DNA of 64,000 nucleotides from Roseicyclus marinus. GTDB taxonomy: Bacteria; Pseudomonadota; Alphaproteobacteria; Rhodobacterales; Rhodobacteraceae. The notes below the pieces were generated by a model. It had not been told where the DNA came from. It saw only the letters and a program-made list of their open reading frames with translations, and did not search any database. The stretch is from positions 248,001 to 312,000 of the forward strand of contig NZ_JASJOF010000005.1 of NCBI RefSeq assembly GCF_030163795.1. Reading direction: 5' to 3'. Below, piece by piece: positions 1 through 64,000 of this stretch. The translations under genes were made by a program, and so were the position numbers. Within the stretch, counting starts at the first letter, position 1, and the number at the start of each line of letters is the position of its first letter.

Positions 1-423
1 TATGGATTTGTCGGCATAAGCCCGACCCAGAAACAGCTTGAAGGGGATGCGTTCGACGCTCGAAAGCTTGGCTTCGCTGTCGCCCGCGCCAAAGCCTGTG
101 ACCGCCAGCAAGCGCCGGACGCCAGCCACCTCCATCACGGGGATCAGCGCCGCGGCTGCATCCGAGAACAGCGTCGTGCGCTTGAGCGCGCGAAGATCGC
201 GCGGAACGCCGAGCGTCAGGATCACCGCATCCGAGCCCGCGACCGCCTGCGCGAGGACGACGGGATCCGTCGCATCGCCGGTGACGGGTTCGAAACCGGG
301 GGCCTCGATCCCCATCCGGTCCGCACTGCGCGCAAGGGCCCGCACGACATGGCCGCGCGACAGGGCATACTCCACGACCTTTCGGCCAATGCCGCGACTT
401 GCGCCGATGACGGTGATCTGCAT
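1..423 (-). CDS. NAD(P)H-binding protein (NmrA/SDR-like), C-terminus outside window
   Basis: The visible 141 codons start at the ATG whose complement is at 421-423 and run off the left edge, so the C-terminal part is missing. The N-terminus (MQITVIGASRGIG, glycine motif at residues 7-13) begins a Rossmann fold. It continues with the beta-alpha pattern of the atypical SDR family that includes NmrA and NAD(P)H-binding quinone-reductase-like proteins (VRALARS after the second strand, GDATDP, then VILTLGVP). That family binds NAD(P) without a fixed catalytic tetrad, so no substrate can be named. It is cytoplasmic, with no signal peptide. Transcription runs away from algH; the gap to algH is under 100 bp and holds a short tandem duplication. 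Confidence 0.75.
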   Translation of the reverse strand, partial: MQITVIGASRGIGRKVVEYALSRGHVVRALARSADRMGIEAPGFEPVTGDATDPVVLAQAVAGSDAVILTLGVPRDLRALKRTTLFSDAAAALIPVMEVAGVRRLLAVTGFGAGDSEAKLSSVERIPFKLFLGRAYADKSI

Positions 424-490
424 GGCGTAATCTCCTTTCTAAGTGAGATAGAGCGCGATCGTGTCACGCCCAAGACACGGAGGGGTAAGG

Positions 491-544
491 CCCTCAGGCG
501 CGCCCGGCCTCGGACGACCCTCAGGCGCGCCCGGCCTCGGACGA
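491..544. repeat. Perfect 27-bp tandem duplication across the algH stop codon
   Basis: Two identical, adjacent 27-bp units occupy 491-517 and 518-544. The upstream unit (in algH reading direction) encodes the last residues of AlgH and its TGA at 521-523; the second unit lies just after the stop. Because 27 is a multiple of three, the duplication repeats nine codons in frame, but the first stop prevents the second unit being read. This is seen directly in the sequence. Confidence 0.9.
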
Positions 545-1099
545 CAAGGTCAGGGGCGACACCCCCAGCGTGGCCAGCGCCGCCGACCATTTGCCTTCCA
601 TGCGCTCTGCAAAGACGATCTCGGGCGTCGCATCCGCCGTCAGCCAGCCGTTTTGCGCGATCTCGTCTTCCAGTTGGCCCGGACCCCAGCCCGCATAGCC
701 CAGCGCCATCAGCGCCCGCTCCGGCCCGCCCCCCCGCGCTAGATCCTCCAGCACGTCGATGGTGGCCGTCATGGCGAAACTGTCACCGATGCGAAGCTGG
801 TCGTCCTGTCGGCCTCGATAGCCTGAGTTGTGCAACACGAAGCCGCGGCGCACCTCGACCGGCCCCCCATAGCAGACCGGCAGGTCAGGCATGCCCGCGC
901 CGCGCGGAATATCCAGTTGTTCCAACATCTCGGAAAACCGGACATCGGGCATCGGCTTGTTCACGATCAGGCCCATCGACCCATCCGGGGAATGGGCGCA
1001 CAGAAACACCACGCTGCCGTGAAACCGCGGGTCGCCCATGTCAGGCATCGCGATCAGCAGTTTTCCGGTCAGGTCCGCAAAGGCAAGGTTCGGGGTCAT
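521..1099 (-). CDS. YqgE/AlgH family protein (UPF0301)
   Basis: This 192-residue protein starts MTPNLAFADLTGKLLIAMP. I chose this start because homologues begin here; the in-frame extension upstream is Arg/Cys-rich and unlike the family. Typical UPF0301 features are visible: LTGKLLIAMP, DPRFHGSVVFLCAH, GSMGLIVNKP, the VCYGGPVE segment and GYAGWGPGQLEDEI near the C-terminus. The family is widespread in Proteobacteria. It has been linked to alginate regulation in Pseudomonas, but its biochemical role is unsettled. It is cytoplasmic and has no membrane segment. It is divergent from the secreted DsbD-alpha-like gene. Its last codons lie inside a 27-bp tandem duplication that includes the stop. 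Confidence 0.88.
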   Translation of the reverse strand: MTPNLAFADLTGKLLIAMPDMGDPRFHGSVVFLCAHSPDGSMGLIVNKPMPDVRFSEMLEQLDIPRGAGMPDLPVCYGGPVEVRRGFVLHNSGYRGRQDDQLRIGDSFAMTATIDVLEDLARGGGPERALMALGYAGWGPGQLEDEIAQNGWLTADATPEIVFAERMEGKWSAALATLGVSPLTLSSEAGRA

Positions 1100-1215
1100 G
1101 GATGGAGCATGGGGGTTCGACCCGGCGCATTCAAGCGCGACACCCGCGACACGGTCACGGGAGCGTCGCCAATTCGTGACTTCCCAAAACGGCGACCTGC
1201 GCCTAGCTGAAGCGC

Positions 1216-2043
1216 ATGAAGCACACACTCCGCACCCTTCTGTCCGCCCTTGCCGCCTGCGCCGCGACCTTCGCGGCCGCGCCCGCCATGGCCCAGTTCG
1301 AGGGCCGTTCCGCCGCCGATGTGGTGGAGGTCAGCTTCCTGCCGGGATGGCGGCTGCCCAACGGCAATCACATGGCCGGTGTCCGCATCGCGCTTGCGCC
1401 GGGATGGAAAACCTACTGGCGCGCGCCGGGCGAAGGTGGCGTACCCACGATCATCACCCTGACCGAGGCGACAGGGATCGACGGTATGGCCATCCATTGG
1501 CCCAGCCCCCAGGTCTTCTATGCCAACGGGATGCGGTCCATCGGCTACCGCGACGAGGTGATCTTGCCCGTCGAATTTTCGCTGACGCGCCAGGGCGAGA
1601 TCGCCATCGCGGGCGAGATCGATCTGGGCGTCTGCCTCGATGTCTGCATGCCGGTAACGCTGGATCTGGCGGGGCTTCTGCCTCCCGTGACCGACCGGGT
1701 GCACGAGATCGGTCTTGCGCTGGCCGACCGCCCTCTGACCGCGACCGAAGCCGGGGCGGGGCGCGCCACCTGCGCGGTGCAACCCATCGCCGATGGTTTG
1801 CGGGTCACCGTCTCGGTCGACCTGCCCACCACTGGCAATGACGAAACGCTGGTTCTGGAACATCGCAACCCGGGCATCTGGGTCTCCGAATCGACCACGC
1901 GGCGCGAGGGTGCAACGGTTCGTGCGGTGGCCGACGTGATCCCGCCCGGGCGTCCCGGCCCCTTTCCGTTGAGCCGGTCGGACCTGCGCATCACCGTGAT
2001 CGGCAGCCGGATGGCAGTCGAACTGGACGGCTGCATCGGCTGA
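1216..2043 (+). CDS. Secreted DsbD alpha-domain-like protein
   Basis: A 275-residue protein with a clear signal peptide (MKHTLRTLLSALAACAATFAA, cleavage after APAMA near residue 26), so it is periplasmic or envelope-bound. The body resembles the N-terminal immunoglobulin-like domain of thiol:disulfide reductases DsbD/ScsB: GWKTYWRAPGEGG, IHWPSP, IGYRDEVILPVEF, and a cysteine pair C140-x3-C144 in GVCLDVCMP. In the DsbD/ScsB family this pair hands electrons to periplasmic partners. The membrane and thioredoxin domains of full DsbD are absent, so it needs a separate electron donor or has another role. It is convergent with the RND pump genes (7-bp gap) and divergent from algH. Confidence 0.82.
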   Translation: MKHTLRTLLSALAACAATFAAAPAMAQFEGRSAADVVEVSFLPGWRLPNGNHMAGVRIALAPGWKTYWRAPGEGGVPTIITLTEATGIDGMAIHWPSPQVFYANGMRSIGYRDEVILPVEFSLTRQGEIAIAGEIDLGVCLDVCMPVTLDLAGLLPPVTDRVHEIGLALADRPLTATEAGAGRATCAVQPIADGLRVTVSVDLPTTGNDETLVLEHRNPGIWVSESTTRREGATVRAVADVIPPGRPGPFPLSRSDLRITVIGSRMAVELDGCIG

Positions 2044-2050
2044 AGCGGCC

Positions 2051-5000
2051 TCAGCCGCGCCGCAGCCCCCGCGCCAAGGCGACCGACCAGCCGATCAGGC
2101 AAAGGATGGCCGTGCCCGCGACGAACAACGCAAAGGCGGGTAGCAGGCCAGCACCCAATGCCGCCAATGGACCTGCCATCGACCCGGTCACGATCACGCT
2201 GCCCAGCGTCGCCGCAAAGAGCAGGGTCACCGCACCGAGCAGCGCCAGCATCCCCCGCGCAAGGCCGGGATTGCGCCCCATCGCCCCCAAGGCACGCCGC
2301 AACGCGCGCATCTGGGCCGCCGCATCGCGCTGCATCGCCATGATGGCAGGCACGACCAGCAGCACGATCACCATCCCAAAGCCCAGCCCATAGACCAGCG
2401 TCACCACCGTTGGCCGCAGGAATTGCGCATCCTGCGAGCGTTCGTAAAGCAGCGGGGCCAGCCCCAGCACCGTGGTCAGCGTGGTCAACAGAACCGGCCG
2501 CAACCGGTCGCAGACGCCATCCACGATGGCGGGGATCAGGCCGCGTTCCTCGGCATATTCGTCGATCGTGGTCACCAGAACGATGGAATCGTTGATGATG
2601 ATCCCCGTCATGCCGATCAGGCCGACCACGCTGAACATCGACAGCGGAATATCCCACAAGACATGTCCGTAGATCGCGCCCACAAGGCCGAACGGGATGA
2701 TGGCCATCACCACCATCGGCCGCGTCCAGCTGGCAAAAATCCACGCCAGCACAAGGTAGATGCCGATCAGGCAGAGGATGAAACCGACAAGCGCATCGCT
2801 CAGGAATTCGCGCTCCTGCTCGGCCAGTCCCGACAGCCGGGTGGCGACCCCGAACCGTTCCTCCAGTTGCGGGACGATGACCTCCGACAGCTCTGCCATG
2901 ATCTCGGCGGCGCGCGCGGGATCATCCTCGGACAGATCGCCCGTGACCGAGATCAGCCGCAGCCCGTTCTCGCGCTGGATCAAGGAAAACCCCTGCCGCG
3001 CTTCGACCGTCACGATATCGGCCAGCGGCACGTATTGGCCCGCTGCGGCGCGCAGCAGCGTCCGGTCGAGGAAATCGGCGGTCAATTCCCCCACTGGCAA
3101 TTCCACCCGGATCGCGGCTGTGCGTGGCCCGTCGGGATAGGTCGCGGCCTCGATCCCGGCCAGACGGTGGCGCAACACGCGCCCCAAGGTGCCGATGTCA
3201 AAGCCCAGCGCCTCGCCCTGCGGGGTCAGGGTCAGGCTCAGCTCCTCGCGGTCATAGGCCATGCTGTCCTGCAATCCCGAAACCTCGGGAAAGCGGGCAA
3301 GCTGCGTCTGCAACCAGATCGCGGCCGCCTTGAGCGTCTCGGTCTCGGCGCCCGTGATCTGCACGTCGATGGCATCGCCGCCCGGCCCGCCGCGAAAGCC
3401 CCGGAAGCTGACGACCTCGGTCAAGGGCAACTGGCGCACCTCGTCCTGGAGATCGGCGACGAAGGCAAAGGCCGAATAGGGCCGCAGGTCCGCGTCGATC
3501 AGTTCGATGGCAATGGACCCCAAAAGGTCCGCGTCCTTGTTCTCGACCCCGCTCAGCCCCGGCCCGCTGGTGCCGCCCACCTCGGCCAGAACGTAGATGA
3601 GCGGGTTGACCCCATGCTCAGCCTCGTAGCGGGCGGCCACGGCCTCGGTCGCGCGCTGCATCTCGCGCACCATCGCAAGGCTGTCCTCGCGGGTCGCACC
3701 ATCGAGCATCGCGAAATTGCCGGTGCCCGACGAGAGTTCCGGCGCGTTGAAGAACCGCCATGTCACATCGCCCCGGATCACCCCCGCGACCTGCGAGGCA
3801 AGGATCAGGATCATCCCGGCAAGCAACGGGTAGCGCCCGGCGACGACGATCCGCATCGCTGGCCGGAAGGCCGTTTCCTTAACCCAATCGAAACCCCGGT
3901 TAACGACGCGGGACGGCCAGTCGTACCAATGCTCCCGCGCCGAATGGGCCAGCGCATGGGCCATATGGTTGGGCAAGACGAGAAAGCATTCCACAAGGCT
4001 CGCCAGAAGCACCGCGATGACGGTGAAGGGGATATCGGCGATCAGGCTGCCGAAGCGCCCCCCGATCACGATCAGGGCAGCAAAGGCCAGAACCGTGGTG
4101 ATCGTGGCCGAAAACACCGGTGCCGCCATGCGCCGCGCGGCCGTCTCGGCGGCGACCACAGGGCTCTCTCCCAGATGGCGTGCGCGGTAATCGGCATGTT
4201 CGCCCACGACAATGGCATCATCCACCACGATGCCCAGCGTGATGATCAGTGCGAAGAGCGAGATCATGTTGATCGTCAGCCCGGCCGCCCACATCAGCGC
4301 GATGGCGGCCAGAAGCGCCACCGGGATGCCCGCCGCGACCCAAAGAGCCGTGCGCGCATTGAGAAACAGGAACAACAACCCCACGACCAGCAACAGGCCC
4401 ATCAGTGCATTGTCGATCAGGATGTCGAGCCGGCCGGAAATCGCCTCGGCCTGCGTGCGGATCAGATCGATCGTCGCGCCCTGCGGCAAGGTCGCCTGCA
4501 TCTGCGCCGCGACCGCTTCGACCTGCGCCTGTATCGCGATGGCGTCGCCATCCTCGGACCTGTCGATGCGGATCGAGATGGCCGGGTTTTCGTCCACGAA
4601 ATAGGCGCGCTCCCGGTCCACGCCTTCGACCCGCACAAGGGCCACGTCGCCGATGGTCAGGGCGGATCCATCGTCATGGGTGCGCAGCGTCAGGGCCGCG
4701 ATCTCGGCCGCGCTTCGCTGTGCGGACCCGGTCCGGATGCGGGCATTGGCGCCGTCGACATCGCCGGCCGGTGCGGTCGAGGCGGCCGCCGCGATCACCT
4801 CGGCGATCTCGGCCATCGTGACGTCGTGGCGCACAAGCGAGACCTGCGGCACCTCCACGATCGTTTGCGGGGCGGCGACGCCGCGAATCGTGGTCCGCGT
4901 GACGCCGACCTCGAACAGGCGCGCGACGAATTCATCGGCGAACCGGCCCAATTGCGCAGGCGGCACGGGGCCTGTGATCACCACGTCGGTCACGCGGTCC

Positions 5001-5428
5001 GACCATGTGCCGCGGCGGATCTCGGGATCCTCGGCATCTTCGGGCAGATCCGTGACGGCATCGAGGGCCGCCTGCACCTCGTCGGCGGCGCGCGCCATGT
5101 CCCAGCCGGGATCGAATTCCAGCGTCAGGCTGGCGCGCCCCTCACGGCTGGTGGCCTCGGACCCGGCGACGCCGGGCACGGCCAAGAGCACGGGTTCCAA
5201 CACCGCGACAATGGCCTCGTCCACATCCTCGGCCCCGGCGCCGTCCCATGCAACGACGATGGACACGTCATCGGAAATCACATCCGGGAAAAACTGCGCC
5301 CGCATCTGCGGGATCGCGGCAAGACCCGCGACCACCATCAGCATCAAAAGCAGGTTGGCCGCCGTGCGATGCCGGGTGAAGTAGCTCAGGATACCGACAC
5401 CTTGGGGCGGGAGACGGCGCATCCTCAA
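2051..5428 (-). CDS. RND efflux transporter permease (AcrB/HAE1-like)
   Basis: The 1125-residue length fits the inner-membrane pump of a tripartite resistance-nodulation-division exporter, which drives drugs, solvents or metabolites out using the proton gradient. The two-repeat architecture is visible: TM1 near residues 22-42 (FTRHRTAANLLLMLMVV), a periplasmic porter region, a helix block near 335-500, a second porter region, then helices to the end. The paired aspartates in TM4 (GIVVDDAIVVGEH, about D403-D404) are the proton-relay residues of the family. The N-terminus starts close to the membrane, as in AcrB. Its ATG overlaps the stop of the upstream adaptor gene by 4 bp, so the two are translationally coupled. 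No outer-membrane channel gene is nearby. The substrate cannot be inferred. Confidence 0.93.
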   Translation of the reverse strand: MRMRRLPPQGVGILSYFTRHRTAANLLLMLMVVAGLAAIPQMRAQFFPDVISDDVSIVVAWDGAGAEDVDEAIVAVLEPVLLAVPGVAGSEATSREGRASLTLEFDPGWDMARAADEVQAALDAVTDLPEDAEDPEIRRGTWSDRVTDVVITGPVPPAQLGRFADEFVARLFEVGVTRTTIRGVAAPQTIVEVPQVSLVRHDVTMAEIAEVIAAAASTAPAGDVDGANARIRTGSAQRSAAEIAALTLRTHDDGSALTIGDVALVRVEGVDRERAYFVDENPAISIRIDRSEDGDAIAIQAQVEAVAAQMQATLPQGATIDLIRTQAEAISGRLDILIDNALMGLLLVVGLLFLFLNARTALWVAAGIPVALLAAIALMWAAGLTINMISLFALIITLGIVVDDAIVVGEHADYRARHLGESPVVAAETAARRMAAPVFSATITTVLAFAALIVIGGRFGSLIADIPFTVIAVLLASLVECFLVLPNHMAHALAHSAREHWYDWPSRVVNRGFDWVKETAFRPAMRIVVAGRYPLLAGMILILASQVAGVIRGDVTWRFFNAPELSSGTGNFAMLDGATREDSLAMVREMQRATEAVAARYEAEHGVNPLIYVLAEVGGTSGPGLSGVENKDADLLGSIAIELIDADLRPYSAFAFVADLQDEVRQLPLTEVVSFRGFRGGPGGDAIDVQITGAETETLKAAAIWLQTQLARFPEVSGLQDSMAYDREELSLTLTPQGEALGFDIGTLGRVLRHRLAGIEAATYPDGPRTAAIRVELPVGELTADFLDRTLLRAAAGQYVPLADIVTVEARQGFSLIQRENGLRLISVTGDLSEDDPARAAEIMAELSEVIVPQLEERFGVATRLSGLAEQEREFLSDALVGFILCLIGIYLVLAWIFASWTRPMVVMAIIPFGLVGAIYGHVLWDIPLSMFSVVGLIGMTGIIINDSIVLVTTIDEYAEERGLIPAIVDGVCDRLRPVLLTTLTTVLGLAPLLYERSQDAQFLRPTVVTLVYGLGFGMVIVLLVVPAIMAMQRDAAAQMRALRRALGAMGRNPGLARGMLALLGAVTLLFAATLGSVIVTGSMAGPLAALGAGLLPAFALFVAGTAILCLIGWSVALARGLRRG

Positions 5429-6882
5429 CTGCCCATCCGGCTTTCAAGGCGCGCCACCATCTGCGCGGGCACCGTATCTTGCCGCAACTGGTCCAGCATG
5501 CGGGCCCGCGCCTCGGCCGGGATCATGCGATTGCTTTCGACATAGGCGATCAACCGGGCGCGTCGTTCGGGGTCGAGCGCGATGGTCTCGGGCTCCGACG
5601 TGGTGTCGGCGGCTTCGGGCCGCACCGGATTGACCCGGATGCCCGCGCCCAGAACCGGGGTACGGGCCAAAACCACCTCGCGCCCGTCAAGATCCGCTGC
5701 ACGCACGAGAACCGCATCGCCTTGCCGCCGCACCAGATCGACCGCCACGGCCTCCAGCCGGTTGTCTTCGCCCAGAACCAGCACCTGCCCATCCGAGCCC
5801 AGCGCCGAGGCGGGCAGGCGCGCCACGCCTTGCACAGGCGGTTCCTGAACTTCGACCCGCACGAAATCCCCCGCGCGCAGGCCGCGCGCCGTATCGATCC
5901 GGGCGAAAAGCAGGCGGCCCGATTGCCCGGCCTCGACCGATCCGCTTTCGCGGGTCAGCACCGCCTCGGCACTCAGATCGAGGCCGAAGGTATCCAGAAC
6001 CACCCGCACCGGCGCCTCGGACAGAACGCCTCCGGCTCCGAGAAGCTGCGCATATTGCGCCGCAGAGATGCGAAACGCGACCTCCAGCGCCTCGGGGTCG
6101 ATCAGGCGGGCGATCATTTCATTGCGATTGACCAGCCGTCCGGCGACCACGTCGACCTCGGACAGGATCCCGTCGAATTCCGCGCGCAGCACTGTGCGGG
6201 CGAGCATCCGTTCCGCCTCCTCCAGCGCGATGCGGCGACGATCCAGCGCAGTTCGCGCCTGCGCGAGGCGCGCCTCGGCCTGCGCAAGCGCCTGCCTGCG
6301 CGACAGCACCGCTTGGCCGGCGGCGGCGGCGGCCAGTTCGGCGGTTTCAACGGCGGCGGCACTGCCCACACCGCGATCCAGAAGATCGACCTGCCGCGCG
6401 AATGCGCGCTGGCGCAACTCGGCCTGTGTCGCGGCGGCGGCCAGGTCGTCGCGCGACAGCGCCACCGCGGCCACCGCCTCCGTCAATTCGTTCTCGGCAT
6501 CGCGCAAATCGGCCCCGGCCGTGTCCCGGGCCGATTGCGCCTCCGACGGATCGATCCGAAGCAGAACCTGACCCGCCGAAACGGACCCGCCTTCCTCGAA
6601 ACCGGGCGCAAGGTCGATGACATTCCCCTCGGCGGGCGCGCGCAGTTCCAGAACCCGGCGCGACCGCACTTCACCGAATGCCGTCAGGACAGGGGTTTCC
6701 GTCCCGACTGTCACCGTCATCACCTCGGCGGAAAAAACACGCTCGCGCTGTGGCTGGGGCGTGCCGGTATCGGCCCACCGCGCCTCAAGGGCGCCACGGA
6801 TCGTCTGGCCCGCCATTGCCAACAGACCGACGGTCAGCGCCATCAGGAAAAGCCCGGTCAGGGCGCGGCGAAGGAATCGCAT
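5425..6882 (-). CDS. RND efflux periplasmic adaptor subunit (membrane fusion protein)
   Basis: A 485-residue adaptor that bridges an RND pump and an outer-membrane channel. It has an N-terminal membrane anchor (residues about 8-27), a first lipoyl half (LRAPAEGNVIDLAPGFEEG), a long alanine-rich coiled-coil hairpin (about 110-230, with many E/A/R heptads), the second lipoyl half (TVLRAEFDGILSEVDVVAGR) and a beta-barrel region. It is longer than typical AcrA because of an extra C-terminal tail rich in D/E/R (about 430-485). It is the first gene of a two-gene operon and overlaps the pump gene by 4 bp. No regulator is adjacent. Confidence 0.9.
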   Translation of the reverse strand: MRFLRRALTGLFLMALTVGLLAMAGQTIRGALEARWADTGTPQPQRERVFSAEVMTVTVGTETPVLTAFGEVRSRRVLELRAPAEGNVIDLAPGFEEGGSVSAGQVLLRIDPSEAQSARDTAGADLRDAENELTEAVAAVALSRDDLAAAATQAELRQRAFARQVDLLDRGVGSAAAVETAELAAAAAGQAVLSRRQALAQAEARLAQARTALDRRRIALEEAERMLARTVLRAEFDGILSEVDVVAGRLVNRNEMIARLIDPEALEVAFRISAAQYAQLLGAGGVLSEAPVRVVLDTFGLDLSAEAVLTRESGSVEAGQSGRLLFARIDTARGLRAGDFVRVEVQEPPVQGVARLPASALGSDGQVLVLGEDNRLEAVAVDLVRRQGDAVLVRAADLDGREVVLARTPVLGAGIRVNPVRPEAADTTSEPETIALDPERRARLIAYVESNRMIPAEARARMLDQLRQDTVPAQMVARLESRMGS

Positions 6883-6962
6883 GGCTCAATGCCTCAAGAG
6901 GTGCCTGCACCAGAGGTAGAGGGCGGCGCGGCAAGGTCCAAGTGACCAGTGCGCGCAGGATA

Positions 6963-6990
6963 GCGTGGCCCGATCACTCGGGTTCCACGC
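6963..6990 (-). terminator. Hairpin just past moaB, possible terminator without a U-tract
   Basis: An 11-bp stem (GCGTGG+CCCGA pairing with TCGGG+CCACGC, two unpaired Ts on one side, TCAC loop) lies 9 bp beyond the moaB stop in the moaB direction and upstream of the RND adaptor gene. No run of Ts follows the stem on the minus strand, so intrinsic termination is uncertain. It may instead stabilise the moaB mRNA end. Confidence 0.4.
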
Positions 6991-6999
6991 CACACGCGG

Positions 7000-7542
7000 T
7001 CATTTCCGTCGCAGATGTTCATCGAGCCGGGGCATGATCTCGACGAAATTGCAGGGCAGATGCCGACTGTCGAGCTGGAAGCGCAGGATTTCGTCCCAGG
7101 CATCGCGGCAGGCCCCGCTGGAGCCGGGAAGCGCGAAGAGATAAGTGCCATTCGACACGCCGCCGGTCGCCCGGCTTTGTACCGCCGAGGTGCCGATCTT
7201 TCCCATCGAGACGATGGTAAAGACGGTGCCAAAGGCCTCGATCTCTTTTTCGTAGACGTCGCGATGCGCCTCGATAGTGACGTCCCGACCGGTCAGGCCG
7301 GTACCGCCCGTGGTCAGGATCACGTCGATGCCCGGATCGGCGCACCAGATGCGCAATTGATCCGCGATGGCGTCACGCTCGTCGCGCAGGATGTGGCGCG
7401 CGGCTAGCACATGGCCCGCATCGGTCAGGCGCTGCACGAGCAGGTCGCCCGATTTGTCCTCAGACGGGCCACGGGTGTCCGACACGGCCAGAACCGCGAT
7501 TCGCACGGGGTGGAAGGGGCGGGTTTCGTCGATGCGCGACAT
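7000..7542 (-). CDS. moaB: Molybdenum cofactor biosynthesis protein B
   Basis: A 180-residue MoaB/MogA-family protein. The family motif TTGGTGLTGRDVT (about 95-107) and the C-terminal LPGSSGACRDAWDEI are clear, and they form the molybdopterin-binding site. MoaB-type proteins are thought to adenylylate molybdopterin before molybdenum insertion. It is cytosolic. The gene lies 3 bp downstream of the uracil-DNA glycosylase gene on the same strand, so the two are probably cotranscribed although functionally unrelated. Other moco genes (moaD, moaE) lie about 17 kb away in the window. Confidence 0.93.
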   Translation of the reverse strand: MSRIDETRPFHPVRIAVLAVSDTRGPSEDKSGDLLVQRLTDAGHVLAARHILRDERDAIADQLRIWCADPGIDVILTTGGTGLTGRDVTIEAHRDVYEKEIEAFGTVFTIVSMGKIGTSAVQSRATGGVSNGTYLFALPGSSGACRDAWDEILRFQLDSRHLPCNFVEIMPRLDEHLRRK

Positions 7543-7545
7543 GTC

Positions 7546-8376
7546 TCAGATCTTTCTCAGCCGGGCCTTCAGGGACAAGAGATCCTCCCACGCCTTGGCC
7601 TTGTCATGGGGTTTTCGCAGCAGGTAGGCCGGATGGAACATCGGGATCGCGGGGCGGTCCATCACCTCGGTCCATTGTCCGCGCAGGCGGGTGATGCCCT
7701 TCTGGCCGGTCAGGCCGTGGCAGGCATGATTGCCCATCAGGACAAGGATATCCGGATCGGCCAATTCGATATGGCGGCGCACGAAGGGACCCAGCATCGC
7801 CAGTTCCTCGGGCGAGGGGTCGCGGTTTTGCGGCGGGCGCCACGGCAGCATATTGGTGATGTAGACGGAACTTTCAGGGTCTGCGGCGGCGCGGTCCAGC
7901 CCGATCGCGGCCAGCATCCGGTCAAGGAGTTGCCCCGCCTTGCCGACGAAGGGCTTGCCTTGCTGATCCTCTTCGCGGCCCGGCGCATCGCCCACGATCA
8001 TGACGCGCGCGGCAGGATCGCCATCGGCAAAGACCAACCGCGTCGCCGTCTGGCTGAGCGGGCAATGGGGAAAAACCTCCATCGCCGCCTTGAGCGCGGG
8101 CAGGTCATGCGCGGCGGCTGCAGCCTCGCGCGCGATGGCAACGACGTCGACGGCATTGGCCTTGGCTGCCCCCTCGGCCGCGCGGGCGGGGGGCGGAGCA
8201 GGGCGGGAGGCGGCGGGCGGGACAGCCGGGGCGGCGGGCGGGGGGGCGGATGCGACCGGTGCGGCCTCCTCCAGCGCGAAACGGTCGACCGGCGCGTCGA
8301 GGATCGCCTCGTCCGCCCCAAGCTCGATCTGCCAATCCAGCAGCGCCAGCGCCTCGTGATACCCCATGTCATCCAT
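7546..8376 (-). CDS. Uracil-DNA glycosylase, family-4-like, lacking Fe-S cysteines
   Basis: Base-excision repair enzyme that removes uracil from DNA. I start at MDDMGYHEAL (276 residues); a longer in-frame start is possible but adds low-complexity sequence. After an N-terminal helix and an Ala/Pro-rich linker (about 38-72), the catalytic domain shows GDAPGREEDQQGKPFVG (129-145), a WRPPQNR segment (179-185) and the C-terminal HPAYLLRKP (248-256). All three are characteristic of family 4. The four cysteines that bind the 4Fe-4S cluster in typical members are mostly absent: only C105 (FPHCPL) remains of the first pair, W179 occupies the usual Cys before RPP, and the ELAMLGPF region has no Cys. 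It is followed by moaB and divergent from pyrB. Confidence 0.85.
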   Translation of the reverse strand: MDDMGYHEALALLDWQIELGADEAILDAPVDRFALEEAAPVASAPPPAAPAVPPAASRPAPPPARAAEGAAKANAVDVVAIAREAAAAAHDLPALKAAMEVFPHCPLSQTATRLVFADGDPAARVMIVGDAPGREEDQQGKPFVGKAGQLLDRMLAAIGLDRAAADPESSVYITNMLPWRPPQNRDPSPEELAMLGPFVRRHIELADPDILVLMGNHACHGLTGQKGITRLRGQWTEVMDRPAIPMFHPAYLLRKPHDKAKAWEDLLSLKARLRKI

Positions 8377-8495
8377 GACGCGCAGGCTATGCGCAGCCGC
8401 AACAAAGGAAAAGGGGGCAAGGGGCCTGACGCCTTGCCGCCCCGCCCCGCCCGCACCTATAAGCGCAGACAGGCGCAAGGCACCAGGGCGGCACG

Positions 8496-9446
8496 ATGAA
8501 ATTCAGCCAGACGCATCTCTTGGGGATCGAAGACCTCCACCCGATGGAGATCACGATGCTGCTCGACCGGGCCAATGTGCATGCCGAGGCCGAGCGCGGC
8601 AGCCGCCAGCATGGCGAACCGCTCAAGGGTCTGACCCAGATCAACATGTTTTTCGAGGCCTCGACCCGCACCCAAGCCAGCTTCGAGATCGCGGGCAAAC
8701 GGCTGGGCGCGGATGTGATGAACATGGCGATGGCGGCAAGCTCCCTCAAAAAGGGCGAGACGCTGATCGACACGGCACTGACACTGAATGCCATGCACCC
8801 CGACCTGCTGGTCGTGCGTCACCCCCATTCGGGCGCGGTCAAGCTTTTGGCGGACAAAGTGAATTGCGCGGTTCTGAACGCGGGCGACGGGCGGCATGAA
8901 CACCCGACCCAAGCGCTCCTCGACGCGCTGACGATCAAACGCGCCAAGGGCCGCATCCACAGGCTGAACATCGCGATTTGCGGCGATATCGCCCACAGCC
9001 GCGTGGCGCGGTCCAACATCTTCCTTCTGGGTCGGATGGAAAACCGCGTGCGCCTTGTCGGTCCTCCGACCCTGATCCCGGCTGGCGCGGCGGATTGGGG
9101 GGTCGAGGTCTACGACGACATGGCCGAGGGGCTGCGCGACGTCGATGTGGTGATGATGCTGCGCCTTCAGAAAGAACGGATGGACGGAGCCTTCATCCCG
9201 TCCGAACGCGAATATTTCCACCGTTTCGGCCTGAATGCCGAAAAACTGTCCTACGCCAAACCCGACGCCATCGTCATGCATCCGGGTCCGATGAACCGCG
9301 GCGTCGAAATCGACGGGACCATCGCCGACGACATCAACCGCTCGGTCATTCAGGAGCAGGTGGAAATGGGTGTGGCCGTCCGTATGGCCGCGATGGAGCT
9401 TTTGGCCGAAAACCTGCGCGCCCGGCGGGAAAAGGGCGCGGCATGA
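8496..9446 (+). CDS. pyrB: Aspartate carbamoyltransferase catalytic subunit
   Basis: A 316-residue enzyme joining carbamoyl phosphate to aspartate, the first committed step of pyrimidine synthesis. The carbamoyl-phosphate loop S56-T-R-T59 (in FFEASTRTQ), the lysine-containing SSLKKGET segment near residue 85, and H136-P-T-Q139 ([10 protein letters not shown]) are intact, so the protein should be active. The length matches the catalytic chain alone. No pyrI-type regulatory gene follows. Instead it begins a tightly overlapped operon: the next start codon overlaps its stop (ATGA at 9443-9446), and a dihydroorotase-like gene lies four genes on. In Pseudomonas a comparable pyrB-pyrC' pair forms a dodecamer. 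Confidence 0.97.
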
Positions 9447-9943
9447 CGGACAGCCTGCACGTCTTCGCCATCACCGCGCCCGAAGGGCTAAGGCACACCC
9501 ACCTGACCCGGGCCGAAGGGTTGGCCGCCGATCTGCCCCCGCTGACGGACTGGCTGGGGGCCGAGGTCGACACCGACCAGATCGAGCTTTTCCCCGTCCG
9601 CGATCTGGGCGACATGGCCCTGTCCGATTACATCACCATGGCCTTTGCCCCGGAACCCATCGCGCCCGACAGCCTGCGCCGGATCAATGCGATCAAGGGC
9701 CATGTGCTGCTGGTGCCCGAAAGCGCCCTGTCGGAGGAACCTGCGCCAACGGCCGATGCGCGGCTGGTCGCCTCTCTCCCCCTTGCGCGGGCCGATCACG
9801 CGGCCAGCCTGCCAAAGGCCGATGTCACGCCGATGCCCCGCCCGCCTGCCCCCCAACCGCCGCGGCAACGGATCGGTTCCGGCGCGCTTTGGGCCATCGC
9901 CGGGCTCGGCTTGCTGCTCCTTCTTGTGCTTTTGGTGCTGTGA
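9443..9943 (+). CDS. Uncharacterised protein with C-terminal membrane anchor
   Basis: A 166-residue protein beginning [20 protein letters not shown]. Its start overlaps the pyrB stop by 4 bp. The first about 110 residues are soluble, with acidic and hydrophobic alternation. A Pro/Arg-rich linker (about 128-142) follows, and the last about 20 residues ([19 protein letters not shown]) form one hydrophobic helix, giving a tail-anchored topology. I do not recognise the soluble domain. Its stop overlaps the next start by one base (TGATG). The coupling suggests co-expression with pyrB and the dihydroorotase-like gene, but no pyrimidine role can be read from the sequence. Confidence 0.8.
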
Positions 9944-10395
9944 TGGACCCGCATCTGCCCACCCGCAGCCTTTTTGTGCCCGAGACCCAGCTTGACCCGG
10001 GCGAAGCGGTCATCGCGCAGTTTCACGCGGATCGCGCCACCTATTGGCGGGAAAACGCGTGGCTTGCGGCGATCGCCATGGCGGCGGGCATGGCGATCCT
10101 CTGGGCGCTTGGCAATGAACATGTCTGGACAGGTGCTGTCGGCGGCCTTTTGGCCATCGCGGTGCGCGCGCTTTACCTGTCCTCGGACGAAACCAAGATG
10201 CGCTGGGACCTGACCGACCGGCGGCTTCTCGGACCCGGCCCGCGCGTCATCGCGCTGGAAAACATCACGCAGGTCAACACGATCTTTTCCGCCGTGCAGG
10301 TCGTGACCGTGACCGGCGACAAGCACCTGTTGAAATACCAGGCGGATGCCGAGGCCACCAAGGCCCGCATCGACGCCGCACGAGGGCAGACATGA
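9943..10395 (+). CDS. bPH-like membrane protein, small
   Basis: A 150-residue protein with two hydrophobic helices (about residues 37-56 and 62-81) followed by a C-terminal globular part containing RWDLTDRRLLGPGPRVIALENI and VVTVTG. This pattern of two helices plus a 'LTDRR' strand motif resembles bacterial pleckstrin-homology (bPH2/YdbT-like) membrane proteins, whose function is generally unknown. It sits in the overlapping pyrB-to-plsY operon and its stop overlaps the next start by 4 bp. The similarity to the downstream gene's LTDRR motif suggests the two are distant paralogues. The domain assignment is by eye. Confidence 0.75.
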   Translation: MDPHLPTRSLFVPETQLDPGEAVIAQFHADRATYWRENAWLAAIAMAAGMAILWALGNEHVWTGAVGGLLAIAVRALYLSSDETKMRWDLTDRRLLGPGPRVIALENITQVNTIFSAVQVVTVTGDKHLLKYQADAEATKARIDAARGQT

Positions 10396-11018
10396 CGCAG
10401 GGCTCGGGCTGGGACGACATTCTGGAACCGGGCGAAACGGTCCTGTGGCAAGGCCAGCCCCTGCCGGGCATCATCTGGCGTGACATGATCGGGGGACGCC
10501 TGCCGATCGGCATCATCTTCACGGCGTTTTCGACATTCTGGATCGGGCTCACAATCTGGATGGCCGCCTCCATCGACGGGCCGATCCTGCTGCGTTTGTT
10601 GTTTCCGATGGCCGGTTTGCCGTTCCTTGGCATCGGGGTCTACATGCTTGTCGGTCACCTCTACTGGGACGCGCTGGTGCGGGGCGGCACATGGTACACG
10701 CTGACCGACCGCCGCGCCTTCATCGCCACCGACGTATTCGGACGGCGCAAGCTCGACAGCTACCCGATTGACGAGATGACCGGGTTGAGCCTGCGCGACG
10801 GCGTCCCCGGCGACGTGATCTTCGGGACCGTGACCCATTCCTTTCGGCGCCGCGCGGCGGCACCGCACCGCAGGCGCAATCGGATGACGACGAGCACCCG
10901 GGTCCAGCTGGGCTTTCGCCACATCGCCGAAGCGCGCAAGGTCTGGCGCATGATCCGGGACCGGCAGGCGGCGATGACGGCGGCCGCGCGCGACATTCAG
11001 GAGGACGAGACGCCATGA
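10392..11018 (+). CDS. bPH-like membrane protein, larger paralogue
   Basis: A 208-residue protein. An N-terminal ILEPGETVLWQGQP segment is typical of the start of bacterial PH-domain membrane proteins. Two hydrophobic helices follow (about 38-60 and 69-92), then TWYTLTDRRAFIATDVFGRR, matching the PH-like core also seen in the preceding gene. The C-terminal part is basic (SFRRRAAAPHRRRNR), then amphipathic. It overlaps both neighbours by 4 bp (10392-10395 and 11015-11018), so translation is coupled through to the dihydroorotase-like gene. Function is unknown; a membrane-associated partner of the pyrimidine or phospholipid enzymes in this operon is only a guess. Confidence 0.75.
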   Translation: MTQGSGWDDILEPGETVLWQGQPLPGIIWRDMIGGRLPIGIIFTAFSTFWIGLTIWMAASIDGPILLRLLFPMAGLPFLGIGVYMLVGHLYWDALVRGGTWYTLTDRRAFIATDVFGRRKLDSYPIDEMTGLSLRDGVPGDVIFGTVTHSFRRRAAAPHRRRNRMTTSTRVQLGFRHIAEARKVWRMIRDRQAAMTAAARDIQEDETP

Positions 11019-12298
11019 CCAACGCGCTGCTTCGCAACGCCCGCCTGATCGACCCCGAGGCGGGGACCGAGCGGCTGGGCTGGCTCCGGATCGAGGGGGG
11101 GCGCATCGCCGAAACGGGCGAAGGTCCGCGCGCAGGCGGGATCGACTGCCACGGTGCCTGCCTTGCACCCGGCATCGTGGACATCGGGGTCAAGGTCGGC
11201 GAACCGGGTGAACGCCACAAGGAAAGCTTCCGCACCGCAGGCCGCGCGGCGGCGGCGGGCGGCGTCACCACCATGGTCACCCGCCCCGACACAGCCACCC
11301 CCATCGACACACCCGAGGTGCTGGAATTCGTCACCCGCCGCGCGCAGCAGGATGCAAGCGTCAAGGTTCGGCCCATGGCCGCCCTGACCCGCGGCCGCGA
11401 GGGCCGCGAGATGACCGAGATCGGCTTTTTGCTGGATGCGGGCGCTGTCGCCTTCACCGATGGCGATGCGGTCACCGCCAATACCAAGGTCCTGTCGCGC
11501 TGCATGACCTATGCCCGCTCGCTCGGCGCGCTGATCGTGGGCCACCCGCAGGAACCGGGTCTGAGCGAGGGGGCGGCGGTAACTTCGGGCAAATTCGCCT
11601 CGCTGCGCGGTCTGCCCGCCGTCTCTCCCATGGCCGAGCGGATGGGGCTGGAGCGTGATCTCGCCTTGGTCGAGATGACGCGCGTGCGCTATCATGCCGA
11701 CCAGATCACGACCGCCACCGCCCTGCCCGCACTGGCCCGCGCCAAGGCCGCGGGTCTCGACGTGACGGCGGGGGTGTCGATCCACCACCTGACACTGAAT
11801 GCGCTCGACGTCGGCGATTACCGAACCTTCTTCAAGGTCAAGCCACCGCTCCGTGACGAGGAGGACAGGCTCGCCATGGTCGAGGCGGTGCGCGACGGGC
11901 TGATCGACGTGATCTGTTCCATGCACACCCCGCAGGACGAGGAAAGCAAACGCCTGCCCTACGAGGCCGCGGCCTCGGGCGCGGTGGGGCTGGAAACCCT
12001 GCTCCCCGCCGCCCTGCGCCTCTACCATGCCGAGGCGCTGGACCTGCCGCACCTGTTCCGGGCGCTGTCGCTGAACCCGGCGCGGCGTCTGGGGCTTGAG
12101 GGCGGGCGGCTTGCGCCCGGCGCACCGGCCGATCTGGTTCTGTTCGACCCCGACATTCCCTATATCCTCGACCGCTACGCATTGCATTCCAAGTCGCGCA
12201 ACACGCCCTTCGATGGGCAAAGGATGCAGGGGCGCGTCCTGCGCACATGGGTGGATGGGGCCGTGGTCTATGACCGCGCGCAGGAGAAGGCGGCATGA
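11015..12298 (+). CDS. Dihydroorotase-like protein, metal ligands lost (probable PyrC' type)
   Basis: A 427-residue amidohydrolase of the class I dihydroorotase family, as shown by the overall layout: PGIVDIGVKVGEPGERHKESF, AAAGGVTTMVTRPDTATP, SIHHLTLNAL, FFKVKPPLR and the C-terminal NPARRLGLEGGRLAPGAPADLVLFDP. The key residues do not fit an active enzyme. The metal-binding HxH of the 'DxHxHxREPG' motif is replaced by G58-V-K60, and the catalytic aspartate of 'ATDHAPH' is absent (C301-S-M-H-T-P-Q307). I therefore read it as a non-catalytic PyrC'-type protein that may assemble with the PyrB encoded in the same operon, as described for Pseudomonas. An active dihydroorotase would have to be encoded elsewhere. 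It overlaps plsY by 4 bp. Confidence 0.88.
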   Translation: MTNALLRNARLIDPEAGTERLGWLRIEGGRIAETGEGPRAGGIDCHGACLAPGIVDIGVKVGEPGERHKESFRTAGRAAAAGGVTTMVTRPDTATPIDTPEVLEFVTRRAQQDASVKVRPMAALTRGREGREMTEIGFLLDAGAVAFTDGDAVTANTKVLSRCMTYARSLGALIVGHPQEPGLSEGAAVTSGKFASLRGLPAVSPMAERMGLERDLALVEMTRVRYHADQITTATALPALARAKAAGLDVTAGVSIHHLTLNALDVGDYRTFFKVKPPLRDEEDRLAMVEAVRDGLIDVICSMHTPQDEESKRLPYEAAASGAVGLETLLPAALRLYHAEALDLPHLFRALSLNPARRLGLEGGRLAPGAPADLVLFDPDIPYILDRYALHSKSRNTPFDGQRMQGRVLRTWVDGAVVYDRAQEKAA

Positions 12299-12912
12299 TC
12301 CCCATCCTCGAGACGGGCCCCGCGTTTCTGGGAGTGGTGGGCCTGTTGGCCTATGTGCTGGGCTCCGTGCCCTTCGGCATCGTCATGGCGCGCCTCTTCG
12401 GGCTGGGCGATCTGCGCAAGATCGGCTCTGGCAATATCGGCGCCACCAACGTGCTGCGCACCGGCAACAAGCTGGCGGCTTTCCTGACGCTAGTGCTGGA
12501 CGCGGGCAAGGGTGGCATCGCGGTGCTGGTCGCGCGCGCGCTTGTGGGTGAGGATGCGGCGCAGGTCGCGGGGTTCGCGGCTTTCCTCGGCCATTGTTTC
12601 CCCGTCTTCATCGGGTTCAAGGGCGGCAAGGGGGTCGCAACCTTCCTCGGGACGCTGCTCGCGCTGGCATGGCCCGTCGGTCTCGCCGCCTGCGCGACTT
12701 GGGCCGCGGTTGCGGCCGTCACGCGGATCTCGTCGCTCTCGGCACTGGTGGCGGCGGCGCTGTCGCCGGTCTGGGCCATCGTGCTCGGACAGGGAACGGC
12801 AGCGCTTTTGCTCGTCTTGCTTGCTGGCCTGATCTTTTGGCGGCACGCGGCCAATATCTCACGCCTGATCGCGGGAACGGAGCCTAGGATCGGAAGGTCC
12901 ACCAAGGACTGA
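12295..12912 (+). CDS. plsY: Glycerol-3-phosphate acyltransferase (acyl-phosphate dependent)
   Basis: A 205-residue integral membrane enzyme that transfers an acyl group from acyl phosphate to glycerol-3-phosphate, the first step of phospholipid synthesis. The family blocks are evident: GSVPFGIVMARLFGLGDLRKIGSGNIGATNVLR (about 22-54), a GGKGVATFLG loop (about 108-117) and the C-terminal RHAANISRLIAGTEPRIG. About five hydrophobic helices are visible. It is the last gene of the overlapped pyrB operon, which thus links pyrimidine-family genes to lipid synthesis, probably by position alone. DUF805 follows after about 100 bp. Confidence 0.96.
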   Translation: MIPILETGPAFLGVVGLLAYVLGSVPFGIVMARLFGLGDLRKIGSGNIGATNVLRTGNKLAAFLTLVLDAGKGGIAVLVARALVGEDAAQVAGFAAFLGHCFPVFIGFKGGKGVATFLGTLLALAWPVGLAACATWAAVAAVTRISSLSALVAAALSPVWAIVLGQGTAALLLVLLAGLIFWRHAANISRLIAGTEPRIGRSTKD

Positions 12913-13014
12913 GGCACCCGCCGCTTTTCGTGGAAACTCCTCACGCATGCCCCGATTTTGCCGCCTTGCGCGCCGACCCTGTGGCCCGGAACCGGACAGC
13001 CAAAAGGGTCGGAG

Positions 13015-13683
13015 ATGGGACCGTTCAAAGCTATTGCGACGTGTTATGCGAAGTCTCTGACCTTCTCGGGCCGCGCCCGGAGGTCGGAGTATTGGTGGTT
13101 TGCGCTTTTTTTGCTGCTCGCTGGTATGGCCATTCATGTTGGGGCGACCGCTTGGGCGCTGCACGACCCGGCCTTGGTCGCCGCGTTTCAGGATCCAGCA
13201 CGGATCGAAATCTGGGCCAAGCGGCAAGACAACCTCTGGCTCATGCTGATCGGGGGATTGGTCGCCTATCTGCTGCTGTTCTGCCTGCCGCAATTGTCCG
13301 TCACGGTCCGCCGCCTCCATGACACGAACCGGAGCGGTTGGTTCATCTTCATGCCCACGCTTGTCGGACTTGGCTCCATTATCGCAACGGTCGTCATTGC
13401 CATGGGCGGCGGCGCGGGGGCAACGCCGCTGATCTTGCTGATCCTGTCAGCGCCGATCCTCGCCTATCTTTGGTTCTTTGTCGTGCTGTGCCTGCCGGGC
13501 ACACATGGGAGCAACCGGTTCGGCACGGATCCGATCAAGGGCCGCAGGCGGCGCGCACCCGACCATCCGGCCTTTGCCATGCCCGCCACGCCCGAGGAAC
13601 GCGCAAGCTTCGAGGCGGCGAGACGTGCCGAAATCCAGGACTACTACCGCAAGAACGTGCTGGCGAACGTGACGCGCGCCTGA
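13015..13683 (+). CDS. DUF805 membrane protein
   Basis: A 222-residue protein. I chose the start MGPFKAIATCYAKSLTFSGRARRSEYWWF because DUF805 proteins begin with a short amphipathic stretch followed by the 'F.GRA.RSEYW' motif; the 19 residues upstream do not fit. There are four hydrophobic helices (about 27-45, 80-98, 115-140, 145-165), and the second half of the motif, VRRLHDTNRSGW, is at about 100-111. A basic cytoplasmic tail (RRRRAPDH) and a charged C-terminal helix follow. DUF805 is a common inner-membrane family of unknown function. It is convergent with the glutamate-cysteine ligase gene, leaving only one base between them. Confidence 0.88.
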   Translation: MGPFKAIATCYAKSLTFSGRARRSEYWWFALFLLLAGMAIHVGATAWALHDPALVAAFQDPARIEIWAKRQDNLWLMLIGGLVAYLLLFCLPQLSVTVRRLHDTNRSGWFIFMPTLVGLGSIIATVVIAMGGGAGATPLILLILSAPILAYLWFFVVLCLPGTHGSNRFGTDPIKGRRRRAPDHPAFAMPATPEERASFEAARRAEIQDYYRKNVLANVTRA

Positions 13684-13684
13684 C

Positions 13685-15055
13685 TCAGTACCGGTGCGCC
13701 GCGTAGATGCGCGACAGGTCGCCCGCCCATTCCCCGCGATATTCCTCGAGCAATTCGTCCGCCGGCACGCGCCCCGTTTCAACGCTGTCCTTCAACGCGT
13801 TCAGGAAATGCGTCTCGTCCGGGATCAGGCCATCGGCGCCCGAACGCGCGCGGGCCTTCAGCCCGGTTTCGGCGATGGCCACGGCCTCGCGGGCGATGTC
13901 GTGCAGGCGGATGCCGCCCACCTGCCCCTGCAACGCATCGACCGAGGCTGCCACGCGCAGCGCGTCGCGCGTTTCGGCATCCCAATCCTTGACCAGATCC
14001 CATGCGGCATCCAGCGCCGACTGGTCATACATCAGACCGACCCAGAAGGCCGGCAGCGCGCACAGCCTGCGCCAAGGGCCGCCATCGGCACCGCGCATCT
14101 CGATGTATTTCTTGACGCGCGCCTCGGGGAACACGGTCGTCATGTGATCGGCCCAATCGCTCAGCGTCGGCACCTCGCCGGGCAGGGCAGGCAATTCACC
14201 CTTCAGGAAATCACGGAACGACTGGCCCAGCGCGTTGATGTATCTGCCGTCGCGGTAAACGAAATACATCGGCACATCGAGCACGTACTCGACCCAACGC
14301 TCGAACCCGAATCCGTCTTCGAAGACGAAGGGCAACATGCCGGTGCGCGCGGAATCAAGATCACGCCACACCCGGCTGCGCCACGATTTGTGACCGTTCG
14401 GCTTGCCGTCCAGAAACGGCGAATTGGCGAAAAGCGCGGTGGCCACGGGCTGCAGGGCCAAGGCCACGCGCAGTTTCTGCACCATGTCGGCCTCGGAGGC
14501 AAAATCGAGGTTCACCTGCACCGTGCAGGTGCGCCGCATCATGGTGGTTCCCATGGTGCCGACGGTCTGCATGTAGCCGTCCATCAGCTTGTAGCGCCCC
14601 TTGGGCATCAGCGGCATGTCCTCGTGCCGCCAGATCGGGGCCGCGCCCAGACCGATGAATTCCACCCCGATCGCATCGGCCACCTCGCGCACTTCGCGCA
14701 GGTGTTCGTTCACCTCGTCGCAGGTCTGGTGGATCGTCTCGAGCGGCGCGCCGGACAGTTCCAGCTGTCCACCGGGCTCAAGACTGACATTCGCGCCATC
14801 CTTGGTCAGACCGATGATGTTGCCGCCCTCGGCAACGGGCTGCCAGCCGAATTTCTGTTGCAACCCCTCCAGCACCGCCTTGATCGAGCGGGCGCCCTCG
14901 TAGGGGAGCGGCGCAAGCGTGTCGCGGCAATAACCGAATTTCTCGTGCTCGGTGCCGATCCGCCACTCGGATTTGGGCTTGCACCCCGAGGCGATGTATT
15001 CGGCCAGCTGCCCGTGATGTTCGATCGGGCCGCCGCCGGATTGGGGGATGGACAT
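13685..15055 (-). CDS. gshA: Glutamate-cysteine ligase
   Basis: A 456-residue enzyme catalysing ATP-dependent gamma-glutamylcysteine formation, the first step in glutathione synthesis. I start at MSIPQSGGGPIEHHGQLAEY; 13 more codons are open upstream but look less coding-like. The protein belongs to the alphaproteobacterial/plant-type GCS2 group: WRIGTEHEKFGY (about 31-42), SLEPGGQLELSGAPLETIH, MPKGRY, GTMGTTMMRRTCTVQVNLDF and EMRGADGGPWRRLCALPAFWVGL are all present and correspond to the substrate and metal sites of the family. It is cytosolic. It lies downstream of the rsmE/membrane-protein pair and convergent with DUF805. Confidence 0.95.
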   Translation of the reverse strand: MSIPQSGGGPIEHHGQLAEYIASGCKPKSEWRIGTEHEKFGYCRDTLAPLPYEGARSIKAVLEGLQQKFGWQPVAEGGNIIGLTKDGANVSLEPGGQLELSGAPLETIHQTCDEVNEHLREVREVADAIGVEFIGLGAAPIWRHEDMPLMPKGRYKLMDGYMQTVGTMGTTMMRRTCTVQVNLDFASEADMVQKLRVALALQPVATALFANSPFLDGKPNGHKSWRSRVWRDLDSARTGMLPFVFEDGFGFERWVEYVLDVPMYFVYRDGRYINALGQSFRDFLKGELPALPGEVPTLSDWADHMTTVFPEARVKKYIEMRGADGGPWRRLCALPAFWVGLMYDQSALDAAWDLVKDWDAETRDALRVAASVDALQGQVGGIRLHDIAREAVAIAETGLKARARSGADGLIPDETHFLNALKDSVETGRVPADELLEEYRGEWAGDLSRIYAAHRY

Positions 15056-15110
15056 GGGTGCTTCTTTCGCGCTCGGGCTGTGTTCGGAGGGCACAGGTGG
15101 CCCGGTGGCT

Positions 15111-15632
15111 CTATCCTGTCAAGGCCGGAGCGATCACGCGCCGCCACAGCATCTGTTCACCCATGCGCGTTTCCCTCCGAGCGGCCAACAGGCGTTGGCC
15201 GCCAAGACCCGGCAACGTGGTAAAGGCATCGAACAGCGCGTCGGCCCCAGCGGCGTCGACAGGCACCACCAGAAACTGCCCCGGCTCGCTCAAAATCCAG
15301 GCAGCCCTGCCATCATGGTCGCGCCGGATCGCAAGGCTGGTCAACTCGGCCAAAGAGACCGCACCGCCAGTTTGCGGACCCATGTAAAGGATACGCCCCT
15401 CCACCACCTGCACCACGCCGGGGCCCTCGCCCTCCGTGGCAAAGCGCGCGCGCCGCACCGCCGGGATCAGCGCCAAGGCGGCCAGCGCGGCCAGAACATA
15501 GCCGAACCCCTGAACGATGAACCCCGGCCGCGCCGCGATCCACAAGCCAAGGGCGATGACGCCGCAGGCCGCGATCACCTCGGACCAGCGGCGCAGCACC
15601 GCCGCCGCCTCAGGGCGGAGAAACCCGCTCAT
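15111..15632 (-). CDS. Uncharacterised membrane protein
   Basis: A 173-residue protein starting MSGFLRPEAAAVLRRWSEV; this start gives a 4-bp overlap with the rsmE stop (15629-15632), which supports it. Two hydrophobic helices (about 19-35 and 40-57) sit near the N-terminus. The C-terminal two thirds is soluble, beta-rich by eye (VVQVVEGRILYMGPQTGGAVSLAELTSLAIRR, WILSEPGQFLVVPVD) and ends in a basic segment. This layout recalls small membrane-anchored PH-like proteins, but I cannot assign a family. It probably shares a transcript with rsmE. Confidence 0.78.
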   Translation of the reverse strand: MSGFLRPEAAAVLRRWSEVIAACGVIALGLWIAARPGFIVQGFGYVLAALAALALIPAVRRARFATEGEGPGVVQVVEGRILYMGPQTGGAVSLAELTSLAIRRDHDGRAAWILSEPGQFLVVPVDAAGADALFDAFTTLPGLGGQRLLAARRETRMGEQMLWRRVIAPALTG

Positions 15633-16363
15633 CGCCAATCCCCGAGATGGGTCTGAAACAGCGTCAAGGCCGCCACCGCCGCGGTATCGGCGCGCAAGAT
15701 GCGCGGCCCGAGCGAGATGGGACAAACGAAGGACAAACCGTGCAGCCGGACACGCTCGGCTGACGAAAATCCGCCCTCGGGGCCAATCAGGATGGCCCAA
15801 GAGCCGACATCCTCAACCCTGTCGGGCAAGAGCGCGGATTGACCGACAGCGCCCTCATCCGCAAAGATCAGCCGCCGCTCGGCAGGCCAATCGGACAAAA
15901 CCACGTCCAGCCGGTGCAGATCGGCCACCTCGGGCACGAAGGTGCCGCCGCATTGCTCGGCGGCTTCCACCGCATGGGCCTGCAAGCGGTCCTGCCGGAT
16001 CCGCTCGGCATTGGTGAACTCGGTCTGAACCGGGACGATGTGCGCCGCCCCCATCTCGACCGCCTTTTCCACGATGAAATCGGTGCGCGCCTTCTTGATC
16101 GGCGCGAACAGAAGCCAGAGATCGGGCGGCAACAACAAAGGCGCTGTTTGCCGGTCGCAGCGCAGGACGCCGCCGCGCTTGCCCGCTTCGACCACAACGG
16201 CGGCCCATTCGCCCGCTTGCCCATTGAACAGCGCCACTTCGGCGCCCTGCCCCAGCCGCATGACGTTGAACAGGTAATTGGCCTGCTCCCGCGACAGGTC
16301 GACGGTTTGCCCCTGCCCCAAGGGCTGGTCTACATAGAGGCGTATCTTGGGACGGTCCGACAT
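15629..16363 (-). CDS. rsmE: 16S rRNA (uracil(1498)-N(3))-methyltransferase
   Basis: RsmE methylates N3 of U1498 in 16S rRNA using S-adenosylmethionine. I start at MSDRPKIRLYVDQPL (244 residues); an ATG three codons earlier is equally open. The N-terminal PUA-like domain contains HxxN-type residues in NYLFNVMRLGQGAEVALFNG. The C-terminal SPOUT domain has the deep-knot motifs ILIGPEGGFSSAERVRL and SLGPRILRADTAAVAAL, both typical of RsmE. The ubiA start lies 12 bp away on the opposite strand, so the promoters of the two genes must overlap. Confidence 0.95.
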   Translation of the reverse strand: MSDRPKIRLYVDQPLGQGQTVDLSREQANYLFNVMRLGQGAEVALFNGQAGEWAAVVVEAGKRGGVLRCDRQTAPLLLPPDLWLLFAPIKKARTDFIVEKAVEMGAAHIVPVQTEFTNAERIRQDRLQAHAVEAAEQCGGTFVPEVADLHRLDVVLSDWPAERRLIFADEGAVGQSALLPDRVEDVGSWAILIGPEGGFSSAERVRLHGLSFVCPISLGPRILRADTAAVAALTLFQTHLGDWR

Positions 16364-16375
16364 GAGGCGCAAACT

Positions 16376-17338
16376 ATGAGCGAGGCCAGCGAAACGCCAG
16401 AGGGTCAGGTGGCCGATGCCGTCCGGGGCAATTGGGTCGACCGGCTCGCGCCTGCGCCGACGCGCCCCTATCTGCGGCTAAGCCGTGCAGACCGGCCCAT
16501 CGGGACATGGCTTTTGCTCCTGCCCTGCTGGTGGGCGATCTTTCTGGCCGCGGCCTCGGGCGGAGCAGGCCTGTCGCTGCATGAGCTGTGGCTGTTCACG
16601 GGCTCGGCCATCGGGGCCTTCCTGATGCGGGGGGCGGGCTGCACCTGGAACGACATCACCGACCGCGACATCGACGGGTCGGTGGCACGCACCCGGTCGC
16701 GGCCCATCCCCTCGGGCCAGGTCAGCGTCAAGCAGGCGTTGGCATGGATGGTGGCGCAGGCGCTGGTGGCCTTTGGCATCCTTTTGACGTTCAACGTGCC
16801 TGCCATCCTTTTGGGGATCGCGTCGCTGGCCACCGTGGCGGTCTACCCCTTCGCCAAGCGGTTCACATGGTGGCCGCAGGTTTTTCTTGGCCTTGCCTTC
16901 AACTGGGGGGCGCTTTTGCTGTGGACGGCGCAGTCGGGCAGCCTCGGTTGGCCTGCCGTGCTGCTCTACTTGTCCGGGATCAGCTGGACGCTGTTCTACG
17001 ACACGATCTACGCCCATCAAGACCGTGAGGATGACGCCCTGATCGGGGTCAAATCCACCGCCCGGCTTTTCGCCGAAAACACGCATCTCTGGCTGCGGGC
17101 ATTCCTTGTGGCGACCGTGGCGCTGATGGGGCTGGCGGCGCTGATCGCGCTCGGGCAGGCGTCGGTTCTGGCGCTGGTTTTGGCGCTGGCGGGGATCTGG
17201 GGCATGGGGTGGCATATGCTGTGGCAGCTGCAACGCCTCGATATCGACGATGCCGCGATCTGCCTGCGGCTGTTCCGGTCCAACCGGGATACGGGCCTGA
17301 TCCCTGCGCTGTTTTTCGCCGCAGCGGCACTGGTCTGA
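16376..17338 (+). CDS. ubiA: 4-hydroxybenzoate polyprenyltransferase
   Basis: A 320-residue membrane prenyltransferase attaching the polyprenyl tail to 4-hydroxybenzoate in ubiquinone synthesis. Both Asp-rich magnesium/diphosphate motifs are present: NDITDRDIDGSVARTRSRP (N92-D100 and following) and YDTIYAHQDREDDALIGVKST. About eight hydrophobic helices are visible. The N-terminal about 40 residues are hydrophilic with RPYLRLSRADRPIGTWLLLLP, typical of the family. The start codon lies only 12 bp from the divergent rsmE start. The same substrate, 4-hydroxybenzoate, is consumed by PobA encoded about 44 kb away in this window, a possible metabolic competition. Confidence 0.95.
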   Translation: MSEASETPEGQVADAVRGNWVDRLAPAPTRPYLRLSRADRPIGTWLLLLPCWWAIFLAAASGGAGLSLHELWLFTGSAIGAFLMRGAGCTWNDITDRDIDGSVARTRSRPIPSGQVSVKQALAWMVAQALVAFGILLTFNVPAILLGIASLATVAVYPFAKRFTWWPQVFLGLAFNWGALLLWTAQSGSLGWPAVLLYLSGISWTLFYDTIYAHQDREDDALIGVKSTARLFAENTHLWLRAFLVATVALMGLAALIALGQASVLALVLALAGIWGMGWHMLWQLQRLDIDDAAICLRLFRSNRDTGLIPALFFAAAALV

Positions 17339-17412
17339 TTGAACCCCGGTCCGCAAGCCTGTAACCCCAAGCTCAACGCACGCCCGCCGGGCAGCCCCTG
17401 ACGAAACGGCCC

Positions 17413-19392
17413 ATGATCCGTCTCCCGACCCTCATTGCTGCTGGTTCCTTCGGGCTTGCGGCTGTTCTTGCCATCTTCATCGCAGGATTCCTTGCGCTGG
17501 CGATGGAACGGCGCTCGGTCGAGGCGATCACGAATGCCTTGCACGCCGGCGGCATGAACTGGGCCGAAGTGTCGGCCAACGGGCTTCAGGTCTATCTCGA
17601 CGGCACCGCGCCGAGCGAGGCGGCGGCCTTTCGCGCGGCCAGCCGGGCGGGGGCGATCATCGACGCGGACCGCATCGTGAACCGGGTCGAGATCCGCCGC
17701 CGCGACGAGACCGCGCCGCCGCGCTTTTCTGTCGACGTGCTGCGCACGACCACCGGGTTGCAGGTCATCGGGCTGGTTCCGGCCGCGACCGGCCTGGACC
17801 CGATCAACGACGCGATCATGAACATCGCGAACGTGGGCGAGGTGGCAAACCTTGTGGAAACCGCCGATTTTCCGGTTCCGCCGACATGGGTGGCGGCGCT
17901 CGACTACGGGCTCAGGGCGCTGCGCGAACTGCCGCGGTCCAAGGTCACGGTCTATGCCGACCGGGTCGAGGTTCAGGCGATCAGCGAAAGCGTCGAACAA
18001 CGCGCCCGGTTCCTTGCGACGCTGGAACGGGGCCAGCCCGAAGGGGTCACCGTGGTCCTCGATATCTCGGCCCCACGCCCGGTGATCACGCCCTTTACGC
18101 TGCGCTTTACGATCGACGCGGGCGGCGCCCAGTTCGAGACTTGCGCCGCCGATACGCTGTCCGCGCGCGACCGCATCATCGCGGCCGCTGCTGCCGCTGG
18201 GGCACAGGGCGTGCTGACCTGTCAAATCGGGTTGGGCGTGCCGTCGCCGCAGTGGGGCGACGCGGTCGTCACGGCCATCGAGGCGCTGGCGGAGCTGGGT
18301 CAGGGCACAGTGGCCTTCTCGGATGCCGACGTGACGCTGATCGCCGCCGAGGGCACGGGGCAAGACGATTTCGACCGTGTTATCGGTGAGTTGAGCGCTG
18401 CGCTGCCCGATGTCTTCTCGCTCGACGGTGTGCTGCCGACGCCGCAGGTGGAGAGCGCATCCGCAAGTGCGGGTCCCGCCCGGCTGATCGCCACGCTGAG
18501 CGAGGACGGCACTTTGCGCCTGCGCGGGCGGCTGCCCGAGGGACCGGTGGGGCGGTCGGTGGAAGCCTATGCACGCGCGCTCTTCGGGGCGGCGCGGACG
18601 GATATCGCGACGCGGACGGTGGCGGACCTGCCGCAAGGCTGGTCGATCCGGGCGATGGCAGGGCTTCAGGCGCTGTCGCGGGTCAGCGCGGGCACCATGA
18701 CGTTGGAGCCCGAAACGCTGCGGCTGGACGGGCGGACCGGCGATGCGGCGGCGGCATCCGAGATCACGCGGTTTTTGGCCGGGGAACTGGGACAGGCCGC
18801 GGCCTTTGACGTGGCGGTGCGCTACGACGAGGCGCTCGACCCGGTGGCATCGCAATTGACGCCCGAACAATGCGTTGAAATGATTCAGGAAATCCAGACC
18901 GAGGGCAAGATCACCTTTGACCCCGGCTCGGTCGAGATCAACGAAAGCGCGGGGCAGGTTCTGGACCGGATCGCCGAGGTTCTGCCCGATTGCCAGCATG
19001 TCCGGATGGAAATCAGCGGGCATACAGACAGTCAGGGCCGCGAGGAAATGAACCTGAACCTGAGCCAATCGCGGGCGGATGCGGTGTTGAACGGGCTTCT
19101 GGCGCGGGAGGTTCTGGTGTCGAACCTCGTCGCGCAAGGCTATGGCGAAAGCCAACCGCTTGCCTCGAACGAGACCGAGGACGGGCGCGAGCAGAACCGC
19201 CGGATCGAGTTCCGGCTGCTGACCGGCGCGACCGAAGACGACAGTGAAGGTATTGCTTCTGATGAAGAAAATGCTGGCGGGGACGTGGTGATCAATGACG
19301 CGGCGACGGCGACCGCGCGGCCCCGGCCCCGGCCCGAAAGCGTGACCGAGGCCGCCTCGGAGGCGGCCGAAGCAGAGGATGAAAACCCATGA
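17413..19392 (+). CDS. OmpA-family protein with BON-like repeats
   Basis: A 659-residue envelope protein. An uncleaved signal/anchor helix lies at about residues 5-31. The middle contains repeated segments typical of BON-like domains (for example GLQVYLDGTAPSEAAAFRAASRA, and a later GTLRLRGRLPEGPVGRSVEAYARALF). The C-terminal OmpA/MotB domain binds peptidoglycan: ITFDPGSVEINESAGQVLDRIAE, then the ISGHTDSQGREEMNLNLSQSRADAV core and NRRIEFRLL (about 495-605). An acidic and Pro/Arg tail follows. It probably tethers the inner membrane to the cell wall. It overlaps the next small gene by 4 bp, so they form an operon. Confidence 0.9.
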   Translation: MIRLPTLIAAGSFGLAAVLAIFIAGFLALAMERRSVEAITNALHAGGMNWAEVSANGLQVYLDGTAPSEAAAFRAASRAGAIIDADRIVNRVEIRRRDETAPPRFSVDVLRTTTGLQVIGLVPAATGLDPINDAIMNIANVGEVANLVETADFPVPPTWVAALDYGLRALRELPRSKVTVYADRVEVQAISESVEQRARFLATLERGQPEGVTVVLDISAPRPVITPFTLRFTIDAGGAQFETCAADTLSARDRIIAAAAAAGAQGVLTCQIGLGVPSPQWGDAVVTAIEALAELGQGTVAFSDADVTLIAAEGTGQDDFDRVIGELSAALPDVFSLDGVLPTPQVESASASAGPARLIATLSEDGTLRLRGRLPEGPVGRSVEAYARALFGAARTDIATRTVADLPQGWSIRAMAGLQALSRVSAGTMTLEPETLRLDGRTGDAAAASEITRFLAGELGQAAAFDVAVRYDEALDPVASQLTPEQCVEMIQEIQTEGKITFDPGSVEINESAGQVLDRIAEVLPDCQHVRMEISGHTDSQGREEMNLNLSQSRADAVLNGLLAREVLVSNLVAQGYGESQPLASNETEDGREQNRRIEFRLLTGATEDDSEGIASDEENAGGDVVINDAATATARPRPRPESVTEAASEAAEAEDENP

Positions 19393-19721
19393 ACCGCATT
19401 GAGTTCATCGTCGTGATCGCGATCATCCTGTTCGTCGCCTTCGTGCTGGGATGGCTGGCGCATTGGCTGGTCGCGCGGTTCAACCAAGTGTCGAGCGCGG
19501 ACCTCAACGAGATGGAATCCTTGGCAAAAGCGCTGCATGACGCCGAGGAGACACGGGATCAGGCGATCGCTTACCTGCAACATCGCGAGGCGGAACTGAC
19601 CGGTCAACTGAGCCAGACCGAGGCGGAATTGCGCGCCGCGATGGACGGCTTGCGCGAGGCGCGGCACGAGACGGAAGAGCTGCGCGTCTACATCGAACGG
19701 ATGTCCCGGGCGGAGCCGTGA
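19389..19721 (+). CDS. Small membrane-anchored coiled-coil protein
   Basis: A 110-residue protein with one N-terminal transmembrane helix (about 6-27, IVVIAIILFVAFVLGWLAHWLV) followed by a charged, heptad-rich segment (about 40-108) that should form a coiled coil. It is translationally coupled to the OmpA-family gene (ATGA overlap at 19389-19392), which suggests the two envelope proteins act together. No catalytic motif is present. After its stop, about 260 bp to the next gene hold nothing I can identify. Confidence 0.82.
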   Translation: MNRIEFIVVIAIILFVAFVLGWLAHWLVARFNQVSSADLNEMESLAKALHDAEETRDQAIAYLQHREAELTGQLSQTEAELRAAMDGLREARHETEELRVYIERMSRAEP

Positions 19722-19983
19722 GGCGCGGATCGTGGTTGATATCCGGTAAACCCGGCGCGGCCATGGTGAACGGCCGGTAAAGATTTTCGGGCAATTCTCA
19801 AGAAAAGATTAACGTCGCGGCGCGCGTCCGAACAAACACTTGCTCGGGCGCGGCCAAGGTAAGATTTCGTTAACCCAGATGGGCCGGGATGTGCGCGTTA
19901 GCGCGTTTTGGTGCCACCATGGTCACCTCAAGACCATTCATGAGATAGTCACTCGGGGGCGCGCTTGAGGATGAGGCGAAGCA

Positions 19984-20301
19984 CTACTTCTGCCTCTCGC
20001 AGATGAAAGTGTCGCCCGAAGCGGGACTATGCCAATTCAACTGGCCCGCGACCTCGATCAGCGTGAAAACGGTTCCGTCGTTCAGGACCATGCCGAGGAA
20101 GTCGTTTGTTCGATCGTCCACCTCGATGAAGGTCATTGGACTTTGCCCATGCTGGTACGTGGAGGGCTCAACGGTAAACGCCAGAACCTCGCAGTCCCAG
20201 CTGCCCAGAAAGGGATGGTCTGCACGGATGGTTACTTGCTGCGCCATGACTTGGCTCGACGCCAGAACAGACGCGCCGAAGATGATCGCTGATAGTCGCA
20301 T
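19984..20301 (-). CDS. Small secreted protein of unknown function
   Basis: A 105-residue product starting MRLSAIIFGASVLASSQVMAQ; an ATG four codons earlier is also open. A signal peptide with cleavage after VMA (about residue 19) predicts a periplasmic mature protein of about 86 residues. Two cysteines remain in the mature part (SWDCEVLAF and DTFICERQK), well placed for one disulfide. The mature sequence looks beta-rich (small barrel or lipocalin-like), but I recognise no family. It is flanked by about 260 bp of non-coding DNA on one side and by gene remnants on the other, so it lies at the border of a disturbed region. Confidence 0.65.
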   Translation of the reverse strand: MRLSAIIFGASVLASSQVMAQQVTIRADHPFLGSWDCEVLAFTVEPSTYQHGQSPMTFIEVDDRTNDFLGMVLNDGTVFTLIEVAGQLNWHSPASGDTFICERQK

Positions 20302-20596
20302 GATTCTTCCCAAATAATTTATCGTAAGTTGATTTCCTATCTTCCGACAGAATCATGATTATGAACGCGTGTTGGGTTTGAAAAGTCTCGGCGTTCATGG
20401 CGACCGGGAAACCAGTGGCGCACCGAGGCTCGGCACCATGCAGAAGTCTCAGGCCTACCTTTGCCCCGTGGGCCGTGGACCAGAGCGGAACAGGGCTTCG
20501 GCCCAAGAGGCGGCAGCGGCCTGCGCGAGAAAGTAGAGCGGGTCTTTCCTCGTGCGGGGTCGGGCCGCCTTCAAGGGCCATCAGCAGGTGGGCAGG
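20302..20596. other. Intergenic stretch bordering gene remnants
   Basis: About 295 bp between the small secreted protein gene and the CoA-transferase remnant. The first about 70 bp are AT-rich (AATAATTTATCG and similar) and probably hold the promoter of the small secreted gene. The rest is GC-rich, open in more than one frame, and matches no protein I recognise. It could be residue of a former mobile element, but I see no terminal inverted repeats or transposase motif. Confidence 0.4.
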
Positions 20597-21100
20597 CTAC
20601 CGGATCTTGGGGCAGCAGACTTGGGGCGGAGGACAGACAAGCGTGGCTTCCGTCGCGGCGCGCAGGTCGGCTTCGGTCACGCCGTCGGCCAGTTCGAGGG
20701 GTTTCAGCCCACCCTCGACCACCTCCGGCACGCCCATGTTCGTGATGATCAGATCCACCACACCGGTGCCCGTCAGCGGCAGGGTGCAGTTTTTCAAAAC
20801 CTTGCTTTCGCCGTGCTTGTTGGCGTGATCCATCACCACGACCACACGGCCCACGCCCGCGACCAGATCCATAGCGCCGCCCATCCCCTTCACCAGCTTG
20901 CCGGGGATCATCCAGTTCGCCAGATCGCCCTTTTCGCTGACTTCCATCGCGCCCAGGATCGCCATGGCGATCTTGCCGCCCCGGATCATGCCAAAGCTTG
21001 TCGCGCTGTCGAAATAGGCCGTGTGGGGCAGTTCTGTGATGGTCTGTTTGCCCGCGTTGATCAGGTCTGCGTCTTCTTCGCCCTCGTAGGGAGAACCTGA
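20597..21100 (-). pseudogene. Remnant of 3-oxoacid CoA-transferase subunit B
   Basis: The minus-strand translation from about 21100 reads SPYEGEEDADLINAGKQT, then TELPHTAYFDSATSFGMIRGG, a metal-to-tail stretch of the beta subunit (GDLANWMIPGKLVKGMGGAM, MDHANKHGESKVLKNCTLP, GVVDLIITNMGV, ELADGVTEADLRAATEATL). This is the C-terminal two thirds of a SCOT/AtoA-type subunit. In the family the catalytic glutamate (SENG motif) lies just upstream of where the homology begins, so the active site is missing. The C-terminal end (after LVCPP) is also atypical. The break point at about 21105-21120 is where an unrelated remnant begins on the other strand. I judge it non-functional debris. Confidence 0.8.
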
Positions 21101-21123
21101 CGATGTCGTCCTGAGTTCCGCCG

Positions 21124-21540
21124 GCGCATTTCCTGCACACCGATGTTCTGGTGCCCTTCGCCGAACAGGTGGCCGAAGTGACCGAGGGTCGCGTGACCGT
21201 CACCATCCTGCCCGCGCCGCTGGGCGGCCCGGCGCAGCATTGGGAACTGGCTCGCACCGGTGTGGCCGACATCACCTGGGGCAATTTCACCTATGAGCCC
21301 GAGCGTTTCGTTGCGCTGTGGTTCGCGGAATTCCCCAATGCGGGCACCAATGGCGGGCGAGGCGCAAAGCGTGGCGCTGTGGAGGACCTATCAGGCGCAT
21401 CTGGCCGATCTGCCGGTCTTTGACGGGGTCGAGATGCCGGCCGTCGGCATGTTCGGCGGCGGCCAGCTGCACCATGGCGCGGCACCCATGCTGACGCCCG
21501 AGGATATCGCCGGGCAGAAATTCCGGATGGGCGGCCCGAG
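21124..21540 (+). pseudogene. Remnant of a TRAP transporter solute-binding protein (DctP-like), frameshifted
   Basis: Plus-strand translation gives FLHTDVLVPFAEQVAEVTEG, then RVTVTILPAPLGGPAQHWEL and ARTGVADITWGNFTYEPERF, the start of the mature DctP/TRAP periplasmic binding domain, up to GTN near 21350. The frame then shifts by +1, and the homology resumes as EAQSVALWRTYQAHLADLPVF through TPEDIAGQKFRMGGPS near 21540, where similarity stops. The signal peptide, the rest of the C-terminus and a continuous frame are all missing. The shift coincides with four extra bases in a GGCGGG-rich spot. It abuts the CoA-transferase remnant tail-outward, so the two look like a recombination scar. Confidence 0.78.
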
Positions 21541-21731
21541 CAACACATCGTTCACGTTTTCGGATCAGGCCGCGACCGGAGACCGGAGGCCGCGAGTGGC
21601 GCGGGCCGAAACGTCCATCCGCCGCGGCTGCCTTATTCCTGCCTTAGTCTGTCTTGGTTTTGCCTGAAACCGCGCCCATTGCTGCCGCAAGCGGATTGTA
21701 TCCGATCCGGAAACGAAAGGATGCGCGCGCG

Positions 21732-23999
21732 ATGCCCACGACATTCAACTGGATATACCTTGGGCTTGAGCCGCTCGTGCTGGACCCGACAGAGGGCAAC
21801 AGCAACGCGGAAAACGCCGGGCTGTTCGTCGGGCAGAGCTATGGCACGGCCGGTGATCCGCTCTATCAGCGCATCACCAGTGCGACCACCATAGACAATG
21901 GCGGCGCCGCCGGCGCGCTCGACATGAACAACAGCGCGTCGAATGACGCGTTCACGACCGATATCGGCAACGGCACACAGACCTTCACCTTTGACGGGCT
22001 GAGCGTGTTCAACGCCACGATCACATATGTCAACGGCACGACGGCGCAGGTCACGGCCGTTCTGGCGCAGTCGACCACGGGCGAATTGTTCCTTGCGCCC
22101 GAATTCACCAGCAATCCCGACGTAACGGCCTTCGAGGCAGGCCCGATCGTGTCGATCACGCTGGACAGCGTGAATGCCAGCACCAACACCAACCTTGGCG
22201 CCGACCGTCTGCTTCAGGGCTGGGACGATGGCGTGGTGGACGGCACCGGCGGCAACGATCTGATCAACGGCAGCTATGTCGAGCCGATCACGTCCGGGTC
22301 GGACCGCGTCGACAATGGCGACGGGCTGACCGGTGCGGGGTTCAACGACGATGTCATCGACGCCGGCGCGGGCAATGACACCGTGTTCGCGGGGCTTGGA
22401 AACGATTCCGTGCTGGGCGGCACCGGCGCCGATTCCCTGAGCGGTCAGGCCGGGAACGACACGCTCTCGGGTGGGGGTGGCGCGGATACGCTGATCGGCG
22501 GCACCGGCGATGACAGCCTCGAAGGCGGCGCGGGCAACGATGTCCTTTATGGCGATGCCGGGCCGGCGGAACGCTGGAGTTACCAGGTCTTCACGCGCGA
22601 TTTCACCGCGGCCAACGGGCAGGCCTTTACCATCGAGAGCGGCACGCTTGCGGCCACGGGCACATCCGCGGGTTTCGACGTCACCGGGCATGGTCAATCG
22701 GCGACGGGTCAGGGTGATCCGAACGATTACGGGATCATCTATACCTCGACGCTGATCGCAGGCGCGGCCGGGACCTATCGGTTCGAGACCACATCGGACG
22801 ATGGATCGACCATCCGGATTTTCGACAGCCAGGGCAATCCGCTTACCTTCACCAACCAGAATGCGACGACGGGAACCTTTCTCAACAACGATTTCCACCA
22901 AGGTGCCACGACCCGTTGGGGCGAGGTGACGCTGGAGGCCGGTCAGAGCTACACGATCGAGGTCCGCTACTGGGAAAACCAAGGCGGCAACGTGTTGTCG
23001 GGGCGCGTGACGCCGCCGGGCGGCACGGCACAGGATCTTGCCACCAGCCCGTTGATCGTGGGCACGGACAGCATCGCGGGCAATGACGTCATAGATGGCG
23101 GCGCGGGCGCCGATCTCGTGTATGGCGAGGGCGGCAACGACACGCTGATCGCGGGCGAGAACGACACGCTCTATGGCGGTGACGGGGACGATCTGTTCAT
23201 CGTCGGCACGCCGTCGGAGTCTGGCACGGGCACCATCACCATCGTCGGCGGCGAGGGCGGCGAAACGGATGGCGACACGCTGTTCGTGGATGAAACCGTC
23301 GATCGGGCGAGCATCGTCTACACCAACACCGATGACGCGGCCGGCGGTTTGTCGGGTTTCTTCACGCTGGCCGATGGCACGCTGGTGACGTTCTCGGAGA
23401 TCGAGAACATCATCTGCTTCACCCCCGGCGCGCGGCTGCTGACCCCCCACGGCGAGCGGGCCATCGAAACGCTGCGGGCGGGAGACATGGTGATCACCCG
23501 CGACAACGGGCCCCAGCCGATCCGCTGGATCGGACGCCGGACCCTCCCGGCCATGGACCAGTTCGCCCCGATCCATGTTGCCGCGCATGTGCTGGACGGG
23601 GCCAGTCGCGGCCTGCTTGTGTCGCCGCAGCATCGGTTCCTGTTCACGGGCTACAAGGCCGAATTGCTGTTCGGCACCTCCGAGGTTCTGATCGCCGCCA
23701 AGCATCTGGTCGACGGGCAGGATGTGTTCATCGCCCCGCAGGCGGAGGTGACCTATATCCACATGATGCTGGATCGCCACGAGGTCGTTTATGCCGATGG
23801 CGCGGCGACGGAGAGTTTCCACGCGGGCGATGTCGGGATCTCGGCGATTTCGGATCAATCCCGGGAGGAGATGTTCCGTATCTTTCCGGAATTGCGGTCC
23901 AATCCCGCCGCCTATGGCCGGACCGCGCGACAGTGTCTCAAGAGCCACGAGGCGCGGCTGTTGCGGGACGGGGCGATGCAGATGCGGCTTGCGGCCTGA
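21732..23999 (+). CDS. Secreted RTX / PA14-like / Hint-domain protein
   Basis: A 755-residue protein starting MPTTFNWIYLGLEPLVLDPT; no Sec signal is present, as expected for type I secretion. In order: an N-terminal beta-rich domain (1-200); glycine-rich nonapeptide RTX repeats (about 205-277, for example GAGNDTVFAGLGNDSVLGG); a PA14/GLEYA-like beta domain (about 280-435, YRFETTSDDGSTIRIFD, YWENQGGN); a second short RTX block (about 445-495); and a C-terminal Hint domain beginning at C562 (ICFTPGARLLTPHGERAIETL) with GLLVSPQHRFLF. Hint domains derive from inteins and hedgehog autoprocessing domains. No secretion genes are adjacent. The gene sits beside decayed gene fragments, suggesting an accessory locus. 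Its partners and role are unknown. Confidence 0.9.
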   Translation: MPTTFNWIYLGLEPLVLDPTEGNSNAENAGLFVGQSYGTAGDPLYQRITSATTIDNGGAAGALDMNNSASNDAFTTDIGNGTQTFTFDGLSVFNATITYVNGTTAQVTAVLAQSTTGELFLAPEFTSNPDVTAFEAGPIVSITLDSVNASTNTNLGADRLLQGWDDGVVDGTGGNDLINGSYVEPITSGSDRVDNGDGLTGAGFNDDVIDAGAGNDTVFAGLGNDSVLGGTGADSLSGQAGNDTLSGGGGADTLIGGTGDDSLEGGAGNDVLYGDAGPAERWSYQVFTRDFTAANGQAFTIESGTLAATGTSAGFDVTGHGQSATGQGDPNDYGIIYTSTLIAGAAGTYRFETTSDDGSTIRIFDSQGNPLTFTNQNATTGTFLNNDFHQGATTRWGEVTLEAGQSYTIEVRYWENQGGNVLSGRVTPPGGTAQDLATSPLIVGTDSIAGNDVIDGGAGADLVYGEGGNDTLIAGENDTLYGGDGDDLFIVGTPSESGTGTITIVGGEGGETDGDTLFVDETVDRASIVYTNTDDAAGGLSGFFTLADGTLVTFSEIENIICFTPGARLLTPHGERAIETLRAGDMVITRDNGPQPIRWIGRRTLPAMDQFAPIHVAAHVLDGASRGLLVSPQHRFLFTGYKAELLFGTSEVLIAAKHLVDGQDVFIAPQAEVTYIHMMLDRHEVVYADGAATESFHAGDVGISAISDQSREEMFRIFPELRSNPAAYGRTARQCLKSHEARLLRDGAMQMRLAA

Positions 24000-24020
24000 A
24001 CGGTTCGGCGGGCTGGTGGT

Positions 24021-24476
24021 CTACCGCGACCAACGGGACAGCGCGTCCTCGTCCTCGTCCTTGGCTTCGACCCATGTCGCCCCCGTCGCGGTCACTTCCT
24101 TTTTCCAGAAGGGGGCGCGGGATTTGAGGTAATCCATCAGGAATTCCGCGCCCGCGAAGGCATCGGCACGATGGGGGGCGGCGGTGGCGACCATCATGAT
24201 CGGCTCGGCGGGCGCAAGAGCTCCGTAGCGGTGCAGGATCATCGCGTCGGTGAGGGCGAACCGGGCGATGGCCTGCGCGCGGATATCGGCGAGCGCCTGT
24301 TCGGTCATGCCGGGGTAATGTTCGATCTCCATCACCTGAAGATCGCCGGTGGCGAGGTCGCGGGTGATGCCCGAAAAGCTGACCACGGCCCCTGCCCCCG
24401 GCACGCTGGCGGCGAAGGCGTTGAGTTCCGCGCCCATGTCGAAGGCGGCTTGTTGCACGCGGATCGGGTCGGGCAT
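24021..24476 (-). CDS. moaE: Molybdopterin synthase catalytic subunit
   Basis: A 151-residue MoaE, the large subunit of molybdopterin synthase, which inserts sulfur carried by MoaD into precursor Z. Family motifs are clear: GAVVSFSGITRD (about 29-40), LEIEHYPGM-like MEIEHYPGMTEQAL, RYGALAPAEPIMMVA, HRADAFAGAEFLMDYLKSRAPFWKKE with the catalytic lysines. It is cytosolic. It lies 3 bp after moaD in the order pgsA-moaD-moaE on the minus strand. The C-terminus (EDEDALSRWSR) is acidic, as is common. It converges with the Hint-domain gene, leaving 21 bp. Confidence 0.96.
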   Translation of the reverse strand: MPDPIRVQQAAFDMGAELNAFAASVPGAGAVVSFSGITRDLATGDLQVMEIEHYPGMTEQALADIRAQAIARFALTDAMILHRYGALAPAEPIMMVATAAPHRADAFAGAEFLMDYLKSRAPFWKKEVTATGATWVEAKDEDEDALSRWSR

Positions 24477-24479
24477 GGG

Positions 24480-24734
24480 TCAGCCCCCGGTCATGGGCGG
24501 GAAAAACGCCACTTCGCGCGCGCCGGCAAGGGGGGCGTCCATCTCGACCAGGGTCTTGTCGATGGCGGCGCGGATGCCCGCGATGTCGGAAAAGGCCAGC
24601 GCATAGCCTTCGTCGCGCCGAGAGAGTTCGGCGACGAGATCGGCCACGGTGGCAGCCTCGGTCACGACGGTTTCGGAGGCGGTGCCGGTGCGTTCGCGGA
24701 GCCAGGCGAAATAGCGGATGTCGAGCTGCATCAT
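24480..24734 (-). CDS. moaD: Molybdopterin synthase sulfur carrier subunit
   Basis: An 84-residue ubiquitin-fold protein whose C-terminal Gly-Gly (FFPPMTGG) is thiocarboxylated and donates sulfur to molybdopterin; the GG end is intact. The body (LDIRYFAWLRERTG, a loop region, REVAFFPPMTGG) is typical of MoaD. Two consecutive ATGs are available; the first gives the common ATGA overlap with the pgsA stop, so I use it. It forms the operon pgsA-moaD-moaE, presumably reflecting shared transcription rather than function. Confidence 0.94.
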   Translation of the reverse strand: MMQLDIRYFAWLRERTGTASETVVTEAATVADLVAELSRRDEGYALAFSDIAGIRAAIDKTLVEMDAPLAGAREVAFFPPMTGG

Positions 24735-25393
24735 GTGTCCTTCAGGAAGGGCAGCGCCTTGCGGAAGTAATCGTAACCGGTGGCGAGCGTGAGGGCTGCG
24801 GCAAGCCACAAGAGGACGAGGCCCCCGTAGGAGGTGAGCATCAGGCCCTGATATTTCCAGTTCAGGCCGACCGCGTCGGGAATGTCGCCATTCAAGATGC
24901 CCGTCACGATCTCGGCGCTCATGCCCAAGGTCTGCATCAGGAAGTAATGGTCGAAGAGGCCCCAGGCAAACAGCATGGTGATGGCGACCATCTGGACCAT
25001 CGTCTTCCACTTGGCCAGCGGCGTGACCTTGAGGGTGGCGGCGGAATGGCCGAGGTATTCGCGAAGGCCCGAGACGAAAACCTCGCGGAAGAGGATGGCG
25101 GTGACGGGGATCAGCGTCCATGCGGTGATGCCGTGAACACCCAGAAGGACGGCCAGCGCGATCACCACCACGGCCTTGTCCGCGATCGGATCAAGCATCG
25201 CGCCGAAGCGGCTGATCTGGTTCCACGCACGCGCCAGATAGCCGTCGACGTAATCGGTGAGCGAGGCGGAGAGGAACAGGACCATCGCCACCCAATCCGC
25301 GTAGGGCCGCGGCAGAATGAGGAACACGAGCCCCACGAGGGGGGCCGCGATCATCCGGGCGACCGTCAGGATATTGGGCAGGGTCCAGCGCAT
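24731..25393 (-). CDS. pgsA: CDP-diacylglycerol-glycerol-3-phosphate 3-phosphatidyltransferase
   Basis: A 220-residue inner-membrane enzyme making phosphatidylglycerol phosphate. The CDP-alcohol phosphatidyltransferase signature D-x2-D-G-x2-A-R-x8-G-x3-D-x3-D is present: SLTDYVDGYLARAWNQISRFGAMLDPIADK (about 42-72). About five hydrophobic helices are visible, beginning WTLPNILTVARMIAAPLVGLVFLI. It is the first gene of pgsA-moaD-moaE. In related genomes this block is usually followed or preceded directly by uvrC; here about 1.5 kb carrying a foreign-looking gene intervenes on its upstream side. Confidence 0.95.
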   Translation of the reverse strand: MRWTLPNILTVARMIAAPLVGLVFLILPRPYADWVAMVLFLSASLTDYVDGYLARAWNQISRFGAMLDPIADKAVVVIALAVLLGVHGITAWTLIPVTAILFREVFVSGLREYLGHSAATLKVTPLAKWKTMVQMVAITMLFAWGLFDHYFLMQTLGMSAEIVTGILNGDIPDAVGLNWKYQGLMLTSYGGLVLLWLAAALTLATGYDYFRKALPFLKDT

Positions 25394-25515
25394 GGGGCAG
25401 GTGTAGCGCGAGCGTGGGGGAGAGGGAAGCGGGCGCGGTGGCCGTCTTGATGCAAACCCCGACGCGTGCGAGCCTTTCGCACCGTCTTGAACATTGACCT
25501 TTTGCGAGAAAGCCC

Positions 25516-26862
25516 ATGGACCCGTTAACGATTACCTTACTTGTATGGATACTCCTCCCTTTTCCATTGATTTTTCTGTGGCTCAGGTCGCGAAGCGTCA
25601 TAAAGAAACAAATAACCCGCGCGGACGAAATTGAGAGGGATCTGACAGCCACTAGAGATCGCTATTCTGCGATTATTTCCCTTGAAGAAGAGGCGGGGAA
25701 ATTACGCTCAAGCATTGAGGATTCCAGCAAAAAAATGGAAGTACTTCGCATGGAATATTCCCAAAAACGCGAACTACTGATCAAACTTGAGGGGCAGTTG
25801 GCCGTGTATGATGAGCGGTTATCCTTTGCAGAGCTGGGCGTATATGAACCGCATTTCGACTTCACTGACAGCCAAGCATACAAGACGACAATTGAAGCGG
25901 TGCGGCAGCAACAGAAGGATATGGTCTCGCTGAAGACGGCGACGCGTTGCCCGACGAACTGGACCGTTGACGGAAGCAGGTCGAAGGGTGAAACCATGAT
26001 AAACCGTCAAACCCGTTTGACGATGCGAGCATTCAATAATGAATGTGAAGCTGCAATCGCGAATGCGCGATGGAACAACGTCAACGCCATGGAAAAGCGG
26101 ATCGTTAATGCGGCAAATCAGATCAACAAGGCCAATGAGTCGATGCAGCTGGTCATTAGCGATCAATATGTAGCCCTTAAACTCAAGGAGCTGCATTTGA
26201 CACACGAGTATCGCGAGCGCCTGAAACTTGAGAAAGACGAGCGCGCCGAACTGGCCAGAGCCGAGCGGGAAGAAAAGAAATTACTCGCGGAAGCCGAAGA
26301 AGCCGAGAAGGAGGAACGGAAATTTCAGCAGATGCTGGACAAGGCAAAAGCGGAAGCTGGTGTGGATGAGAAGCGGATTTCTGATCTTGAAGCAGCATTG
26401 GCAGAAGCACATGCCAGAAGCGAAAGAGCGCGGGCAATGGCGGAGATGACAAAATCTGGATATGTCTACATTATTTCGAATATCGGATCTTTTGGTGAGG
26501 ACGTTGTGAAAATCGGGCTTACGAGGCGGCTGGACCCAGATGATCGTGTCAGGGAGCTTGGTGATGCCAGCGTTCCGTTCAGTTTTGACACCCACGCCAT
26601 GATTTATTCTGATGAAGCCCCTGCGCTGGAAGCCGCATTGCACAGAGAGTTTTCGGATAAACGCGTAAACGCCTCGAACATGAGAAAAGAATTCTTTCGG
26701 GTTAGTCTGAATGACGTAGAAGAAGCTGTTCGGAAGCTATCCCCAAATGCCACGTTCTTTCGTGATCGCGAAGCACAAGAATGGCATGAGACAATGTCAC
26801 GAAGAAACCAGGCTCTTTTGGATTTACAGAAGCCTTCTGACAGCTTTCCCGAAAACATATAG
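25516..26862 (+). CDS. DUF4041 / T5orf172 (GIY-YIG-like) protein, probably acquired
   Basis: A 448-residue protein. Residues 4-24 form a transmembrane helix (LTITLLVWILLPFPLIFLWL). A coiled coil follows (about 30-95), then the DUF4041 core (about 98-215, including ELGVYEPHFDFTDSQAYK and MRAFNNECEAAIANARWNNV) and a long charged helix (220-310). The C-terminal T5orf172 domain (315-405) reads GYVYIISNIGSFGEDVVKIG, then LTRRLDPDDRVRELG, with the tyrosine/glycine pattern of the GIY-YIG superfamily. Codon use is clearly more AT-rich than the neighbours. The gene interrupts the uvrC/pgsA neighbourhood, is on the opposite strand, and ends 15 bp from the uvrC stop. Such proteins are common in phages and mobile DNA; its role, possibly defence, is unproven. 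Confidence 0.88.
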   Translation: MDPLTITLLVWILLPFPLIFLWLRSRSVIKKQITRADEIERDLTATRDRYSAIISLEEEAGKLRSSIEDSSKKMEVLRMEYSQKRELLIKLEGQLAVYDERLSFAELGVYEPHFDFTDSQAYKTTIEAVRQQQKDMVSLKTATRCPTNWTVDGSRSKGETMINRQTRLTMRAFNNECEAAIANARWNNVNAMEKRIVNAANQINKANESMQLVISDQYVALKLKELHLTHEYRERLKLEKDERAELARAEREEKKLLAEAEEAEKEERKFQQMLDKAKAEAGVDEKRISDLEAALAEAHARSERARAMAEMTKSGYVYIISNIGSFGEDVVKIGLTRRLDPDDRVRELGDASVPFSFDTHAMIYSDEAPALEAALHREFSDKRVNASNMRKEFFRVSLNDVEEAVRKLSPNATFFRDREAQEWHETMSRRNQALLDLQKPSDSFPENI

Positions 26863-26877
26863 CGGCTGGCCGTCGCC

Positions 26878-28746
26878 CTACCCCCGCTCCTGGAAGTAAT
26901 CGTAGATCTTTTGGGCGAGCGCGTCGTTGATGCCCTCGACCGCCGTGAGGTCGGAGAGGTTGGCGCGGGAGACCGCCTTGGCCGAGCCGAAATGCGCGAG
27001 GAGGGCGCGTTTGCGGGTTGCGCCGACGCCGGGGATATCGTCGAGCGGCGTGGCCGAGACCGCCTTGGCGCGTTTGGCGCGGTGGGCGCCGATGGCGAAG
27101 CGGTGCGCCTCGTCCCGCAGGCGCTGGATGAAATAGAGGACGGGATCGTTGCGCTGGAGCGCCATGACCGGCTGACCGGGGCGGTGGAATTCTTCCTTGC
27201 CGTGGTCGCGGTCGATGCCTTTGGCCACCCCGATGAAGGGCAGGTCGTCGAGGCCCAGATCGTCCATGATCTGTTGCACGGCGGAGATTTGCCCCGCGCC
27301 GCCGTCGATCAGGAGCAGATCGGGCCACGCCTCGGACTCCCGATCGGGGTCTTCCTTGAGGAGGCGCTGGAAGCGACGGGTCAGCACCTCTTTCATCATG
27401 CCGAAATCGTCCCCGGGGGTCAGGTCGTCGCCGCGGATGTTGAACTTGCGGTATTGCGATTTGAGGAAGCCGTCGGGGCCCGCGACGATCATCGCGCCGA
27501 CGGCATGGGCGCCCTGGATGTGGGAGTTGTCGTAGACCTCGATCCGCTTGGGCGGCGTGTCGAGGTCGAAGGCATCGGCCAGACCGTCCAGCAGCTTGGT
27601 CTGGGCCTGCCCCTCGGCCATGCGGCGGGCGAGGCTTTCGCGGGCGTTGCGCATCGCGCTGTCGATCAATTCAGCCTTTTCGCCGCGCTGGGGGACGAGC
27701 AATTCCACCTTGCGCCCCAGTTTCTGGGAGAGCGCATCGGCCATCAGGTCGGCATTCTCGATCTGATGCGACAGGATCAGCTGGGGGGGCGGGTCCTTTT
27801 GGTCGTAGAATTGGCCAAGGAAGGCCTCGAGCACCTCGGGCGCGTCGATGTCGGCGCCGATGCGGGGGTAGAAGTCGCGGTTGCCCCAGTTCTGGTTGGC
27901 GCGGATGAAAAAGACCTGAACGCAGGCTTGCCCGCCTTCCATGTGGAGCGCGATGACATCGGCTTCGCGCACGCCGCGGGGGTTGATGCCTTGGGCGGAT
28001 TGCACGTTGGTCAGCGCGCGGATCCGGTCGCGCAGGGCGGCAGCGCGTTCGAATTCCATCGCCTCCGACGCCTCGGCCATCTGGGTGGCGAGCTGGGCCT
28101 GAAGCTCGGTCGAGTCGCCTTTCAGAAAGCGGACGGCATCGGCCACGGAGGCGGCATAATCGGCCGCGCTGATGTAGCCGGTGCAAGGCGCCGAGCAGCG
28201 CTTGATCTGGTAGAGCAAGCAGGGGCGCGTGCGGGATTCAAAGGTCGCATCGGTGCAATTGCGCAGCAAGAACACCTTTTGCAGTTGGTTCAGCGTGCGG
28301 TTCACGGCCCCCGCGCTGGCGAAGGGCCCGAAATACTCGCCCTTTTCCGATTTCGCGCCGCGATGTTTCTTGATCTGGGGAAAGGCGTGGCTGCGGCTGA
28401 CGAGGATGTTGGGAAAGGATTTGTCGTCGCGCAGGAGCACGTTGTAGCGCGGTTTGAGCTGCTTGATGAGGTTCTGTTCCAAAAGCAGCGCCTCGGTTTC
28501 GGTGCGCGTGGTCAGGAACATCATCGAGGCGGTTTCGCGGATCATCCGCGCGATGCGGGGGCTGTGGCCCGAGGGCTTGGCGTAATTCGACACACGCCGT
28601 TTCAGCGCGCGGGCCTTGCCCACGTAAAGCACCCGCGATTGGGCATCGAGCATCCGGTAGACGCCCGGCGAATTGTCGAGCGTCTTGAGATAGGCGTGGA
28701 TGATCTCGTGCCCGGTTTCGGGGGCTTTGGGGGCAGTTTCGGTCAT
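26878..28746 (-). CDS. uvrC: Excinuclease ABC subunit C
   Basis: A 622-residue nucleotide-excision repair nuclease that makes both incisions around a lesion with UvrAB. It carries an N-terminal GIY-YIG nuclease domain ([25 protein letters not shown], about 28-55), a UVR segment (about 208-243), the RNase H-like C-terminal endonuclease domain ([33 protein letters not shown]) and helix-hairpin-helix repeats at the end ([19 protein letters not shown]). The size is typical. The upstream region of about 300 bp is AT-rich. No obvious SOS box of the Rhodobacteraceae GTTC-N7-GTTC form is visible there. Confidence 0.97.
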
Positions 28747-29049
28747 GGTGTCGGACGCTTTCGCGATTCCCCTCTGGGCTGCAACGGATCGTCGGCGCGA
28801 TCAAGACAGGAAGACTCCACCAATCCTGTGGATAAGCTTGAGGAAAAATCTTGGGCGAGGGGAAATTTTCGTTGTTGCGAGGTCGGTTCTGGGATTTGCC
28901 CCATTTTTGGGCAATCTTTTAACACTCTGATTTAATTTACTTTATTTTTGCGGTCTTCACGGTGTCATCGGCTTGTTACTTGAATTTCGCAGGTTTTTCA
29001 TAATTCCGGACCCGGTGGAGAAGTCCATATCGCCCGCCCCGGTGCCCGG
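28747..29049. other. Intergenic region upstream of uvrC
   Basis: About 300 bp between the SDR gene and uvrC, both on the minus strand. The part 28830-29010 is unusually AT-rich for this genome (TTAATTTACTTTATTTTTGC) and probably carries the uvrC promoter. It also contains a perfect hairpin with a T-rich tail on the plus strand (listed separately). I see no coding potential. Confidence 0.5.
28896..28920 (+). terminator. Perfect hairpin with T-rich tail on plus strand
   Basis: TTGCCC (28896-28901) pairs with GGGCAA (28909-28914) around a seven-base loop and is followed by TCTTTT. This looks like an intrinsic terminator reading in the plus direction, yet no plus-strand gene lies upstream of it in this gap. 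It could stop antisense or read-through transcription from the DUF4041 side, or be part of a small RNA. Confidence 0.4.
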
Positions 29050-29826
29050 TCACTCAACCCCAAGGACGTCTGGCGTTTGCCAGGCGAGGTGCTGGCCACC
29101 GTCGACGCAGATCAATTGCCCGGTGACGGCGCGGGCGGTCAGGAAATAGCGCAGCGCGTCGCAGATGCCTGCCGGGTCCGCGCCCCGGTTCAGGATGGTG
29201 GCGGCACGCTGGCCCGCGAAATGCTCGGCCGATTGGCGCGCGCCCTGCATCGTGGGGCCGGGGCCGATGGCATTGACGCGCACACGGGGGGCCAGCGCCT
29301 GCGCCGAGGTGCGGGTGAGCGCCCAGAGGCCCATCTTGGCGATGGTGTAGGTCGTGAATTCGGGGGTGAGTTTCAGGACGCGCTGGTCGATCATGTTGAC
29401 GATCAGGCCCTGCGCCTGCGGCTCGCCGTTTTCATCTTTCAGGGGAGCGGGCACCTGTGCGGCCATGGCCTGCGTCAGGACGAAGGGCGCGCGCAGATTG
29501 GATTCGAGGTGCCGGTCCCAACTGTCGCGGGAGGCGGTGGTGATGTTGTCGTATTCGAAGATGGAGGCGTTGTTGATCAGCACGGTGATCGGCGCGCACA
29601 ACGCGTCGGCGGCGCGGGGCAGCAGCGTCTGCATCTCGGCCTCGACTGTCAGATCGGCCTGAAGCGTCGCGGACCGACGGCCCATGGCGCGGATCGCCTG
29701 CGCGACCTCTTCTGCCTCTGTGGCGCTGCCGGAATAATGGATGGCCACGTCATGGCCCGCCTCGGCAAGCGCCAGCGCCATGGCGCGGCCCAACCGCCGC
29801 GCCGCCCCCGTTACCAATGCCGTCAT
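29050..29826 (-). CDS. SDR oxidoreductase, pteridine-reductase-like
   Basis: A 258-residue classical short-chain dehydrogenase. NAD(P) motif VTGAARRLGRAMA (about 5-17), NNASIFEYD and active-site Y-x3-K in YTIAKMGLWALT are present. The usual catalytic serine is replaced in NMIDQRVLKLTPEF, where an aspartate sits in that position. The same change is known in pteridine reductases and FolM (dihydromonapterin reductase), so a folate or pterin substrate is plausible but inferred. The C-terminus (GGQHLAWQTPDVLGVE) resembles that subgroup. It lies 10 bp downstream of the antiporter gene on the same strand. Confidence 0.85.
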   Translation of the reverse strand: MTALVTGAARRLGRAMALALAEAGHDVAIHYSGSATEAEEVAQAIRAMGRRSATLQADLTVEAEMQTLLPRAADALCAPITVLINNASIFEYDNITTASRDSWDRHLESNLRAPFVLTQAMAAQVPAPLKDENGEPQAQGLIVNMIDQRVLKLTPEFTTYTIAKMGLWALTRTSAQALAPRVRVNAIGPGPTMQGARQSAEHFAGQRAATILNRGADPAGICDALRYFLTARAVTGQLICVDGGQHLAWQTPDVLGVE

Positions 29827-29836
29827 CGCCGTCTTC

Positions 29837-30793
29837 CTATGCCAGAACCATCAGAATGTAGGCGACATAGAGCGCGGTGAAGATCACGCCAACCACACGC
29901 CCCATGCCCCAGCGCAGGAAGACGAAGGGCGCAAGCACCGCAGAGGCCGCCAGCATCACCCAGACATCGAAACGCAGGAGCGCGGGATCGACCGGGATCT
30001 GCCCGACAAGGGAGGCGACGCCGATGATGCCCAGAAGGTTGAACATGTTCGAGCCGATCACGTTGCCGAGCGCCACATCGGCATGGCGGCGCAGCGCGGC
30101 CATGACGGTGGTGGCAAGTTCCGGCAGCGAGGTGCCGACCGCCACCAGCGTCAGGCCGATCACCGTGTCGCTGACGCCGAAGGCCTGCGCGATGGTGACG
30201 GAGCTGTCGACCAGAAGATCGGCCCCGACCGGCAGGCCGATCAGACCCAGCGCGAGAAAGCCGATGATCTTCCACCATGGCATGTCGGGATCGGCTTCGT
30301 CGGGGAGGTCGTCATCCTGACCGGCGGCGGCATCGGCGGCGGCGCGGTGGGCCATCACGGCGCGGGCGGAATCGAAGAGGATCAGCGCCAGCGCGCCCAG
30401 AAGGATCAGGCCGCCCCACCAGCGGTAGGGGCCGAGAAAGCCGAGGCCGACGAACAGCGCGCTGCCCAGCATCATGAAGATGAAACTGCGGCGCGTGTCG
30501 CTGCCTGCGGACAGACCGAAGATCATCGCGGGGATGCCGAGGATCAGGAGCACATTGGCCGTGTTCGATCCGATGACATTGCCGAGCGCGAGACCCGGCA
30601 CGCCGTCGAGAACAGCCTTGATCGAGATGAGAAGTTCGGGAGCGGAGGTGCCGAAGGCCACGACCGTCAGGCTGACGATCAGCGCGGGAATGCCCAGCCG
30701 GAGGCTCAGGTTCACCGCGCCCTTCACCAAGAGGTCGCCAGCCAGAAGGAGGATGATCAGCCCAAGGCCGGCAAACGCGAATTCCGTGATCAA
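29837..30793 (-). CDS. Calcium/sodium antiporter (CaCA family)
   Basis: A membrane exchanger of about 318 residues, YrbG-like. Two inverted repeats each carry the ion-binding motif: VVAFGTSAPELLISIKA with GNVIGSNTANVLLILG in the first half, and LVAVGTSLPELATTVMAA with GNVIGSNMFNLLGIIG in the second. About ten helices are visible, separated by an acidic loop (GQDDDLPDEADPD). I use a TTG start at 30793, which follows the preceding zinc-ribbon gene directly; the ATG at 30856 would overlap that gene by about 60 bp. The start choice is uncertain. The promoter is probably shared with the upstream S49 peptidase gene. Confidence 0.9.
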   Translation of the reverse strand: MITEFAFAGLGLIILLLAGDLLVKGAVNLSLRLGIPALIVSLTVVAFGTSAPELLISIKAVLDGVPGLALGNVIGSNTANVLLILGIPAMIFGLSAGSDTRRSFIFMMLGSALFVGLGFLGPYRWWGGLILLGALALILFDSARAVMAHRAAADAAAGQDDDLPDEADPDMPWWKIIGFLALGLIGLPVGADLLVDSSVTIAQAFGVSDTVIGLTLVAVGTSLPELATTVMAALRRHADVALGNVIGSNMFNLLGIIGVASLVGQIPVDPALLRFDVWVMLAASAVLAPFVFLRWGMGRVVGVIFTALYVAYILMVLA

Positions 30794-30797
30794 GATG

Positions 30798-30992
30798 TCA
30801 GCCCTGTTCGTTGCGGCAATGGCGGCAGGGGCCGCCGCGCAGGTTGTAGCGCCCACAATCGGGGCAGAGTTTGGGTTTGGGCAGGCCGCCCGCGCGGTCG
30901 CCCTTGCCGCCGAACCCCGGCAGGCGCAGGCGACCGAAAATGGCGAGAACCACCATGAAGATCAGGAACAGGCTGACGATCTTGAGCATCAT
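30798..30992 (-). CDS. Tiny membrane protein with zinc-ribbon tail
   Basis: A 64-residue protein. Residues 1-22 form a membrane helix (MMLKIVSLFLIFMVVLAIFG); a Gly-rich linker follows, and the C-terminal half has a CPDC...CRHC pattern (two CxxC pairs about 11 residues apart) that should bind zinc. The start overlaps the S49 peptidase stop by 4 bp, so it is translationally coupled. I know similar short proteins next to S49 peptidases in related genomes from memory, but no function. The four cysteines and the reading-frame coupling support a real gene. Confidence 0.8.
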   Translation of the reverse strand: MMLKIVSLFLIFMVVLAIFGRLRLPGFGGKGDRAGGLPKPKLCPDCGRYNLRGGPCRHCRNEQG

Positions 30993-31792
30993 GAGAGGCC
31001 ATAGCGCGCCCAGAGCGCGCGATCTTCAAGGCTGCCGGTCAATTCGGAGGTGAGGCGTGCCCCGAAGATCTGGAACAGGCCGCGGCGGGGGCCGAAGCGC
31101 TGGAAGCGGGTCTTCTTGCCGTAGCGGTCTTTCAGGACCGGGACGATGTGGCCGATGCCATCGGCAAGCCCCAGATCGACGGCGCGTTGCCCGACCCAGA
31201 ATTCACCGGTGAAGAGATCGGCATCCTCTGCCAGCCGGTCGCCGCGCCGCGCCTTCACATGGGCGATGAAGCTGTCGTGGATCTGGGATTGGATGGATTT
31301 GAGGCGTTCCACATCCTCGGGCCGTTCGGGGCGGAACGGGTCGAGCATGGATTTGTCCTTGCCCGAGGTATGCACGCGGCGTTCGACCCCGATCCGCGCG
31401 ATCGCCTCGTGCAGGCCGAAGCCCGCCGAGATGACGCCGATGGATCCCACGACGGAGCTGGCGTCGATCCAGATGTCATCGGCGGCGCAGGCCAGCCAAT
31501 AGCCGCCCGAGGCCGCCACATCCTCGACGAAGGCATGGACGGGGATCTGTTTTTCCTCGGCCAGCCGCCGGATGCGGGCTGCGATGAGCGAGGATTGGGC
31601 GGGGCTGCCGCCCGGCGAATTCAGGATCAGCGCGACGGCGCTGGGTTTTCCCTTGGCGAAGGCGCGTTCGATGGCGGGGGCGAGGGCCGCGTCGCTGAGC
31701 GTGCCACCCCGGTTGGACGCGGCGATCACCCCCGAGAGGGTGATGACGGAGACCACGGGGTCCTTGGCTATGAAGGGAATGAAACGTTTCAT
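30989..31792 (-). CDS. S49 family serine peptidase (SppA-like)
   Basis: A 267-residue peptidase starting MKRFIPFIAKDPVVSVITLSG; the upstream open frame is repeat DNA and was excluded. SppA-type features: LNSPGGSPAQSSLIA (58-72), the nucleophile S95 in DVAASGGYWLACAADD, SSVVGSIGVI, and the lysine-containing SGKDKSM (K145/K147), forming the Ser-Lys dyad of the family. Only one half of the long E. coli SppA is present, as in Gram-positive and short proteobacterial forms. There is no clear signal anchor at the N-terminus, so it may be cytosolic or peripheral. It heads an operon with the tiny zinc-ribbon protein and the antiporter. Confidence 0.9.
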   Translation of the reverse strand: MKRFIPFIAKDPVVSVITLSGVIAASNRGGTLSDAALAPAIERAFAKGKPSAVALILNSPGGSPAQSSLIAARIRRLAEEKQIPVHAFVEDVAASGGYWLACAADDIWIDASSVVGSIGVISAGFGLHEAIARIGVERRVHTSGKDKSMLDPFRPERPEDVERLKSIQSQIHDSFIAHVKARRGDRLAEDADLFTGEFWVGQRAVDLGLADGIGHIVPVLKDRYGKKTRFQRFGPRRGLFQIFGARLTSELTGSLEDRALWARYGLS

Positions 31793-31874
31793 ATGACGCG
31801 ATGTAGGCCGTGGCGCGGGAGCGAACAAGGCGCGGCCCGCGTTTCGCGGGCGCTGTGTCCCGCAGGTCTTGCCT

Positions 31875-31945
31875 GGGGCTCTGCCCCGTGGGCCTTGGTT
31901 TAGGGGGCTCTGCCCCATTGGCATGAGTTTCGGGGGCTCTGCCCC
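31875..31945. repeat. Three GGGGCTCTGCCCC palindromes at exact 29-bp spacing
   Basis: The 13-bp GGGGCTCTGCCCC occurs at 31875, 31904 and 31933, so the period is 29 bp. The spacer sequences differ (GTGGGCCTTGGTTTAG-like and ATTGGCATGAGTTTCG-like). The sequence continues as a C/G-rich palindrome and ends in GGAGTATTTCGGAAAGC. I recall similar GGGGCTCTGCCCC/TATTT strings in intergenic DNA of many Roseobacter genomes. It lies between the S49 and acyl-CoA synthetase genes and may act as a bidirectional terminator or a REP-like element. Confidence 0.85.
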
Positions 31946-32000
31946 CGGGGGCCTCTTGGCCCCTCCCCCCGGAGTATTTCGGAAAGCAAAGACGGGGTGG

Positions 32001-33503
32001 TCAGCTTTCCTCGGCCAAGCGGCGGCGGAGGTCGGTTTTCAGGACCTTGCCGTAATTGTTCTTGGGCAGCTCTTGCAGGGTGACATAGACCTTGGGCCGT
32101 TTGAAGCGCGCGATCTGGGTCAGGCAATGGGCGTCGAGCGCCGCCGGATCGGGCGTGGTGCCGGGGGTGGGCACGATGAAGGCCACGACCTCCTCGCCCC
32201 ATTCGGCGGAAGGCCGGCCGACGACGGAGACCTCGTGGACGGTGGGGTGGGTGAGCAGCACCTCCTCCACCTCACGGGGGTAGATGTTGCTGCCGCCCGA
32301 GATGATCACATCCTTGGAGCGGTCGGCCAGTGTCAGGTAGCCGTCGGCATCGAGGCTGCCCATGTCGCCCGTCATGAGCCAGCCGTTTACCAGCGTCTTG
32401 GCCGTGGCATCGGGGTTCTGCCAATAGCCGGGCATGACCGGGGCGCCGCGCACCATGATCTCCCCGATCTCGCCTGTGGGCAGGGGGGCGCCGGTGGCGT
32501 CGCCGATGGCGACCTCGACCATGCTTTGCGCGCGGCCGACGGAGGCCAGACGCGCCTGCCAGCGGGGATGGGTGCGATCCGCGACATCGGCGCGGGAGAG
32601 CGCGGTGATCGCCATAGGGCATTCGCCCTGCCCGTAGATCTGGACGAATTTGGGGCCGAAGACCGCGACCGCCTCTTCGATATCGGCGCGGTACATCGGG
32701 CCGCCGCCGTAGACGATGGTGCGGATGCCGTCGCCCCGGCTGCCCGTGGTCTGTGCCGCATCGGTCAGGCGGCGGACCATGGTGGGGGCCATGAACATAG
32801 ACGTGGGGCCGAGAGCAGCGGAGAGCGCCAGAACCTCGGCCGCATCGAAGCCGCCCGAGGGGGGCACGATGTGGCGCGCGCCCATGCGGACATGGATCGG
32901 GGCGTAGATGCCTGCGCCATGGCTCATGGGCGCGGCGTATAGTGCCGCGTCGGCCGGGCTGACCGGGTCGACATCGACGGGATAGCAGAGCGAGGTGGCG
33001 GCGAGCATCGCGTGGGTGATCCGCACCCCCTTGGGCCGCCCGGTCGTGCCGGAGGTGTAGAAGAGCCATGCCAGATCGTTTGGGCTACGCTCGGTGATCG
33101 GGGCGGGCGCGCCCGTCGTCATCGCCGTGAAGGCGGGGCTGTCGAGCGTGGTGGCGGGGCAGTTCAGCCCCTCCGCCATCCCCGGCGCGGCGAAGAGGTG
33201 ACGCGCGCCGCTGTCGGCGAGGATGAATTCGGCCTCGCGCGGATGGAGCTTGGCGTTGATCGGCACGGCGGCCGCCCCGGCGATCCAGATGCCGTAGAGG
33301 GCGACAAGGTAATCGGGGGCATTGCCGGAATAGATCGCGACGCGATCGCCCGGCGCGATGTTCATGGCCGTCAGGGCCTGCGCCAAGGCGGCGGCACGGG
33401 CGTGAAAGGTGGCGTAGTCGGCCACGAGCCTTTCGCCCAGCATCAGGGCCGGGTTGCTGCCGGAAACCAGCGCGCTGCGTTCCAGCCAATGGGCGATGTT
33501 CAT
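32001..33503 (-). CDS. Acyl-CoA synthetase (class I adenylate-forming)
   Basis: A 500-residue AMP-forming CoA ligase starting MNIAHWLERSALVSG. Motif A3 LFYTSGTTGRPKGVRITH is at about 155-172; QIYGQGECPM, GWLMTGDMGSLDADGYL, DRSKDVIISGGSNIYPREVE and the C-terminal catalytic lysine region PKNNYGKVLKTDL are all intact. These ligases activate a carboxylic acid with ATP and load it on CoA. The sequence does not let me say which acid; fatty, aromatic and malonyl substrates all occur in this family. It stands alone between the repeat-filled gap and a divergent ribokinase-family gene. Confidence 0.88.
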   Translation of the reverse strand: MNIAHWLERSALVSGSNPALMLGERLVADYATFHARAAALAQALTAMNIAPGDRVAIYSGNAPDYLVALYGIWIAGAAAVPINAKLHPREAEFILADSGARHLFAAPGMAEGLNCPATTLDSPAFTAMTTGAPAPITERSPNDLAWLFYTSGTTGRPKGVRITHAMLAATSLCYPVDVDPVSPADAALYAAPMSHGAGIYAPIHVRMGARHIVPPSGGFDAAEVLALSAALGPTSMFMAPTMVRRLTDAAQTTGSRGDGIRTIVYGGGPMYRADIEEAVAVFGPKFVQIYGQGECPMAITALSRADVADRTHPRWQARLASVGRAQSMVEVAIGDATGAPLPTGEIGEIMVRGAPVMPGYWQNPDATAKTLVNGWLMTGDMGSLDADGYLTLADRSKDVIISGGSNIYPREVEEVLLTHPTVHEVSVVGRPSAEWGEEVVAFIVPTPGTTPDPAALDAHCLTQIARFKRPKVYVTLQELPKNNYGKVLKTDLRRRLAEES

Positions 33504-33626
33504 CTGCCCCCTCCCCTTCTTGTCGCGGCTGAGTGTTTCGCGCGCAGGGCGCATCTGCAAGGGGGTGCTGGAAGCGCGCGCGCGGGGCGGTTAGGGTTTC
33601 GGCGACAGCAACAGACAGGCCAGCCC

Positions 33627-34550
33627 ATGCCCCATGACATCGTGATCCTCGGCATTTTCGTGGCCGATGCGGCATTTCGCTGCGACCAGCTGCCCCGACT
33701 GGGTGAGACGCTGCTTGGGACCGGCTTTACGCTGGGCCCCGGCGGGAAAGGGTCGAACCAGGCTGTCGCGGCGGCGATGGCGGGGGGCGACGTGGGGTTC
33801 CTGACCCGGATCGGGGATGACACGTTCGGCGCCATGGGGCGGGAGACGTGGGCAGGGGCCGGTGTGCATCCGCTGGCCGTGATCGATGACAGCCTGCCCA
33901 CGGGCGCTGCAGGGATCTTCGTGGAAACCGGCACGGCCAAGAATGCCATCGTGGTCAGCCCGGGAGCTGCGGGGGCGATCGGCGCCGCGGATGTGGAGGC
34001 GCAGGCGGAGGCGATCCGCAGGGCGCGGGTGGCGCTGACGCAGCTGGAACAACCGATGGCGGCGGCGGAGGCGTTTTTGCGCATGGCCCGCGAGGGCGGG
34101 GCGATCACGATCCTGAACCCCGCGCCTGCCGCAGCCCTGCCCCAAGGTATGTTGGCGCTGTGCGATTACCTGACCCCGAACGAGGCCGAGGCCGAGGGGC
34201 TGACCGGCCTTGCCGTGACCGACCGCGACAGCGCGGCACGGGCGGCGGGCGCATTGCTGGAACAGGGCGTGGGCAAGGCGGTGATCGTGACGCTGGGCGG
34301 CGATGGCGCGCTGGTGCGCGATGCGGACGGCGCGCGGCATGTGCCGCCGATGTCGGCAGGCCCGGCGGTGGACACGACCGGCGCGGGCGATGCGTTCAAC
34401 GGCGGGTTCGCCACGGCGCTGGCCGAGGGCCAGACGCTTGACGCGGCGCTGCGCTTTGCCACGGCGGTTGCCGCGATCTCGGTGACGCGGGCGGGGGCGG
34501 CGGCGGCGATGCCCACCCGTGCAGAGGTCGAGGCCTTGCTGGCAGGTTAG
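33627..34550 (+). CDS. Ribokinase-like sugar kinase (PfkB family)
   Basis: A 307-residue kinase beginning MPHDIVILGIFVADAAFR. PfkB signatures are present: GPGGKGSNQAVAAAMAGG near residue 40 (substrate side) and DTTGAGDAFNGGFATALAEG near 250, where the aspartate is the catalytic base. The ribokinase-type NxxE region reads LTPNEAEAEGLTG. It phosphorylates a sugar or nucleoside hydroxyl; ribose is the default guess but not certain. Its 3' end overlaps the convergent glycosyltransferase-like gene by 4 bp. The divergent acyl-CoA synthetase starts 123 bp away. Confidence 0.85.
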   Translation: MPHDIVILGIFVADAAFRCDQLPRLGETLLGTGFTLGPGGKGSNQAVAAAMAGGDVGFLTRIGDDTFGAMGRETWAGAGVHPLAVIDDSLPTGAAGIFVETGTAKNAIVVSPGAAGAIGAADVEAQAEAIRRARVALTQLEQPMAAAEAFLRMAREGGAITILNPAPAAALPQGMLALCDYLTPNEAEAEGLTGLAVTDRDSAARAAGALLEQGVGKAVIVTLGGDGALVRDADGARHVPPMSAGPAVDTTGAGDAFNGGFATALAEGQTLDAALRFATAVAAISVTRAGAAAAMPTRAEVEALLAG

Positions 34551-35434
34551 GGCAGCAGGTTCATCTCGCGCAATTGGTCGGTCGCGGCGGGGTGGTGCGC
34601 CTTTGGCACAAGGTCGAGGAAGCGTTGCAAGATACCCGGCCATTGCGGCGCGGCCCGCAGGAACATGAAGCGGTGATAGTGCAGGATGTGGGCGTCGGGC
34701 GTCCGGTCGATGGCCGAGCCGCGATGGGAGAGCGCGTGGTTCCAGCTTTCATCGAGGACATGGGCCGTATAGCCGAAGCGCGCGATGGCCAGCGGAAGCG
34801 TGATCTGATCGAGCCACGGACGCTTGTTGGCGATCTTGCACTTGTGGTCGAAATCGAGCGCGGTTTCGAGCCAGTGATCGGCAAAGCGTTTGCCGTCGGG
34901 CTGCGCATCCTCGGGCATGGCCACGAGGCCCGCGTTGAAATAGGGCAGGTGTTCGGGCCGGTCGCCGCGCAACAGGCGCACGCGGTCGGTGGGTAGCGGC
35001 AGGCCGAAATGGTCATAGGCGCGCTGCCAGCGATCATCGGGGCCCCAAGTCGGCCGCCCCTCGGGCGCGGCGGCGACATGGGTGGCGGGCAGATCGGCCA
35101 ATTCCGTCAGGGGTTTGAGGCAGATCATGTCGGTGTCGAGAAAGATGCCGCGCCCCGGGCCGCGATGGTCGGTCGCGGCCACGATCTTGTTTCCATGCGG
35201 ATAGGGTTTGGCCCAGTCGGGCGGTTCCGGCAAGGCACGCAGGTCGACGCCGGTTTCCGCATAAATGGCGCGGGTGACGGGGCCGATTTGCGGCAGCCAA
35301 TCGGGGCTGGCATAGGCATAGAGATGGGTGCCCGCCTGCCCCTGATGGGCATGGGCAAGGCTTGCCGCCAGAAGCCAGCTTTGCCATTCGAGGCGTGCGC
35401 CATCGGCCACGAAAAAGATATGGGTATCGGTCAT
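34547..35434 (-). CDS. Glycosyltransferase-like protein (GT-A fold, DxD)
   Basis: A 295-residue soluble protein. FLDTDMICLKPLTEL (about 98-112) has the DTD metal-binding motif of nucleotide-sugar-dependent GT-A enzymes, preceded by GNKIVAATDHRGPGRG; PYFNAGLVAMPED and a C-terminal ILHYHRFMFLR also fit GT8-like folds. I cannot name donor or acceptor. It is on the same strand as the carbohydrate operon but separated from Dabb by about 62 bp, and it lies downstream, so it might be part of the same transcript. It shows no signal peptide or membrane segment. Confidence 0.7.
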   Translation of the reverse strand: MTDTHIFFVADGARLEWQSWLLAASLAHAHQGQAGTHLYAYASPDWLPQIGPVTRAIYAETGVDLRALPEPPDWAKPYPHGNKIVAATDHRGPGRGIFLDTDMICLKPLTELADLPATHVAAAPEGRPTWGPDDRWQRAYDHFGLPLPTDRVRLLRGDRPEHLPYFNAGLVAMPEDAQPDGKRFADHWLETALDFDHKCKIANKRPWLDQITLPLAIARFGYTAHVLDESWNHALSHRGSAIDRTPDAHILHYHRFMFLRAAPQWPGILQRFLDLVPKAHHPAATDQLREMNLLP

Positions 35435-35496
35435 GCCTGCGCCGCGTCCTGCCCGGGTTTGTCGGAAGATGCCCGCTGCACGAAGGTTTGGCCAGT

Positions 35497-35805
35497 TCAG
35501 ACCTCGAGATCGGCGACGAATATTCCTGCGTGACCGCCCCGGCAGGCGGCGACCAGCATGCCGCCTGCGCGGATGTGTTCGGGGTGCTGTTCATAAGCCA
35601 GATGGGCGGCGCGGTCGCTGAAATGGACCGAGAAACCGTAGGTATAGCGCTCCGATTTTCCCTCGAAATCGCGGTTGGGGCCGTGGGTGAAGCCGGAGGC
35701 ACCCGGCAAAGCGTCACAGACGGCGGCAAGGATCGGCATGGCCGCCTTGATCGTGGCAAGGGCTTCGGGGCTGTCAGGCTCCATCAGGACGATGTGGTGC
35801 AGCAT
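35497..35805 (-). CDS. Dabb (stress-responsive alpha/beta barrel) family protein
   Basis: A 102-residue protein with the small ferredoxin-like Dabb fold: MLHHIVLMEPDS at the start, the conserved GFTHGPNRDFEGKSERYTYGFSVHFSDRAAHLAYEQHPEH core, and a beta strand at the end (HAGIFVADLEV). Dabb proteins are dimeric and some are cyclases or isomerases; others are uncharacterised. The gene follows the glycerate kinase by 3 bp at the 3' end of the catabolic operon, so an accessory role there is a reasonable inference. Confidence 0.88.
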   Translation of the reverse strand: MLHHIVLMEPDSPEALATIKAAMPILAAVCDALPGASGFTHGPNRDFEGKSERYTYGFSVHFSDRAAHLAYEQHPEHIRAGGMLVAACRGGHAGIFVADLEV

Positions 35806-35808
35806 GGT

Positions 35809-37041
35809 CTACCCTTCGATCAGGATGGCGCGGAAATCGTTCACATTGGTGAGCGTGGGGCCGGTGACGATCTGGCCGCCTATCTTGTAGAAGAAATTGT
35901 GAGCGTCGTTCTGGGCCAGCGCCCCGGCCGCGTCGATCCCTGCGGCGCGCGCACGGCCAAGCGTGTCGGGGCCGATCACCGCGCCCGCGACCTCGGCCGC
36001 GCCATCGACGCCATCGGTGTCGCAGGCGATGGCATGGATGCCCGCCGCGCCATCGAGGGCCAGGGCCAGCGCCAGCGCGTATTCGGCATTGGGCCCCCCT
36101 ACCCCGTCGCCGCGGCGGGTCACGGTCAACTCACCGCCTGACAGGATCAGGCGCGGACCCTTGGCGGCGCGGGCCAAGGCGGCATGGGCAGCTGCAACCT
36201 CGCGCGCCTCCCCTTCGATCGCGTCGCCGAGGATGTCGATGGCATAGCCCGCCGCGCGGGCCAGATCGGCGGCGGCGGCCAGCGATTGGGCGGGGGCGGC
36301 GTAGATCACGTTTTCCACCCGCGACAGACGCGGATCATCGGGCAGGACAGGGTCGCCGCCCGCGCGCAGGAAGCCGTCGATGGAGGGGGGCGGCGTGACG
36401 CCCCAACGGGCGAGCGTGGCCAGCGCGCTGGCCGCATCGCCGCGATGCCCGACCGTGGGGCCGGAGGCGATATCGCCCGGATCATCGCCCGGCACGTCCG
36501 AGATCATCAGCGCAAGCATCCGCGCGGGATAGGCTGCGGCGGCAAGCCTGCCGCCCTTGACCGCCGATATCTCCTTGCGGATGCCGTTGATGTCGCCGAT
36601 GGGCGCGCCGGAGGCCAGCAAGGCTTGGGTCAGCGCCTGTTTCTCCTCCAGCGTGATGCCCGGCGCGGGCGCACAGAGCAGGGCGGAGCCGCCGCCCGAG
36701 ATAAGGGCGAGGACGAAATCCCCCTCCCCCAGACCTGACAACAGGTCGAGCATACGGCGGGTGGCGGCGACGCCTGCGGCATCGGGGACGGGGTGGGCGG
36801 CCTCCACGATCTCGATGCCCTTGCAGGGGCGGGCATAGCCGTAGCGGGTGATCACCAGCCCCTCGCAGGGGCCCCATGCGGCTTCGACCGCTTCGGCCAT
36901 GCGTGCGCTGGCCTTGCCCGCGCCGATGACAATGACGCGGCCCGGTGGCTTGGGCGGCAGGCTCTGGCCAAGGCTTTGCATCGGGTCGGCCACGGCGACG
37001 GCGCGGTCGAACAGCGCGCGGAGCAGATCGGGGGGCGTCAT
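35809..37041 (-). CDS. Glycerate 2-kinase (MOFRL family)
   Basis: A 410-residue kinase starting MTPPDLLRALFDRAVAVADP. It has the N-terminal DUF4147 domain (VIVIGAGKASARMAEA, LALISGGGSALLCAP, GIRKEISAVKGGRLA, ISDVPGDDPGDIASGPT) and the C-terminal MOFRL domain (LILSGGELTVTRRGDGVGGPNAEYALALALAL, CDTDGVDGAAEVAGAVI). This family makes 2-phosphoglycerate from D-glycerate with ATP. Its start overlaps the LacI-family gene by 4 bp, so it is coupled to the catabolic operon and implies that the pathway ends in glycerate feeding glycolysis. Confidence 0.93.
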   Translation of the reverse strand: MTPPDLLRALFDRAVAVADPMQSLGQSLPPKPPGRVIVIGAGKASARMAEAVEAAWGPCEGLVITRYGYARPCKGIEIVEAAHPVPDAAGVAATRRMLDLLSGLGEGDFVLALISGGGSALLCAPAPGITLEEKQALTQALLASGAPIGDINGIRKEISAVKGGRLAAAAYPARMLALMISDVPGDDPGDIASGPTVGHRGDAASALATLARWGVTPPPSIDGFLRAGGDPVLPDDPRLSRVENVIYAAPAQSLAAAADLARAAGYAIDILGDAIEGEAREVAAAHAALARAAKGPRLILSGGELTVTRRGDGVGGPNAEYALALALALDGAAGIHAIACDTDGVDGAAEVAGAVIGPDTLGRARAAGIDAAGALAQNDAHNFFYKIGGQIVTGPTLTNVNDFRAILIEG

Positions 37042-38051
37042 TCCGGGATTCCCGTGCTGGACATGCGGGGGACAAGCTGGACCGGGCTGCGCAATTCGGG
37101 GGCGGGGCGTTGCCCCTCCACCATCCAGGCGAGCAGGCGGGCGGCCGTGTCGCGGGCGAACCCGGCGATATCGCAGGCGACCGAAGAGAGCGGCGGCCAA
37201 GCCTGTTGCGCCTCCTCGATATCGTCGAAACCGACGACGCGGAATTCGGCGCCGATGGGGCGACCGGCACGGGCGAAGCCCGCCATCAGGCCCAGCGCCA
37301 CGAGGTCGTTGAAACAGATGGCGGCATCGACCTCGGGGTGGTCGGACAGCAATTCGCCCGCCGCCTGCATCCCGAAGGCGCGGCTGGATTTGCCGTGGAT
37401 CGCGACCTCGGCCAGACCCTCGGCCTTGAGTGTGTCGCGCCAGCCGGATTTGCGTTCCCGCGTGATGGCGCGGCCCGGCAAGCCGCCGACAAAGGCGATG
37501 TTGCGCGCGCCCTGCTCCATCAGGTGGCGGGCGGCCATGGTGCTGCCGCTGGCATAGTCGAAACTGGCGAAGGGAAAGAGATCGGTGCGTTCGTCCATTT
37601 TGCGCAGAACCTGCATCACCGGCAGGCCGGTCCGCGCCAACTGGTCGAAGGTTTCGCCCGGCCCCCCATAAGCGGGCGAGATGACCAGTGCGGACACGCC
37701 GTGTTCGATCATGGAGCCGACCAGCTTCGCCTGTAATTCCGCATCCTCGTCGGAATTGGCGATGACGGTGGCGTAACCTTCGGCGGCAAGCGCCATCTGC
37801 AGGCTGGTGGCGAATTCGGTGAAAAACGGGTTGCGCAGGTCGTTGATGACAAGGCCGACCAGCCCCACGGAGGCCGAGCGCAGGTTGGCCGCCGCGCGGT
37901 TGTAGACATAGCCGATCTCGGCCATGGCCTGTTCGACGGCGGCGCGGGTTTCGGGGCGCACCTGTTTGGACCCTTGCAGGACCAGCGAGACGGTGGATTT
38001 CGACACACCCGCGCGGGCGGCGACATCGAGGATGGTGGGGCGGCGGATCAT
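37038..38051 (-). CDS. LacI-family transcriptional regulator (in-operon)
   Basis: A 337-residue repressor. The N-terminal LacI helix-turn-helix (TILDVAARAGVSKSTVSLVLQG, about 5-26) and hinge (YNRAAANLRSASVGLVGLVI) are followed by a periplasmic-binding-protein-like sensor domain (FFTEFATSLQMALAAEG, AICFNDLVALGLMAG, VVGFDDIEEAQQAWPPLS). It is fifth in the operon GMC-SDR-GMC-DUF993-LacI-glycerate kinase. Because it is encoded in the operon whose first gene has a LacI-type palindrome upstream (43067-43080), and the same palindrome precedes the Gfo/Idh operon (53585-53598), I infer it controls both. Confidence 0.93.
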   Translation of the reverse strand: MIRRPTILDVAARAGVSKSTVSLVLQGSKQVRPETRAAVEQAMAEIGYVYNRAAANLRSASVGLVGLVINDLRNPFFTEFATSLQMALAAEGYATVIANSDEDAELQAKLVGSMIEHGVSALVISPAYGGPGETFDQLARTGLPVMQVLRKMDERTDLFPFASFDYASGSTMAARHLMEQGARNIAFVGGLPGRAITRERKSGWRDTLKAEGLAEVAIHGKSSRAFGMQAAGELLSDHPEVDAAICFNDLVALGLMAGFARAGRPIGAEFRVVGFDDIEEAQQAWPPLSSVACDIAGFARDTAARLLAWMVEGQRPAPELRSPVQLVPRMSSTGIPE

Positions 38052-38060
38052 CCCGGCAGG

Positions 38061-39224
38061 TTAGCCACTGATCCCGTGCAAGGCCAAGAGCGATCGCATC
38101 CGGGATTGCGCAAGATCGGGATCGACCAAGAGCCGCGCCTGATCGGCAAGGCGGTAGACCTGCGCGTAATGCGCGATCTCGCGCGAAGATTGGAAGCCGC
38201 CGGGCATGATGAAATGGGTTTGCGTGCCGTTGAGCCAGCTCAGAAAGGCGATGCCCGCCTTGTAGAACCGGGTCGGCGCTTTGAAAATCTCGCGGCTGAG
38301 CGGCACGGTGGGCGCGAAAAGCGCGTGATAGGTGGCGCTGTCGCCCATCGCCAGCGCCTCGAGCGCCTGCGAGGCGGCGGGCGCGATGGCGGCGAAGATG
38401 CCCAGAAGCGCGTGGGAATGATGGGTCCCGTCGCCTTCGATCAGGGGAGCATAGTTGAAATCGTCGCCGGTATAGAGGCGGACACCGGGCGGCAGCTTGG
38501 CGCGAAACGCTTCTTCGTGCGCCTGATCCAGAAGGCTGATCTTGATCCCGTCGATCTTGGCCGCGTGACGCGTGATGATGTCGAGGACAACGGCATTGGC
38601 GGTCTCGATATCCTGCGCGCCCCAATAGCCGGTCAGGGCGGGGTCGAACATGTCGCCCAGCCAGTGCAGGATAACGGGGCCCGCAGATTCTTCTATAAGT
38701 TTACCGTAGAGTGCGGCGTAATCCTCGGGCCCCGCCTTGATGGCGGGCAGCGCGCGGGTCGCCATCAGGATGATCTGCCCTCCTGCGGCCTCGATCGCCT
38801 CCATCTGGGTGCGATAGGCGGCGCGGATCGCGTCAAGCGTCGCAAGGCCGGATAGGTCGAGGTGATCGGTCCCCGCGCCGCAGGCGACCCGCGGGCACAT
38901 CGGATGGGCGCGCGCATCGGCCATGGTGCGCTGGATCAGCTCCAGCGCAGTGGGCCAATCGACGCCCATGCCGCGCTGCGCGGTATCCATCGCCTCGGCC
39001 AGCCCAAGCCCCTGATCCCAGAGCCGGTGGCGAAAGCCCAGTGTCGCCTCCCAATCGACGGCAGGGCGGCCCTCCCAAGGGCTGCGTTCGGCCAAGGGGT
39101 CGCTGATGACATGGGCCGCGGCAAAGGCGGTGCGGGTGAGGGTCACACGGGGGGCGCGCGGGATCAGCGGGTCGCCCGACAGGCGGTAATCCTCCAGCGT
39201 TCCGGCATAGGTCGGCAGCAGCAT
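38061..39224 (-). CDS. DUF993 family protein (dihydrodipicolinate-synthase-like)
   Basis: A 387-residue protein of the DUF993 family, related to class I aldolase TIM barrels such as DapA. Visible features are VACGAGTDHLDLSGLATLDAIRAAYRTQ, AGGQIILMATRALPA, ILHWLGDMFDPAL and DGIKISLLDQAHEEAF, where the lysine is a candidate Schiff-base residue. DUF993 genes occur in carbohydrate clusters, often with Gfo/Idh/MocA oxidoreductases, but I know of no established reaction. A retro-aldol step on an oxidised sugar is a plausible inference. It lies 9 bp upstream of the LacI gene and is followed by the glycerate kinase. Confidence 0.88.
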   Translation of the reverse strand: MLLPTYAGTLEDYRLSGDPLIPRAPRVTLTRTAFAAAHVISDPLAERSPWEGRPAVDWEATLGFRHRLWDQGLGLAEAMDTAQRGMGVDWPTALELIQRTMADARAHPMCPRVACGAGTDHLDLSGLATLDAIRAAYRTQMEAIEAAGGQIILMATRALPAIKAGPEDYAALYGKLIEESAGPVILHWLGDMFDPALTGYWGAQDIETANAVVLDIITRHAAKIDGIKISLLDQAHEEAFRAKLPPGVRLYTGDDFNYAPLIEGDGTHHSHALLGIFAAIAPAASQALEALAMGDSATYHALFAPTVPLSREIFKAPTRFYKAGIAFLSWLNGTQTHFIMPGGFQSSREIAHYAQVYRLADQARLLVDPDLAQSRMRSLLALHGISG

Positions 39225-39225
39225 C

Positions 39226-40818
39226 TCAGGCCCTCGCGTCTTGGCGGATCATGTCGGCGGCTTTCTCGCCGATCATGATGGCCGCGGCATTGGTGTTCGA
39301 TGAAATCACGGTCGGCATGATGGAATTGTCCACGACCCGCAGCCCGGCGATGCCGTTCAGCCGCAGACGCGGATCAACCACCGCGCCGGGGTCCACGCCC
39401 ATGCGGCAGGTGCCCGCGCAATGGTGCGAGGTCTTGGAATGCTCGCAGATGAAGTCGAAATACTCCTGCTCCGTCCGCACATCCGGCCCCGGCAGGCGCT
39501 CGGCCAGAACGTATTTGGCAAGCGGGGCTTGGGCCATGATCTCTTGCGTCAGCTTCAGGCCCCGGATCGACATCGCGCGGTCATGGGGATCTTGCAGGTA
39601 GTTCGGATCGATCAGCGGCGCCTTGGCCGGATCGCCGGAGGCAAGCCGCACGCTGCCGCGCGAGCGGGGGCGGAGGTGGCAGGAATTGAGCGTCACGCCG
39701 CCCTGCGGCATGATAGCGACACCCTTTTCGATGCCGGTGCCAAGGCCGAGGTGGAACTGGATATCGGGGGACCGCGCGTCGGGATCGGCATACCAGAACC
39801 CGCCGGTTTCAAAGAGCGAAGAGGCGACCGGCCCCTTGCGCGTCAGCAAGTATTGCAGGCCCGCCAGCGCCGCCATGTGCGGTTTGGCATAGCGGTCGTA
39901 GCTGTAGGGGCCACTCAATTCGACGATGCAGTAAAGGTCGAGGTGATCTTGCAGGTTCTCGCCCACCTGCGGCTGGTCGAGCACCACGTCGATCCCGAGA
40001 TCTTGCAGATGATCCGCGGGGCCGATGCCCGACAGCATCAGCAGACGCGGGGAACCGATGGCGCCGGATGACAGGATAACCTCAGCCGTGGCGGTGATCT
40101 GTGTGCCGTCCATCAGTTCGACCCCGGTGGCGCGCCCCGCGTTGGTCGTGATCTTGCGCACCTGCGCGCCGGTCCGCACGGTCAGGTTCGCCCGCCCCTC
40201 GTTCGGCGCGACATAGGCCATCGCGGCAGAAGATCGGCGGGCGTTGCGTTGGGTCAGTTGGTAGTAGCAGACGCCATCCTGTGCTTCGCCATTGATGTCC
40301 ATGTTGCGCGGAATGCCGAGGCTTGACGCCGCCTCGAAATACGCCTCGCAGATCGGCAGGGGGGCGATGGGTTGGGACACGCCCAAGGGGCCGCCCTTGC
40401 CGTGGTAGCGGTTGTCGTAGGTGTCGTTGTCCTCGGCCTTGCGGAACCAGGGCAGCACATCCTCATAGCCCCAGCCCTCGCAGCCCATCTGCCGCCATTC
40501 GTCGTAATCCTGCGCATTGCCTCGCGTGTAGATCTGGGCATTGAGGCTGGAGCCGCCGCCGATGACCTTGCCTTGGGTATAGTTGAAGACGCGGCCCTTC
40601 ATGTGGCGCTGCGGCACGGTTTCCCAGCCCCACGATCCAAGCCCCTTGGTCATTTTCGCAAAGCCCGCCGGCAGATGGTACAGCGGGTTTCGGTCGCGCC
40701 CGCCCGCTTCCAGCAGCAGCACCCGGGCCGTCGGATCCTCGGACAAGCGGGCGGCCAGAACACAGCCCGCACTACCGCCGCCGATGATGATGTAGTCATA
40801 CCCTTGGGCCATGGTCAT
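39226..40818 (-). CDS. GMC family oxidoreductase (choline dehydrogenase-like)
   Basis: A 530-residue FAD enzyme. The N-terminal dinucleotide fold (YDYIIIGGGSAGCVLAARLS, about 5-24), NAQIYTRGNAQDYDEW, ILSSGAIGSPRLLMLSGIG and the C-terminal active-site histidine region TSHHCAGTCRMG followed by RVVDNSIMPTVISSNTNAAAIMIGEKAAD are diagnostic. GMC enzymes oxidise alcohols or sugars. Of the two GMC genes in this operon it is the one nearest to the choline/alcohol dehydrogenase group. The next gene, DUF993, starts 2 bp after its stop, and its own start lies 3 bp after the SDR stop. Substrate unknown. Confidence 0.92.
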   Translation of the reverse strand: MTMAQGYDYIIIGGGSAGCVLAARLSEDPTARVLLLEAGGRDRNPLYHLPAGFAKMTKGLGSWGWETVPQRHMKGRVFNYTQGKVIGGGSSLNAQIYTRGNAQDYDEWRQMGCEGWGYEDVLPWFRKAEDNDTYDNRYHGKGGPLGVSQPIAPLPICEAYFEAASSLGIPRNMDINGEAQDGVCYYQLTQRNARRSSAAMAYVAPNEGRANLTVRTGAQVRKITTNAGRATGVELMDGTQITATAEVILSSGAIGSPRLLMLSGIGPADHLQDLGIDVVLDQPQVGENLQDHLDLYCIVELSGPYSYDRYAKPHMAALAGLQYLLTRKGPVASSLFETGGFWYADPDARSPDIQFHLGLGTGIEKGVAIMPQGGVTLNSCHLRPRSRGSVRLASGDPAKAPLIDPNYLQDPHDRAMSIRGLKLTQEIMAQAPLAKYVLAERLPGPDVRTEQEYFDFICEHSKTSHHCAGTCRMGVDPGAVVDPRLRLNGIAGLRVVDNSIMPTVISSNTNAAAIMIGEKAADMIRQDARA

Positions 40819-40821
40819 CCC

Positions 40822-41562
40822 TCAGAGCCGGTGAATGGACAGCCCGCCATCGACGGGAATGATTGCCCCCGTGGCAAAGGCGAAATCGCCGCGCACGAGC
40901 GGCAAGATGGTCTGCGCGATATCGGCGGGATTGCCCCAGCGGCGCGCGGGGACAAGGCCACCAGCGATGCGGTCGTCGTAGCGGTTGCGCACGGGCGCGG
41001 TCATCGGCGTTTCGATGATGCCGGGGCGGATGTCGAAGACGCCGATGTTCTCGGGGGCAAGGCGCGCGGCGAAGGCTTGCGCCATCATGGCCGCCCCGGC
41101 CTTGGACATGCAGTATTCCGCCCGGTCTGGTGACACCATCGTGGCAGAGACCGAGGTGATGAAGCAGATCGACCGGTAGGGATCGGCGGGCAGGTGCAGC
41201 ATCCGCCGCGCACATTCTTGTGCAAGAAAGAAGGTGCCGCGCAGGTTCACGTCGATGCAGCGGTCGAAACTGTCCGGCCGCATGTCGAGCAGGTCGCCCC
41301 TGACCATGGCCGGAACGCCCGCGTTGGAGATCAGCGTCGTCACCGGCCCGACGGCATCGAGCAGCGTGGCGATGGCCGCAAGGTCGCGCAGGTCGTGCTG
41401 GTGGTAGGTGGCTCCCGGCAGCGCCGCGAGCGCGGATTGCACCGCATCCGCCCCCGGCGGAAGCTCGGCGGCAATCGCCACCTCCCAACCCGCGGCCCGA
41501 AGCGCCGTTGCGATGCCCAGCCCGATGCCCTGCTGGCCGCCGGTGATCAATGCGCGTATCAT
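40822..41562 (-). CDS. SDR oxidoreductase (3-ketoacyl-ACP reductase type)
   Basis: A 246-residue short-chain dehydrogenase starting MIRALITGGQQGIGLGIATAL (TGxxxGxG at 8-14). NAG motif SNAGVP, catalytic serine in FITSVSATMVSP and Y-x3-K in YCMSKAGAAMM are present, with IIPVDGGLSIHRL at the end. It should oxidise or reduce a hydroxyl/keto group using NAD(P). The start overlaps the upstream GMC gene by 4 bp. The operon's run of three oxidoreductases in a row (GMC, SDR, GMC) suggests successive or alternative oxidation of one sugar-like substrate. Confidence 0.92.
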   Translation of the reverse strand: MIRALITGGQQGIGLGIATALRAAGWEVAIAAELPPGADAVQSALAALPGATYHQHDLRDLAAIATLLDAVGPVTTLISNAGVPAMVRGDLLDMRPDSFDRCIDVNLRGTFFLAQECARRMLHLPADPYRSICFITSVSATMVSPDRAEYCMSKAGAAMMAQAFAARLAPENIGVFDIRPGIIETPMTAPVRNRYDDRIAGGLVPARRWGNPADIAQTILPLVRGDFAFATGAIIPVDGGLSIHRL

Positions 41563-43037
41563 GCCGCGATCTCCTGTGCGATGCGGTCGGCCTGACGAAG
41601 CGCCAGCGCCGCGATGGTCAGCGACGGGTTCACCGCCGCCGAGGTCGGCAACAGCGAGGCGTCGCAGATCCACAGATTGGGGTGATCGTGGCAGCGACCA
41701 TAAGGGTCCGCCACGCTGGCGGCGGGATCGGCCCCCAACCGCGCCGTGCCACATTGATGCGACGGCGTGCGGCGGTCGAAGGCCTTGGACAGAAGCACGG
41801 GGAACCCCGCCTTGCGCAGCGCGGATTTGAGGCACGCAACCAGCGCCTCATGCGCTGCCCAGTTGGACCGCCGCCAATCCAGCACGATGTCATTGTCCTT
41901 GATCGTGACGCGGCTGTCGGGGTCGGGCAGATCCTCGGACATGACGTAGAAGTCGATGGCGCGGTCCGCGATCAGCTTGGCCAAGGCGCGCGGCAGACCG
42001 GTTTGCGCCGCAAGGATCGGGGCCGATACCCGGCCCAGAAGCTGGATATTGCCCAGCGGTTCGCCCTTCGGCCCGCCGGTCAGATACCAGTCGTTCAGCA
42101 TCAGCGTCTTTTGGTAGATCGACCGGTTCTTGCGTGGCGACAGCGCCAAGAGCGCCGAGGCATTGTGGTTCATGAAATTGCGCCCGACCTGATCCGAGCG
42201 GTTGGCAAGGCCCGCGGGATGATCTGCACTAGCGGAACGGAGGAGAAGCGTGGCGGTCATCACCGCCCCCGCCGCCAACACGATGCGCGGCGCGCTCAGG
42301 CGGCCGGCACTGGTCAAAAGGCCGGTGATGCGGTCCCCCTCGGCCTCGATCCGGTGGACGGTGACGCCGGCTTGAAGTCGAACATTGGGAAAGCTCAGCG
42401 CATGGGCAAGGGCGGCGGTTTCGGCGTCGAGCTTGCCGCCGGTGGTATCTGGGAAGGCATCCCACGGCGTCGTCGCGCGCGCCAACCAACGGGGCAGATC
42501 GACGGCCAACGGCAGGGGGGCGGGGTGAAGCCCCACGGCCCGCAACCGCCGTTCCAGATCGGCGATGGTCGGTTCATGGGGGACCGGGGGATAGGGGTAA
42601 CCGACCGCGCGGGGCGGATCGGTCGGGTCGATGCCGCCCTTCCCGCGGACCTGATAAAGCGCCTCGGCCCGATCATACCACGGCGCGAGCGTGCCATAGG
42701 GAAAGGGCCAGCCCGGGGTGGTGCCGTCGATGTGCCGGATCGGGGCGAAATCCGCCTCGCGGTAGCGGATCAACACCGCGCCGTAGAATTTGGAATTGCC
42801 GCCCACGCAGGCATAATTTCCGGGGTTGAAAGGCGTGCCATCCGGGGTGAGCCATGTCTCGGCCGGGCGGAAATGCCCGCGCCCGAAGATCGCCACCGGA
42901 TCGCGCGCCTCGGCACTATCGGCAATCCGTTCGCCGCGTTCCAGGATCAGGATGCGCAGGCCCGTCGGCGCCAGCCCCGCGGCCAGCGTCGCGCCCCCCA
43001 TTCCGGAGCCGATGATGATGAGATCGGCGTCGCTCAC
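41559..43037 (-). CDS. GMC family oxidoreductase (sugar 3-dehydrogenase-like)
   Basis: A 492-residue FAD enzyme that opens the operon. The N-terminal ADLIIIGSGMGGATLAAGLA gives the FAD site; VGGNSKFYGAVLIRYREADF and the C-terminal SHQCGTARLGADPAASV, then LWICDASLLPTSAAVNPSLTIAALAL, are the form seen in glucoside-3-dehydrogenase/gluconate-dehydrogenase-like GMC proteins rather than choline dehydrogenase. No small partner subunit gene or Tat signal is visible, so it may be cytosolic. Upstream, 30 bp before its start, lies the LacI-type palindrome listed separately, and a strong terminator of the ABC importer operon precedes that. Confidence 0.9.
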   Translation of the reverse strand: MSDADLIIIGSGMGGATLAAGLAPTGLRILILERGERIADSAEARDPVAIFGRGHFRPAETWLTPDGTPFNPGNYACVGGNSKFYGAVLIRYREADFAPIRHIDGTTPGWPFPYGTLAPWYDRAEALYQVRGKGGIDPTDPPRAVGYPYPPVPHEPTIADLERRLRAVGLHPAPLPLAVDLPRWLARATTPWDAFPDTTGGKLDAETAALAHALSFPNVRLQAGVTVHRIEAEGDRITGLLTSAGRLSAPRIVLAAGAVMTATLLLRSASADHPAGLANRSDQVGRNFMNHNASALLALSPRKNRSIYQKTLMLNDWYLTGGPKGEPLGNIQLLGRVSAPILAAQTGLPRALAKLIADRAIDFYVMSEDLPDPDSRVTIKDNDIVLDWRRSNWAAHEALVACLKSALRKAGFPVLLSKAFDRRTPSHQCGTARLGADPAASVADPYGRCHDHPNLWICDASLLPTSAAVNPSLTIAALALRQADRIAQEIAA

Positions 43038-43066
43038 CTGATCCTCCCTGCCCTTGATCTTAGCTA

Positions 43067-43080
43067 TTGGATCGTTCCAA
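43067..43080. promoter_or_regulatory. LacI-type operator upstream of the GMC operon
   Basis: TTGGATCGTTCCAA lies 30-43 bp before the GMC start codon. Its arms TTGGA/TCCAA are perfectly inverted. Read on the other strand it is TTGGAACGATCCAAT (including 43066), exactly the sequence found at 53585-53599 before the Gfo/Idh operon. Position near a promoter and palindromy fit a LacI-family repressor site, most likely for the LacI encoded in this operon. Confidence 0.75.
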
Positions 43081-43088
43081 TTCCAGTG

Positions 43089-43125
43089 AAAAAATACGCC
43101 CGCAGGCCGTGTCGACCTGCGGGCG
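43089..43125 (-). terminator. Intrinsic terminator of the sugar ABC operon
   Basis: On the minus strand CGCCCGCAGG (43125-43116) pairs perfectly with CCTGCGGGCG (43106-43097) around a nine-base loop, and is followed by TATTTTTT. This is a textbook rho-independent terminator just past the ATPase gene. It separates the importer operon from the GMC operon, whose operator follows directly. Confidence 0.9.
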
Positions 43126-43130
43126 CGCGA

Positions 43131-44246
43131 TCAGGCGATGCGGGTCTCGGTCTCGATGTCGAAGAGAACGGCCTTGTCCATGTTGACCGCGAAATCAAAG
43201 GGTTGGCCGGGCCGCACATCGGCGTCGGCGCGCATCCGCGCGACGCAATCCTTGCCCGCCAGCGTCATGGTGACGAAGGTGTCGGCTCCCGCAGGTTCCG
43301 TGACGCCGACCGTGTTGGCAAGCGGCTGGATGTTGCGGGCGTTGCGGTCCGCGCCCTCGGGATCGGTGATCGCCTCGGGGCGGATGCCCAGCATCACTTC
43401 GCGCCCCAGATAGGCCTTGGCCGCGGCGGGCGCATTCGGCATGGCCAGCGCGCGTTCCGCGCCGTCGGCCCCGGCCATCACGGCATGGGGGACGCCGTTG
43501 CGCTCCTCCAGCTTGACCTTGAGGACATTCATCGCGGGGCTGCCCATGAAGGTCGCCACGAACAGGTTCGCGGGCGTGTCGTAGATCTCCTTGGGCGTGC
43601 CAAGCTGCTGGACATAGCCGTTGAACATCACCGCGATCCGGGTCGAGAGCGTCATCGCCTCGATCTGGTCATGGGTGACGTAAACGATCGTTGTGCCCAG
43701 CCGGTGGTGCAGCTTCTTGATCTCGGTCCGCATGTCGACACGCAATTTCGCATCGAGGTTCGACAGCGGTTCGTCGAACAGGAACACATCGGGGTTGCGC
43801 ACCAGCGCGCGGCCCATCGCCACCCGCTGCCGCTGGCCGCCGGACAATTGCCCCGGCTTGCGGTCGAGCAGATGCTCGATCTGCAACAACTGGGCGACAT
43901 CCTTCATCGCCTTTTCCCGCTCGGGCTTGGGCGTGCCATGCATCTCGAGGCCGAAGGTGATGTTCTTGCCCACCGTCATGTTGGGGTAGAGCGCGTAGGA
44001 CTGGAACACCATGGCGATGTTGCGCCGCGACGGGTGCACCCCGTTCATCACGCGGTCCTTGATCCGGATCTCGCCCGAGGTGATCCCCTCAAGCCCCGCG
44101 ATCATGTTCAGAAGCGTGGACTTGCCACAGCCCGAGGGGCCGACGAGGACGAGAAATTCGCCTTCCTGAACGTCGATGTCGACCTTGTGCAGCACTTCGA
44201 CCGCGCCATAGGACTTGGTCACGTTATCGATGTCGAGGAAGCCCAT
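43131..44246 (-). CDS. Sugar ABC transporter ATPase (MalK/UgpC type)
   Basis: A 371-residue ATP-binding subunit. Walker A is G36-PSGCGKST44; the signature LSGGQRQRVAMGRAL and Walker B VFLFDEPLSNLDAKLR follow, with switch His in VYVTHDQIEAMTLS. The C-terminal 130 residues form the MalK-like TOBE/regulatory domain (LGREVMLGIRPEAI). It energises the two permeases encoded immediately upstream (5-bp gap) and is the last gene of the operon, followed by a strong terminator. Confidence 0.95.
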   Translation of the reverse strand: MGFLDIDNVTKSYGAVEVLHKVDIDVQEGEFLVLVGPSGCGKSTLLNMIAGLEGITSGEIRIKDRVMNGVHPSRRNIAMVFQSYALYPNMTVGKNITFGLEMHGTPKPEREKAMKDVAQLLQIEHLLDRKPGQLSGGQRQRVAMGRALVRNPDVFLFDEPLSNLDAKLRVDMRTEIKKLHHRLGTTIVYVTHDQIEAMTLSTRIAVMFNGYVQQLGTPKEIYDTPANLFVATFMGSPAMNVLKVKLEERNGVPHAVMAGADGAERALAMPNAPAAAKAYLGREVMLGIRPEAITDPEGADRNARNIQPLANTVGVTEPAGADTFVTMTLAGKDCVARMRADADVRPGQPFDFAVNMDKAVLFDIETETRIA

Positions 44247-44251
44247 GGGTT

Positions 44252-45136
44252 TTATCCTTTAACCGAGCCCGCCATCAGACCGCGCACGAAATAGCGGCCG
44301 GCGACGATATAGACGAGAAGCGTAGGGGCGGCGGCCATGATGGCACCTGCGAAATGCACGTTGTATTCGCGCACCCCCGTGGAGGAGTTGACGAGATTGT
44401 TCAGCGCCACAGTCATCGGCGCACCGCCGCCCGAGGCAAACGAGGCCCCAAAGAGGAAGTCGTTCCAGATGTTGGTGAATTGCCAGATGAAGCTGACCGC
44501 GATGATCGGCCCCGAGCTTGGCAGCATGATCCGCCAGAAGATCTGGAAGAACCCGGCCCCGTCGATCTGCGCCGCACGCACCAGTTCCGTCGGGAAAGCG
44601 GCGTAGTAATTGCGGAAATAGAGCGTGGTGAACCCGATCCCGTAGACGAAATGGACGAGGATCAGGCCCGTGGTCGTGCCCGCGATATCCAGCAGCCCCA
44701 GAATGCGCGCCATCGGGATCAGCACGATCTGGAACGGGATGAAGCACGAGAACAGCAAAAGCCCGAAGATGATCGTGGCCCCCCGGAAATGCCACTTGGT
44801 CAGGACGTACCCGTTCAGCGCCCCCACCACGGTCGACAGGACCACGGCGGGTACGGCCATTACGATCGAATTGATGAAATAGGGGCGCAGGCCGGTCGGC
44901 TCGACCCCGATCTGGGCCGTGGACCATGCCGAAAGCCAGGGCGCGATCGTCCAGTCACGCGGCAGGGCGATCATGTTGCCCCCCGTGATCTCGGACAAAG
45001 GCTTGAGCGAGTTCACCAGCATGATGCCGAAGGGCAGAAGGTAGAACAGCGCGAACAGGAGCAGCACGAGGTAGATGAACACCCGCGTGACGTTCGAGGA
45101 CCGGATCGCGGTTTCGGTGGATGCGGCGGCCATCAC
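44252..45136 (-). CDS. Carbohydrate ABC transporter permease (MalG-like)
   Basis: A 294-residue inner-membrane subunit with six helices and the EAA loop (AAQIDGAGFFQIFWRIMLP, about 190-208) that contacts the ATPase. It starts MMAAASTETAIRSSNVT, with the ATG overlapping the stop of the partner permease by 4 bp. The C-terminal RYFVRGLMAGSVKG is the usual end of MalG-type subunits. It forms the heteromeric membrane channel with the protein encoded just upstream and belongs to the same operon as the binding protein. Confidence 0.95.
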   Translation of the reverse strand: MMAAASTETAIRSSNVTRVFIYLVLLLFALFYLLPFGIMLVNSLKPLSEITGGNMIALPRDWTIAPWLSAWSTAQIGVEPTGLRPYFINSIVMAVPAVVLSTVVGALNGYVLTKWHFRGATIIFGLLLFSCFIPFQIVLIPMARILGLLDIAGTTTGLILVHFVYGIGFTTLYFRNYYAAFPTELVRAAQIDGAGFFQIFWRIMLPSSGPIIAVSFIWQFTNIWNDFLFGASFASGGGAPMTVALNNLVNSSTGVREYNVHFAGAIMAAAPTLLVYIVAGRYFVRGLMAGSVKG

Positions 45137-46032
45137 TTCTTCTCCCGCAGTTCGGCATAGAGATAGGGCACCATGATCGCGGCGATGGTCATCAGCATGA
45201 TGACTGCCGAGGCCGCGCCGATCCCCATCTGGTTGCGCGTGAAGGTGTAGGAATACATGAAGGTCGCGGGCAGGGCCGTGGCATTGCCGGGTCCGCCCCC
45301 CGTCAGCGCGATGACAAGGTCATAGGACTTGATCGCCAGATGGCTCAGGATGACGAAGGCCGACAGGAACGCGGGGCGCAGCTGCGGCAGGATGATCCGG
45401 CGATAGAGCTGGAAATTCGAGGCGCCATCCATCTGCGCGGCCTTCAGGATCTCGTTGTCGATCCCGCGCAGGCCGGCAAGGAACATCGCCATCACGAACC
45501 CCGAGGATTGCCAGACGGCGGCGATGACGATCGTATAGATCGCCATCTCGCGATCCTTGATCCAGTTGAAGGTAAAGCTTTCCCATCCCCAAAGGTGCAT
45601 GGTGTTTTCCAGCCCGATGGCGGGGTCAAGAAACCATTTCCACGCCGTCCCCGTCACGATGAAGCTGAGCGCCATGGGATAGAGAAAGATGGGGCGCAAC
45701 ACGCCCTCGCCCCGGATCTTCTGGTCGAGCAGGATGGCCAGGGTCAGGCCGATCAGCGTGCAGATCACGATGTAGAGCGAGGCGAAGATGGCGAGGTTGG
45801 TCAGCGCGACATTCCATTCGCGCACCCGGAAAAGGCGGTCGTAATTGTCCCAGCCGACCCACCCGAAGGACGGCAGCATCCGGCTGTCGGTAAAGCTCAG
45901 GTAGATCGTGAAGGCGATGAAGCCGTAGACGAAGACCAGCATGATCGCCAGCGACGGGGACAGCACCAGCTTGGGCAGCCATTCTTGCAAACGCGTGCGA
46001 AAATCCGCGCCCGTGTCGGTCGTTGTGGCCAT
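45133..46032 (-). CDS. Carbohydrate ABC transporter permease (MalF-like)
   Basis: A 299-residue permease with six helices. The EAA motif is KAAQMDGASNFQLYRRIILPQL (about 195-216). The sequence style, including FTDSRMLPSFGWVGWDNYDRLF and GGGPGNATALPATFMYSYTF, resembles the glucose/mannose importer permeases (GtsB-like) of Pseudomonas more than maltose systems. It follows the binding-protein gene after a 98-bp gap that holds a strong hairpin, and it overlaps the second permease by 4 bp. Confidence 0.95.
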   Translation of the reverse strand: MATTTDTGADFRTRLQEWLPKLVLSPSLAIMLVFVYGFIAFTIYLSFTDSRMLPSFGWVGWDNYDRLFRVREWNVALTNLAIFASLYIVICTLIGLTLAILLDQKIRGEGVLRPIFLYPMALSFIVTGTAWKWFLDPAIGLENTMHLWGWESFTFNWIKDREMAIYTIVIAAVWQSSGFVMAMFLAGLRGIDNEILKAAQMDGASNFQLYRRIILPQLRPAFLSAFVILSHLAIKSYDLVIALTGGGPGNATALPATFMYSYTFTRNQMGIGAASAVIMLMTIAAIMVPYLYAELREKK

Positions 46033-46088
46033 CGGCCCCTCTCCCCCTTGCGGCGAATGCGATACGGACCCCTTCGGCCCGGTGGGTC

Positions 46089-46115
46089 GGACCGGCCCCG
46101 CGCGGGGACCGGTCC
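46089..46115. promoter_or_regulatory. GC-rich intergenic hairpin between binding-protein and permease genes
   Basis: GGACCGG (46089-46095) pairs with CCGGTCC (46109-46115), and the inner CCCC/GGGG also pair around GCGC. It sits 16 bp past the solute-binding-protein stop in its reading direction and is not followed by a T-run. Hairpins in this position in many ABC operons limit read-through or protect the upstream mRNA, keeping the binding protein in excess over the permeases. Confidence 0.6.
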
Positions 46116-46130
46116 TGAAGTCGCCCGTGA

Positions 46131-47381
46131 TTACTGGGCGATTTCCACGGCCGTCACCAGTTCGGCGGCGGCGGTTGCGGCGTCGTACTCGCCGTTGAAA
46201 TGCGCGGTGATGACGTCATACATCGCGTTCTGCACGGCGGGCGGGTTGGCATGGCCATGGGCCATCGACCCAAACAGGCCGCCGCTTGCTGCCGCTTCGG
46301 CCAGTTGCGCCATGCCCATCTGGCCACAGGCGTCGAACTGGTCGCTGGGGATATCGGTGCGCGCGGGCACCGAGCCCTTGACCAGGTTGAAGGCGACCTG
46401 GAATTCCGGGCTCATCACGGCGGATGCCATGGCGGCCTGGGCTTCCTGTGCGACCGGGTCGGTCACGTTGAACATCGCGAACTGGTCGGAGTTGAAGGTC
46501 ACGGTGCCTTCGGTGCCGGGGACGCGGAAGCACTGGAATTCGTTGCCGGCGGTCAGGCCCGCATTGACGAATTCGCCCTTGGCCCAGTCGCCCATGATCT
46601 GGAACAGCGCTTCGCCGTTGATGACCATCGCGGTGGCAAGGTTCCAGTCGCGACCCGAGAAGTTGTCATCGACGAAGCCGCGCAGCGTTTCCATGCGCTG
46701 GAACGCCTCGACCATCGTGTCCGACCCAAGTGCATCGGGGTCCAGATCGACCATCGAGGCCTGATAGAATTCGGGACCGCCGACGCCCATCACCATGGAA
46801 TCGAAGATGGTCGCGTCCTGCCACGCCTGACCACCATGGGCCAGCGCGGTGTAACCGGCGGCTTCGGCGGCTTCCATCGCGGCGACGAATTCTTCCCAGC
46901 TGGTCGGCTGTTCGATGCCCAGTTCCGCCATCAGCGCGCTGTTCGCCCAGACCCAGTTGGTGGAATGGACGTTCACGGGCGCGGCAACCCAGCTGCCCTC
47001 GTAGGTCGAGAAACGCTGAAGCGCTGCGGGAACCACATCGGCCCAGCCCTGCTCGGCCGCCAGCGCATCAAGGTTTGCCAGCGCGCCTTCGGCGGCCCAA
47101 TCCTGGATCGAGAAGCCCAGCATCTGAACGGCGGTCGGCGCATCGCCGGCGCTGACGCGGGCGCGCAGGACGGTCATGGCGTCAGAGCCGCCGCCACCCG
47201 CGACGGGCATGTCGAGCCAGCCAACGCCACCGGCGGCCAGCGTGTCGCGCAGCGTGCCCACGGCGGCAGCTTCACCGCCCGAGGTCCACCAGTGCAGCAC
47301 CTCGACCTCTTGCGCCGCGACCGCAGTGGTCGACAGCGCCAGAACGGCGGCGCTCATGTGCAGTTTCTTCATCATGGTCAT
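46131..47381 (-). CDS. Sugar ABC transporter substrate-binding protein (glucose/mannose type)
   Basis: A 416-residue periplasmic protein with a signal peptide ([23 protein letters not shown], cleavage near residue 23). The mature start [18 protein letters not shown] is typical of the cluster B family-1 sugar-binding proteins. Blocks such as [45 protein letters not shown] and [15 protein letters not shown] resemble glucose/mannose (GtsA-like) binding proteins. It is the first gene of the importer operon and divergent from a LacI-family gene; the intergenic region carries an AACGTT-centred palindrome 46 bp before its start. Confidence 0.93.
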
Positions 47382-47426
47382 GTTTCGGTTCCTCCCTTAT
47401 TGACCACGCCCTTGCGGGCTTGTCCG

Positions 47427-47444
47427 AATTAAAACGTTATAATT
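47427..47444. promoter_or_regulatory. AACGTT-centred operator before the importer operon
   Basis: AATTAAAACGTTATAATT is an 18-bp inverted repeat with one mismatched pair. On the minus strand a TTGACG lies at 47458-47453, so the palindrome would cover the -10 area of the importer promoter. The AACGTT centre is typical of LacI-family operators; the divergent LacI gene is the obvious candidate regulator. Confidence 0.7.
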
Positions 47445-47558
47445 CCTCTATCCGTCAACTGAAAATTTTGCGGGGTGTTCACAGAAAAGCCCGCCGATCC
47501 CCCTGCATATGCAGCAATTTTCTGCGATGCAGCGTTTTCAGGTGCAAGAGATTTCATG

Positions 47559-47572
47559 TTGAAACGTTTGAA
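47559..47572. promoter_or_regulatory. Second AACGTT-centred operator, before the divergent lacI gene
   Basis: TTGAAACGTTTGAA is a 14-bp inverted repeat with one mismatched pair and the same AAACGTT core as the site at 47427-47444. It ends directly before an ATG at 47573 and lies 49 bp upstream of the ATG I prefer (47621). It suggests autoregulation and supports the downstream start. Confidence 0.6.
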
Positions 47573-47620
47573 ATGCCTGTCAATATGACAGCGACCCAAC
47601 CGCAGGCCCGACACCGCCCC

Positions 47621-48649
47621 ATGACCGACGACAGCACCCTTTCCGCCCTTCACGGCCATGGCGAAAAGCCCACGCTGCGCACCTTGGCGCAGGCCACCGG
47701 CTTTTCGGTCGCGACGGTGTCGAGGGCCTTGGCCAATGATCCGCGAATCGCCGCCAAGACGCGGGCCACCGTGGCCGAGATGGCCAAGCGGTTGGGCTAT
47801 ATCCCCGACCGGGCCGCGCGCCGCCTGCGCACGGGCCGCACCCAGGTCATCAGCCTGCTGCTGAACACCGAGCATGAATTCCTCGGCTTCACCCATGAAT
47901 TCCTGACCGGCATCACCGAAACGCTCGCGGGCACCGGCTATTCCGTCACGGTCGTGCCCGACAGCCCGGGCGAGGATCGCATCGGGCCGGTGCGTACGAT
48001 CCTGCGCAACAACCTCGCCGATGGGCTCCTGTTCACCCGGACCGAGGCCTTCGACCCCCGTGTGCGGCTGCTGATGGAGGCGGATTTCCCCTTTGTCAGC
48101 CACGGGCGCACCGAATTCACCGCCCCGCATCCTTGGGTCGATTACGACAACGAAACCTTTGCGAGGCAGGCCGTGGCGTATCTGGTGGCCAAGGGACGCT
48201 CGCGCATCTGCATGGTACTGCCGGGCGACCAGTTCACCTTTACCCAGCATCTGCGCTACGGCTTCGTTTCCGCCGCGCGGGAGGCGGGCATCGCCCATGA
48301 CATCGTGCCGGGCGTCACCCTCGACAGCCCGACCGCCGCGATTGCCGCAGCCTTGGCCGAGGCGCGGCGCGGCCCCAACCCACCCGATGGCTATGTCTGC
48401 GTCGGCGAAGTGACGGCGCTGGTCGCCCTTGCGGCGCTTGCCGATACCGGGGCGGTGCATGGTGTCGATGCCGATATCGTGGCCAAGCGCGCCTCGCCGA
48501 TCTTCGACAACATTCGCCCCCGCATCGGCACCGTGTTCGAGGATCTGCGTGCCACGGGCCGCGCCATGGCGGAAATGCTGCTCCGCCGCATGGCGGGCGA
48601 ACCGCCCGAGCGGCTCAACCGGCTGTTCCAGCCCGATCCGCCGCGCTAG
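47621..48649 (+). CDS. LacI-family regulator of the divergent sugar importer
   Basis: A repressor of 342 residues from the chosen start MTDDSTLSALHGHGEKP; ATGs at 47573 and 47585 are in frame but the first directly abuts an operator. The HTH TLRTLAQATGFSVATVSRALAND is at about 18-40 with hinge PDRAARRLRTGRTQVISLLL; the sensor domain follows (FTHEFLTGITETLAGTGYSV, DGLLFTRTEAFD, GYVCVGEVTALVALAAL). The gene is divergent from the importer operon. The arrangement resembles the AglR-aglEFGAK and similar sugar-uptake loci of rhizobia. It is convergent with the aldehyde dehydrogenase gene (2-bp gap). Confidence 0.9.
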   Translation: MTDDSTLSALHGHGEKPTLRTLAQATGFSVATVSRALANDPRIAAKTRATVAEMAKRLGYIPDRAARRLRTGRTQVISLLLNTEHEFLGFTHEFLTGITETLAGTGYSVTVVPDSPGEDRIGPVRTILRNNLADGLLFTRTEAFDPRVRLLMEADFPFVSHGRTEFTAPHPWVDYDNETFARQAVAYLVAKGRSRICMVLPGDQFTFTQHLRYGFVSAAREAGIAHDIVPGVTLDSPTAAIAAALAEARRGPNPPDGYVCVGEVTALVALAALADTGAVHGVDADIVAKRASPIFDNIRPRIGTVFEDLRATGRAMAEMLLRRMAGEPPERLNRLFQPDPPR

Positions 48650-48651
48650 GC

Positions 48652-50175
48652 TCATTCGACCCAGGCCCCGCGCGTCTGGCCGATGCGCATCTGCACGGTC
48701 TTGACCTCGAGAAATTCCTCCAGACCGTAGCGGCCCAGTTCCCGCCCCTGCCCGCTTTCCTTGAACCCGCCAAAGGGCAGTTCGGAAAAGCCGTCCATCC
48801 AGGTGTTGGTCCAGATCGTTCCGGCCCGCACGCGCCGCACGAAATCGAGACAGGTGGAGATATCGCGGCTCCACACGCCCGCCGACAGTCCATAGGCGGC
48901 ATCATTGGCAAGCGCGATGGCCTCGTCCGCGGTGCGGAAGGTCAGGACCGACAGCACCGGGCCGAAGACCTCTTCGCGGGCGATGGCCATCTCCGGGCGG
49001 ACATCGGTGACGATGGTGGGCTGGTAGAATTGCGCGCCCAAACCGCCGACCTCGAGCGCCCCACCACCCAGCGCGACATGCGCCCCGGCGGCCACGGCGC
49101 CCCGGACGTAACCGTCGATCTTGGCCAAATGTTCGGGCGAGATGATCGCGCCGACCTGCGTGCGCGGATCCAGCGGATCGCCAAAAGGCACCTTGCGGCT
49201 GAGCGCCACGATCTTCTCGACCAGCGCAGCGGCGACATCCTCATGCGCGATGATCCGGCTGCCCGAATTGCAACATTCGCCCGCGTTGAAATAGATGCCA
49301 AAGGCGATGGCATCGGCGGCCTGATCCAGATCGGCATCGGCAAAGATGACCTGCGGGTTCTTGCCGCCCAGTTCCAGTGACACTTTCTTGAGCGTTGCGG
49401 AGGCTGCGGCTGTGATCCGTTTGCCAACCCCGGTCGATCCGGTGAAGGACACCATGTCGACGCGCGCATCGGTGGTCAGCACCTCGCCCACCGGATCGCC
49501 ATATCCCAAAACGATGTTACAGACACCCTCGGGCAGGCCCGCTTCTTGTAGAATTTCACCCAGCATCACGGTCGTTCCCGGCGTCAGTTCCGAGGGTTTG
49601 ACCACCGCCACACACCCCGCCGCGAGCGCAAAGGGCAGCTTTTGCGAGATGATGAGAAACGGGAAATTCCACGGCGTGATCAGCGACACGACCCCGATCG
49701 GCTCCTTCAGCACCAGTCCCAGCATGTCGGGGCCAAGGCTGTTGTGGCTGTCGCCGGCTTGGGTGCGCGCCAGCGCCGCCGCATAGCGCCAAAGGTCGGC
49801 TGCGCCTTCGATCTCGGCCATGGCTTGGCTGATCGGCTTGCCGGATTCCAGCACCTCCTGCTGGGCGATGGCGGCCCGGTCGCGGTCGATCAGATCGGCG
49901 ACCTTCAAAAGCAGCGTGGCGCGATCCTTGCCCGAGGATCTGGGCCAAGCCCCCGTATCAAAAGCCTTTCGCGCCGCCGCAACGGCGGCTTCGGCCTCGG
50001 CCCGCCCACCTTTGGCCGCGACGGACACCGGCACGCCATGGGCGGGCGACCGGCGTTCGCTGGTCGCGCCATCGGCGCTGTCGACCCATGCGCCGCCGAT
50101 CCAATGGCGCAGCCCCATGGGCGCATCGGGCAGGGCGGCGGCGTTGGTGGCGGGAATGATCGTCAGGTCAAGCAT
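48652..50175 (-). CDS. NAD(P)-dependent aldehyde dehydrogenase
   Basis: A 507-residue enzyme. NAD site VSLITPWNFPFLI and FTGSTGVGKRI, the catalytic glutamate in SLELGGKNPQVIF and the nucleophile cysteine in FNAGECCNSGSRI are intact, as is the C-terminal PFGGFKESGQGRELG. It oxidises an aldehyde to an acid; its closest look is betaine/4-hydroxymuconic-like ALDHs, but no substrate can be fixed. It is the last gene of Gfo/Idh-CoA transferase-enoyl-CoA hydratase-ALDH, 3 bp after the hydratase stop. Confidence 0.93.
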   Translation of the reverse strand: MLDLTIIPATNAAALPDAPMGLRHWIGGAWVDSADGATSERRSPAHGVPVSVAAKGGRAEAEAAVAAARKAFDTGAWPRSSGKDRATLLLKVADLIDRDRAAIAQQEVLESGKPISQAMAEIEGAADLWRYAAALARTQAGDSHNSLGPDMLGLVLKEPIGVVSLITPWNFPFLIISQKLPFALAAGCVAVVKPSELTPGTTVMLGEILQEAGLPEGVCNIVLGYGDPVGEVLTTDARVDMVSFTGSTGVGKRITAAASATLKKVSLELGGKNPQVIFADADLDQAADAIAFGIYFNAGECCNSGSRIIAHEDVAAALVEKIVALSRKVPFGDPLDPRTQVGAIISPEHLAKIDGYVRGAVAAGAHVALGGGALEVGGLGAQFYQPTIVTDVRPEMAIAREEVFGPVLSVLTFRTADEAIALANDAAYGLSAGVWSRDISTCLDFVRRVRAGTIWTNTWMDGFSELPFGGFKESGQGRELGRYGLEEFLEVKTVQMRIGQTRGAWVE

Positions 50176-50178
50176 CGG

Positions 50179-50946
50179 TCAGGTTCCGGGAAATTCGGGT
50201 TTGCGTTTGGCGGCAAAGGCCGCGACGCCCTCGGCCTTGTCGGCGCTTGCGGCGATCATGCCGCCGCCCAAGGCTTCGATCATGGCGGCGCTATCTTCGC
50301 CCACGGCGGCGTGGATCTGGTATTTCGCCACTTCGACCGCGCGGGGCGACGAAGTGGCAAGGCTGGCGGCGATGCTTTGGGCGGCGGCCAGCGGATCGTC
50401 GGACACCTCCGCCACGAAACCCAATCCCTGCGCGCGCGCGGCATCGAGACGGCGACCGAAAAGCGCCATTTCCTTTAGCACCGGCTCAGGGATCAGGCGG
50501 GCCAACCGCTGTGTCCCCGACCATCCCGGCACGATGCCCACCTGCGCCTCGGGCAGCGCCAGCGTGGCGGTGGGCGCCATCACGCGGATGTCGCAGCACG
50601 CGGCCAGTTCCAGCCCGCCGCCAAAGGCCGGGGCATGGATCACCGCGATGGTGGGTTTCGACAGCCGCGCCAAGCGATCGAAAATGCGATGCCCCTCGCG
50701 CACCCAAGCCCGCGCGAAATCGAAGGGCGACAGGCCCGCCCAAGCCTTGATATCGGCCCCGGCGCAAAAGGCGCGGTCTCCCTCGGACCGCAGGATGACG
50801 GCGCGGATCTCCGGGTTACGCTCCAACGTTGCGCAATGCGCCTCCAACTCCGCCAACATTTCCGGCGTGAAGGCGTTGAGCTTGGCGGGATTGTCGAGAA
50901 CGACATGCGCCACCGCATCCACGATCTGCAGATGAATCGCGCTCAT
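50179..50946 (-). CDS. Enoyl-CoA hydratase/isomerase family protein
   Basis: A 255-residue crotonase. Oxyanion-hole segments AFCAGADIKAWAG (about 58-70) and PAFGGGLELAACCDI are present, and both catalytic glutamates of the hydratase type are kept (E in LELAACCD and in LPEAQVGIVPGWSGTQRL). It acts on a CoA thioester, probably hydrating or isomerising an enoyl-CoA. The start overlaps the CoA-transferase stop by 4 bp, so the acid activated by that transferase is the likely substrate source. Confidence 0.93.
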   Translation of the reverse strand: MSAIHLQIVDAVAHVVLDNPAKLNAFTPEMLAELEAHCATLERNPEIRAVILRSEGDRAFCAGADIKAWAGLSPFDFARAWVREGHRIFDRLARLSKPTIAVIHAPAFGGGLELAACCDIRVMAPTATLALPEAQVGIVPGWSGTQRLARLIPEPVLKEMALFGRRLDAARAQGLGFVAEVSDDPLAAAQSIAASLATSSPRAVEVAKYQIHAAVGEDSAAMIEALGGGMIAASADKAEGVAAFAAKRKPEFPGT

Positions 50947-52514
50947 GGTGCCCAGCCCATCGGCTGATCGCGCAACAGCGCCACAGGCATCGTCTTGGCG
51001 TTGTCGGCCAGCTGCACGCGCCCGCCGCTGGCCGCCACGATATCGCGCGCCGGGTCGATCCCCGGCATGATCTCGACCGCTTGCAATCCCTGCGCGGTCA
51101 GGCGGATCACGCACCGCTCGGTCACGTAGATCACGTCCTGCCCCTGCGCCACCGCCCGGCGGCCCGAGAAGGTGACGTGTTCGACCGCATCCACCATCTT
51201 GGCGAATTTGCCGGGCTTGACGACGGACAGGCCCGTGTCGGTCAGCGACAGCTCGGCACCGGCCTCGAAAAACCCGGAAAAGACGATCTTTTTCGCATGG
51301 GCCGTGATGTCGACGAACCCGCCGCAGCCCGCCGTCAGATAGGGTTTCTTGCCCAGTTTCGAGACATTGACGTTGCCCTGAACATCGACCTCCAGAAACG
51401 ACAGGAAGGTCTGATCGAACCCGCCGCCTTGAAAATAGCTGAACTGGTTCGGGCTGGGGACGAAAGCATCGGCATTGGACGCGCAACCAAAGGCGAAACC
51501 GGTCAGCGGCATCCCCCCGACGGCGCCCTGTTCGATGGCCCATGTCACGGCCTGCGCATGCCCTTCTTCCAGCAAAACGCGCGGCACCATCGCGGAAATG
51601 CCGAAGCCGAGGTTTGCGGTCTGCCCGCGCTTCAGCTCCATCGCGGCGCGGCGCGCGATGACCTTTTCCACGCCATGTTCGGCAAGGCTGAAACTGTCCC
51701 AAGGGCGCATGATTTCGCCCGAGATGGCGGGATCGTATTGGGTTTCGGTGGTCTGCTTCTGGTCGGGGGCCAGAACGATCAGATCGACCAGATGGCCCGG
51801 CACATGCACGTCATGGGGCCGCAGGCTGCCTGCCGCGGTCATCCGCTTGACCTGTGCGATGACCAAGCCCCCATGGTTGCGGGTGGCGATCGCCTGATCC
51901 AGCCCGCCCAGATACGCCCCCTCGTGCTCATATGTCAGGTTGCCGCGTTCATCGGCCGTGGTGGCACGGATGATGGCGACATTGGGCACGATGTTGGGGA
52001 AATGCAGCCATGTCTCGCCGCCGAATTCCGCCCGATGCACGATGGGCGATGCCGCCCCCCGCGCGTTCATCGCGCAGCCCTCGCGGATCGGATCGACAAA
52101 TGTGTCGAGACCCACCTTGGTCATCACACCCGGGCGGCGGGCTGCCACGTCGCGGTGCATGTCGAACAAGATACCCGAGGGGACGTTATAGGCCGCGATC
52201 CGATCCTCCACGACCATCTTCCAGATCTCGGGCATCGGCAGGTTCGAGGGGCCAGAGGGATAGCTGCCTGCGATCACGCGGGCCAAAAGCCCGTCCTGCG
52301 CGATATGGTCGATCCCCTTGACCCCGTACATGTCGCCAGCCGCGATCGGGTGCAGCGTGGTCAGGCGCCTCGGATGCCCCTCGGCCCGGAACCTTTCGCC
52401 CAGCGCCTTGAGGACCGCATCGGGGCACCCCAAGGCCGAGGAGGAGGAGACGGTGACAACCGCATCATCGGGAATGCGCGCGACCGCCTCGGCCGCGGTG
52501 ACAAGCTTGCCCAT
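50943..52514 (-). CDS. Family I CoA transferase (fused alpha-beta, YdiF/propionate type)
   Basis: A 523-residue single-chain CoA transferase. The N-terminal half (VSSSSALGCPDAVLKALGERF, THVGLDTFVDP-like TKVGLDTFVDPIREG) and the C-terminal half with the catalytic glutamate region VTWAIEQGAVGGMPLTG, then CGGFVDITAHAKKIVFSGFF, match fused family I enzymes that swap CoA between acyl-CoA donors and a free acid. It is second in an operon and lies 3 bp after the Gfo/Idh gene. It is intact, unlike the unrelated CoA-transferase remnant at 20.6 kb. Confidence 0.92.
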   Translation of the reverse strand: MGKLVTAAEAVARIPDDAVVTVSSSSALGCPDAVLKALGERFRAEGHPRRLTTLHPIAAGDMYGVKGIDHIAQDGLLARVIAGSYPSGPSNLPMPEIWKMVVEDRIAAYNVPSGILFDMHRDVAARRPGVMTKVGLDTFVDPIREGCAMNARGAASPIVHRAEFGGETWLHFPNIVPNVAIIRATTADERGNLTYEHEGAYLGGLDQAIATRNHGGLVIAQVKRMTAAGSLRPHDVHVPGHLVDLIVLAPDQKQTTETQYDPAISGEIMRPWDSFSLAEHGVEKVIARRAAMELKRGQTANLGFGISAMVPRVLLEEGHAQAVTWAIEQGAVGGMPLTGFAFGCASNADAFVPSPNQFSYFQGGGFDQTFLSFLEVDVQGNVNVSKLGKKPYLTAGCGGFVDITAHAKKIVFSGFFEAGAELSLTDTGLSVVKPGKFAKMVDAVEHVTFSGRRAVAQGQDVIYVTERCVIRLTAQGLQAVEIMPGIDPARDIVAASGGRVQLADNAKTMPVALLRDQPMGWAP

Positions 52515-52517
52515 GGT

Positions 52518-53516
52518 TCAGACCCCGCCGTAATCGACCGTGGTGCGCCGACCCGTCTTGGCCGCCTGCGCCACGGCGGCGGCGACGGCCAGCGATTTGA
52601 TCCCGTCGATCCCGTCGGCGGCAGGCCGCCCCTGTCCCTGAATGGCCGCGTGAAACAGGTTGAGCGCGCGCAGGTAGAGGTTGTGATCCGAATAGGGCAG
52701 CGCCTCTTCGCCCGCATCGGTGCGCAGCAGGATCTCGCCCACCGGGGCCTGCGTCATCACGTTGCGCGCGACGATCGCGCCCTTGGTGCCGTAAATCTCC
52801 AGCCCCGTCCGCGCATGGGCATGGGTAAAGCTTTCATGCGTCATGACCATGGCCCCCGACGGCATGGTCCAGACCGACATGCAACTGTCCTCGACCCCTT
52901 TGCCAAGGCCGGATTCCGCGTCGATGGCGACCACGTCCACCGGATCCTCGCCCAGATGGAAACGCACGGTATCGGCGTCATGCACCACGATATCGGGGAT
53001 CACGCCACCGCCCGCCGCCGGGTTGTCGAGCCGCCAGCCCTGCAGGACCTGCGGCAGGTAAACGGCGTGAAAGACCCGTACGCTCAACACCTCGCCGATG
53101 CGCCCCGCCTGCACCGCCTCGCGGATCGCCAGATGGGTGCCCGCGTTGCGCAGATGATGGTTGGTGCCGAACACCAACCCCGCATCCTCGGCCGCGCGGA
53201 CCATGGTCACGGCATCGGCGACATCCATGGCCAAGGGCTTTTCGCACAGCACATGCTTGCCCGCCGCAATCGCCGCCATGGCCTGCGGAAAATGCTTTTC
53301 GTTCGTGGTGGAGATATAGACCGCGTCCAGATCGTCGGCGGCCAGCATCGCGTCCAGATCGGCATAGCCATGCGCGATCCCATGCTCGGCGGCATAGGCC
53401 TTGGCGCGGTCCGCGTCCGAACTGAGGACCGAGCGGATATCGCCACCCGCCCCGCGAATGGCCCCGATCATGTGGCCCGCCGCGATATTGCTCGCGCCGA
53501 TCAATCCCCACCGCAT
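52518..53516 (-). CDS. Gfo/Idh/MocA family oxidoreductase
   Basis: A 332-residue NAD(P)-dependent dehydrogenase. The Rossmann motif is WGLIGASNIAAGHMI (GxGxxx-type with S), and the diagnostic EKP sits in KHVLCEKPLAMDVADAV. The C-terminal half carries GGGVIPDIVVHDADTVRFHLGE with the histidine-aspartate pair used in sugar catalysis. The family oxidises sugars, inositols and related polyols. It opens the operon with CoA transferase, enoyl-CoA hydratase and ALDH. The operator-like TTGGAACGATCCAA lies 69 bp upstream of its start. Confidence 0.93.
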   Translation of the reverse strand: MRWGLIGASNIAAGHMIGAIRGAGGDIRSVLSSDADRAKAYAAEHGIAHGYADLDAMLAADDLDAVYISTTNEKHFPQAMAAIAAGKHVLCEKPLAMDVADAVTMVRAAEDAGLVFGTNHHLRNAGTHLAIREAVQAGRIGEVLSVRVFHAVYLPQVLQGWRLDNPAAGGGVIPDIVVHDADTVRFHLGEDPVDVVAIDAESGLGKGVEDSCMSVWTMPSGAMVMTHESFTHAHARTGLEIYGTKGAIVARNVMTQAPVGEILLRTDAGEEALPYSDHNLYLRALNLFHAAIQGQGRPAADGIDGIKSLAVAAAVAQAAKTGRRTTVDYGGV

Positions 53517-53584
53517 CCGTGGCCCTCCCTTTGAATTCGCGCGCAGACCCCGAGTCGGGTGTGCTGCATCCTGTTCTCAGCTTT

Positions 53585-53598
53585 TTGGAACGATCCAA
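53585..53598. promoter_or_regulatory. LacI-type operator upstream of the Gfo/Idh operon
   Basis: TTGGAACGATCCAA, with a further shared T at 53599, is identical in sequence to the site at 43066-43080 (opposite strand). On the minus strand a TTGACT lies at 53609-53604, so the palindrome would sit between -35 and -10, where a bound repressor blocks RNA polymerase. The match between two separate operons makes chance unlikely. Confidence 0.75.
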
Positions 53599-53640
53599 TT
53601 CACAAGTCAACAGCCGTGATGCGAAACCTGCGGCGCCCGG

Positions 53641-54915
53641 TCAGACGATGCGCGCGCCGGGCGGAATGGTGGGTGGGGCGGCGTTCAGCGTCTCGATGGC
53701 AAAGCCCGCGGCGGCCTTGTACCCGGCCATGAAGGCCCGACGCTCCGCCTCGGGGATCACGTCGTCGATATCGTCGAAAACGCCGCCGCAGCGGTCATCG
53801 AGCAGGCTCAAAAGCCCGAAGGGTCCCATGCCGCGATTGCGCAGAACCAGCTCCGACACCGGGCCGCACAGCTGTGCATCATAGGCCGCCAGCGCCTTGG
53901 GTGTGACGCCATGTTCCAGCATCTTGGCCCCGATCACGCGGGCATCCACGATGGCCTGGCTCGCGCCATTGGACCCGGTGGGATACATCGCATGGGCCGC
54001 ATCGCCCATCAGCGCGACAGGGCCCTCCACCCATGTGGGCACCGGGTCGCGGTCGATCATCGGGTTCTCGTAGGCGCAATCGGCCCGGGCCAGCATCGCG
54101 GGCACATCCAGCCAATCGTAGCGGAACGCGTCGAAGTGATGGAGGAAATCCGCGACCTCGACCGGTTTGAACCAGGCGTCATCGGGCCAGCCGCCCGAGG
54201 CGTCCACCGTCACCTCGGCGATCCAGTTGATGAGCGCGGTGCCATCCTCCGCCGGATGGCTGATCGGGTAGATCACCATCCGGTGCCTGTGCGTGCCGAG
54301 GCCGACGAAAGACGAGCCGCCGCGCAAGGGTTTCGCCCGCACCGTGCCGCGCCACATCACGGCACCGCCCCAGTGGATCGGCGGCTGGCCCGGATGCATC
54401 TGGGCGCGGATGCGCGAATGGATGCCATCGGCCCCGATCAGCAGGCGGCCCGGAACCTGCCGCGTCTTGCCATCGGCCATCGCGACCTCTGCCACCACCC
54501 CGTCACCCTCGCGCCGGTAGCCCGTGACCCGCGCGCCCAGCGTCACGCAATCCGGCCCCGCCCGCTCCAGCAGTTTGCGGTAGAGCAGCATGTGGAACTG
54601 CCCGCGATGGACGGCATATTGCGGCCAATCATAGCCCGCCAGACGCCCGCGCGGTTCGGCATAGACCTCGCGCCCGTTCAGGCCCACCAGCGCCCATTCC
54701 CGCGCCGGCAGGCCGACGGTATCAAGATCTGCCTCCGTGATCCCCAGATCCAGCAATTCGCGTACGCCATGGGGCTGCAGGTTCACGCCCACGCCCAAGG
54801 GCTTCATCTCGCGGCTGGATTCGAACAGGTGAAAGGGCACGCCGATCTGGTGCAGCGTCAGCCCCAGCGCCAGACCCGCGATCCCGCCCCCCGCGATCAG
54901 GACGGGCGCTGTCAT
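53641..54915 (-). CDS. FAD-dependent monooxygenase (salicylate-hydroxylase-like)
   Basis: A 424-residue flavoprotein aromatic-hydroxylase family member. FAD motif VLIAGGGIAGLALGLTLHQIG (about 5-25), DG motif LLIGADGIHSRIRAQ and GD motif VALMGDAAHAMYPTGSNGASQAI are present. The family hydroxylates aromatic acids using NAD(P)H and oxygen, but some members act on other ring compounds. Its start is 4 bp inside the upstream SDR gene. The operon ends 42 bp before the operator of the Gfo/Idh operon. Substrate unknown. Confidence 0.9.
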   Translation of the reverse strand: MTAPVLIAGGGIAGLALGLTLHQIGVPFHLFESSREMKPLGVGVNLQPHGVRELLDLGITEADLDTVGLPAREWALVGLNGREVYAEPRGRLAGYDWPQYAVHRGQFHMLLYRKLLERAGPDCVTLGARVTGYRREGDGVVAEVAMADGKTRQVPGRLLIGADGIHSRIRAQMHPGQPPIHWGGAVMWRGTVRAKPLRGGSSFVGLGTHRHRMVIYPISHPAEDGTALINWIAEVTVDASGGWPDDAWFKPVEVADFLHHFDAFRYDWLDVPAMLARADCAYENPMIDRDPVPTWVEGPVALMGDAAHAMYPTGSNGASQAIVDARVIGAKMLEHGVTPKALAAYDAQLCGPVSELVLRNRGMGPFGLLSLLDDRCGGVFDDIDDVIPEAERRAFMAGYKAAAGFAIETLNAAPPTIPPGARIV

Positions 54916-55679
54916 CGCGGCGCCATCCGGATCGCACCGTCCAGCCGGATCACCTCGCCGTTCAGCATCGGGTTGCTGGTGATATGCTCGACCATGGCGG
55001 CGTATTCGTCGGGGTTGCCCAGACGCGACGGAAACGGCACCTGCGCGCCCAAGGATGTCTGAACCTCCTCGGGCAGGCCCTGCAACAGGGGCGTCAGGAA
55101 CAGGCCCGGCGCGATGGTGCAGACGCGGATGCCCTTGTCCGCCAGATCGCGCGCCATGGGCAGCGTCATGCCCACCACGCCGCCCTTGGACGCGGCATAG
55201 GCGATCTGCCCGATCTGCCCGTCATAGGCCGCGACAGAGGCGGTGTTCACGATCACGCCGCGCGCGCCATCGGCATCGACCGGGTCGGCCGCGACCATGC
55301 GGGCGGCGACCTGGCTCGCGCAATTGAACGTGCCGATCAGGTTGATCCCGACCACCTTGGCGAAAAGGGCGGGATCATGCGCCGCCCCCCGCGACACGGT
55401 CTTGGCCGCGGGGCCGATCCCTGCGCAATTCACCAGAACGCGGGGGGTGCCCAGCCGTGCCTCGACCGCCGCGATGCCATCCGCGACCGAGGCCGGATCG
55501 GATACATCGACCGCCACGAACATGCCGCCCAGCGCCTGCGCCTGCGCCTCGCCCCGCGCGGCATCCAGATCGAAGATCGCCACGCTAAGCCCCGAGGCCT
55601 GAAGCCGTGCAGCCGTCGCCGCCCCCAGCCCCGAGGCCCCGCCGGTCACGATGGCGCAATGTCCGGTCCAATCCTGCAT
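54912..55679 (-). CDS. 3-hydroxyacyl-CoA dehydrogenase type II-like SDR
   Basis: A 255-residue SDR starting [21 protein letters not shown]. Cofactor motif [17 protein letters not shown], catalytic serine in [20 protein letters not shown] and Y-x3-K in [11 protein letters not shown] are intact. The C-terminal half ([50 protein letters not shown]) is very like HSD17B10-type dehydrogenases, which oxidise 3-hydroxyacyl-CoA. It heads a two-gene operon with the monooxygenase. The 265-bp divergent region up to the SulP gene contains nothing else I recognise. Confidence 0.92.
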
Positions 55680-55944
55680 CTTCTCCCCCTCCCGCATGGT
55701 TCCGTCCCGTGTTTCTGTGCCTGTCCCGCGCGCCTCCCGCAAGCCTTTGGGCGGACAGGTGCGGGCAGCAAGGTTGCCCTTGGCGGCTTTTGCGCCTATG
55801 CCCGCCCCGACGAACATGGACCCGGGGCCCTTGGCTTGCGGGTGGCTCTTCCGGCCGCCGATCCGCCGGACAACGATCACCAACCGTGCGCCTTGCACGC
55901 TGGCCGCGCGCCCCAGATGCGGTCGGGTTCGGACAAGATTGAAC

Positions 55945-57435
55945 ATGATGTCCTTTGACACCTACCGGGCCCAATGGCTCGGCAATATCCGCGCCGATCT
56001 GCTGGCGGGCCTCGTCGTGGCGCTGGCGCTGATCCCCGAGGCGATCGCCTTTTCGATCATCGCGGGCGTCGACCCCAAGATCGGGCTTTACGCCAGTTTC
56101 TCGATCGCCGTGATCACCGCCATCGCGGGCGGGCGGCCCGGCATGATCTCGGCCGCCACCGCCGCCACCGCCGTCCTGATGGTGACGCTGGTGCGCGATC
56201 ACGGCCTGCAATACCTGCTTGCCGCGACTGTTCTGGCGGGGCTGTTGCAGATCGCCATGGGGCTTTTGCGCCTTGGTTTCGTCATGCGCTATGTCTCGAA
56301 ATCGGTGATGACGGGCTTCGTCAACGCGCTCGCCATCCTGATCTTCATGGCGCAATTGCCCGAACTTGATCCGCGCAACGTCACAGGGCTGACCTACCTC
56401 CTGGTCGCTGCGGGGCTTGCCATCATCTACCTCTTTCCCAAGATCACCAAGGCTGTCCCCTCGCCGCTGGTCACGATCATCGTGCTGACGGTGGTGACGG
56501 TCACCCTTGGCCTCGATGTGCGGACGGTGGGCGACATGGGCGAATTGCCCGACACGCTGCCCGTTTTTCTGCTCCCCGATGTGCCGCTCAATTTCGAGAC
56601 GCTGGCGATCATCTTTCCCTATGCGCTGGCCGTGGCGGTGGTGGGCCTGTTGGAAAGCCTGATGACCCAGAACATCGTCGACGACCTGACCGACACGAAA
56701 TCGAGCCGCGATCAGGAATGCATCGGCCAAGGTCTGGCCAATACGGCAACCGGCTTCATCGGGGGCATGGCGGGCTGCGCCATGATCGGGCAATCCATCA
56801 TCAACGTGAAATCCGGCGGGCGCGGACGGTTGTCGTGTTTCGTGGCGGGCGTGTTCCTCCTGATCCTCGTTGTGGGTCTGGGCGATCTGGTCAGCATCAT
56901 TCCGATGCCCGCGCTGGTGGCGATCATGATCATGGTCTCCATCGGCACCTTCTCATGGTCCTCGATCCGCAACCTTGCCGTGCATCCCCGCTCCTCCTCC
57001 ATCGTCATGCTGGCCACCGTCGCCACCGTGGTCTGGACCCATAACCTCGCCATCGGGGTGCTGGTGGGCGTGCTGCTCTCGGGCATCTTCTTTGCGGGCA
57101 AGATCGCACAGCTCTTCAAGGTCCGCAGCGACATCAGCGCCGATGGCCGCGTCCGCACCTACCACGTCGAAGGGCAGCTCTTTTACGGCTCGGTCGAGGA
57201 TTTCATGGATGCCTTCGATTTCCGCGAAGCGCCCGAACGCGTCGTGATCGACGTCAGCCGCGCCCATATCTGGGACATTTCCTCGGTTCAGGCGCTCGAC
57301 ATGGCGATCCTGAAATTCCGCCGCGACGGCGCTGAGGTCGAGGTGGTGGGCATGAACGCCGCGACCGAAACACTGGTCGACAAGCTGGCCATCCACGACA
57401 AGCCCGGCGCGATGGACGCGCTCTTGGATCATTGA
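55945..57435 (+). CDS. SulP family inorganic anion transporter
   Basis: A 496-residue transporter (start [15 protein letters not shown]; the second ATG is also possible). It shows about twelve helices, the [28 protein letters not shown] signature, the [36 protein letters not shown]-like region and a C-terminal STAS domain (about 395-490, [20 protein letters not shown]). SulP proteins move sulfate, bicarbonate or dicarboxylates; the ion is unknown. The next gene, 13 bp on, encodes a tandem universal stress protein, an arrangement seen with other SulP genes. Confidence 0.95.
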
Positions 57436-57448
57436 GGGAGGGGCCGCC

Positions 57449-58303
57449 ATGACGGACAAGATCATCGCGCTGGTCGACGGGTCGATCTATTCCGAAAGCG
57501 TGTGCCACCACGCGGGATGGATCGCCGGGCGAACGCAGGCGCCGGTCGAACTGATCCATGTTCTGGGCCGCCGCGAAGCGCCCGAGGGCACCGATCTGTC
57601 GGGGTCGATCCGGCTGGGCGCGCGCAGCACGCTGCTCAAGGAACTGGCCGATCTGGACGCCCAGCGCGCCAAGCTGATCACGCAAAAGGGCCGCGCCATC
57701 CTCGAAGATGCGCGCACCATCCTCGAAACCGACGGCGTGGCCGAGATCACGACGCGGCTGCGCCATGGCGATGTGGTCGAAACCATCGCCGATACCGAAC
57801 AGGACGCCCGCGTCATCGTGATCGGCAAACGCGGCGAGGCGGCGGATTTCGCCAAGGGGCATCTGGGGTCCAACCTCGAACGCATCGTGCGCAGCGCGCA
57901 TCGCCCGGTCTTCGTGGCCTCCCGCGCCTTCCGGCCCATCGCGCGCGTGCTTGTCGCCCATGACGGCGGCACCTCGGCCCGCAAGGCCGTGGATCACATC
58001 GCGCAAAGCCCGGTGTTTCGCGGCCTCTCCATCACCCTCGTGACGGTCGGCCCGGACAGCGCCGACCACCGCGCCACCCTGTCGGAGGCCGCGACACGGC
58101 TCGCGGCGACGGAACTGTCGGTGGACACACGGATCATCCCCGGCCAGCCCGAGACGGAGCTTGCCCGTCTCATCGAGGCCGAAGGCTTCGACATGCTGGT
58201 GATGGGGGCCTATGGCCACTCCCGCATCCGCAGCCTCGTGATCGGCTCGACCACCACGGAAATGGTGCGATCCTGCAAGGTGCCCGTCGTCCTGATGCGG
58301 TAA
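57449..58303 (+). CDS. Tandem universal stress protein
   Basis: A 284-residue protein made of two Usp domains (about 1-148 and 150-284). The first opens MTDKIIALVDGSIYSESV and has the ATP-loop style GKRGEAADFAKGHLGSNLERIVRSAHRPV; the second opens VLVAHDGGTSARKAVDHIA and ends GAYGHSRIRSLVIGSTTTEMVRSCKVPVVLMR, where G-x2-G-x9-G(S/T) is the nucleotide-binding motif. It is cotranscribed with the SulP transporter and could modulate it. A repeat element begins one base after its stop. Confidence 0.94.
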   Translation: MTDKIIALVDGSIYSESVCHHAGWIAGRTQAPVELIHVLGRREAPEGTDLSGSIRLGARSTLLKELADLDAQRAKLITQKGRAILEDARTILETDGVAEITTRLRHGDVVETIADTEQDARVIVIGKRGEAADFAKGHLGSNLERIVRSAHRPVFVASRAFRPIARVLVAHDGGTSARKAVDHIAQSPVFRGLSITLVTVGPDSADHRATLSEAATRLAATELSVDTRIIPGQPETELARLIEAEGFDMLVMGAYGHSRIRSLVIGSTTTEMVRSCKVPVVLMR

Positions 58304-58304
58304 A

Positions 58305-58468
58305 GCATGTCGCGCAAAAGTGGGAACCGGTTTTGCGCTCCCCGGACATGCGACATCAAAAGGTTGGAGCGCGGCGCGTGAATGCGAATGAACGCGACGT
58401 GCTCCAATTCGCCTTGCGTGACGCGATGAACGGGTTTCGCGCCGCGCGGCCCTGCCGGTTCGGCAGGG
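58305..58468. repeat. Mosaic of three palindromic elements (REP-like)
   Basis: The gap after usp holds three hairpins. First, GCATGTC+GCGCAAAA (58305-58319) pairs with TTTTGCGC (58331-58338) and GACATGC (58345-58351). Second, TTGGAGC (58364-58370) pairs with GCTCCAA (58401-58407). Third, CCCTGCCG (58450-58457) pairs with CGGCAGGG (58461-58468). I recall the first two as widely repeated intergenic sequences in Alphaproteobacteria. They could terminate or stabilise the sulP-usp transcript. Confidence 0.8.
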
Positions 58469-58517
58469 TTCCGCCCATGGATTTGCAGACCCCGGCCCAA
58501 CGCCTAAGTGGACGACT

Positions 58518-58979
58518 ATGACAAACGCGAACATCCTTCCCGCCCGCACACCTGCCCTGTCCATGCCGCGCCCGCCGCGCCTCACGCCCGCCCGCCTGCG
58601 CGAGATGCTCTTGGCGGGCGTCATCGTGCTGGCCGCCAGCGCGATCCTGCACGCGCAGGACGGGCTGGCAGAGTGGACGCAGGATTGGATGCCCGATGTT
58701 CTTGCCCCGCCGCAGGATGCCGAACTTCTGACCGACCGCGCCGTGGGATCGACGATCCGGCTCTTCTCCTTCTCGACCTCCGCCGAGGTCGACACGCTCT
58801 TCACCGAATGGGAGGCCGCGTTGCGCGACGGCGGCTTCCAGATCGACCAAGGCGCGGATGACCTGCTGGACCGCTCGATCGAATTCTCGGGCACGGGCAT
58901 CACCAACGCCAAGATCGTCGCGGGTGTCACCGACCAAGACGGCCGCACGGTGATCGAGGTCGACGCCACGCTGGAATGA
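58518..58979 (+). CDS. Uncharacterised membrane-anchored protein
   Basis: A 153-residue protein. It begins MTNANILPARTPALSMPRPP with a basic, Pro-rich head, then one hydrophobic helix (about 32-48, LLAGVIVLAASAIL) and a C-terminal soluble domain that alternates beta strands and charged loops (AVGSTIRLFSFSTSAEVDTLFTEW, FSGTGITNAKIVAG, VIEVDATLE). The topology suggests a periplasmic domain held by one helix. I recognise no family. It is convergent with the NlpC/P60-like gene and preceded by the repeat mosaic. Confidence 0.75.
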   Translation: MTNANILPARTPALSMPRPPRLTPARLREMLLAGVIVLAASAILHAQDGLAEWTQDWMPDVLAPPQDAELLTDRAVGSTIRLFSFSTSAEVDTLFTEWEAALRDGGFQIDQGADDLLDRSIEFSGTGITNAKIVAGVTDQDGRTVIEVDATLE

Positions 58980-59000
58980 CGCGCCCCGCACCGTCCGCAA

Positions 59001-59840
59001 TCACCCCGCAGTGTGCCGCAGACCCGGGGCGACACCCTCCGCCACAGCCTCGTTCCCGGGCGGCGTCGACCACGTGATCATGCGGTGGTCGAAACCCTCC
59101 GCGATGCGCGGCTTCACGATCTCGAAAAACGGCGACAGGTCGAAATCGCGCGGCGCGAACAGCGAATGGTGCCGGATATGCAGCATTTCGGCGCGCGCCT
59201 CGCGCGGGCCGTTGCGGGTCTTCACCTCGGTCACGCCGGGCAGGATCGGATAGCGCACCGATTGAAAGGCCTGCGCGATCAGCGACGAACAGATCGCCCG
59301 CGTCGGATCGCCCGAGCCAAAAGCGATCATCCGCCGCCGCCAACGTACCGGCACGGGCGGCGTCGGCAGGAAATAGCGCGCGAGGTCAAAGATGTTGCGC
59401 ATGTCGTATTTCAACCCGATCCGCGCGACCATGAAGGCCGCAACCTCGGCGCGTTCGGCATCGGTCAGACCGACGGGGCGGCAGATGCGGGTGTTGTAGC
59501 TGACGTATTTCGACAGGGGCGAGGCGACGCAACCCTGCCCAAGGTTCACCTCGACCAGCCGGGGCCGCTCCGATCCATCCTCCGGCGCGGGCAGGGCATC
59601 GCCCACGAACATGGCGGCATGGGACCATGTGGATTGGGTCAGATACTTGATCGCCGTCGAAACCCGTTCCCGCCCCTCGATCAGCAGCACATCACCGGGC
59701 CGCAGCACGCGGCACAGCGTCGTCAGGTCCGAGGGCGTGTAAGGTTTGTAGCCCGAGGCAGGTTGGTTCAGCTTGCGCGCAAGCTGCCGCCCGATCGCAT
59801 CCAGCGCGCGATCCATCGCCGTGATCTTGCCGTTCTCCAT
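59001..59840 (-). CDS. YiiX/YebB-like N1pC/P60 family cysteine hydrolase
   Basis: A 279-residue soluble protein starting MENGKITAMDRALDAIGRQL. The permuted papain-like pattern of the YiiX/YaeF group is visible: LRPGDVLLIEGRERVSTAIKYLTQSTWSHAAMFVG, where the His of WSHAAMF serves the active site, and later AICSSLIAQAFQSVRYPILP, where the Cys of ICSSL is the nucleophile. This group probably cleaves lipid or peptide amide bonds. No signal peptide is seen. It is divergent from pobA by 184 bp and convergent with the preceding membrane-anchored protein. Substrate unknown. Confidence 0.85.
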   Translation of the reverse strand: MENGKITAMDRALDAIGRQLARKLNQPASGYKPYTPSDLTTLCRVLRPGDVLLIEGRERVSTAIKYLTQSTWSHAAMFVGDALPAPEDGSERPRLVEVNLGQGCVASPLSKYVSYNTRICRPVGLTDAERAEVAAFMVARIGLKYDMRNIFDLARYFLPTPPVPVRWRRRMIAFGSGDPTRAICSSLIAQAFQSVRYPILPGVTEVKTRNGPREARAEMLHIRHHSLFAPRDFDLSPFFEIVKPRIAEGFDHRMITWSTPPGNEAVAEGVAPGLRHTAG

Positions 59841-59925
59841 CGCGCCCCTCCGTCGCCCGGACTGCATGGAAAACAGCCCGCCGTTCCGCCGTCCAGTGCC
59901 CTTCTGGATACGCCCGCTTTCTTGA

Positions 59926-61194
<1,269 letters not shown>

Positions 61195-61216
61195 CCGCGC
61201 CCGAAAGGACCAGACG

Positions 61217-62322
<1,106 letters not shown>

Positions 62323-62323
62323 G

Positions 62324-62941
62324 ATGACCGACCTTCCCTATCTCAAGGAAACGCCGTCCCAGACCGCCGGTCCCTATGTCCATATCGGGCTTTCCCCCGG
62401 GGCGGCGGGCTTCGACATCTACGACCACGAACTGGGCCATGACATCGCGGGCCCCAATGCAAAGGGTCAGCGCATCCGGGTCGAGGGGCTGGTGATCGAC
62501 GGCACGGGCAGCCCGATCAAGGACGTCATGCTGGAGGCATGGCAGGCCAATGCCGCGGGCCATTACGCCCACGCGCAAGGCGGCGGGCCGGTCGAGGACG
62601 GCTTTCGCGGCTGGGGCCGGGTCATCACCGATTTCGCCACCGGCGAATGGGGGTTCGACACGGTGAAACCGGGGCAGGTTCCCGGCCGGAACGGCACCAC
62701 GCAAGCTCCGCACATCAGCCTCTGGCTGGTGGCGCGCGGCATCAACCTCGGCCTGCACACCCGGCTTTATTTCGAGGATGAAGCCGACGCCAATGCCGCC
62801 GATCCGGTCCTGAACGGGATCGAATGGGCAAGCCGCCGTCCCACCCTCATCGCCCGCCGCGCCGACCGCGACGGCCATGTCATCTACCGCTTCGACATCC
62901 GCATCCAGGGCGACGCCGAAACCGTCTTTTTCGAGATCTGA
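62324..62941 (+). CDS. pcaG: Protocatechuate 3,4-dioxygenase alpha subunit
   Basis: A 205-residue subunit with LKETPSQTAGPYVHIGLSPG at the start and the intradiol beta-sandwich, including IRVEGLVIDGTGSPIKDVMLEAWQAN and APHISLWLVARGINLGLHTRLYFEDE. The alpha subunit keeps the fold but lacks the full iron-ligand set, as usual, and completes the active-site pocket. It lies directly downstream of pcaH, and the next gene starts two bases after its stop. Confidence 0.97.
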   Translation: MTDLPYLKETPSQTAGPYVHIGLSPGAAGFDIYDHELGHDIAGPNAKGQRIRVEGLVIDGTGSPIKDVMLEAWQANAAGHYAHAQGGGPVEDGFRGWGRVITDFATGEWGFDTVKPGQVPGRNGTTQAPHISLWLVARGINLGLHTRLYFEDEADANAADPVLNGIEWASRRPTLIARRADRDGHVIYRFDIRIQGDAETVFFEI

Positions 62942-62943
62942 TC

Positions 62944-63777
62944 ATGACCAATCCCTGCATCCTCTGCGTCGCCATCACCGGCTCCCTGCCGACCAAAGCC
63001 AACAATCCCGCCGTTCCGATCACGGTCTCCGAACAGGTGGAGTCGACCCACGAGGCCTTTGAGGCGGGCGCGAGCATCGTCCACGCCCATGTCCGCAACG
63101 AAGACGAAACCCCCTCCTCGGACCCCGAGAAATTCGCCCGGTTGAAGGAGGGGCTCAAGAAACACTGCCCCGGCATGATCATCCAGTTCTCGACCGGTGG
63201 CCGCTCCGGCGCGGGTCAGGCGCGGGGCGGGATGCTGCCGCTGCGGCCCGACATGGCCTCGCTCTCCGTCGGCTCCAACAACTTCCCCACCCGCGTCTAT
63301 GAAAACCCGCCAGACCTCGTGGATTGGCTCGCCTCCGAGATGCTCACCTACGGCGTGAAGCCCGAGATCGAGGCCTTCGACCTCAGTCATATCCTTAAAG
63401 CGCGCGAGATGGCCGACAAGGGCCAGCTTGCGGGCACCCCCTACGTCCAATTCGTCATGGGCGTGAAAAACGCCATGCCCGTGGACCGGGAGGTGTTCGA
63501 GTTCTACATCAAGACCGTCCATCGCCTCTTTGGCGCGGATGCCCCTTGGTGCGCGGCGGGCATCGGCCAGCACCAGATCACCCTCAACGAATGGGCCATC
63601 GCAGCGGGCGGCCATGCCCGCACGGGGCTCGAGGATAACGTGCGGCTCGACCGCGACCGCCTTGCCCCCTCCAACGCCGCCCTCATCCGCCGCGCGGTCG
63701 AGATCTGCGAGAAAAACGAACGCCCCGTCGCCACATGGCAACAGGCGCGCGCGATCCTTGGGCTGAAAGCGGCTTAA
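62944..63777 (+). CDS. Beta-keto-acid cleavage enzyme (BKACE, DUF849)
   Basis: A 277-residue TIM-barrel enzyme. The start region CILCVAITGSLPTKANNPAVPIT, then ASIVHAHVRNEDETPSSDPEKF with the zinc-binding HxH, QFSTGGRSGAGQARGGML, EIEAFDLSHI and GIGQHQITLNEWAIAAGGHARTGLEDNV are hallmarks of the family first known as 3-keto-5-aminohexanoate cleavage enzyme. Members condense a beta-keto acid with acetyl-CoA to give acetoacetate and a new CoA ester, and beta-ketoadipate is among the known substrates of the wider family. Its place after pcaG makes a role in the lower beta-ketoadipate pathway plausible. It overlaps the convergent TauE gene by 4 bp. Confidence 0.93.
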   Translation: MTNPCILCVAITGSLPTKANNPAVPITVSEQVESTHEAFEAGASIVHAHVRNEDETPSSDPEKFARLKEGLKKHCPGMIIQFSTGGRSGAGQARGGMLPLRPDMASLSVGSNNFPTRVYENPPDLVDWLASEMLTYGVKPEIEAFDLSHILKAREMADKGQLAGTPYVQFVMGVKNAMPVDREVFEFYIKTVHRLFGADAPWCAAGIGQHQITLNEWAIAAGGHARTGLEDNVRLDRDRLAPSNAALIRRAVEICEKNERPVATWQQARAILGLKAA

Positions 63778-64000
63778 CCGTCTCCGAACACCAGCGCGTA
63801 GATGAAGCGCGCGGCCACGACCGCAAGGAAACTGCCAAACGCCAGCTCAAGGCTCCGCCGCGAGAGCTTGTGGGCCAGTCCCACCCCCAACCGCGTCGTC
63901 AGCATCGAGGTCGGCATGGTCAGCGCGAAGGCCGCCCCCGACACGAAGCCAAGCGATGTGGGCGGCAACCCCTCCTGCCCCAGACCCGCCAGCACATAGC
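63774..64000 (-). CDS. TauE/SafE family sulfite exporter-like permease, N-terminus outside window
   Basis: Only the C-terminal about 75 codons are in the window; the gene continues past the right edge. GQEGLPPTSLGFVSGAAFAL, TMPTSMLTTRLGVGLAHKLS and a last hydrophobic helix (LAFGSFLAVVAARFIYALVFG) are typical of the end of TauE/SafE (DUF81) permeases, which have eight helices and are thought to export sulfite or organosulfonates. The 3' end overlaps the BKACE gene in the convergent direction by 4 bp. Confidence 0.85.
   Translation of the reverse strand, partial: YVLAGLGQEGLPPTSLGFVSGAAFALTMPTSMLTTRLGVGLAHKLSRRSLELAFGSFLAVVAARFIYALVFGDG

What the first reader, a model, noticed from the sequence alone, without database searches (positions are those of the whole stretch)
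35497..53516. Candidate undescribed carbohydrate/polyol pathway ending in glycerate
Three dehydrogenases (GMC, SDR, GMC), a DUF993 aldolase-like protein and a glycerate 2-kinase are encoded in one operon. A co-regulated operon supplies a Gfo/Idh/MocA dehydrogenase, CoA transferase, enoyl-CoA hydratase and ALDH, and a glucose/mannose-type importer sits between them. I know no standard pathway with this gene set. A plausible scheme is uptake, oxidation to a keto-sugar, retro-aldol cleavage by DUF993, and glycerate to 2-phosphoglycerate, while a second fragment is handled through CoA esters.
Basis: inference. Interest (0 to 1): 0.72.

Follow-up and report, generated by a model that had tools for sequence, protein, structure and literature searches.

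The report
Gene island for degrading anhydro-sugars
A conserved, jointly controlled set of about fifteen genes in soil and marine bacteria probably imports and degrades 1,5-anhydro-sugars (ring-locked relatives of glucose) by an undescribed route that includes an uncharacterised lyase-like enzyme, DUF993.

Summary
Most recur, linked, in Rhodobacterales and Rhizobiales and in part in a Polaromonas.

(2) A LacI-type operator, TTGGAWCGWTCCAA, occurs at exactly two places in the 3.6-Mb genome, before the two enzyme operons. (3) In one clade of the window's family SDR+DUF993 is replaced by another dehydrogenase, a flavoprotein and a 2-keto-3-deoxygluconate-kinase-like gene, partly under the same operator.

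Best reading: catabolism of 1,5-anhydrohexoses. The AFR, importer and kinase roles rest on homology; the intermediates, the order of steps and DUF993's reaction are inferred. DUF993 has the DHDPS fold and an invariant lysine but not the pyruvate-site motif. My ten paper searches showed no description of the cluster.

The parts
52518..53516 (-). 1,5-anhydro-D-fructose reductase (AFR)-like Gfo/Idh/MocA oxidoreductase
   Evidence: 392.8 bits to 4koa and 374.1 bits to 2glx over the full length; 57.8% and 55.0% identity
50943..52514 (-). CoA transferase, YdiF/FadX type, single chain
   Evidence: CoA_trans; 2ahu YdiF 3.4e-95; orthologues
50179..50946 (-). enoyl-CoA hydratase (crotonase) family protein, overlaps the CoA transferase gene
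   Evidence: ECH_1; nearest solved structure 5zai 3-hydroxypropionyl-CoA dehydratase; the two glutamates of crotonases (recalled motif) are visible in the translation
48652..50175 (-). aldehyde dehydrogenase
   Evidence: Aldedh 543 bits; BADH-like but below that family's cut-off, 471 of 669 bits
53585..53598 (.). LacI-type operator upstream of the Gfo-CoAT-ECH-ALDH operon
   Evidence: relatives
47579..48649 (+). LacI-family regulator B (start codon uncertain), divergent from the ABC importer
   Evidence: LacI + Peripla_BP_3
46131..47381 (-). periplasmic sugar-binding protein
   Evidence: SBP_bac_1; 4r2b 543 bits, 5dvf 376 bits, 2b3b glucose-binding protein 130 bits
45133..46032 (-). ABC permease 1
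   Evidence: BPD_transp_1
44252..45136 (-). ABC permease 2
   Evidence: BPD_transp_1
43131..44246 (-). ABC ATPase (MalK/UgpC type)
   Evidence: ABC_tran + OB_MalK
43096..43126 (-). terminator-like hairpin after the ABC operon
   Evidence: 14-pair stem, 11 G-C pairs, ATTTTTT tail
43067..43080 (.). LacI-type operator upstream of the GMC1 operon
   Evidence: relatives
41559..43037 (-). GMC1: short GMC oxidoreductase related to FAD glucose and fructose dehydrogenases
   Evidence: GMC_oxred_C; 6a2u 8e-34, 7w2j 2.6e-24; a relative stands beside an AFR relative and an MFS permease on Bradyrhizobium plasmid pNK6a
40822..41562 (-). SDR dehydrogenase (PRK12745 group)
   Evidence: 311.8 bits, cut-off 250; present in 29 of 29 loci with DUF993>=65%, GMC1 and GMC2
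39226..40818 (-). GMC2: choline-dehydrogenase/alcohol-oxidase-like GMC oxidoreductase
   Evidence: 8b7s 1.3e-111, 9lq0, 8rpg
38061..39224 (-). DUF993 protein: DHDPS fold, putative Schiff-base lyase/aldolase (Lys228)
   Evidence: PF06187 577 bits; 4dnh 1.4e-141; model pLDDT 89.8; Foldseek 4dnh, then DHDPS; K228 invariant in 32 of 32
37038..38051 (-). LacI-family regulator A, likely reader of TTGGAWCGWTCCAA (inference)
   Evidence: LacI + Peripla_BP_3; a LacI_A homologue in 53 of 61 CoAT loci; operator sites beside it in 11 cases
35809..37041 (-). glycerate 2-kinase (DUF4147 + MOFRL); optional member of the cluster
   Evidence: NF041176 171 bits, below the 550 cut-off; linked in 15 of 31 close relatives
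35497..35805 (-). Dabb (stress-responsive A/B barrel) small protein
   Evidence: PF07876 2.8e-09; Dabb genes also beside ECH, GMC2 or DUF993 in relatives

Best explanation
The region is one LacI-controlled catabolic island for 1,5-anhydrohexoses: 1,5-anhydro-D-fructose (AF) and its reduced forms 1,5-anhydromannitol (AM) and perhaps 1,5-anhydroglucitol (AG). Resting on homology: an ABC importer of the glucose-binding family takes up the sugar; AFR reduces AF to AM; where present, glycerate 2-kinase makes 2-phosphoglycerate. Inferred: GMC1 oxidises C2 of AG to AF, so that GMC1 plus AFR invert C2; GMC2 and ALDH oxidise the C6 alcohol to a 2,6-anhydro acid; the CoA transferase and ECH activate and dehydrate it so that the ring opens to a 2-keto-3-deoxy-hexonate of the KDG type; in this variant SDR oxidises a hydroxyl, DUF993 forms a Schiff base through Lys228 with the resulting ketone and cleaves the chain, and D-glycerate goes to the kinase. 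In sister genomes SDR and DUF993 are replaced by a block with a KDG-kinase-like gene. If glycerate comes from C1-C3 of the anhydrohexitol, the manno configuration set by AFR is what makes it D-glycerate; the gluco form would give L-glycerate.
For: AFR identity: 4koa and 2glx are the only two distinct solved sequences at E<=1e-30, full length, with the EKP and VHDADT stretches conserved; 57.8% and 55.0% identity, against 28-29% between either AFR and the levoglucosan-dehydrogenase-like Gfo. The S. meliloti AFR (99.7% to 4koa) sits in a run DUF993-LacI-AFR-CoAT-ECH-ALDH-SBP-permeases-ATPase-GMC-SDR-GMC-glycerate kinase with no other annotated gene between. All sixteen genes have a counterpart on a 49-kb plasmid of Roseibium porphyridii, sampled from a red alga. 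A review passage says Rhizobiaceae reduce AF to AM and that the next enzyme is unidentified (PMC12441222). Co-regulation. Module exchange: of 24 loci with CoAT+GMC1+GMC2, 14 with DUF993 have SDR 14/14 and LGDH, FADp and KdgK-like 0/14; 10 without DUF993 have SDR 1/10, FADp 8/10, LGDH 7/10, KdgK-like 6/10. DHDPS fold and Lys228. AFR+GMC1+MFS without the rest.
Against: No activity was tested. AFR is missing from part of the clusters (Gfo in 43 of 61 CoAT loci, some truncated; none seen in G154, L144, L146, L148, L151, L152), so AF need not be the only substrate. DUF993 differs from DHDPS at GTTGE and Tyr. The KdgK-like kinase is below its family cut-off (261 of 400 bits), and the module exchange is one event on the CoAT tree, so the association counts are not independent. 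The published proposal for AM is C1 hydroxylation to mannose, and I saw no oxygenase among the cluster genes. ECH leading to water at the alpha carbon of an enol ether would be unusual chemistry.
Confidence: 0.47

Rival explanations
1. Anhydro-sugar route with ring opening by DUF993: AM is oxidised at C3 (GMC or SDR); DUF993 forms a Schiff base at C3 and eliminates the ring ether at C5; the 3,4-diketone is split to D-glycerate and 3-hydroxypropanal; ALDH, CoA transferase and ECH turn the latter into acryloyl-CoA, and AcuI makes propionyl-CoA.
For: Uses ALDH, CoAT, ECH and the kinase with ordinary chemistry; ECH's nearest solved relative is a 3-hydroxypropionyl-CoA dehydratase; an AcuI/YhdH-type gene is elsewhere in the genome (449.8 bits, cut-off 297).
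Against: Variants without DUF993 and SDR keep CoAT, ECH and ALDH and 6 of 10 carry a KdgK-like kinase. No relative of the genome's AcuI-type protein (330 aa) in any fetched stretch at E<=1e-20 (the earlier try used a wrong frame). No enzyme for the diketone cleavage is assigned.
Confidence: 0.13
2. The natural substrate is not an anhydrohexose but another 2-keto-glycoside, C-glycoside or osone; the AFR relative reduces that.
For: Gfo/Idh/MocA enzymes are often promiscuous (recalled). The SBP belongs to a general glucose-binding family. AFR is not seen in several variants. SMc04396, taken from memory to be the S. meliloti binding protein of this cluster, is reported as induced by dextrin (passage in PMC4960864).
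Against: Both solved AFRs are the closest structures and one of them is encoded in this kind of cluster; the S. morelense strain was isolated on AF (PMC12441222 passage).
Confidence: 0.27
3. Published route: AM is hydroxylated at C1 to mannose, and the other genes of the island degrade mannose oxidatively, non-phosphorylated Entner-Doudoroff style, with DUF993 as KDG aldolase.
For: Review passage citing Kuhn et al. 2006; GMC1 resembles FAD glucose dehydrogenase; MOFRL glycerate 2-kinase is the kinase of the non-phosphorylative ED route (recalled; family hits).
Against: I saw no oxygenase or sugar-acid dehydratase among the annotated genes of the full clusters or the window cluster; CoAT and ECH would have no task; DUF993 differs at the pyruvate-carboxylate motif.
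Confidence: 0.1

Closest known systems
1,5-anhydro-D-fructose catabolism of Sinorhizobium morelense (AFR; PDB 2glx, 4koa)
   Same: An AFR relative is in the cluster; the S. meliloti AFR gene lies in the same run of genes
   Different: Only the reductase step was assigned; the next enzyme is called unidentified (PMC12441222 passage). I saw no paper in my searches that connects the CoA transferase, ECH, DUF993 and glycerate-kinase genes to it
Oxidative deoxyribonate pathway (Price et al. 2019, PMC6365646; outline and sections 7, 12, 13 read)
   Same: Sugar acid oxidised by an SDR, CoA chemistry, glycerate to 2-phosphoglycerate by a glycerate kinase
   Different: Cleavage there is by a beta-keto acid cleavage enzyme or thiolase; neither is in this cluster, which has DUF993, two GMC enzymes, AFR and ECH
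Non-phosphorylative Entner-Doudoroff pathway (recalled)
   Same: DHDPS-fold aldolase, glyceraldehyde/ALDH, MOFRL glycerate 2-kinase
   Different: DUF993 has DTAQR where DapA has GTTGE; no sugar-acid dehydratase in the cluster; CoA transferase and ECH have no place there
Anaerobic 1,5-anhydroglucitol/1,5-anhydromannitol breakdown by glycyl-radical enzymes (Ma et al., seen only through the PMC12441222 passage)
   Same: Same substrate class
   Different: PTS phosphorylation and glycyl-radical lyase, strictly anaerobic; this cluster has ABC uptake and flavin/NAD-type dehydrogenases
DUF993 second context (S. meliloti L129: Gfo, mandelate racemase-like, sugar phosphate isomerase-like, TetR)
   Same: Same DUF993 family, about 52-59% identical to the window protein, beside a dehydrogenase
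   Different: No CoA transferase or ECH seen beside it; TTT, NMT1 or other importers

Membership tests
1,5-anhydro-D-fructose reductase | full-length similarity clearly above another Gfo/Idh/MocA group | tested here: met
   57.8% to 4koa, 55.0% to 2glx; the levoglucosan-dehydrogenase-like Gfo of a sister cluster is 28-29% to either AFR
1,5-anhydro-D-fructose reductase | catalytic EKP lysine and DxxxH-type histidine (recalled) | tested here: met
   CEKPLAM and VHDADT conserved in the alignment
1,5-anhydro-D-fructose reductase | NADPH-dependent reduction of AF to AM | not testable with these tools
   needs purified protein
DHDPS/NAL class I aldolase superfamily | TIM-barrel fold of DHDPS | tested here: met
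   Foldseek TM 0.66 (query) / 0.86 (target) to 2a6l; 4icn 6.6e-09
DHDPS/NAL class I aldolase superfamily | Schiff-base lysine on strand 6 | tested here: met
   K228 in DGIKIS at strand 224-230, invariant in 32 of 32; aligned with the DapA lysine in 5 of 6 MAFFT runs, not in the sixth; against a second DHDPS-family row it is off by one in two of the runs
DHDPS/NAL class I aldolase superfamily | GTTGE motif that binds the pyruvate carboxylate (recalled) | tested here: not met
   DTAQR, with D80, T81, Q83 and R84 invariant, stands in register with GTTGE of DapA in 3 of 6 MAFFT runs. The two other DHDPS-family rows read GIMGE and GSMGD there, so the motif is itself variable
DHDPS/NAL class I aldolase superfamily | catalytic Tyr133 | tested here: not met
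   His187 opposite the DapA Tyr in 6 of 6 MAFFT runs; invariant
DHDPS/NAL class I aldolase superfamily | profile similarity to DHDPS | tested here: inconclusive
   hhalign probability 3.2% with a 3-row DHDPS-family alignment
glycerate 2-kinase (MOFRL) | DUF4147 and MOFRL domains | tested here: met
non-phosphorylative Entner-Doudoroff pathway | sugar-acid dehydratase and KDG aldolase in the cluster | tested here: not met
   no dehydratase among the genes of the window, S. meliloti and Roseibium clusters; a dehydratase elsewhere in the genome was not sought
oxidative deoxyribonate pathway | beta-keto acid cleavage enzyme or thiolase in the cluster | tested here: not met
   none among the cluster genes
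single LacI regulon | shared operator in front of the enzyme operons | tested here: met
   2 exact sites in the genome, both here; 97 of 102 sites in 80 related loci lie within 250 bp upstream of a cluster gene, 5 do not

The most novel reading that the evidence does not exclude
An aerobic, CoA-dependent pathway for 1,5-anhydro-sugars in which reduction to the manno form and CoA-activated dehydration open the ether ring to a 2-keto-3-deoxy acid, after which interchangeable lower modules (SDR+DUF993 with an optional glycerate kinase, or dehydrogenase+flavoprotein+KDG-kinase-like) finish the job; DUF993 would be a new class of Schiff-base C-C lyase without the pyruvate site.
Probability: 0.3. 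Interest if true: 0.78.

Novelty: new variant of a known kind. Interest (0 to 1): 0.6.

Why it matters
It ties a half-known pathway (anhydrofructose catabolism, of which the review passage I saw names only the first enzyme) to a complete candidate gene set, and gives an unknown-function family with a solved but unexplained structure (DUF993, PDB 4dnh) a testable role. [quoted passage not shown] this cluster is a candidate place to look. It also shows a module exchange inside one regulon.

Tried and rejected
Rejected or weakened: (1) DUF993 as ordinary KDG or pyruvate aldolase: the GTTGE region and Tyr differ. (2) A 3-hydroxypropionate route as main reading: sister clusters without SDR/DUF993 keep CoAT, ECH and ALDH, and no relative of the genome's AcuI-type protein lies in any fetched stretch. 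The first such test used a wrong-frame query and is void. (3) A feruloyl-CoA-type aromatic route for CoAT/ECH/ALDH, considered because pca/pob-like genes lie at 59.9-63.8 kb (named by eye); not pursued, since the annotated S. meliloti and Roseibium clusters lack them. (4) FAA hydrolase as a common partner: found in L028 and as a 34% relative in L160 only. (5) hhalign against three DHDPS-family sequences was uninformative. (6) A model of the binding protein from one sequence was useless, pLDDT 38.4, so the ligand of 4r2b (glucose, from memory) was not verified. (7) The Foldseek viral library added nothing. (8) An attempt to reach an Ensifer genome with the 2glx sequence searched only the 9 genomes of G164's order; best identity 67%. 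(9) All ten paper searches ran: 'DUF993' gave 0 papers, and none of the listings I saw (capped at 10-30 rows) showed a description of the cluster. One search's terms and the first term were badly formed (comma), so they prove little; one search matched 5,473 papers, 12 listed. Of papers I saw: PMC6365646 outline and sections 7, 12, 13; passages only of PMC9007349, PMC12542648, PMC12441222, PMC4960864. Kuhn et al. 2006 is not held; what I say of it comes from the review passage and memory.

Limits of the counts: the Fisher values ignore relatedness; on the CoAT tree (quick method) the version without DUF993 is one clade of 11 rows (SH-aLRT 97, including two undetermined and one doubtful row), so the exchange is one event. 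Over all 61 CoAT loci SDR is seen in 20 of 48 with and 2 of 13 without DUF993, p 0.11: most loci are cut at 10 kb before the SDR, so only the 24 loci with both GMC genes were used for that statement; one search gives SDR in 29 of 29 loci with a close DUF993 and both GMC genes. In one search, L154 (SDR without DUF993) ends at a contig end, L150 and L153 are truncated, and L152 was placed with the second version on its kinase alone. Loci from the search for related loci were chosen for DUF993 (best 80 of at least 578). Many Mesorhizobium loci are near-copies, which inflates; L055/L159 and L060/L161 appear to be the same genomes (equal contig lengths).


Full report
What is there. In 35497-53516 lie sixteen genes with open frames, fifteen on the minus strand. 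Unit 1: Gfo/Idh/MocA (52518-53516), CoA transferase (50943-52514), enoyl-CoA hydratase (50179-50946), aldehyde dehydrogenase (48652-50175). Unit 2: binding protein, two permeases and ATPase (47381-43131), with a LacI gene (47579-48649) on the opposite strand. Unit 3: GMC1, SDR, GMC2, DUF993, a second LacI, a MOFRL glycerate 2-kinase and a Dabb protein (43037-35497). The division into units is inferred from spacing, the operators and a strong terminator-like hairpin at 43126-43096.

Co-regulation. The intergenic regions in front of units 1 and 3 hold the same LacI-type palindrome, TTGGAACGATCCAA or its complement. TTGGAWCGWTCCAA with up to one mismatch occurs twice in the window, 0.01 expected. 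The exact pattern occurs at two places in the whole 3.62-Mb genome, both here. In 80 fetched loci that carry a CoA transferase or GMC relative, 102 sites with at most one mismatch were found, and 97 lie within 250 bp upstream of a cluster gene (DUF993 45, Gfo 20, CoAT 14, LacI_A 11, GMC1 2, flavoprotein 2, LGDH 2, SBP 1); 5 do not. Many of these loci are close relatives.

Conservation. A DUF993 scan of public genomes gave at least 578 relatives, of which the best 80 were kept. Synteny of the window genes in these and 18 further stretches is shown. Roseibium porphyridii has counterparts of all sixteen genes on a 49-kb plasmid (the SDR gene runs across the record start), and S. meliloti strain Ak57 has fourteen, without a second LacI and without an annotated or tblastn-detected Dabb, side by side. 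Of 198 genomes drawn from the window's family, 47 have the CoA transferase (E<=1e-150), 42 have DUF993 (E<=1e-50) and 35 both; in 25 of the 35 they lie on one contig within 12.1 kb, in 10 on different contigs. Class-wide, 25 of 289 genomes have DUF993, 3 of 289 an AFR-like gene at E<=1e-60 and 6 a CoA transferase at 59% or more, the window's genome counted each time; of these 6, two (G154, G148) have no DUF993.

What is not constant. Among 31 loci with a close DUF993 (65% or more), the glycerate kinase is present in 15 and absent in 16 that have at least 3.5 kb of room on that side (two genomes seem to be counted twice). AFR is seen in 43 of 61 CoAT loci. Either product or substrate may therefore vary between clusters.

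Substrate class. The Gfo protein's closest solved relatives are the two 1,5-anhydro-D-fructose reductases, 4koa and 2glx, over the full length: 57.8% and 55.0% identity. The S. meliloti protein in the cluster is 99.7% identical to 4koa and is annotated as 1,5-anhydro-D-fructose reductase. A review passage (PMC12441222, section 5.1; passages read) says that Rhizobiaceae reduce 1,5-anhydrofructose to 1,5-anhydromannitol and that the following hydroxylating enzyme is unidentified. On Bradyrhizobium plasmid pNK6a an AFR relative stands beside a GMC1 relative (60.8%) and an MFS permease, without the rest, which suggests that GMC1 and AFR act on the same ring (inference). The binding protein belongs to the glucose-binding family. 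From this I infer that the island degrades 1,5-anhydrohexoses. AF itself is not proven.

Modules. A look at clusters of the window's family with the CoA transferase but no DUF993 gave a second version. Of 24 loci with CoAT, GMC1 and GMC2, the 14 with DUF993 all have SDR and none has the levoglucosan-dehydrogenase-like Gfo, the 697-residue flavoprotein or the KdgK-like kinase; 9 have the glycerate kinase. Of the 10 without DUF993, 1 has SDR (L154, cut at a contig end), 8 the flavoprotein, 7 the LGDH-like gene, 6 the KdgK-like kinase and none the glycerate kinase. Operator sites stand before the flavoprotein (L147) and LGDH (L149, L151), so the second module belongs to the same regulon in these. 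On a CoAT tree the second version is one clade nested among the first, so it is one exchange. The kinase is closest to 2-dehydro-3-deoxygluconokinase, 261 bits against a cut-off of 400. A third version (CoAT, ECH, acyl-CoA dehydrogenase, SDR, DUF993, xylose-isomerase-like protein) occurs in L029, L162 and L163. SDR and DUF993 go together: 29 of 29 loci with a close DUF993 and both GMC genes have SDR. ECH is in all 61 loci selected for CoAT.

DUF993. The model (pLDDT 89.8) matches 4dnh, an unannotated S. meliloti protein, and then the DHDPS family. Lys228 at strand 6 is invariant in 32 of 32 aligned relatives and aligns with the DapA Schiff-base lysine in 5 of 6 MAFFT runs; the Tyr133 position holds His187 in 6 of 6, and DTAQR stands in register with GTTGE in 3 of 6. 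A profile comparison with three DHDPS-family proteins was uninformative. It therefore looks like a Schiff-base enzyme of the DHDPS fold that does not bind pyruvate in the usual way. Because SDR (or, in the second DUF993 context, a Gfo dehydrogenase) is its neighbour, I infer that the dehydrogenase makes the ketone on which it acts.

Chemistry (inference). A route consistent with the constant part and both lower modules: C6 of anhydromannitol is oxidised by GMC2 and ALDH; the acid is activated by the CoA transferase; ECH dehydrates it across C4-C5, giving an enol ether that hydrolyses to a 2-keto-3-deoxy-hexonate. Because D-mannitol reads the same from both ends, anhydromannitol would give the D-gluco form of that acid and D-glycerate from C1-C3, whereas anhydroglucitol would give the L form. 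This would explain why AF is reduced to the manno product before cleavage if the kinase is specific for D-glycerate (specificity recalled, not tested). Weak points are the hydration step, the altered pyruvate site in DUF993 and the frequent lack of a linked glycerate kinase.

Novelty and verdict. In the held PubMed Central papers no paper holds 'DUF993', and no description of the cluster appeared in the listings, which were capped; subscription papers are not covered.

Noticed in passing
window 59932-63777: A 4-hydroxybenzoate hydroxylase-like gene, two genes like protocatechuate 3,4-dioxygenase subunits and a beta-keto acid cleavage enzyme-like gene lie downstream (named by eye from the translations).
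   Followed up: no
window 53641-55961: A FAD_binding_3 monooxygenase-like gene and an SDR gene sit directly upstream of the Gfo operon on the same strand; not part of the conserved set.
   Followed up: partly
L127 (Roseibium porphyridii plasmid, 49 kb): The whole island is on a small plasmid that also carries nitrate assimilation and hydroxyproline genes; the sample source is the red alga Porphyridium.
   Followed up: partly
L130 13992-18494 (Bradyrhizobium plasmid pNK6a): AFR, GMC1 and an MFS permease as a three-gene set among transposases; AFR hits of the same identity (52.6%) on ten further Bradyrhizobium plasmids.
   Followed up: partly
L140 6408-17439: CoAT and ECH with a TRAP transporter, another Gfo, an SDR and a galactonate-dehydratase-like enolase, in a genome without DUF993: the CoAT/ECH pair in a sugar-acid setting.
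   Followed up: partly
L029, L162, L163: DUF993 operons with an acyl-CoA dehydrogenase (those of L162 and L163 are 83% and 87% identical to that of L029) and a xylose-isomerase-like protein: a third version of unknown substrate.
   Followed up: partly
L129 (S. meliloti, second DUF993 context): DUF993 with several Gfo genes, a mandelate-racemase-like protein and a sugar importer nearby; SMc04132 and SMc04390-92 are listed in the same module with negative values in a phaR comparison (PMC12542648 passages).
   Followed up: partly
window 47428-47443 and 47558-47573: Two further palindromes with a central CG between the SBP gene and LacI B, different from the main operator and possibly sites of LacI B.
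   Followed up: no
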